The notes under the pieces were generated by a model, which had not been told where the DNA came from, made no database searches, and saw only the letters and a list, made by a program, of their open reading frames with translations. A stretch of 21,801 nucleotides of DNA from Baffinella frigidus (Eukaryota; Cryptophyceae; Cryptomonadales; Baffinellaceae), in the NCBI GenBank assembly GCA_026770585.1, contig MU646366.1, positions 842,313-864,113 of the forward strand. The letters run 5' to 3'. Each line of letters begins with the position of its first letter. Within the stretch, counting starts at the first letter, position 1. Made by a program: the position numbers and the translations under genes. This document shows, in pieces, positions 1-21,801 of this stretch.

Positions 1-44
<44 letters not shown>
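1..44. repeat. Poly-G run at the window edge
   Basis: An uninterrupted run of 44 G residues opens the window. It lies beyond the last visible donor (position 51, minus strand) of the leftmost gene, so it would fall within an intron of that gene. A pure homopolymer of this length at the very edge is most easily explained as a contig end or sequencing artefact, although a genuine G tract cannot be excluded. Confidence 0.9.
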
Positions 45-47
<3 letters not shown>

Positions 48-51
48 GTAC

Positions 52-3000
52 GTGGGTGTGTTTGACGCGGATGTATTCGAAGAGTTCTTCGGCCGTCGGG
101 AATGTTGCCCCATCGAACATGCACCGGAATGGCCGCTCCTCCACGGGTAGGTGGCTGCCCGCCAAAGGGTGATTGTTTAAGTATCGGTGAGGGGGTAGTT
201 GACGAAAACGCCTTTTTGCGAAAGTGACTGCGAGAGATGTCGCAAGGTCAGCCATGGATACTAGGCTCTCCTCCACGGGCAGGTGGCTGTCAGGGGGAGG
301 TTGTCGCATTTCAGAATCGGGTAAGCCTCTCCTCTCCTCTCACGTCCCCTCCTCTCCTCCTCCCATCCCCTCCCCAGCCCCGTCCCTCCATTCCGAACGG
401 AGCATGCAACCTCACGCGTGGCGCCAACCTCACCCCCCAACCCTCAAACTCACCCCTCGCCCCTCGCCCCTCACCCCTCAACACGCAACCCCCCTCGGGA
501 GTAGCGCAGACCTGACGCGATTGACAGGGGGCATGCGCTTGAGCTCGCCCTTCCACTTGAGAGGAGAGGGCAGTTCCCCGTCCATCCAGTCCTCCATGAT
601 GTTCGGCCCATCCTGCCGAACCCACCCGCGCGTCAAACCCTACACCCTACACCCTAAACCCCACGCCTTATGCCCTAAACCCTCAACACAACTGACTACT
701 AGCGAAGCTGACGCCCTAGACAAGGGTCTGTGTTAACACAGCGGGCTACTATAGACGTGATAGACCCGGTATTCTAGAAGGTCGACCCTCGAGTCGGGAA
801 CCCTGTCGAACGGGAGAGGATGCAACATCGATTCTGTGCAGCAGCTGACCACCCTCCAACGTGGACCACGCATCGCTCAGTCCTCGGCCAACCTCTTGGC
901 CAACATGCAAAGTGGAGCTGCCAGCATCCAAGCAATGCAGAAGCAGCTTTCGAATCTGTATTCCTGGAAGTTCACGGTCCAGGAATACAGACTGCCACCC
1001 CACTCCAACGTGGAGCAACTTCTCAACCGGCGCGCCGTTCCTACAGCGGCCCTGGGGGGGAAGGGCGCGGAGGTACGCGGGGGGGGGAAACCTCAGTGTC
1101 AAGAGCGGCCTCGTGATGCATCAGCTGCTCCAGCTCAGCGTCATCCGCACTCACCCCCTGCGATTCCTCCGCCTCAGGCGCCACGTCTTTGGCCGCGTCC
1201 ACCGCTTCCGCCTCTGTGCCTGCACACCACCGGCACGGGACGCTCAGTGTTTTGCACGAATGCGAGCAACCAACACCGTGCGTGTGGGTGCCGGGCTGAA
1301 GGAGAGTAACGCGGCAATTTTTGTTGGAAGATATTCTCTCAGCCGCAAAGCAGGTTCTGTGGTGCTCGTCGCGGGGAGCACCTGGCGCAACACTCCCCCC
1401 CGCGGCCTTGATGCGCTTGAGGCGGTTGATCTCCTTGAGCAGCTCCGCGATCCGTTGCTGTCGCTCCCCGCCTGCACGCGCGTGTTTTGTTTCTCAACGC
1501 GCGAGGCCGACTGTGTAGCTCTGCCCTAGTTAATCTGGGTTTCTCAGTATATATATTTTAGGTCCTTGAGGTTTTAATTTCTCACAACATATGCCAACGA
1601 CACGCCCTTCCGTAGGAAGGATCTGCAGAGAAAGCATTTTTGCAGTCTAGCTCTGCCCCAGTTAATCTAGGCTCCTCGTTGAATACATTTAAATGGTTTT
1701 TGTACTAGAGTGTGTGTACGGAGTCCTGGTCTAAATGTATGTAACGAGGCGCGCAGATTAACTGACACAGCGCCAGACCTCGCGTGTAGCAGATGCCGCG
1801 CGTGTGACCAAGAGCTGTCTGCACCCGGGTGGCCAACGAGAAACACTTTTCTCTTTTAGAGGAGCAGATAAGTAGGTAGGTTTTCGTGGAACATCGTCGC
1901 TGCCAAAATGCAAAGACGGCAGCCGTTGAGACTGCTGGAACGAACATCTGTGATTTTTTTGGATTCTGCAATTGTGTGGTTGGGCGCCCTGTCTGAAAGC
2001 CACTGCAGCTGCCACGACGCTTGTTTCCAATGGATCCAATGGGTTCCAATCTGGAGGTAAAAACTACACTCATGGTCTACCCCGCACCTGTTCCCAGGTG
2101 GATCAAGTGATCTAGCTCTGTCTCAGCCTATTTGGTCTCACCAATTTGGTGAGCCCGGGCTCTTTCCCGCCCCAAAGTGAACAAATTTGTACCACCCCCC
2201 AAACATGGCAACGTGGAAATAGTCAGCCAAATCGAGTGATACAGATCTGGGTGATACGGGACGACCCAATGCGGACCTGTCTCCGTGTCGGCGCCTCCAG
2301 CCATCGGCGCATCCCCATCGTCCTCGTCCTTGTCGCTGCCCTCCTCCTCATCACTCTGCTCCGCCCCCTCCCCGTCCGCCCCATCCTCGTGATCAACGCC
2401 TTCCGCGATCTCGGAGGAACGCACGACAGCTTCGCTCCCGTCTCCGTCGTCTTCTTCGTCCAGCTCGCCCTCCAAGTCCACGCCGTCCTCCTCAACCAAA
2501 CCTTCAAGTTCGCTGCCCATCCCCTCCTCTCCATCGTCCGAATGCACGGAATCAAACATGGCCCCCTCATCTCGTGTCGTCATCTTCCGGTTCCCCTCTG
2601 CGTCCCCGGCAGTCTTGGCCTCCCGGACAGCCTGGGCGATGGGGCCATCTTCGTCCAGCTCGTGCTCCCAATCCTGCACGTCTTCCAGCTCCTGCCGCCG
2701 ATCCTCAGTTCCTGCTCCGAAGGCGCGCTCAAACGCCGCAACCCAGTTGCTTCCTCCTGCCTTGAGATCCTCCTCCCCTGCGTTGGGATCCTCGGGTTCC
2801 GACGAGTCCTTATCCTTGGCGAACTTTGCTCGCGCCTCCTCCTCCCCCTCAATCTCCTCACTGGACCCATACTCACGGGCCGGCGGAGGCACCCACCCCG
2901 GCTGGGCCGGCGGAGGCTTCCACGGCACATCCCCGCCCCCTCGCAGCGCACGAACAACCGCCGACGAAAGGGCGCGCTCGGCGGGCGATGCAAGGTTCAG

Positions 3001-3180
3001 CTGGCGATGGTGAAAAGGCTCGGAGTGAAGGTGTGTCAGGGAGCGGCTTCCATGCTCCAAGCAGGCTCCCGCCGGTGCTCCATGCGGGAGCCATAGAAGG
3101 CACAGAATGGCGGTGCACGTGCGCCCCACCAGTTGGGCCCCCTGCCGCCGTGGAGGGGGGAGACGCATGCGATTCGGCAT
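52..3180 (-). CDS. Secreted or organelle-targeted acidic protein with coiled coil and degenerate C2H2-like finger (3' partial)
   Basis: Five minus-strand exons join in phase: 3180-2277, 1471-1382, 1219-1092, 612-512 and 154-52, giving 442 codons that continue past the left edge. The ATG at 3180 precedes a signal peptide (basic residues, then TAILCLLWLPHG, with a likely cleavage near residue 39). A Ser/His/Arg stretch follows and ends in LRGGG (79-83), which could be a transit peptide of a complex plastid. Residues about 100-300 are extremely acidic (DEEDDGDG, SDEEEGSDKDEDDGD). Exon 2 encodes a basic coiled-coil-like segment (IAELLKEINRLKRIK). Exon 5 reads EERPFRCMFDGATF and has exact C2H2 spacing C-x2-D-x3-F-x5-L-x2-Y-x4-H, but two zinc ligands are replaced. 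I do not recognise the family. Joining the acidic exon to the rest rests on matching phase (1, 1, 0, 2) and codon character. An extra exon within 780-1065 is possible. Confidence 0.65.
266..289 (-). repeat. Echo of the start of the last visible exon, in its upstream intron
   Basis: This stretch repeats the acceptor and first codons of the exon at 154-52 (plus-strand 135-158), with 3 mismatches in 24 bases, 131 bases away on the same strand. It keeps a CAG acceptor, so it forms a decoy 3' splice site upstream of the real one. Confidence 0.7.
613..1091 (-). other. Intron or unresolved exon, with a 14-bp hairpin
   Basis: This stretch separates two minus-strand exons that join in phase without it. 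It holds a short degenerate telomere-type tract (about 640-690) and a perfect 14-bp inverted repeat with a 9-base loop at 955-991. Between 780 and 1065 long frames are open on both strands. On the minus strand an acceptor near 1059 and a GTTGGC donor near 890 would give a phase-neutral exon; on the plus strand a Gln-rich helical peptide can be read. Neither can be confirmed from sequence alone. Confidence 0.4.
1472..2276 (-). other. Long first intron with repeated segments
   Basis: This 805-base intron of the minus-strand gene has donor GTCCGC at 2276 and acceptor GCAG at 1472. On the plus strand it holds three diverged copies of a segment beginning TAGCTCTG (about 1516-1547, 1648-1678 and 2113-2139) and, at 1560-1621, a copy of a dispersed repeat also found at 17524-17588. 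No coding exon was recognised in it. The acidic frame stays open past the proposed donor to a stop at 2128, so an unspliced, shorter product is a possible alternative. Confidence 0.5.
1560..1621. repeat. Dispersed repeat, copy 1
   Basis: Shares blocks such as GGTTTTAATTTCTC and ATATGCCAACGACAC, in the same order, with 17524-17588 some 16 kb away, with small insertions and deletions. No terminal repeats or coding capacity are visible, so the element type is unknown. Confidence 0.6.
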
Positions 3181-3896
3181 GAATCCGCTACTAGCAAAAG
3201 TTTCCAAAGTTAACAACTCAGAGGACAGTTGACTTAAGATTCAGCAAGGATCGGCGAGGGGAGGAGGAAAGTTTGCCGAGCCCCAGGTCGCCTACATCCG
3301 GCAGGTTAGTTCTTTCCGGTGTGCTCACGGCACGCTGGACCTCACACGATCCTGGTGCTGCGAGTGAAGGACAGGCTGGATCCTGGCGAAAGACACAAGT
3401 ATTGAGATTTTTTGCTCTCCTTCGGAGCAGCCCACGAGTGAGTAAGTCGTGAGAGCTGCTCGAGCCGAGAGAAATCCTGCTGATAGAGGAAGCGGGTTGG
3501 TGGCGCAGTGAGCTAGCGCGAGAATTTATTGCGATGCTGGAGCGCAGAGAGAGATAGCTTGCACGGAAGCCAAGGGCGCAGTAAGCTAGAGCGAGCAGGT
3601 ATAGGTTGCTGGAGCGCACAGTCCACTCCAGCCTCCAGCCCGTCTGACCCCATTTCAGAGCGAACAGCGAATCTGACTGGGGGTCTGCGACTGATCTTCC
3701 GAGAAAGCTCCTGTATCACAGAGGCTGATGAAGCACCTTTTGCTATATCACGAAACCTGTCCTTCCTCTCTGTCTTAAAACGTTTCGGGTGAAGACGATT
3801 TCGCTGACGACGCCGACCCACCCCTCCAGATTCGGCCGTCTTGCCGTTTTCTAATCGAGGATCTCTCCCGCGCCTGCTGTCCGACAAAAGGACAGG
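3181..3896. promoter_or_regulatory. Divergent intergenic region
   Basis: The minus-strand acidic-protein gene starts at 3180 and the plus-strand helicase gene at 3897, so these 716 bases separate two start codons pointing apart. Promoters and 5' UTRs of both genes should lie here, but I see no clear TATA box. Short internal repeats occur (TGCTGGAGCGCA near 3535 and 3607). The open frames within it lack ATG starts or family resemblance, so I call no gene. Confidence 0.5.
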
Positions 3897-5313
3897 ATGG
3901 TTGCCGCAAGACATGACACTCCCAGCGACGACGAGGGCGACAGCAAGAAGCCTCCGGCGCCGCCTCGCCGGGGCGCCGAGATTGTCGGCATGGATGACGA
4001 GCAGGAGCTGAACCCCTCGGACGATATCGCGCATCATGCGGGCAAGCGCGAGACGGAGCTGCGAAAGGCGCTCCTCAGACGGTTGGACGAGCCGGAGGTG
4101 AAGGCCGAGCCCAGGAGCCGATCCCCGAAGGATCGCCGGCGACGGAGCCGGAGTGGGTCCCCGCGACGCCGCCGGAGCCGGTCGGGGGATCGCAAGCGCG
4201 GGCATGATGGGGAGAGGAGGCGGCGGGGGAGCAGAAGCCCGGAGCGCAGGAGGGGCGACAGCAGGGAGAGGGACAGGGGGCGGGATCGAGACAGGTTGTG
4301 TTCCGCATCACACCGCGCCTTCCGTGTGAGCGAGCGCCGCGCATCTCACTGCTTTTTCACTGCTAGCTCGATGCGCCCCTCGCGGATTTGTGGTACCACC
4401 CAGCAGCAGGTTAGTTGTTTCGCACGATTTACAGCGGCGCAGAAGACAACCGATTTTTTTGCAGCCCCTTAAAAAAGCTGAGGCAAGTCTCAGGCAAGCC
4501 GGGAGCTGACTAGTGGTGGGTGCGAACAGGCCCACGGAGCAGCCGGGCCACCCGCCTCGCCCAGGAGACTGGACATGCCCGTCCTGCAAGTGAGCCCCCC
4601 CATCCCCCACCCACACACCGTTGTAAAGGTTTTCCGGGGAGAGCCCAGAGGGGTTCGACCAGGTTCGATCCCACGCCGCGCCCCTGGCGTCTCTCCCTCC
4701 TGCGGCTGACGCCCCACCCACCACACCCTGGCCCTCTTCGGCCTGTAACTAACCGTTTCCTGACACGGCCACACCGCCTCGCAGGGCGAACGTGTTCGCG
4801 TCGAAGAGCGAGTGCTTCCGATGCCGCGAACCGAAGCCCGCGGGGCTGCCTGAGGCACCAGGGGGGACGCGCCCGCCCAAGGTCCAGACCCCCCCCCCCC
4901 CCCCTGGCCCCATCCACTCAAGACAGTACGGATAACCATCTAAAGTCATTTATGGGATGGTTTCTTAGGAAACACGCCAAAAGTCAGCAGTTGTTGGTCA
5001 CGTTACACCGGATGTCTGGTGCTGCGGTTTCCCGCAGTGTCCCGAGTCGCCGCGGTCGTGTATGTCAACTCAATAAATCTCGCGTTCTCTCTCTCGCGCT
5101 CAGGACGGCGAGTGGACGTGCAACCACTGCGGCGCCAACGTCTACGCCTCCAAGATCGAGTGCTTCCGCTGCAACGCCGCTAAGGGCTCCAAGGGGACTG
5201 GGGATGTCAAGACGGAGCCCGGGACAGGGGGGGGCGGGCGCGGGGGGGGGGGGAGGGCGAAGTGCAAGTTCGATCCGGATGAGCCGTTGCTCCCGGCACT
5301 TGCGGCCCGGAAG
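3897..5313 (+). other. N-terminal module: RS-rich region and two RanBP2-type zinc fingers
   Basis: Exons 1-4, residues 1-255. Residues about 95-133 are an arginine-serine region ([17 protein letters not shown] and similar), as in SR-type splicing factors. Two RanBP2-type fingers follow with spacing C-x2-C-x10-C-x2-C. Finger 1 has GDWTCPSC at 145-152 and CFRC at 163-166; finger 2 has GEWTCNHC at 187-194 and CFRC at 205-208. Both keep the conserved Trp (147, 189) and Asn (155, 197). In ZRANB2, fingers of this class bind single-stranded GGU and recognise 5' splice sites; the same role here is inference. A Gly-rich linker containing a long G tract (5227-5253) leads to the helicase. The intron inside finger 1 falls right after its second Cys. 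Confidence 0.8.
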
Positions 5314-8300
5314 GTACTGCCTCTACCGCCAGCTCCTCCCAACATGCCGGCTAAACTCTGAACCCTGAACCCTAAACTCATCCGTCAAGCGTGTAGAGTT
5401 TAGGTTAAAACTCCAAACCCTAGACCCTGCACCTCACACCCTAACTGATTGGCACCACGGGGGGTAGCGTGCGGCGTCCCCCGAATTTTAAAATCTCGAC
5501 TGGTACACATGCGGGGAAAATTTACGATAAAAATAGCAGGCTATGCCTCAAGTCCAGTGTACTCTGTTCTTGGTTTCATGAGAAACAACCAGCTGGCCAG
5601 GATTATAGGAGACGTGTTTTATGAGGTGGGCTGTGACAGCTGCTGAGTTGAAACCCTACCCCCTAAACCCTAAACCCTAAACCCTACACCCTGAACCCTA
5701 AACCCTACACCCTAAACCCTACACCCTAAACCCTAAACCCTAAACCCTAAACCCAAAACCCTACATCCTAAGCCCTTAACCCTAAACCCTGAATCCTAAA
5801 CCCTGAACCCTAAACCATCGACCTTAAACCCTAAACCCTGAACCCCACACCTTGAACCCTGCATCAGGACGAGGACTGGGCATCGCTGCCAGTGTTCGAG
5901 TACCGCACGACAATCATGGACATGATCCGCACCAACCGCGTCACGGTAAACCCCCTTTCTTAAACCCGAAACCCTAAACCCCAAACTCCAAACCCCAAAT
6001 CCTAAACCCTAAACCCTAATACCTAAACCCTAAACCCTAAACCCTTAACCCTAAACCCTAAACACTCAACCCTAAACCCTTAACCCTAAACCCTAAACCC
6101 TAAACCCTACACCCTAAACCCTAAACCCTAAACCCCAAACCCTAAGCCCCGAAACTTAAACCCTAAACCCTAAACCCTAAACCGAATCCTAAACCCTAAA
6201 CCCCAATTCATAACCCCTAAACCCTAAACCCCACACCCTAAACCCTGAACCCTAAACCCTAAACCTAGACCCAAAACCCCTGCACCCTGAACCCTTCACT
6301 CCACACTGTAGACCCTAGACCGCGCCAAGATGTTTCCCTGGCGAAAGCACCCATCGCCACAGTCATCCGCGCGTTCCACAGGCGCGTGTGGTGCATGCCG
6401 GAGAGAGATCACCTAATTAAACTGTTGGCGGCGACAGACACTGCATGCCTCAGATCCGAGGCGCCCCTCCCCCCCCCTGGAAGAAGCGCAACCTACCACA
6501 CGATGGCCCGCCAAACCTCGGCGCTGTGGTGCTGGTAGCTGACCGCGGATCGGGGGTTGTAGGTGCTCACTGGCGAGACGGGGTCGGGCAAGACAACGCA
6601 GGCACGCCCCCCCACCCTCCCCGGGGTGAAGCAGTTTCTCGAGCCGCAGATCGGATGGCATCTAGTGTGCTGTTGAGGCGCCCCCCTTCTCTTCTGGCCC
6701 CCGTGGTCTTCTCCGTCCGCGTTCCAGCTGTGTCCCTCATTTCTGCCAGACATACGACGTGTGCTCCGTTTGCCGACGCCGTGCTGACGCATTGCTGACG
6801 GCTGCCTGACGGATTGATGGCGGCTTGCTGACGCCGTGTGTGAATCTCACGTGCGCAGATCCCGCAGTACATCGCGGCAGAGAAAGGGTGGACAGGGCGC
6901 ATCGCGGTGACGCAGCCACGGCGCGTCGCGGCCGTGTCTGTCGCCCGCCGCGTCGCTGAAGAGGTCTGCTTTCCAAGACATTGTAGATGTTGCTATGTTT
7001 TCCTTGTTTTTTTTTGACGGTGGGGAAGACCCCCGACTCCCCCTTGGTGCACATCTAGTTGTAGGGTTGTATACCCAGCCGAGGCGCGTTGCTGCCGTGT
7101 CTGTCGCCCGCTGCGTCGGTGAAGAGCTTCTAGGTGGGGTTTATAGTATAGGGTTCTTTCACTCGTTTGACTTGTGTCGCGTGCCTATCATTCTGTGCTC
7201 TTCACCCCCCGCATGCAGTCTCAGGCTGCGTGGCCTTGTCTGCTGTCTTAGCTGCTGCCGCGCTGGTCCGAGCCACGCGCCCCACACGCATGGACGGCGT
7301 TGGGTCACGTGGCTGGCCCACGAGGGGCGGTGGCGCCCGTAGGCGACCCGCTGAACCGAGCCACGTGCCCCATAACCTGACCCACGAAGGGTGGCGCGCG
7401 GCGGCAGGTGGGGTGCGAGTGCGGGGACGAGATTGGGTACGCGATCAGGTTCGAGGACATCACGTCGGACAAGACCCGCGTCAAGTACCTCACTGACGGC
7501 ATCCTCCTCCGCGAGGTCCTCTCCCCTCCGGTGTTTGCCGCCTAGGTGCAACGGACAACGAACTGGAATAAGGGTAGTTATGCCTACGGTATTGACTGCC
7601 GTAGGCCGAAGGGCCCCTAAGCCCGGGTGTCTCACCTTCTCCCTCCCGTGTTTCCAAGCTCAAGAACTGGACGCGCGTCAAGTACCTCACTGACGGCATC
7701 CTCCTCCGCGAGGTCCGTCCCCGTTTCTCAGGGTTCAGGGTTCAGGGGTGTGTCTAGGGTCTGGAGTGTAGGGTGTAGAGTTTGAAACCAGGAGGGGGGT
7801 GTTTGGCATCCTCATCCGTGAGGTCATCTCCCCTCTTTGGTGTGCCGCCTAGTGCCTGATTTAATGCGGAAATGGATTCAATTGATTACACCATTGTGTG
7901 ATATCTTAAGGGTGAAATTCAAAACTTTAGCCTCGATATGACTTCACCACAGCACAAACCCCAACCTAAACCCTGAACCCCAAACCCTAAACCCTAAACC
8001 CTAAACCCTAAACCCTAAACCCTACACCCCCAACACTCAACCCTAAACCCTAAACCCTAAACCCTAAACCCTAAACCCTAAACCCTACACCCCCACTCAG
8101 TTGCTGACGGACAGGCTGCTGTCGGACTACTCAGTGGTGATGCTGGATGAGGCGCACGAGCGGTCTCTGCACACCGACATCCTCTTCGCCCTCATGAAGG
8201 AGGTCACCAGCCGACCACCCCACGTTTGTTGTGGGGGATAAGCAGGGTGGTTGATGGTGGTGGTGGTGGCCGGCATGGGCGTTTTGCAGCGAGGGTTGGC

Positions 8301-11300
8301 ACGTGCATCCAGTGTATGGCACTCACAGACATGCTCTTGACCCTCATGAAGGAGGTCCTCCCCCGATCCCCGCGCCACCAGCCGTCCTTGTCGGTGAGGA
8401 CGGCTGGCAGACGGCGCCTCTCAGGAAGACACGTTGCTTTCTGCCTGTGAGCAACACACCAAGTTTTCCGGAGCACAGGCGGGGCGGTTGATGTTTGATG
8501 TTGGTGGTTGCTGGCTGACATGCTTTCAACCCTCAACCCTAATCCCTGAAACCAAAACCCTACACCCTACACCCTAAACCCTAAACCCTAAACCCTAAAC
8601 CCCAAACCCCAAACCCCAAACCCTAATTTCTAAACCTCAAACCCCACACCCCAAACCCTGCAGGTGGTGACAGCGCGGCCGGACGACTTCCGGCTGCTGG
8701 TGACATCAGCGACGCTCGACGTCTCCAAGTTCTCGCACTACTTCTTCGACGCCCCCACCATCGACGTCCCAGGCAGATGCTTCCCGGTCGAGATCCAGCA
8801 CGTCGACTCCAACCGGTTCCCCTCCCCCAAGTCCTAAATCTCACCTCCCCAAATCCCAAACTGGAAAACCAGTGGCTCCTGTCCCCCCACTGGAAAGAGA
8901 GGCGCCTCCTCGGCTACGTGCTCTCGTTCGTGGATGCGTGCCCTTCACAGGTGACACAGGTCAAGTTGATTCGGGAGAGGGGAATTTGTTGATTGGCGAC
9001 AGGGGGCATGTGTTGAGCCGTGATGTTGGGCAGGTACGTGGACAAGGCGATGGAGCTGGTGGACGTGCTGCACTCCACGGAGCCCACCGAGCACCACATC
9101 CTCGTCTTCCTCACAGGCAACCCCCCCGAATCCAGAGCCCTACCACAGTTGACTAATCCGATGGAATACTCCACGGAGCCCCCCGAGCACCCATCCTCGT
9201 CTTCATCACTGGCATCACCACCCCTCCCACCCCCATGCCCTCACTGGCAACACGCCCCCTCCCGCCCACCAGTGCTACCACTCTCGACCATTTCCCGAAC
9301 TGGGTCCTACCACTCTTGAACAATTTCAGAACCCAGAGTCCTACCACTCTTGATCTGTGGAGATGCAGTCAGTGCAGGGGAGTGACAGCGGGTGTGGGAT
9401 GTGCAGGGGAGGACGAGATCGTGCGGTGCTGCCAGGGGGTCAACCAGAAAATCAAGCGCCGCCAGGTCACCAACCCTCAACCCGTTCCCACTCTCCCCCC
9501 CCCCCCTCCCCACCACCACACACACACCAAAAGCTGGAGTGACATGTGGCCATGAGGGGGGGTGACGCGTGGGTGTCACGGGGGGTTGCCAGAACCACGA
9601 AACACCACACACCACACATCAAAACACCAAAACACCAAAACACCAAAACACCAAAACACCAAAACACCAAACCCTAAACACCAAACACCCAACACCACAC
9701 ACGAAACCCTAACACGAAACTGGAACATTCAGGACGACGGGGAGGCGGTGCAGGGCCTGCGGATCTGCATGCTCCACTCCTCGCTTCCCGTCGAGTTCTA
9801 TCAGCGCGTGTTCGACGAGCCTCCCGACGGGACGCGCAAGCTTGTCGTGGCTACCAACATCGCTGAGACGTGCGCCCCCCCCCACCGCTACCAGAGAGAG
9901 GGAGGGGGAGAGAGACCGTGAGCGAGAGAGATACAGACGTGTGCTAGAGATGCGAACAAGTGCTCTGTGCATTGCTACCACCATCGCTGAGACGTGAAGG
10001 AAACCCCACCGATCTTGAACACCTCGCACGCCTCCTTGTTCGTTGCACGTGCGCTGTGCATTGCTTGCTCGCACCGCACGTGCGCCCGTGCATATCAGCC
10101 CTGCCGCACGTCGTTCTGTCTGCCCACTCCCGATTCGTGAAGGCGTTATGACATCGAAAAACTTCCAGCAGCTGGGAGAGGGTCACGTGACAGTCTTGCA
10201 ATATCGCGCAGGTCGATCACGGTGCCGGGCATCAAGTTTGTGATCGACTGCGGCGCTGTCAAGCAGAAGGTCTGCCCCCTCTCTCTCTTGCCCTGCCGCA
10301 CCCTGCACCCTCAACCTGCCGCACTGCACGCCTCCCCCGCGTCGATTCCCGCGTGGGAACATACCGCGCCCGATCTGCAGACACACGGGTTCCGACGTTG
10401 CTCTTTTTCTCACCACAGCCGCCCATGAGACGCGCGAGTGTGTGTCTCGCGCGCGCCACGCTTCCAGCGGAGGGTTGCGCCTCTTCTTCTGCGCCGGAAC
10501 AATTCATGTTTCTCTCTTTATGTGATGAATACACGCAGTTTTGCGGAAGATAAGCGGGGGGGTGGATGATGTTGGTAGTGGATGGCATCGCGAGAGAAGC
10601 TGACTTTCCTGTTTCATGTGCGCAGATTTTCAACGCGGAGTCGGGAATGGAGTCGCTGAACATCGTCCCTGTCTCCAAGCAGGCACGCCCCTCTCACCCC
10701 CTCCCGCCCCCTCCGCATTCATAGCCATGGTGGGAAGACCGCGCGGCGGAGAAGACGAAAGCCCCTCCTGCCATTCTACCCACAGGTTCCCCACTCCACC
10801 CACAGGTAGTGCCCCCACTCTACCCACAGGTAGTGGGCACTACCTGTGGGTAGAGTGGGGAGCTCGGACTTGGCCACCTCAGATACAGACGGGATGCCCC
10901 CTGTACCCACCCTACCGTCTTCTCCGCCGCTCTTCGCCCCCCCCCCTGGCACCACGGGTACCACACGGACACGCCGAGATGAGACGGGTACCATCCGGAC
11001 ACGACACACGGACACGCCTGACGGTGGATGGTGCGGGGTGGAGCAGGCAGCGAAGCAGCGGGCGGGGCGGGCGGGGCGCACGGGCCCCGGGATCTGCCTC
11101 CGGCTGTACAGTCAGAAGCGCATGGATACCGAGTTTCCCGACGAGACGGTTCGCGCCGCCCGGAGGATAGCACTCTTCCTGTTTTGCTTTGCACGGCCAA
11201 GGAGAGATGTGGATGAGGACAGCGACCGATTGCGCCTTGCTCTGCGAGGAAGCGCGTCTGGGGACACACTGTGTTGGCCCCGTGCGGGCACACGCCTTGT

Positions 11301-14300
11301 TACCCCCCGTTGGGTTGCGCCTTGCGCGGGAGGAAGGTGCGTGAGGAAGATGGTGGTGGCGATGTGCGCGGAATGTTTGGTGGCAGGCGACGAGGGTTGT
11401 GGGAGTTGTTGTGAGGCGCATCGGAATGATATCCTGATATTGACATGTTGGCTGGTCAAATTTTCTCAAAAGTATTCTCCCGCGCGATAGTCGCGAGCAA
11501 GAAAGTGAGTATCTGATGCGTGTTTCTCGACTTTTGGTGGCAGGCCCCCGAGATCCTGCGAACGAACCTCGCGTCGACGGTGCTGACCCTCAAGGGCATG
11601 GGCATCAACGACCCTCTCTCCTTCGACTACATGGATGCCCCGGACACCGAGAAGCTAGTCGCGGCTCTTCGGATGCTCTACCTCCTCGGGGCGCTTGACG
11701 CGGATGGCCACCTCTCCAAACTCGGTATGCTACCCACCTTGATTCCGCTGTGTAACACCCTGGATGTTGCGGTCTGATGGTATCCAGTACATGGTATCAT
11801 CTCTTCACCGTGCGACCGCCACCCACCAGTGGTAGCTACTGCATGTGGGCCTCGACTGCCTGTGCCACGTTTCCTCTCACCACGCTGTCTCTCTAACCTC
11901 GATACTGACCTTGCGGCGGGTGGTTGACACTTCGTGTACGGGCTGTTGTTCGACACGTGATCCGGGTCCCATCTTGCGGACGATGGTGTGGCAGTGGGTG
12001 TTTGACCGTGGGGGGTGGGCGACTGCCGTCATTCGTTTTAATGGATCTGTTGCGGACCTATCCTGGCAGGGCGGGACATGGTGCTGTCCCTCCTGCAGCC
12101 ATATTTCTTACATTGCTGACCCGACATTGCTGACATTATCACAGCCGCCTATTGGCAAAAGGTTGTTTTACTGACATTGGTGAGAGGGAGCAGGACGGGA
12201 CATGGCGTTGTTCCCGCTGGAGCCGGCACTCTCGCGCATGATCCTCGCGTCCATTCACCACGACTGCGCCGACGACATGGTAACCCTTCCGAAAGTGGAT
12301 CTACTCTTGGAAGTTGCCCTAGGCTCATACCATGCAAGCCCAGGAGCCCTGGGAGCCTAGATAACCACACACACGCTCGTTGCTCGAGCGGTTTTCGCTT
12401 GATCCAGTGGCATCATTCACTTGATCCGGTGGCGTTGAAGTGATTCAACATGGCTGCGCCGACGACATGGTATACCTGACGATAGTGGATCTACTCTTGG
12501 AAGTTGTCCTAGGCTCATAATTTTACAGCATACGTGCCGTTAGAGCCTAGATACCTACACACCGTCTCGTTGCCCCAGCGTCATCCACCTGACCCAGCGG
12601 CATGCAATTGATCCAGCTTGATGCGCCGCCGGCATCGCAACCACTGTCTGTCGACACGGATTGGTCAGCAACGGGCGCACGCAGACGGCCCTGGACCTGA
12701 AGCTCGGTGTGACGACAGGTGACGGTGGTGGCGATGCTGGCGGCGGACGGGGCGAACGTGTTCTACCGCCCGACCATGGCCGAGGAGAAGGAGATGGCCA
12801 CGGCCGCGAAGCAGCGCTTCTATGACCCTGAGGGCGACTACGCTGGCCTTCTCAAGGTCTTGCATTTTGCTCCTGTGGCCGGCATATGCGCAGCCACACA
12901 GTGGGCTACGAAGGGGTTCTTGGTGGCTGGGCCACCAAGAAACGGTTGGGATATCCGTAGAACCAGTGCATGTCCGTGCGATATTTCTTACGGTAGGGGG
13001 CAATACCATCGGGTCTTACGGATGATTGCGTTGTGGGTTGGAGATGATGACTGCCGCGAAGCAGCGCGTGTGCGATCCTGCGGGCGACTGCGCGGTTCTT
13101 CTCTCGGTTTCTACTGGAACCCTCCGCCCCATCTTTGGGGTGAAAAGGCACCGTTTCTCAACTTTCGGCGCGCCCAGCCATCTTTGAAAGTCCAAACCGC
13201 GTCGATGGGAGCATATGAAATGATTGTAGGCCCAAAAGATGCCTTTCAAACCCAATGGTTGCTACGAGCGGTGTTCGGGTGCGTCACGAGTGGTGAGTGG
13301 TGGGAGTGCAGGGAGTGTGGTGGGTGGCCGCCCAGTTGACTAACCATGTTACTCAAGCCTCCCTCGTCCGCAGCTGTTCAACGAATGGGTCGCGGCGGGT
13401 GGGGTGCGCGGGGGGCTCAAGTGGTCAAAGGACAACTACGTTCACTCGCGCGCCATGTGCCGGGCGTGGGACGTTCGGCAGCAGCTTCTTGGCATCATGG
13501 GCAGATTCGATATGCCCATCACCAAGGTGCATGCTTCCCTCCTGAGCGAGTGACTCACTCACTCACTCACTCACTCACCACTGACTGACTGACTGCCTGC
13601 CTGACTGACTGACTGACTGACTGACTGACTGACGCACTCACGCACGCACTCACTCACTCACGCACTGGCACCTCACACCTCCGATCGACTTCTTTTCTCC
13701 CTCCTCCTTTTCACACGTGGCAATCACTGTTCAGCGCACCCTCATGGCACACACCGTTAGTGAAGCGGCAAGACGGGGTGTGTGACTGAGGAAGAGGGTG
13801 GGGGTGCGGAGCGTGGGCGTCTAAATCGCGCTGTACACACCAACAAGAACATCACGTCGTAGCTCACTCATTTCACATGGCAGGGGTCCAGCAGCGTACC
13901 CTGCGGCAGCAGTGACACTGACAGTGTGGAGTGCGTTGGGTGCGGCAGGCGAAGCGAGTGCAGCAGGTCGGGCGCGCCATCGCCGAGAGCCTCTACGTCA
14001 ACGCCGCGCGCCGGGGCGGGAAGGACTGCTACGAGACCCTCGCCGAGGGCCGCATGGTCTTCCGCCCCTCCCGCCCCGCTTCCTCCGCTCACGCTTGCTC
14101 ACCCCCCGCGGAAGACGGCGATGCATGCTCTCGCATGTGCCGGAGCTCTGCAGCGTTCGTGGCCTGTGACACCCAGGCCGAACCTTGCACCCACACGGCT
14201 CACCCCCCCCCCTGGTGTGTGCCACCCCCCCCCAGGTGCTCGCCTCAGGTCTGACGCGCTCGGTGGTTGGCAAACCCGAAACCCTAAACCTTTTTCTTTG

Positions 14301-15484
14301 TCTGGCAGGTGGCCGTATCACCGTCGTCGCTCCTCGCGCCCTTCGACAAGGACGACTGGGCTGAGCTGGTGACCTTCGCACCCCGCCCCTCAGTGCTCAC
14401 TCACCTTCCGAAGCGTGCCACTGTAGCTGCGGGCCGCCATGTTTTCTCGGGCGGTATGTCTCGGATAGAGGCGTTGGCCCTGTACTGCGGCCCTCGATGT
14501 CGCCTCTCTGCCCGCGCCCGGAGGCGAAGAGGTCCCCAACATTGTAAACGTAAATCCCGTCCTGAGTCTTTCAATTATTCGTGGTACAGATACTAGTACA
14601 AAGCAGAAGGAGGCCAGGACGCACATGCACAGTGCGTTGAAGGGTGAACCCTGGCGTGGTGCCGGCAAATGGTGTGCCTGGAGCTGGTTTGGACCTCCAA
14701 CGGGCAGGGTGTGCCGTCCGTTGAGGGGTTGTGGTGGGTGGGTGGCAGGTGGCTCCTAAACCCTGCACCCGCAAGCAGGTGGTGTGTCTGGAGATGGTGT
14801 GGACATCCACCGGGCAGATGCACTTCTGTACAGTGTGGTGGTGGCTGTCAGACCCAGATGGAAAGGGCGTTGACGGGTGGAGGGTGGACTGAAGGGAGTC
14901 CCGTGGTGGTAGGTGGTGTGCCTGGAGATGGTGTGGACGTCCAACGGACAGATGCGGTTCGTGTGCGCGGCGAAGGCCAAGTGGGTCATGGACCTCCTCC
15001 CCAAGATCAACACGGTCATTTACTCCTCCCCAATCTCTCCACGCACGCATGGCGCTAGCCAGGGCAGGGTATTTGAGCAAGGCCTTCACGAAAGGGAAGA
15101 CACGGTGGCGATGCTGGTGTTGATCCGTGAGAAACACACTTTCCTCTCTGGGGTAGGTGGGCATCGAGAGGCTGTGCAGTGTAACGCCCCGCGGCGGGCT
15201 CGTCCTATACTAGGTCCTGACAGTAAGGATATTGAAGAAACTTTCCTCTCGGGGGCACAACCCACCTGACAGCACCACCTCCGGCGCGCAGGCTCGTAAC
15301 CCTAGGTGCTGACAGTGGCGGTGTGGGCAGGTGGACATCAAGCGGCTGTGCGGGGGGAACATGAAGATCAAGAAGAAGGGTGCGGACGTCGGCCTCGCGG
15401 ACGTGCGCGCTGCTGAGGCCGCCAAGGTCGAGGTGCGTTGGAGAGACACGCCACACCTTTCGAGCGAGAGAGCTCTCTTGCTCC

Positions 15485-15550
<66 letters not shown>

Positions 15551-16444
15551 AGCGCGGTCCGCTCAGTGGACCGCGCGTGGGCCTAGCGGAGGTGCGCGCC
15601 GCCGAGGCCGCCAAGGTCGAGGTGCGCGCAGCCTACCGCACCAACACGACACCCTCCAGGGCTTGCACCAAAACGAGGAGGCACGCGCGGCCGAGCCGCC
15701 AAGGTCTAGGTGAGCGCGAGAGAGACACCACTCCAGAACGCTCCAGCGCCCGATTTAAAACATGGTTTTTTTACAAGTGGGCCTCCAAGGTCGAGGTGAG
15801 CGCGCGAAAGAGAGGGGGGAAGTGACACTCACTGACACCCTTGTGCGAGAGAGACTGTCGAGGCCTCCCAAGATCGAGGTGCGCGAGAGAGAGCGACGCC
15901 CACTTCGAGCGCGAGAGCGAGAGAGAAGTCTCGTGGGAGATGGGGAGTGACACTCGCATACACTCTTCTGCGAGAGAGAAATTGGCTTGACACCCTGATT
16001 GATGCCGCCAAGGTCGAGGTGCGCGTGCGAGAAACGCTCACTTCTCTCTGTTTCTCTCTCGCTTTCTCTCGATCTCGATCTGCCTCCCTCCCTCCCTCCC
16101 TCCCTCCATCTCTCCCTCCTTCCCTCCCTCCTTCCCTCCCTCCCTCGCGCTCTCGCTAAACGCGAGATGTCAACCATCTGGTACTAAATCAAGAGTCAAC
16201 ATCTGGTACTAAATAAAGAGTCAACCATCTGGTACTAAATAAAGAACACGCAGGCCCCAAATCCGGTGCAGGTTCTTAAGTTATGTGTTGGTGTAACCCA
16301 TCCATCCCTGTAGTGTTGGTGCGGTGGGCTGAAGTGCTCTCCACCCGCGGCTGCTGGTAGGTGAAGAAGGACACAGGGGAGGTGAACGACGCCAAAGCAC
16401 GGTACCTGGAGCGCAAGAAAGCGCGCGAGGCTGCCGCCAAGTGA
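3897..16444 (+). CDS. RS-domain / RanBP2 zinc finger / DEAH-box RNA helicase (25 exons, 957 aa)
   Basis: An ATP-dependent RNA helicase of the DEAH/RHA group, probably nuclear and acting on spliceosomal or ribosomal RNPs. Exons: 3897-4294, 4530-4589, 4785-4881, 5104-5313, 5868-5945, 6563-6601, 6859-6963, 7408-7515, 8101-8202, 8664-8830, 9034-9116, 9407-9465, 9733-9869, 10212-10269, 10626-10682, 11047-11148, 11544-11724, 12194-12279, 12719-12856, 13374-13526, 13949-14056, 14309-14368, 14913-15014, 15331-15432, 16361-16444. They total 2,874 bases, all junction phases agree and there is no internal stop. Every helicase motif is intact. The wording of motifs and the order of C-terminal domains resemble Prp43/DHX15 and DHX35 more than Prp22, but I cannot fix the subtype. 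Three donors are GC (after exons 6, 11 and 15) and ten are GTC. Introns carry telomere-type repeats and copies of exon ends. It is possible that the RS/zinc-finger exons form a separate gene. Confidence 0.88.
5655..5846 (+). repeat. Intronic telomere-type array (CCCTAAA), intron 4
   Basis: Perfect and near-perfect CCCTAAA units, with variants such as CCCTACA and CCCTGAA, fill the second half of intron 4 (5314-5867) and run almost to the acceptor CATCAG at 5867. The 5440-5650 segment before it is a more AT-rich unique stretch with no recognised content. The C-rich strand is the sense strand of the helicase gene. Confidence 0.95.
5965..6290 (+). repeat. Intronic telomere-type array (CCCTAAA), intron 5
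   Basis: The longest array in the window, again C-rich on the sense strand, with scattered single-base variants. It occupies the first half of intron 5 (5946-6562). The rest of that intron (6291-6562) is unique GC-rich sequence in which I recognise nothing. Confidence 0.95.
7073..7126 (+). repeat. Echo of exon 7 in intron 7
   Basis: Matches the last 54 bases of exon 7 (6910-6963) at 47 of 54 positions, 163 bases downstream on the same strand. It includes helicase motif Ia, with TQPRR reading TQPRR-like as TYTQPRR context and VARR changed to VARC. The donor GAG|GT has become GAG|CT, so it is a dead exon end. The rest of intron 7 has a second diverged duplication (about 7273-7330 and 7361-7400) just before the acceptor. 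Confidence 0.85.
7674..7716 (+). repeat. Exact 43-bp echo of the exon 8 end
   Basis: Identical over 43 bases to 7477-7519, which is the end of exon 8 ([12 protein letters not shown]) plus the first four intron bases GTCC, 197 bases downstream. The donor is intact, so it could act as an alternative 5' splice site. Perfect identity suggests a recent event or ongoing gene conversion. Confidence 0.95.
7805..7852 (+). repeat. Second, diverged echo of the exon 8 end
   Basis: Aligns to 7498-7545 (last six codons of exon 8 and about 30 intron bases through CCGCCTAG), 307 bases away. It keeps a GAG|GTCATC donor. It is older than the 43-bp copy and shares more intron sequence, so the two arose by separate duplications. 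Confidence 0.85.
7955..8092 (+). repeat. Telomere-type array at the 3' end of intron 8
   Basis: CCCTAAA units, interrupted once by CACCCCCAACACTCA, run to eight bases before the acceptor CTCAG at 8100. The array therefore supplies the sequence where branch point and pyrimidine tract are expected. Confidence 0.95.
8322..8357 (+). repeat. Echo of the exon 9 end in intron 9
   Basis: Matches 8170-8205 (end of exon 9, reading FALMKE, plus the GTC donor) 152 bases downstream. CTCATGAAGGAGGTC is identical in both. Nearby, G-rich segments resembling GCGGGGTGGTTGATG recur at about 8240, 8480 and 10555. Confidence 0.85.
8524..8660 (+). repeat. Telomere-type array at the 3' end of intron 9
   Basis: CCCTAAA and variants (CCCCAAA, CCCTACA) lead directly into the acceptor CCCTGCAG at 8663, so the last repeat unit is itself part of the 3' splice site. 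Confidence 0.93.
9168..9214 (+). repeat. Echo of the exon 11 end in intron 11
   Basis: Copies 9072-9119 ([17 protein letters not shown]) 96 bases downstream, with a one-base deletion and a few substitutions; it keeps the G|GCA of the GC donor. A further short fragment (TCACTGGCAACAC) lies near 9240. The rest of intron 11 contains a tandem TCCTACCACTCTTGA duplication (9304-9354). Confidence 0.85.
9621..9672 (+). repeat. AAAACACC minisatellite in intron 12
   Basis: About six head-to-tail copies of the 8-bp unit AAAACACC, passing into CCCTAAA-like units before the exon 13 acceptor at 9732. Confidence 0.95.
9974..9996 (+). repeat. Echo of the exon 13 end in intron 13
   Basis: Matches 9850-9872 at 22 of 23 positions, 124 bases downstream. 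It covers the ATNIAET codons of motif V and the GAGAC|GTG donor, so the splice site is preserved. Confidence 0.85.
10772..10860. repeat. Tandem 21-bp units ending in a perfect 23-bp hairpin
   Basis: Intron 15 (10683-11046) carries three direct copies of a unit like CCACTCTACCCACAGGTAGTG, then the same unit inverted. Positions 10813-10835 and 10838-10860 are perfect reverse complements separated by only GG. Each direct unit contains CCCACAG|GTAG, which looks like an acceptor and a donor back to back. The remaining intron has short repeats of ACGGGTACCA and CGGACACG. Confidence 0.95.
12067..12100 (+). repeat. Echo of the exon 18 start in intron 17
   Basis: Resembles 12191-12224 (acceptor CAG plus GACGGGACATG and following codons, reading [10 protein letters not shown]) 124 bases upstream of the real exon. 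Intron 17 (11725-12193) is otherwise unremarkable. This is an exon-start echo upstream of its parent. Confidence 0.75.
12442..12520 (+). repeat. Echo of the exon 18 end plus intron start
   Basis: Copies 12252-12330 at a constant offset of 190 bases. It includes the DCADDM codons, the ATG|GTA donor and intron sequence, with a 22-base exact block at 12295-12316 and 12485-12506. Similarity fades but continues to about 12560 (GAGCCTAGATA, CACAC). Exon and intron parts are equally conserved, which fits a plain tandem duplication across the splice junction. Confidence 0.9.
13046..13103 (+). repeat. Echo of exon 19 in intron 19
   Basis: Resembles 12796-12853 ([19 protein letters not shown]) 250 bases downstream, with GCCGCGAAGCAGCGC identical. 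The donor is lost. The remainder of intron 19 (12857-13373) contains nothing I recognise. Confidence 0.8.
13550..13665. repeat. Microsatellite block in intron 20
   Basis: Runs of (ACTC)n, then (GACT)n with a few GCCT units, then (ACTC/ACGC)n, starting 24 bases after the exon 20 donor. The rest of intron 20 (to 13948) shows nothing identifiable. Confidence 0.95.
14671..14820 (+). repeat. Two echoes of the exon 23 start in intron 22
   Basis: Copies at 14671-14706 and 14776-14820 resemble the start of exon 23 ([14 protein letters not shown]), which lies at 14913. The nearer copy has a good acceptor (GCAAGCAG) preceded by CCTAAACCCTGCACCC. If used, it would add an open frame that ends at a TGA before exon 23. 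Real exon 23 uses a TAG acceptor at 14912 and alone continues into [12 protein letters not shown]. Confidence 0.9.
15478..15548 (+). repeat. (CT)n microsatellite in intron 24
   Basis: A nearly pure CT dinucleotide run of about 70 bases begins 46 bases after the exon 24 donor. Confidence 0.98.
15580..16034 (+). repeat. Five serial echoes of the exon 24 end
   Basis: The end of exon 24 (AAEAAKVE plus GTGCG donor, 15391-15438) recurs at 15580-15627 (43 of 48 identical), and in shorter, more diverged form at 15690-15720, 15779-15813, 15860-15892 and 16001-16034. Each contains AAGGTCGAGGTG or a one-base variant and is followed by GCGCGAGAGAGA-type sequence. Most keep the GAG|GT donor; the copy at 15690 has TAG in place of GAG. 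Confidence 0.92.
16083..16146 (+). repeat. CCTC/CCTT microsatellite in intron 24
   Basis: Tandem CCTC units with occasional CCTT, following the last exon 24 echo. Confidence 0.95.
16169..16247 (+). repeat. Three tandem 26-bp units in intron 24
   Basis: Three near-identical copies of GTCAACCATCTGGTACTAAA plus TAAAGA lie about 110 bases before the exon 25 acceptor (GGTAG at 16360). The repeated TACTAAA resembles a branch-point sequence. Confidence 0.9.
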
Positions 16445-16665
16445 CCGCCCCGACTTAAAAAAGATTGCCACAGTGGTCAAGAATCTTCACGCGCTGCTAG
16501 CTGCTCTATTGAGCGCGGGGGCCGGAGGCTGAGAGCAGTACATGGGTGCAATGATGTGCATGGGTACCTCGGCGCTACGGCCACGCCACCCTTACAGGAC
16601 CACCATAGGGGCCTAGCTGCAAGTCTCAGTCTGGTGTACATGGAGGGACAAAGGGGGAGGCGTTG

Positions 16666-16783
16666 CCTGATGCTGGTAAATACGGCCGGAGATGCTTTTC
16701 ACACCGCCACGGCGGGCGAGGCGACGGATGGCCATCTTGGTGATGCCCTGGATGGTGTCGGGGAGAACCGAGTGCACCCGACC
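16666..16783 (-). pseudogene. Histone H4 fragment
   Basis: The minus strand reads [15 protein letters not shown] then [20 protein letters not shown], matching the core of histone H4 (known sequence [24 protein letters not shown] and on). Several substitutions hit positions that are almost invariant in H4 (Pro to Met, Arg to Ser, Leu to Arg). The fragment is bounded by TTTTCAG on its 5' side and a possible GC donor (CAG|GCAACG) on its 3' side. Neither the H4 tail nor the C-terminal half (DAVTYTEHAKR, TLYGFGG) is seen nearby. It lies just past the helicase gene, on the opposite strand. A decayed copy is most likely; a divergent intron-containing H4 variant with distant exons is less so. Confidence 0.75.
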
Positions 16784-17523
16784 CTGAAAACGTTTTCGGC
16801 AAATAATCACGAAGAAGCTTCATGTACATCTGGGGGATACATGTAGCGCATTTTTGCCCCCCCCCAACGCAACATCCTTCCCCGGGAAAACGTCCCGAGG
16901 GATGACATCTTGAAAAATGCAGCCTCTCCTCCTTCCCATCATCTCTATCTTCCTCCCATAGGAACCGCGCGTGGCCTGAGCTTGACCAGGGCAAGGTTTA
17001 AACCGGAGGGATCCGAAACACAACTGAAACTCAAGAGAGTCGCCCGGGTTTGACCAGGGTCAAACCATGCAAAGTTGACAGCTTTAGGCACTCGCGCCTT
17101 CTGTTAAGTCAACTGTTTGGATTCAGTGGCCAGCCCTCCAACCTCTTCTCCGTAAGAAGCTCAGCAATTCACCATCAATAGCTCAAATTTGACCATCAAG
17201 TGGTCGCCCCAATCCACACAGTGAAATTATATCACCACTGAGCAACAGGACCTAGGACCCTACGGTAGTCAACCCGAAGAGCCGGTTCTGGGGGGGTTCC
17301 TTCGGATAGGGTAACTGCAAGTCGGCCCGATTCCCTAAATCTTGAACCTCAAACCCTGAACCCACAAATCTGAAACCACACTTGCGAGCCAACTTTTATT
17401 TCTGTTTCGCAAATCCGTTCTCCGATTTGTGGGGCGCGGCCCGGAACATCATCCTCAAAGTCCCACTACAGGAGTGTAGGATCTTCGTGCCAACCCTCAT
17501 TTTTTTGCTTTTGTTTGTCCTTG

Positions 17524-17588
17524 AGGTCCTTGTAGGTTTTAATTTCTCCCATCCTTCATATGCCAACGACACCGCCCTTCGTCCTTCC
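17524..17588. repeat. Dispersed repeat, copy 2
   Basis: Matches 1560-1621 in the same orientation (GGTTTTAATTTCTC, CATATGCCAACGACAC, GCCCTTC). It is followed at once by a partial second copy (GGGTTTTAATTTCGCCCATTTTAGGACC, about 17590-17620). Confidence 0.6.
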
Positions 17589-17640
17589 TTGGGTTTTAAT
17601 TTCGCCCATTTTAGGACCTTTACATATGTAGAAAGGTGAT

Positions 17641-17715
17641 TTTGACTTCAAAAGTCAATTTTCCTCGACAATTGACTTTCTGTAAAAGTCAAACCCTCCA
17701 AAAGTCATCAGTTGA
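17641..17715. promoter_or_regulatory. Cluster of AAAGTCAA/TTGACTTT motifs with a 10-bp palindrome
   Basis: Five copies of AAAGTCA(A) or its complement lie within 75 bases (17641, 17651, 17672, 17685, 17701) in both orientations. AAAGTCAATT (17651-17660) and AATTGACTTT (17670-17679) form a perfect 10-bp inverted repeat with a 9-base loop. The cluster lies 200-280 bases before the likely ATG of the GHKL ATPase gene, so it may be a factor-binding site. The core TTGAC is the plant W-box; that link is only suggestive. Confidence 0.45.
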
Positions 17716-17921
17716 CATTTGGTGGAGGGCGAACAAAGAAAAAGCAAAGACGTCGACGAAGAACGGGGCGTGTCCCGTCTCGCCGAGCCGCCCTGCGCAC
17801 CCCTCTTCCACCGGATCCTCCCAGCCGATCAGTCCGGACTGCTTCGCCCTGGTGGGGGGTTCGGATCCGCGGGGTTGGGAAGGTGGAGATGGAGATTGGG
17901 AGTGCGCACAGTGGTGCCACA

Positions 17922-20900
17922 ATGAGCACGGATGCAGAGAAAGATTTATCCTTGCCGCACCCCAACACCATCACCGGCAGGTGCAACATCTTCCCCACTT
18001 CCCTCCCCCCCCGGCATCTGCCCCGAACCTGCGTCCCGGGCCCAAACAGTGGTGCTGGTTCTGACAAGATTGGGGGTCTGGAGAGGTCCTGTTTCCGTTT
18101 CCGGGAACGGAGCAGATTCCCTGTTACCCACGGTATCCGTGCGGTGGTCTCTGGCCTGATCTGAACGGTGAACTGGAGTGGTCCTGTTGCCGTTCCCAGC
18201 AACAGAGCCTCTGTGACCGCCCCCCCCCCAAAAATACGCCCAGCCTTGGCCCTCCTGAATACGGCGCTTTCCCGCACCGTCCCGCCTGCTGCCTCCCTCC
18301 CTACGACCCAGGCCCCACATGTAGCACACCCTGTGTCACCACACGCCCTGCACCCTGATGCCGCGTACCCACCTTCCCCTGCATCTCCACGAACCTTGCC
18401 ATCCGCCGCCCTTTTTCGGAGGTGCGCATCGGTTGCAGGGTATGGCCACCAGCGGCGGCAGCCACGAGCGGTGCACCCGGAGCTGTGAGAGCTGAGGGGG
18501 GGAGACAACCATACCTTCTCGCTGATCTCCCTGCGCCATGTCCCCCACGGTCTTCGGTGAGGAAGCTTCCGACGCAGAGCGCACGATGCGATACAACCTT
18601 CTAGACCTTGGTGATGGCTATCATCACAGCATCGTGGCCAGCCCGTACAAACCTGGACACGCGTGTAAAACCGACATTTGAACCAAGGCCACGGCCAGCC
18701 TCGAGTGGGGGGTCGGGGCGTGGAGGGCCATCGAGCCAGCGCATTCTACCCTAAACCATGACCCCTAAACCCAGCTCGGACTACATACAGTACAACGATT
18801 CGAGCGAGGGCCGCAACCCGCTCCCGTTCGCCATGGCCGAGAAGTTTGACAACGCGATCGCCGCAACCATGGTAACGAGGGAACCTCTAGCCCTCCGAAG
18901 TGGACTTAGCCTTGAATTCAGGAAACCCAGTTCGGCAACTCCACCATGGTCTAGCCCTGCCTCCCTCGGTGGCTGACTAGTTGACGTGCTGGGTATGCGG
19001 TACGAATCCGTATTTGGCGCGGGGAAGAGCACGGGCGAGTCCGGATTGGTGAGCCCGAATAGGCTTGGGGCAGAGCTAGGCAGCTGCGGGAGAGGGCGTG
19101 GACCCTGCTTCCCAAAGATGATTCACACGGTGGGCTACCGTCCTTTCATCAAAAGTCAACTTGCCCCGAGGCAATTAACGTGAAGGCCTTATCTGATGCA
19201 CACTTGGTCACGTTCCACCCAGATTCTGGGTGCAGTAAGTTCTGTCAGACAAGTGACCAAGCCCCGCCCGTGACTGGTACACATGTTTACAACCCCACAT
19301 TTAAAACGCCCCCCTTTCCAGCCTCGAGTGGTGAGCTCAGGTACACATACTTACAACCCCTGCAGTTGTTCCCGTCCCGCTCGAGAACGGACCCGGGTCG
19401 AGAACGGACTCGGGAAATCAACTTCCGGACTCATTATTTCCAGCCCAGATCGACTAAATCAAAGCCAGGTATTGATAGTGGCAGGCCGTGCGTTCGCCCA
19501 TGGATAGACCTGCCCGTTCAGCTATCGTCCTGGGCACTCACAAAAGCAACGTTCCGCGGATGTGCAGAAAAACCGGGACGTGAAGGGCAAGATTGACGTG
19601 TATCTCTGCTGGGGAGAGGACGAGACCGGCAGCGACTCGCTGACGACCATCGCGTTCTTTGATAATGGCATCGGTACCGAACCCGTACCCGACACGTAAC
19701 GGTTGCTAGTTTTCTTCTGGGAAACTGTTTCAGAACGGGGGCGTTTGAACGTCTCGAGGGAGGTAGGTCGTGAGGTCACACAAGAAGAGAAGATGCTCCC
19801 GAGAGTCACATACCCAGAGTCATATCACCAAGCATATACAGAGATAATGGCGTCGGTACCTCTCCCGTAACCCACTGCTGGAACAAAGAGGCACGTTCTT
19901 TCACCCCGACTTGACCAGGGGGGGAAAAACAAGGGCTCCAATAACGATGAAGGGCTCCAATAACATTGAAGGGACGCAATGGCAGGGATGGACAAGAAGG
20001 GATTGACAGCGTACGGGACCTACAACTTCTCGCAGAAGGACCGCGAAGATGTCAACCCCTCAACCATAAACACCACACCTTGAACACTATACTGTAAACC
20101 CTCAACCGGGGTGAGTTTGGATGAACGGTGCAGAGGGTAGTGTGCAGGGGTCTCTTGTTTCAAGGTTTAGGGGTTAAAACAGGCTCACGGTGAACTAAAA
20201 ACACGTTGGATTGGCTATCTTAGCCTCGGCATATGCACACATCTATGCCTACCATAGCACGCATCTCCGGACATTTTTCGTGCTAGTTAATTTTGGGATG
20301 GTAAACCCTGCACCCTATACCGCAAACCCACGCTTGCCTGCAGGCACCTTACGCTCTAAACCTTGAACCCCACACCATAAACCCTAAACGCTCAAGCGTG
20401 GGCTTACGGTTTAGTTTTTACGTTTTAGGGTGCCAGGTCTATGACGCCCGCTCATGCACTTACACCCTTTGGCAGCAATTATCCTCGAGTTTAGGGTTCA
20501 GAGTTCAGGTGTTAGGGTTCAGGGTTTAGGGTTCGAGGCAAGTGCGGGTGTAGGAGCTAGTGGTTAGGGACACGGGTTTAAGGATGCAGGGTGCAGCGTG
20601 CAGGGCGGGGGTAGGGTTCAGGTCGGGCTTCAACTATGGCACGTGACACCTCCCGCAGTAAGCCCGCATAATGCCTGAAGCAAGAGTGGGGCCAGGGGTG
20701 AGGGGTAAGGGGCTAGGGGTGAGGGTGTAGGGTTCAAGGTCCAGGTTTCAGGTTTCGTGTTTCAGGTTTCAGGTTTCAGCGTTCAGGTTTCAGGTTTCAG
20801 GTTTCAGGTTTCAGCTTTCAGGGTTTCAGGTTTCAGGTTTCAGGTTTCAGGGTTACGTTTTCGGGTGTGTCCTTCTCTGTGGGTCTGTTTTGTGCGCTAT

Positions 20901-21801
20901 ACCCCAAACCCTAAAGACTAAACCCTAAACACTAAAACATGATCTCGAAACCCTTGACCCTCAACCCTAACCGGCAAACGCTGAACGCTAAACCCTAGAC
21001 CCTAAACGCTAAACCCTCAACGCTAAACCCTGAGCCCTAAACCCTAAGCCCTAAACCCTCAACCCCAAACTCGAAACCCTAAACACGAGAGCCAAGAGGG
21101 GGACGACACGGACCCTCCCAAACCCCTCAACCCTCAACCCCCAAAAGAGCAGACAGCAAGACCAGGACCCTCTAGCATTGAGTGCTCTCTCTATGTCTCT
21201 CTCCGGGACAGGAGTCCCCAAACCCCGAACTCCAAACCCGAAACAGGAGCGCACAGAGCAAGAAAAAAATCAAGAAAGAAAGCAAGACCTGGACCCGCTT
21301 TCAATGAGCGGCAAAATCGGCTTTTTTGGGGTCGGCGCCCAGAACTCGGTGAGCACTGAGCCCCGAACCCTCGGCAAATCCCGACCCGCAATTCGGTAAA
21401 TCCGGCGTCGGGTCCCAGCTCTCAGCAACCCCTGCACAATGAACCCCAAATCCTGAGCCCTGCACGCTTACTCTGAAGCTCTAAACACTGAACCCGAAAC
21501 CTGAAACCTGAAACCTGAAACCCGAAACCCGAAACCCGAAACCCGAAACCCTAAATACCAAACCCTGAACACGGTATGGAAGGTGTTCTACAAGGTGCAC
21601 CAACCTAAACCCTAAACCCAACAGCTTCACGATGTGGAGGCGCAAACCCAGAACCCCACACCCTACACCCTACACCCAAAACCCGAATCCCCACACCCTG
21701 CACCCCAAACTCAAAAGGTGTTCTACATGGGCTTCAGAGAGCATATCATGACGCGCCAAGCCCCTTCGAAGAAACCTGCCCCGGCGGACACGCCCGGCGA
21801 G
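17922..21801 (+). CDS. SMCHD1/GMI1/MORC-like GHKL ATPase (5' part; runs off the window)
   Basis: Six exons: 17922-17980, 18775-18871, 19568-19673, 19986-20050, 21247-21348 and 21718-21801 (open at the edge), 171 codons in phase. Exon 2 reads SSEGRNPLPFAMAEKFDNAI: the Bergerat-fold N box, with putative catalytic Glu42 and Mg-binding Asn46. SEG-NPLPFA-AE--DN is, from memory, the wording of human SMCHD1. Exons 3-4 give AFFDNGIGMDKKGL, the DxGxG motif (D84, G86, G88). Exon 5 gives GKIGFFGVGAQNS, the glycine-rich lid; exon 6 continues VFYMGFREHIM, as in SMCHD1. Such ATPases act in chromatin silencing or DNA repair. The ATG at 17922 is the first in frame; an earlier exon may exist. Exon 6 uses an AAAAG acceptor. 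The SMC hinge, if present, lies outside. Intron 2 (18872-19567) holds small tandem duplications only. Confidence 0.82.
19843..19860 (+). repeat. Echo of the GHKL exon 3 end
   Basis: Matches 19661-19678 at 17 of 18 positions, 182 bases downstream: GATAATGGC, then A/G, then TCGGTACC. It covers the DNG codons of the DNGIG motif and the donor G|GTACC. Confidence 0.75.
20051..21246. repeat. Long intron 4 of the GHKL gene with telomere-type repeats in both orientations
   Basis: Sense-strand G-rich units (TTTAGGG, TTCAGGG) run at about 20470-20740. A homogeneous variant block of TTTCAGG follows (about 20745-20862). C-rich CCCTAAA units then run from about 20900 to 21090 and degenerate CCCCAAA/CCCGAAA continues to the acceptor GAAACAG at 21246. 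The two orientations are complementary, so the intron RNA could fold on itself. No coding exon was recognised. Confidence 0.85.
21487..21560. repeat. Graded variant telomere-type block in intron 5 of the GHKL gene
   Basis: Heptamers change in order from CCTGAAA to CCCGAAA to CCCTAAA, each repeated several times before the next. The pattern suggests local amplification of variants rather than random decay of one telomeric array. Confidence 0.9.
21583..21603 (+). repeat. Echo of the GHKL exon 6 start
   Basis: AAGGTGTTCTACA repeats the acceptor and first codons of exon 6 (VFYM at 21718), 135 bases upstream, preceded by GGTATGG. It keeps the AAG|GTG acceptor-like junction. Confidence 0.7.

Follow-up and report, generated by a model that had tools for sequence, protein, structure and literature searches.

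Natural insertions of 10–1000 bp in rice comprise tandem, partly tandem and ectopic pieces and have been ascribed to offset nicks (Vaughn and Bennetzen 2014, as excerpted in PMC7407515), and breaks with protruding ends give rise to tandem duplications in mouse stem cells, according to the excerpt available of PMC5730883. Introns themselves can be gained by tandem duplication of an exon piece bearing AGGT or, as in Daphnia, by break repair that leaves short flanking repeats (excerpt of PMC3443670), and introners enlarge intron content with mobile-element DNA (PMC9860276). A term search of the text on introners found no mention of cryptophytes, and copies of exon ends within the introns of cryptophytes were not the subject of any paper found in the literature searched, to which subscription journals mostly did not belong. 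Intron lengthening is generally deduced from old sequence that has already faded.

Here we describe diverged copies of exon ends within the adjoining introns of a window of 21,801 nucleotides, the whole stretch of DNA analysed, which is nuclear DNA of the cold-water cryptophyte alga Baffinella frigidus. The copies are comparable to the patch-mediated double-strand break insertions of rice, in which fully or partly tandem duplications occur together with ectopic pieces and which were attributed to offset nicks and end joining, but the excerpted rice account is silent on splice junctions, whereas in Baffinella about one in four to one in three tested termini carry a copy (PMC7407515). In mouse stem cells the protruding segment, 46 bases long, ends up as direct repeats, and the Baffinella repeats are of similar size; the mouse breaks were induced, however, and the excerpt does not mention dispersed-repeat spacers, while three of the four Baffinella spacers searched contain such pieces (PMC5730883). 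With the AGGT and Daphnia events described in the excerpt of PMC3443670, our locus shares the principle that duplication and break repair alter introns while splicing preserves the message. Those events create introns and place repeats at both intron ends, whereas in Baffinella it is mostly existing introns that grow, and the copies lie 95–307 bases from the junction, ending inside introns that continue past them rather than at the acceptor, as an AGGT-type event would have it. The spacers resemble introners in that mobile-element DNA adds to intron content, but whereas near-identical introners form many introns in their entirety, the four spacers searched yielded truncated pieces, each from a different family, that fill part of longer introns (PMC9860276).

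The analysis centers on a DHX8/PRP22-like DEAH-box RNA helicase gene on the plus strand (3897–16444), for which the exon model gives 25 exons and an open frame of 952 aa, with an RS-rich start and RanBP2-type zinc fingers in the product. Translated, exons 7–25 are identical over all 658 residues to P0001, a public Baffinella protein that is itself a gene model and to which the end of exon 10 was adjusted before the comparison; the match covers these exons and not exons 1–6. Similarity between exons 3 and 4 (4781–4824 and 5129–5172) is taken to reflect a protein repeat, the RanBP2 zinc finger, and was excluded from the counts. Viral contigs searched with P0001 held no relatives, and plasmid and phage searches gave no matches.

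The 48 helicase exon termini, each represented by at most 50 exonic bases, were aligned to the intron next to them, with 200 dinucleotide shuffles for comparison. A same-strand copy at the floor p of 0.005 was found for 11 of the 48, compared to a chance expectation of 0.24: the 3′ ends of exons 7, 8, 9, 11, 13, 18, 19, and 24, and the 5′ starts of exons 18, 23, and 24. No non-neighboring helicase intron scores as high for any of these 11 termini. Telomere-like and simple repeats, present among the alignment rows for exon 5 (both sides) and for the acceptors of exons 9, 10, and 13, were masked or dropped prior to counting. Weak rows were left uncounted (exon 8 acceptor, p = 0.010; exon 20 donor, p = 0.008; a second row for the exon 24 acceptor, p = 0.008), and the 3′ end of exon 23 reached p = 0.010 in the shuffle test. 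In a tile scan at a score of 17, donor-spanning tiles had downstream matches in 18/74 cases in direct orientation versus 0/74 as reverse complement, and the 763 intron tiles gave 76 upstream and 45 downstream direct matches versus 4 and 3 in reverse complement, many of the direct ones being the exon-end copies themselves.

The copied segments mostly comprise 13–69 exon bases and up to ~40 intron bases, with intron homology mostly shorter than exon homology; exon 18, with at least 134 intron bases, goes further. Copies differ from their parents by ~5–27% and lie in unlike flanks. The splice junction is part of the direct copies at every one of the 11 helicase junctions that have them, and no exon-interior copy lacking it was found there (P = 0.0004 under free random copying of exon-overlapping segments). 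Of 13 donor copies, 12 retain the donor dinucleotide, which at exon 11 is GC, with the donor of the farther exon 8 copy read from other alignments, as this copy was drawn 4 bases off in the donor comparison. Donor-side offsets span 95–307 bases and reach 586 within an array at exon 24, and P0001 uses the outer copies. Introns with copies are longer than the others (median 461, n = 11, versus 267, n = 13; one-sided p = 0.010), a difference that is confounded because longer introns give more room for copies. Intron-only repeats make up 3 of the 14 clusters (4 of 15 with a further one in intron 11 included), fewer than expected from a uniform process even when their visibility is lowered to between half and a quarter (P 0.0002–0.024).

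The first-pass annotation had named the same eight 3′ ends and the starts of exons 18 and 23, to which the exon 24 start is now added, and its statements on offsets (~95–310), retained splice sites, functional outer copies, and junction-spanning segments agree with these measurements, as does, with the confounding noted, its suggestion of intron growth. It had also listed copies in two other genes of the window. Of those in the GHKL gene, one stands, an 82% copy (19843–19875) of the exon 3 end with its donor (19661–19693, junction 19673/19674, plus strand), while a copy at exon 6 of that gene was not recovered at E < 0.1. In the region of a putative minus-strand gene, the proposed repeat exists as a pair (136–187 and 268–320, minus strand, 74% identical). 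The phenomenon extends beyond the window: in five genes on five other contigs, 8/23 termini, in 3/5 genes, reach the floor p, leaving out one exon (~1100–1210) of the gene on contig C300. The copies examined in that gene and in the one on contig C94 are likewise anchored at the junction, and two copies of one exon start in the latter sit among telomere-like repeats. The helicase excess of 3′-end over 5′-start copies (8 versus 3) does not recur in these genes (4/13 and 4/10), which counts against the repair model proposed below. A chaperonin match (L022), which sits in a 446-aa open frame, was set aside, and among stretches sampled by their place in the genome 16/20 were wholly N and yielded no rate. 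That exon-end copies exist in these introns is confirmed.

The mechanism originally put forward, tandem duplication across the junction, is only partly supported. A plain tandem duplication with a period equal to the offset must also copy 50–289 intron bases, and simulations for ten copies gave the frequency with which homology falls as low as observed. The full pattern is present at exon 18, where homology runs across the tandem period, intron part included (12253–12427 and 12443–12614; 76% over 175 positions). Plain tandem duplication is rejected for five copies, with 0–0.5% of simulations as low: those of exon 7 (parent 6910–6963; copy 7073–7126, 47/54, halting exactly at the exon edge with the donor lost), the nearer copy of exon 8 (parent with donor 7473–7526; copy 7670–7722, 51/54, ~10 intron bases), exon 13 (parent with donor 9840–9887; copy 9962–10011, 38/50), exon 24, and exon 3 of the GHKL gene. 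At exon 24, the 3′ end with its donor (15387–15437) is followed by five donor-bearing copies in an array (15576–16048; members 15576–15626, 15674–15734, 15780–15798, 15855–15917, and 16000–16048). In the five rejected cases homology gives out no more than ~20 bases from the splice site, and the DNA separating the copies is unrelated. Short direct repeats around unrelated DNA are thus clear in 5/10 copies, exon 18 not being one of them. Two cases are borderline, namely exon 11 (1.8% of simulations; parent with GC donor 9072–9127, copy 9168–9224, 51/58) and the farther copy of exon 8 (1.3%; 7805–7855, 43/52, ~33 intron bases), and two are not rejected, exon 9 (parent with donor 8172–8219, copy 8324–8371, 38/48) and exon 19 (parent 12790–12858, copy 13040–13108, 53/69).

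Copies of exon starts lie upstream of their parents, all on the plus strand: one at exon 18 with its AG (12066–12100, 28/35; parent 12190–12224), two at exon 23 (14655–14728 and 14777–14829; parent 14911–14964), and one at exon 24 with its AG (15151–15177; parent 15325–15351). In addition, an inverted copy of the exon 19 start (12624–12657, minus strand; parent 12709–12745; p = 0.001 with 1000 shuffles) shows that strand switching also occurs. The copies comprise exon ends only, which excludes whole-exon duplication, and copying from spliced mRNA was set aside because, by eye, the next exon's start does not follow the copies. After a short gap, the exon 7 copy is followed by about seven bases similar to the start of the next exon.

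Of four spacers searched, three contain a piece of a dispersed repeat, each truncated and from a different family. The spacer separating exon 8 from its nearer copy holds half of a foldback (MITE-like) repeat (7544–7633, plus strand; at least 56 matches in genome G000, its own place counted, from 40 of 274 candidates scored), and the intron homology between exon 8 and its farther copy stops about where the repeat arm starts. The exon 19 spacer holds a piece of a second foldback repeat (12894–12998, plus strand; at least 46 matches, likewise counted, from 40 of 100 candidates), and that of GHKL exon 3 a piece of a third dispersed repeat (19772–19839, plus strand; at least 42 matches, likewise counted, from 40 of 294 candidates), which breaks off a few bases short of the copy. 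The published genome, a short-read AllPaths assembly, is 41% repeat, and spacers may be no richer in repeat pieces than other intron DNA. The pieces do not look like complete mobile elements flanked by target-site duplications, as they appear truncated and do not directly abut the two copies on either side. Spacers contain telomere-like repeats in places. A search of the readable genome with the exon 9 spacer gave no match outside its own place, which counts against the repair model proposed below.

We propose, with a probability of roughly 0.6, that error-prone repair of staggered breaks at exon–intron junctions, or a closely related template-switching repair, left the copies behind as scars. 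Two offset nicks would leave an overhang across the junction, fill-in of both ends would duplicate it, and the ends would then be joined with patchwork filler. Splicing would act as a filter: duplication within an exon would break the protein, whereas duplication across a donor or acceptor would do no more than lengthen the intron, since the outer copy would still supply an intact exon, and junction-spanning events of this kind would persist. Repeated rounds, as at exons 8, 23, and 24, could enlarge introns stepwise. In favor of staggered-break repair are the number of termini with copies in the helicase and the other genes, the rejection of plain tandem duplication for half of the copies simulated, the repeat pieces in the spacers of exon 8, exon 19, and GHKL exon 3, the junction-spanning position of the copies, the lack of exon-interior copies at the helicase junctions, the telomere-like repeats around the C94 copies, the inverted copy, and the use of the outer copies in P0001. 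The scarcity of intron-only repeats is without explanation in this model, unless introns turn over faster or junctions are a hot spot.

Fast turnover is part of a reading that we consider unlikely, though the likeliest of the alternatives, in which plain tandem duplications recur across junctions by slippage or unequal exchange and their intron part is later lost. It accommodates the full tandem copy at exon 18, the resemblance of exons 23 and 24 to multi-copy arrays, and exons 9 and 19, which are diverged enough for a faded intron part. Beyond the five rejected copies, it is exon 18 that speaks against it: with an exon identity of 82%, the intron is still alignable over most of the period, and fast fading of introns is therefore not general. 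A process directed at the junctions, with breaks or strand switches preferring exon–intron boundaries through, for example, splicing-linked R-loops or stalled polymerases, would agree with the inclusion of the junction at 11/11 helicase junctions with copies, with the anchoring of the C94 and C300 copies, and with intron-only repeats below expectation. Selection on exons alone nevertheless accounts for much of the anchoring, and the opportunity count is crude, drawn from hand-read clusters in one gene and dependent on masking and assumed visibility; we regard such a process as improbable. The broader notion that these boundaries are break-and-copy hot spots tied to transcription or splicing, whose repeated copying of exon ends feeds both intron growth and a genome 6-fold larger than that of Guillardia, seems to us doubtful.

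Retention of GT or GC in nearly all donor copies could also suggest selection for decoy splice sites, alternative exon ends, or splicing enhancers. We find this very improbable: the offsets show no frame bias, with only one of eight (163, 197, 152, 95, 124, 190, 250, and 189) a multiple of three, some copies carry stops or frameshifts (the second exon 24 copy, exon 11, and a C300 copy), and the exon 7 copy has no donor. Chance similarity or assembly error, for which one might cite the short-read assembly, is scarcely credible given floor p values in the helicase and in other genes; the divergence of the copies, their differing flanks, and their presence on several contigs make assembly error in particular unlikely.

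In contrast to the faded sequence from which intron lengthening is usually inferred, the Baffinella genome appears to show many steps of different ages, with parent, copy, spacer, and repeat piece together. If the rates of 11/48 and 8/23 hold genome-wide, intron growth could be measured one event at a time by comparing strains, and whether breaks are more frequent at splice junctions than elsewhere in the DNA could be tested in the same way.

The main gene of the window, with 25 exons (3897–16444, forward strand), encodes a DHX8/PRP22-type DEAH-box helicase that carries RanBP2-type zinc fingers and begins with an RS-rich region. A protein search with its joined exons returned P0001, a partial Baffinella frigidus protein that is 99% identical across 69% of the query length, and the 658 residues of P0001 are the exact product of exons 7–25 once the end of exon 10 is corrected to this protein. 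Exons 1–6 are modelled from sequence reading only, the P0001 match covering exons 7–25. The two zinc fingers of this RS-rich helicase lie at 4530–5313, and PF00641, which we take to be the RanBP2-type finger, is present also in the environmental relatives P0003 and P0004. The splice donors of the gene are unusual, with C at position +3 in 9/24 and at +6 in 17/24; GC donors are found in 3/24 introns and CAG acceptors in 21/24.

The similarity of the 48 helicase exon termini to their own introns was measured by alignment, with 200 dinucleotide shuffles as background for each. The lowest p value that these shuffles can yield (0.005) was reached by 11 termini, where chance predicts 0.24. These comprise the 3′ ends of exons 7, 8, 9, 11, 13, 18, 19 and 24, exactly the set for which the first-pass annotation had described diverged same-strand copies in the adjoining intron, and the 5′ starts of exons 18, 23 and 24, the last being an addition to its list. 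No non-neighbouring helicase intron scored as high for any of the 11. In a tiled scan at score 17, donor-spanning tiles had a direct downstream match in 18/74 cases and a reverse-complement one in 0/74; of the 763 intron tiles, 76 matched directly upstream and 45 downstream, against 4 and 3 in reverse complement. Outside the helicase, the copy proposed for exon 3 of the GHKL gene was confirmed and that for exon 6 was not recovered; the repeat pair proposed for the minus-strand gene is present.

The phenomenon extends beyond the window. Family and protein searches yielded five further genes, comprising chaperonin (CCT) genes on contigs C94, C6 and C39 and DEAH paralogues on C300 and C71; 16 of 20 10-kb stretches picked by place in the genome were wholly N, making such sampling of no use. 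With junctions placed roughly, from protein alignments rather than transcripts, and two C94 stretches 6 kb apart counted as one gene, 8/23 termini in the five genes reached the lowest attainable p against about 0.08 expected, and copies are present in three of the five. The CCT genes contribute 4/12 (at p = 0.003), one of which, the start of C6 exon 2, is a 12-base match only. The two DEAH genes contribute 4/11, every one of them from C300; one of these matches over 17 bases, and one C300 copy spans 104 bases at 80% identity and lies 280 bases downstream of the parent. In C94, a single exon start has two copies, both amid telomere-like repeats. One C94 intron appears by eye to open with sequence like the start of the next exon, the pattern expected of intron gain by duplication; in the alignment test the match fell elsewhere in that intron (p = 0.020).

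The copies had been read as tandem duplications across splice junctions. If a tandem duplication has a period equal to the offset, the intron stretch from the junction to the copy must be duplicated as well, and this formed the basis of a simulation in which divergence was taken from the exon part and decay was applied to both intron copies, assuming equal rates along the copy and a single indel model. Relative to the junction, the donor-side copies run from −54 to −1 (exon 7), −43 to +10 and −18 to +33 (exon 8), −31 to +16 (exon 9), −45 to +10 (exon 11), −30 to +17 (exon 13) and −67 to +1 (exon 19); exon 24 has five ranges, which at the longest extend 39 bases or more into the intron, and acceptor-side copies begin at −2 to −11. 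The homology is thus mostly exonic and stops shortly past the splice site. Values as low as observed arose in 0–0.5% of tandem simulations for exon 7, the nearer exon 8 copy, exons 13 and 24 and GHKL exon 3 (for which the simulation placed the junction one base too far downstream, in both copies alike), in 1.3–1.8% for the farther exon 8 copy and exon 11, and in about 19% for exons 9 and 19. Full tandem duplication fits exon 18 and is rejected for the five copies in the lowest class.

Of the spacers between parent and copy, that of exon 8 contains half of a foldback repeat (7544–7633) with at least 55 matches elsewhere in the genome, 40 of 274 candidates having been scored; that of exon 19 contains part of a second foldback repeat (12894–12998) with at least 46 matches including its own place; and that of GHKL exon 3 contains a piece of a third repeat (19772–19839) with at least 42 matches, again including its own place, cut off a few bases short of the copy start. 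At least three dispersed repeat families, two of foldback type, are represented by such pieces in the window introns. The exon 9 spacer matched only itself in the readable genome. An inverted copy of the exon 19 start lies a short way upstream of that exon (p = 0.001). Other intronic features include a stretch in intron 3 (4922–5072) matching another genomic stretch, a near-perfect palindrome in intron 15 (10771–10861; 48 bases at 96%), and long, diverged telomere-like repeats of the CCCTAAA type on both strands, at 5640–5870, 5950–6300, 7960–8100 and 8520–8660 in helicase introns and at 20300–21720 in the GHKL gene region. The window opens with 44 consecutive G (1–44), preceded by 10 kb of N; this run is possibly an assembly artefact.

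The sequence itself shows the repeats, where they end and what the spacers contain. Short duplications accompanied by inserted foreign DNA are the outcome left by staggered-break repair, from which we infer break, fill-in and filler. The overhangs of a staggered break would be filled in on both sides, and the broken ends would then be joined with filler DNA. Such repair outcomes are described in PMC5730883 and, for rice, in PMC7407515. Splicing would then act as the filter, in that an event within an exon would be harmful and one spanning a junction harmless, provided that the outer copy remains in use. Fewer copies of 5′ starts would be expected, because erroneous use is likelier for a new upstream acceptor. 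The helicase matches this expectation (3 starts versus 8 ends); the other genes have no such deficit (4/10 starts, 4/13 ends).

In the helicase gene, a 55-base source has 5628 unmasked placements within introns only, 1139 across a junction and 1178 within exons only. Among the 11 copy-bearing junctions, no copy of exon interior lacking the junction was seen (P = 0.0004), which argues against unrestricted copying of random segments. Intron-only clusters, excluding any that connect to exon copies or stem from them, make up 3/14 (introns 7, 23 and 24), or 4/15 counting one in intron 11, where 55–83% would be expected if relative visibility lies between 0.25 and 1; the deficit has P values of 0.011 to 7 × 10⁻⁷ and 0.024 to 2 × 10⁻⁶, respectively. 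The filter does not explain this scarcity, and the excess at junctions is a lead rather than a result, because the clusters were counted by judgement and in a single gene.

According to its genome report (PMC9756366), strain CCMP2293 has a short-read assembly of 534.5 Mb with 41.1% repeats, a genome 6.1 times the size of that of Guillardia theta, assembled RNA reads and annotation via the JGI pipeline. Duplications left by break repair, and introns gained by duplication, are already known; among the papers listed in our literature searches, none describes exon-end copies at such density at splice junctions.
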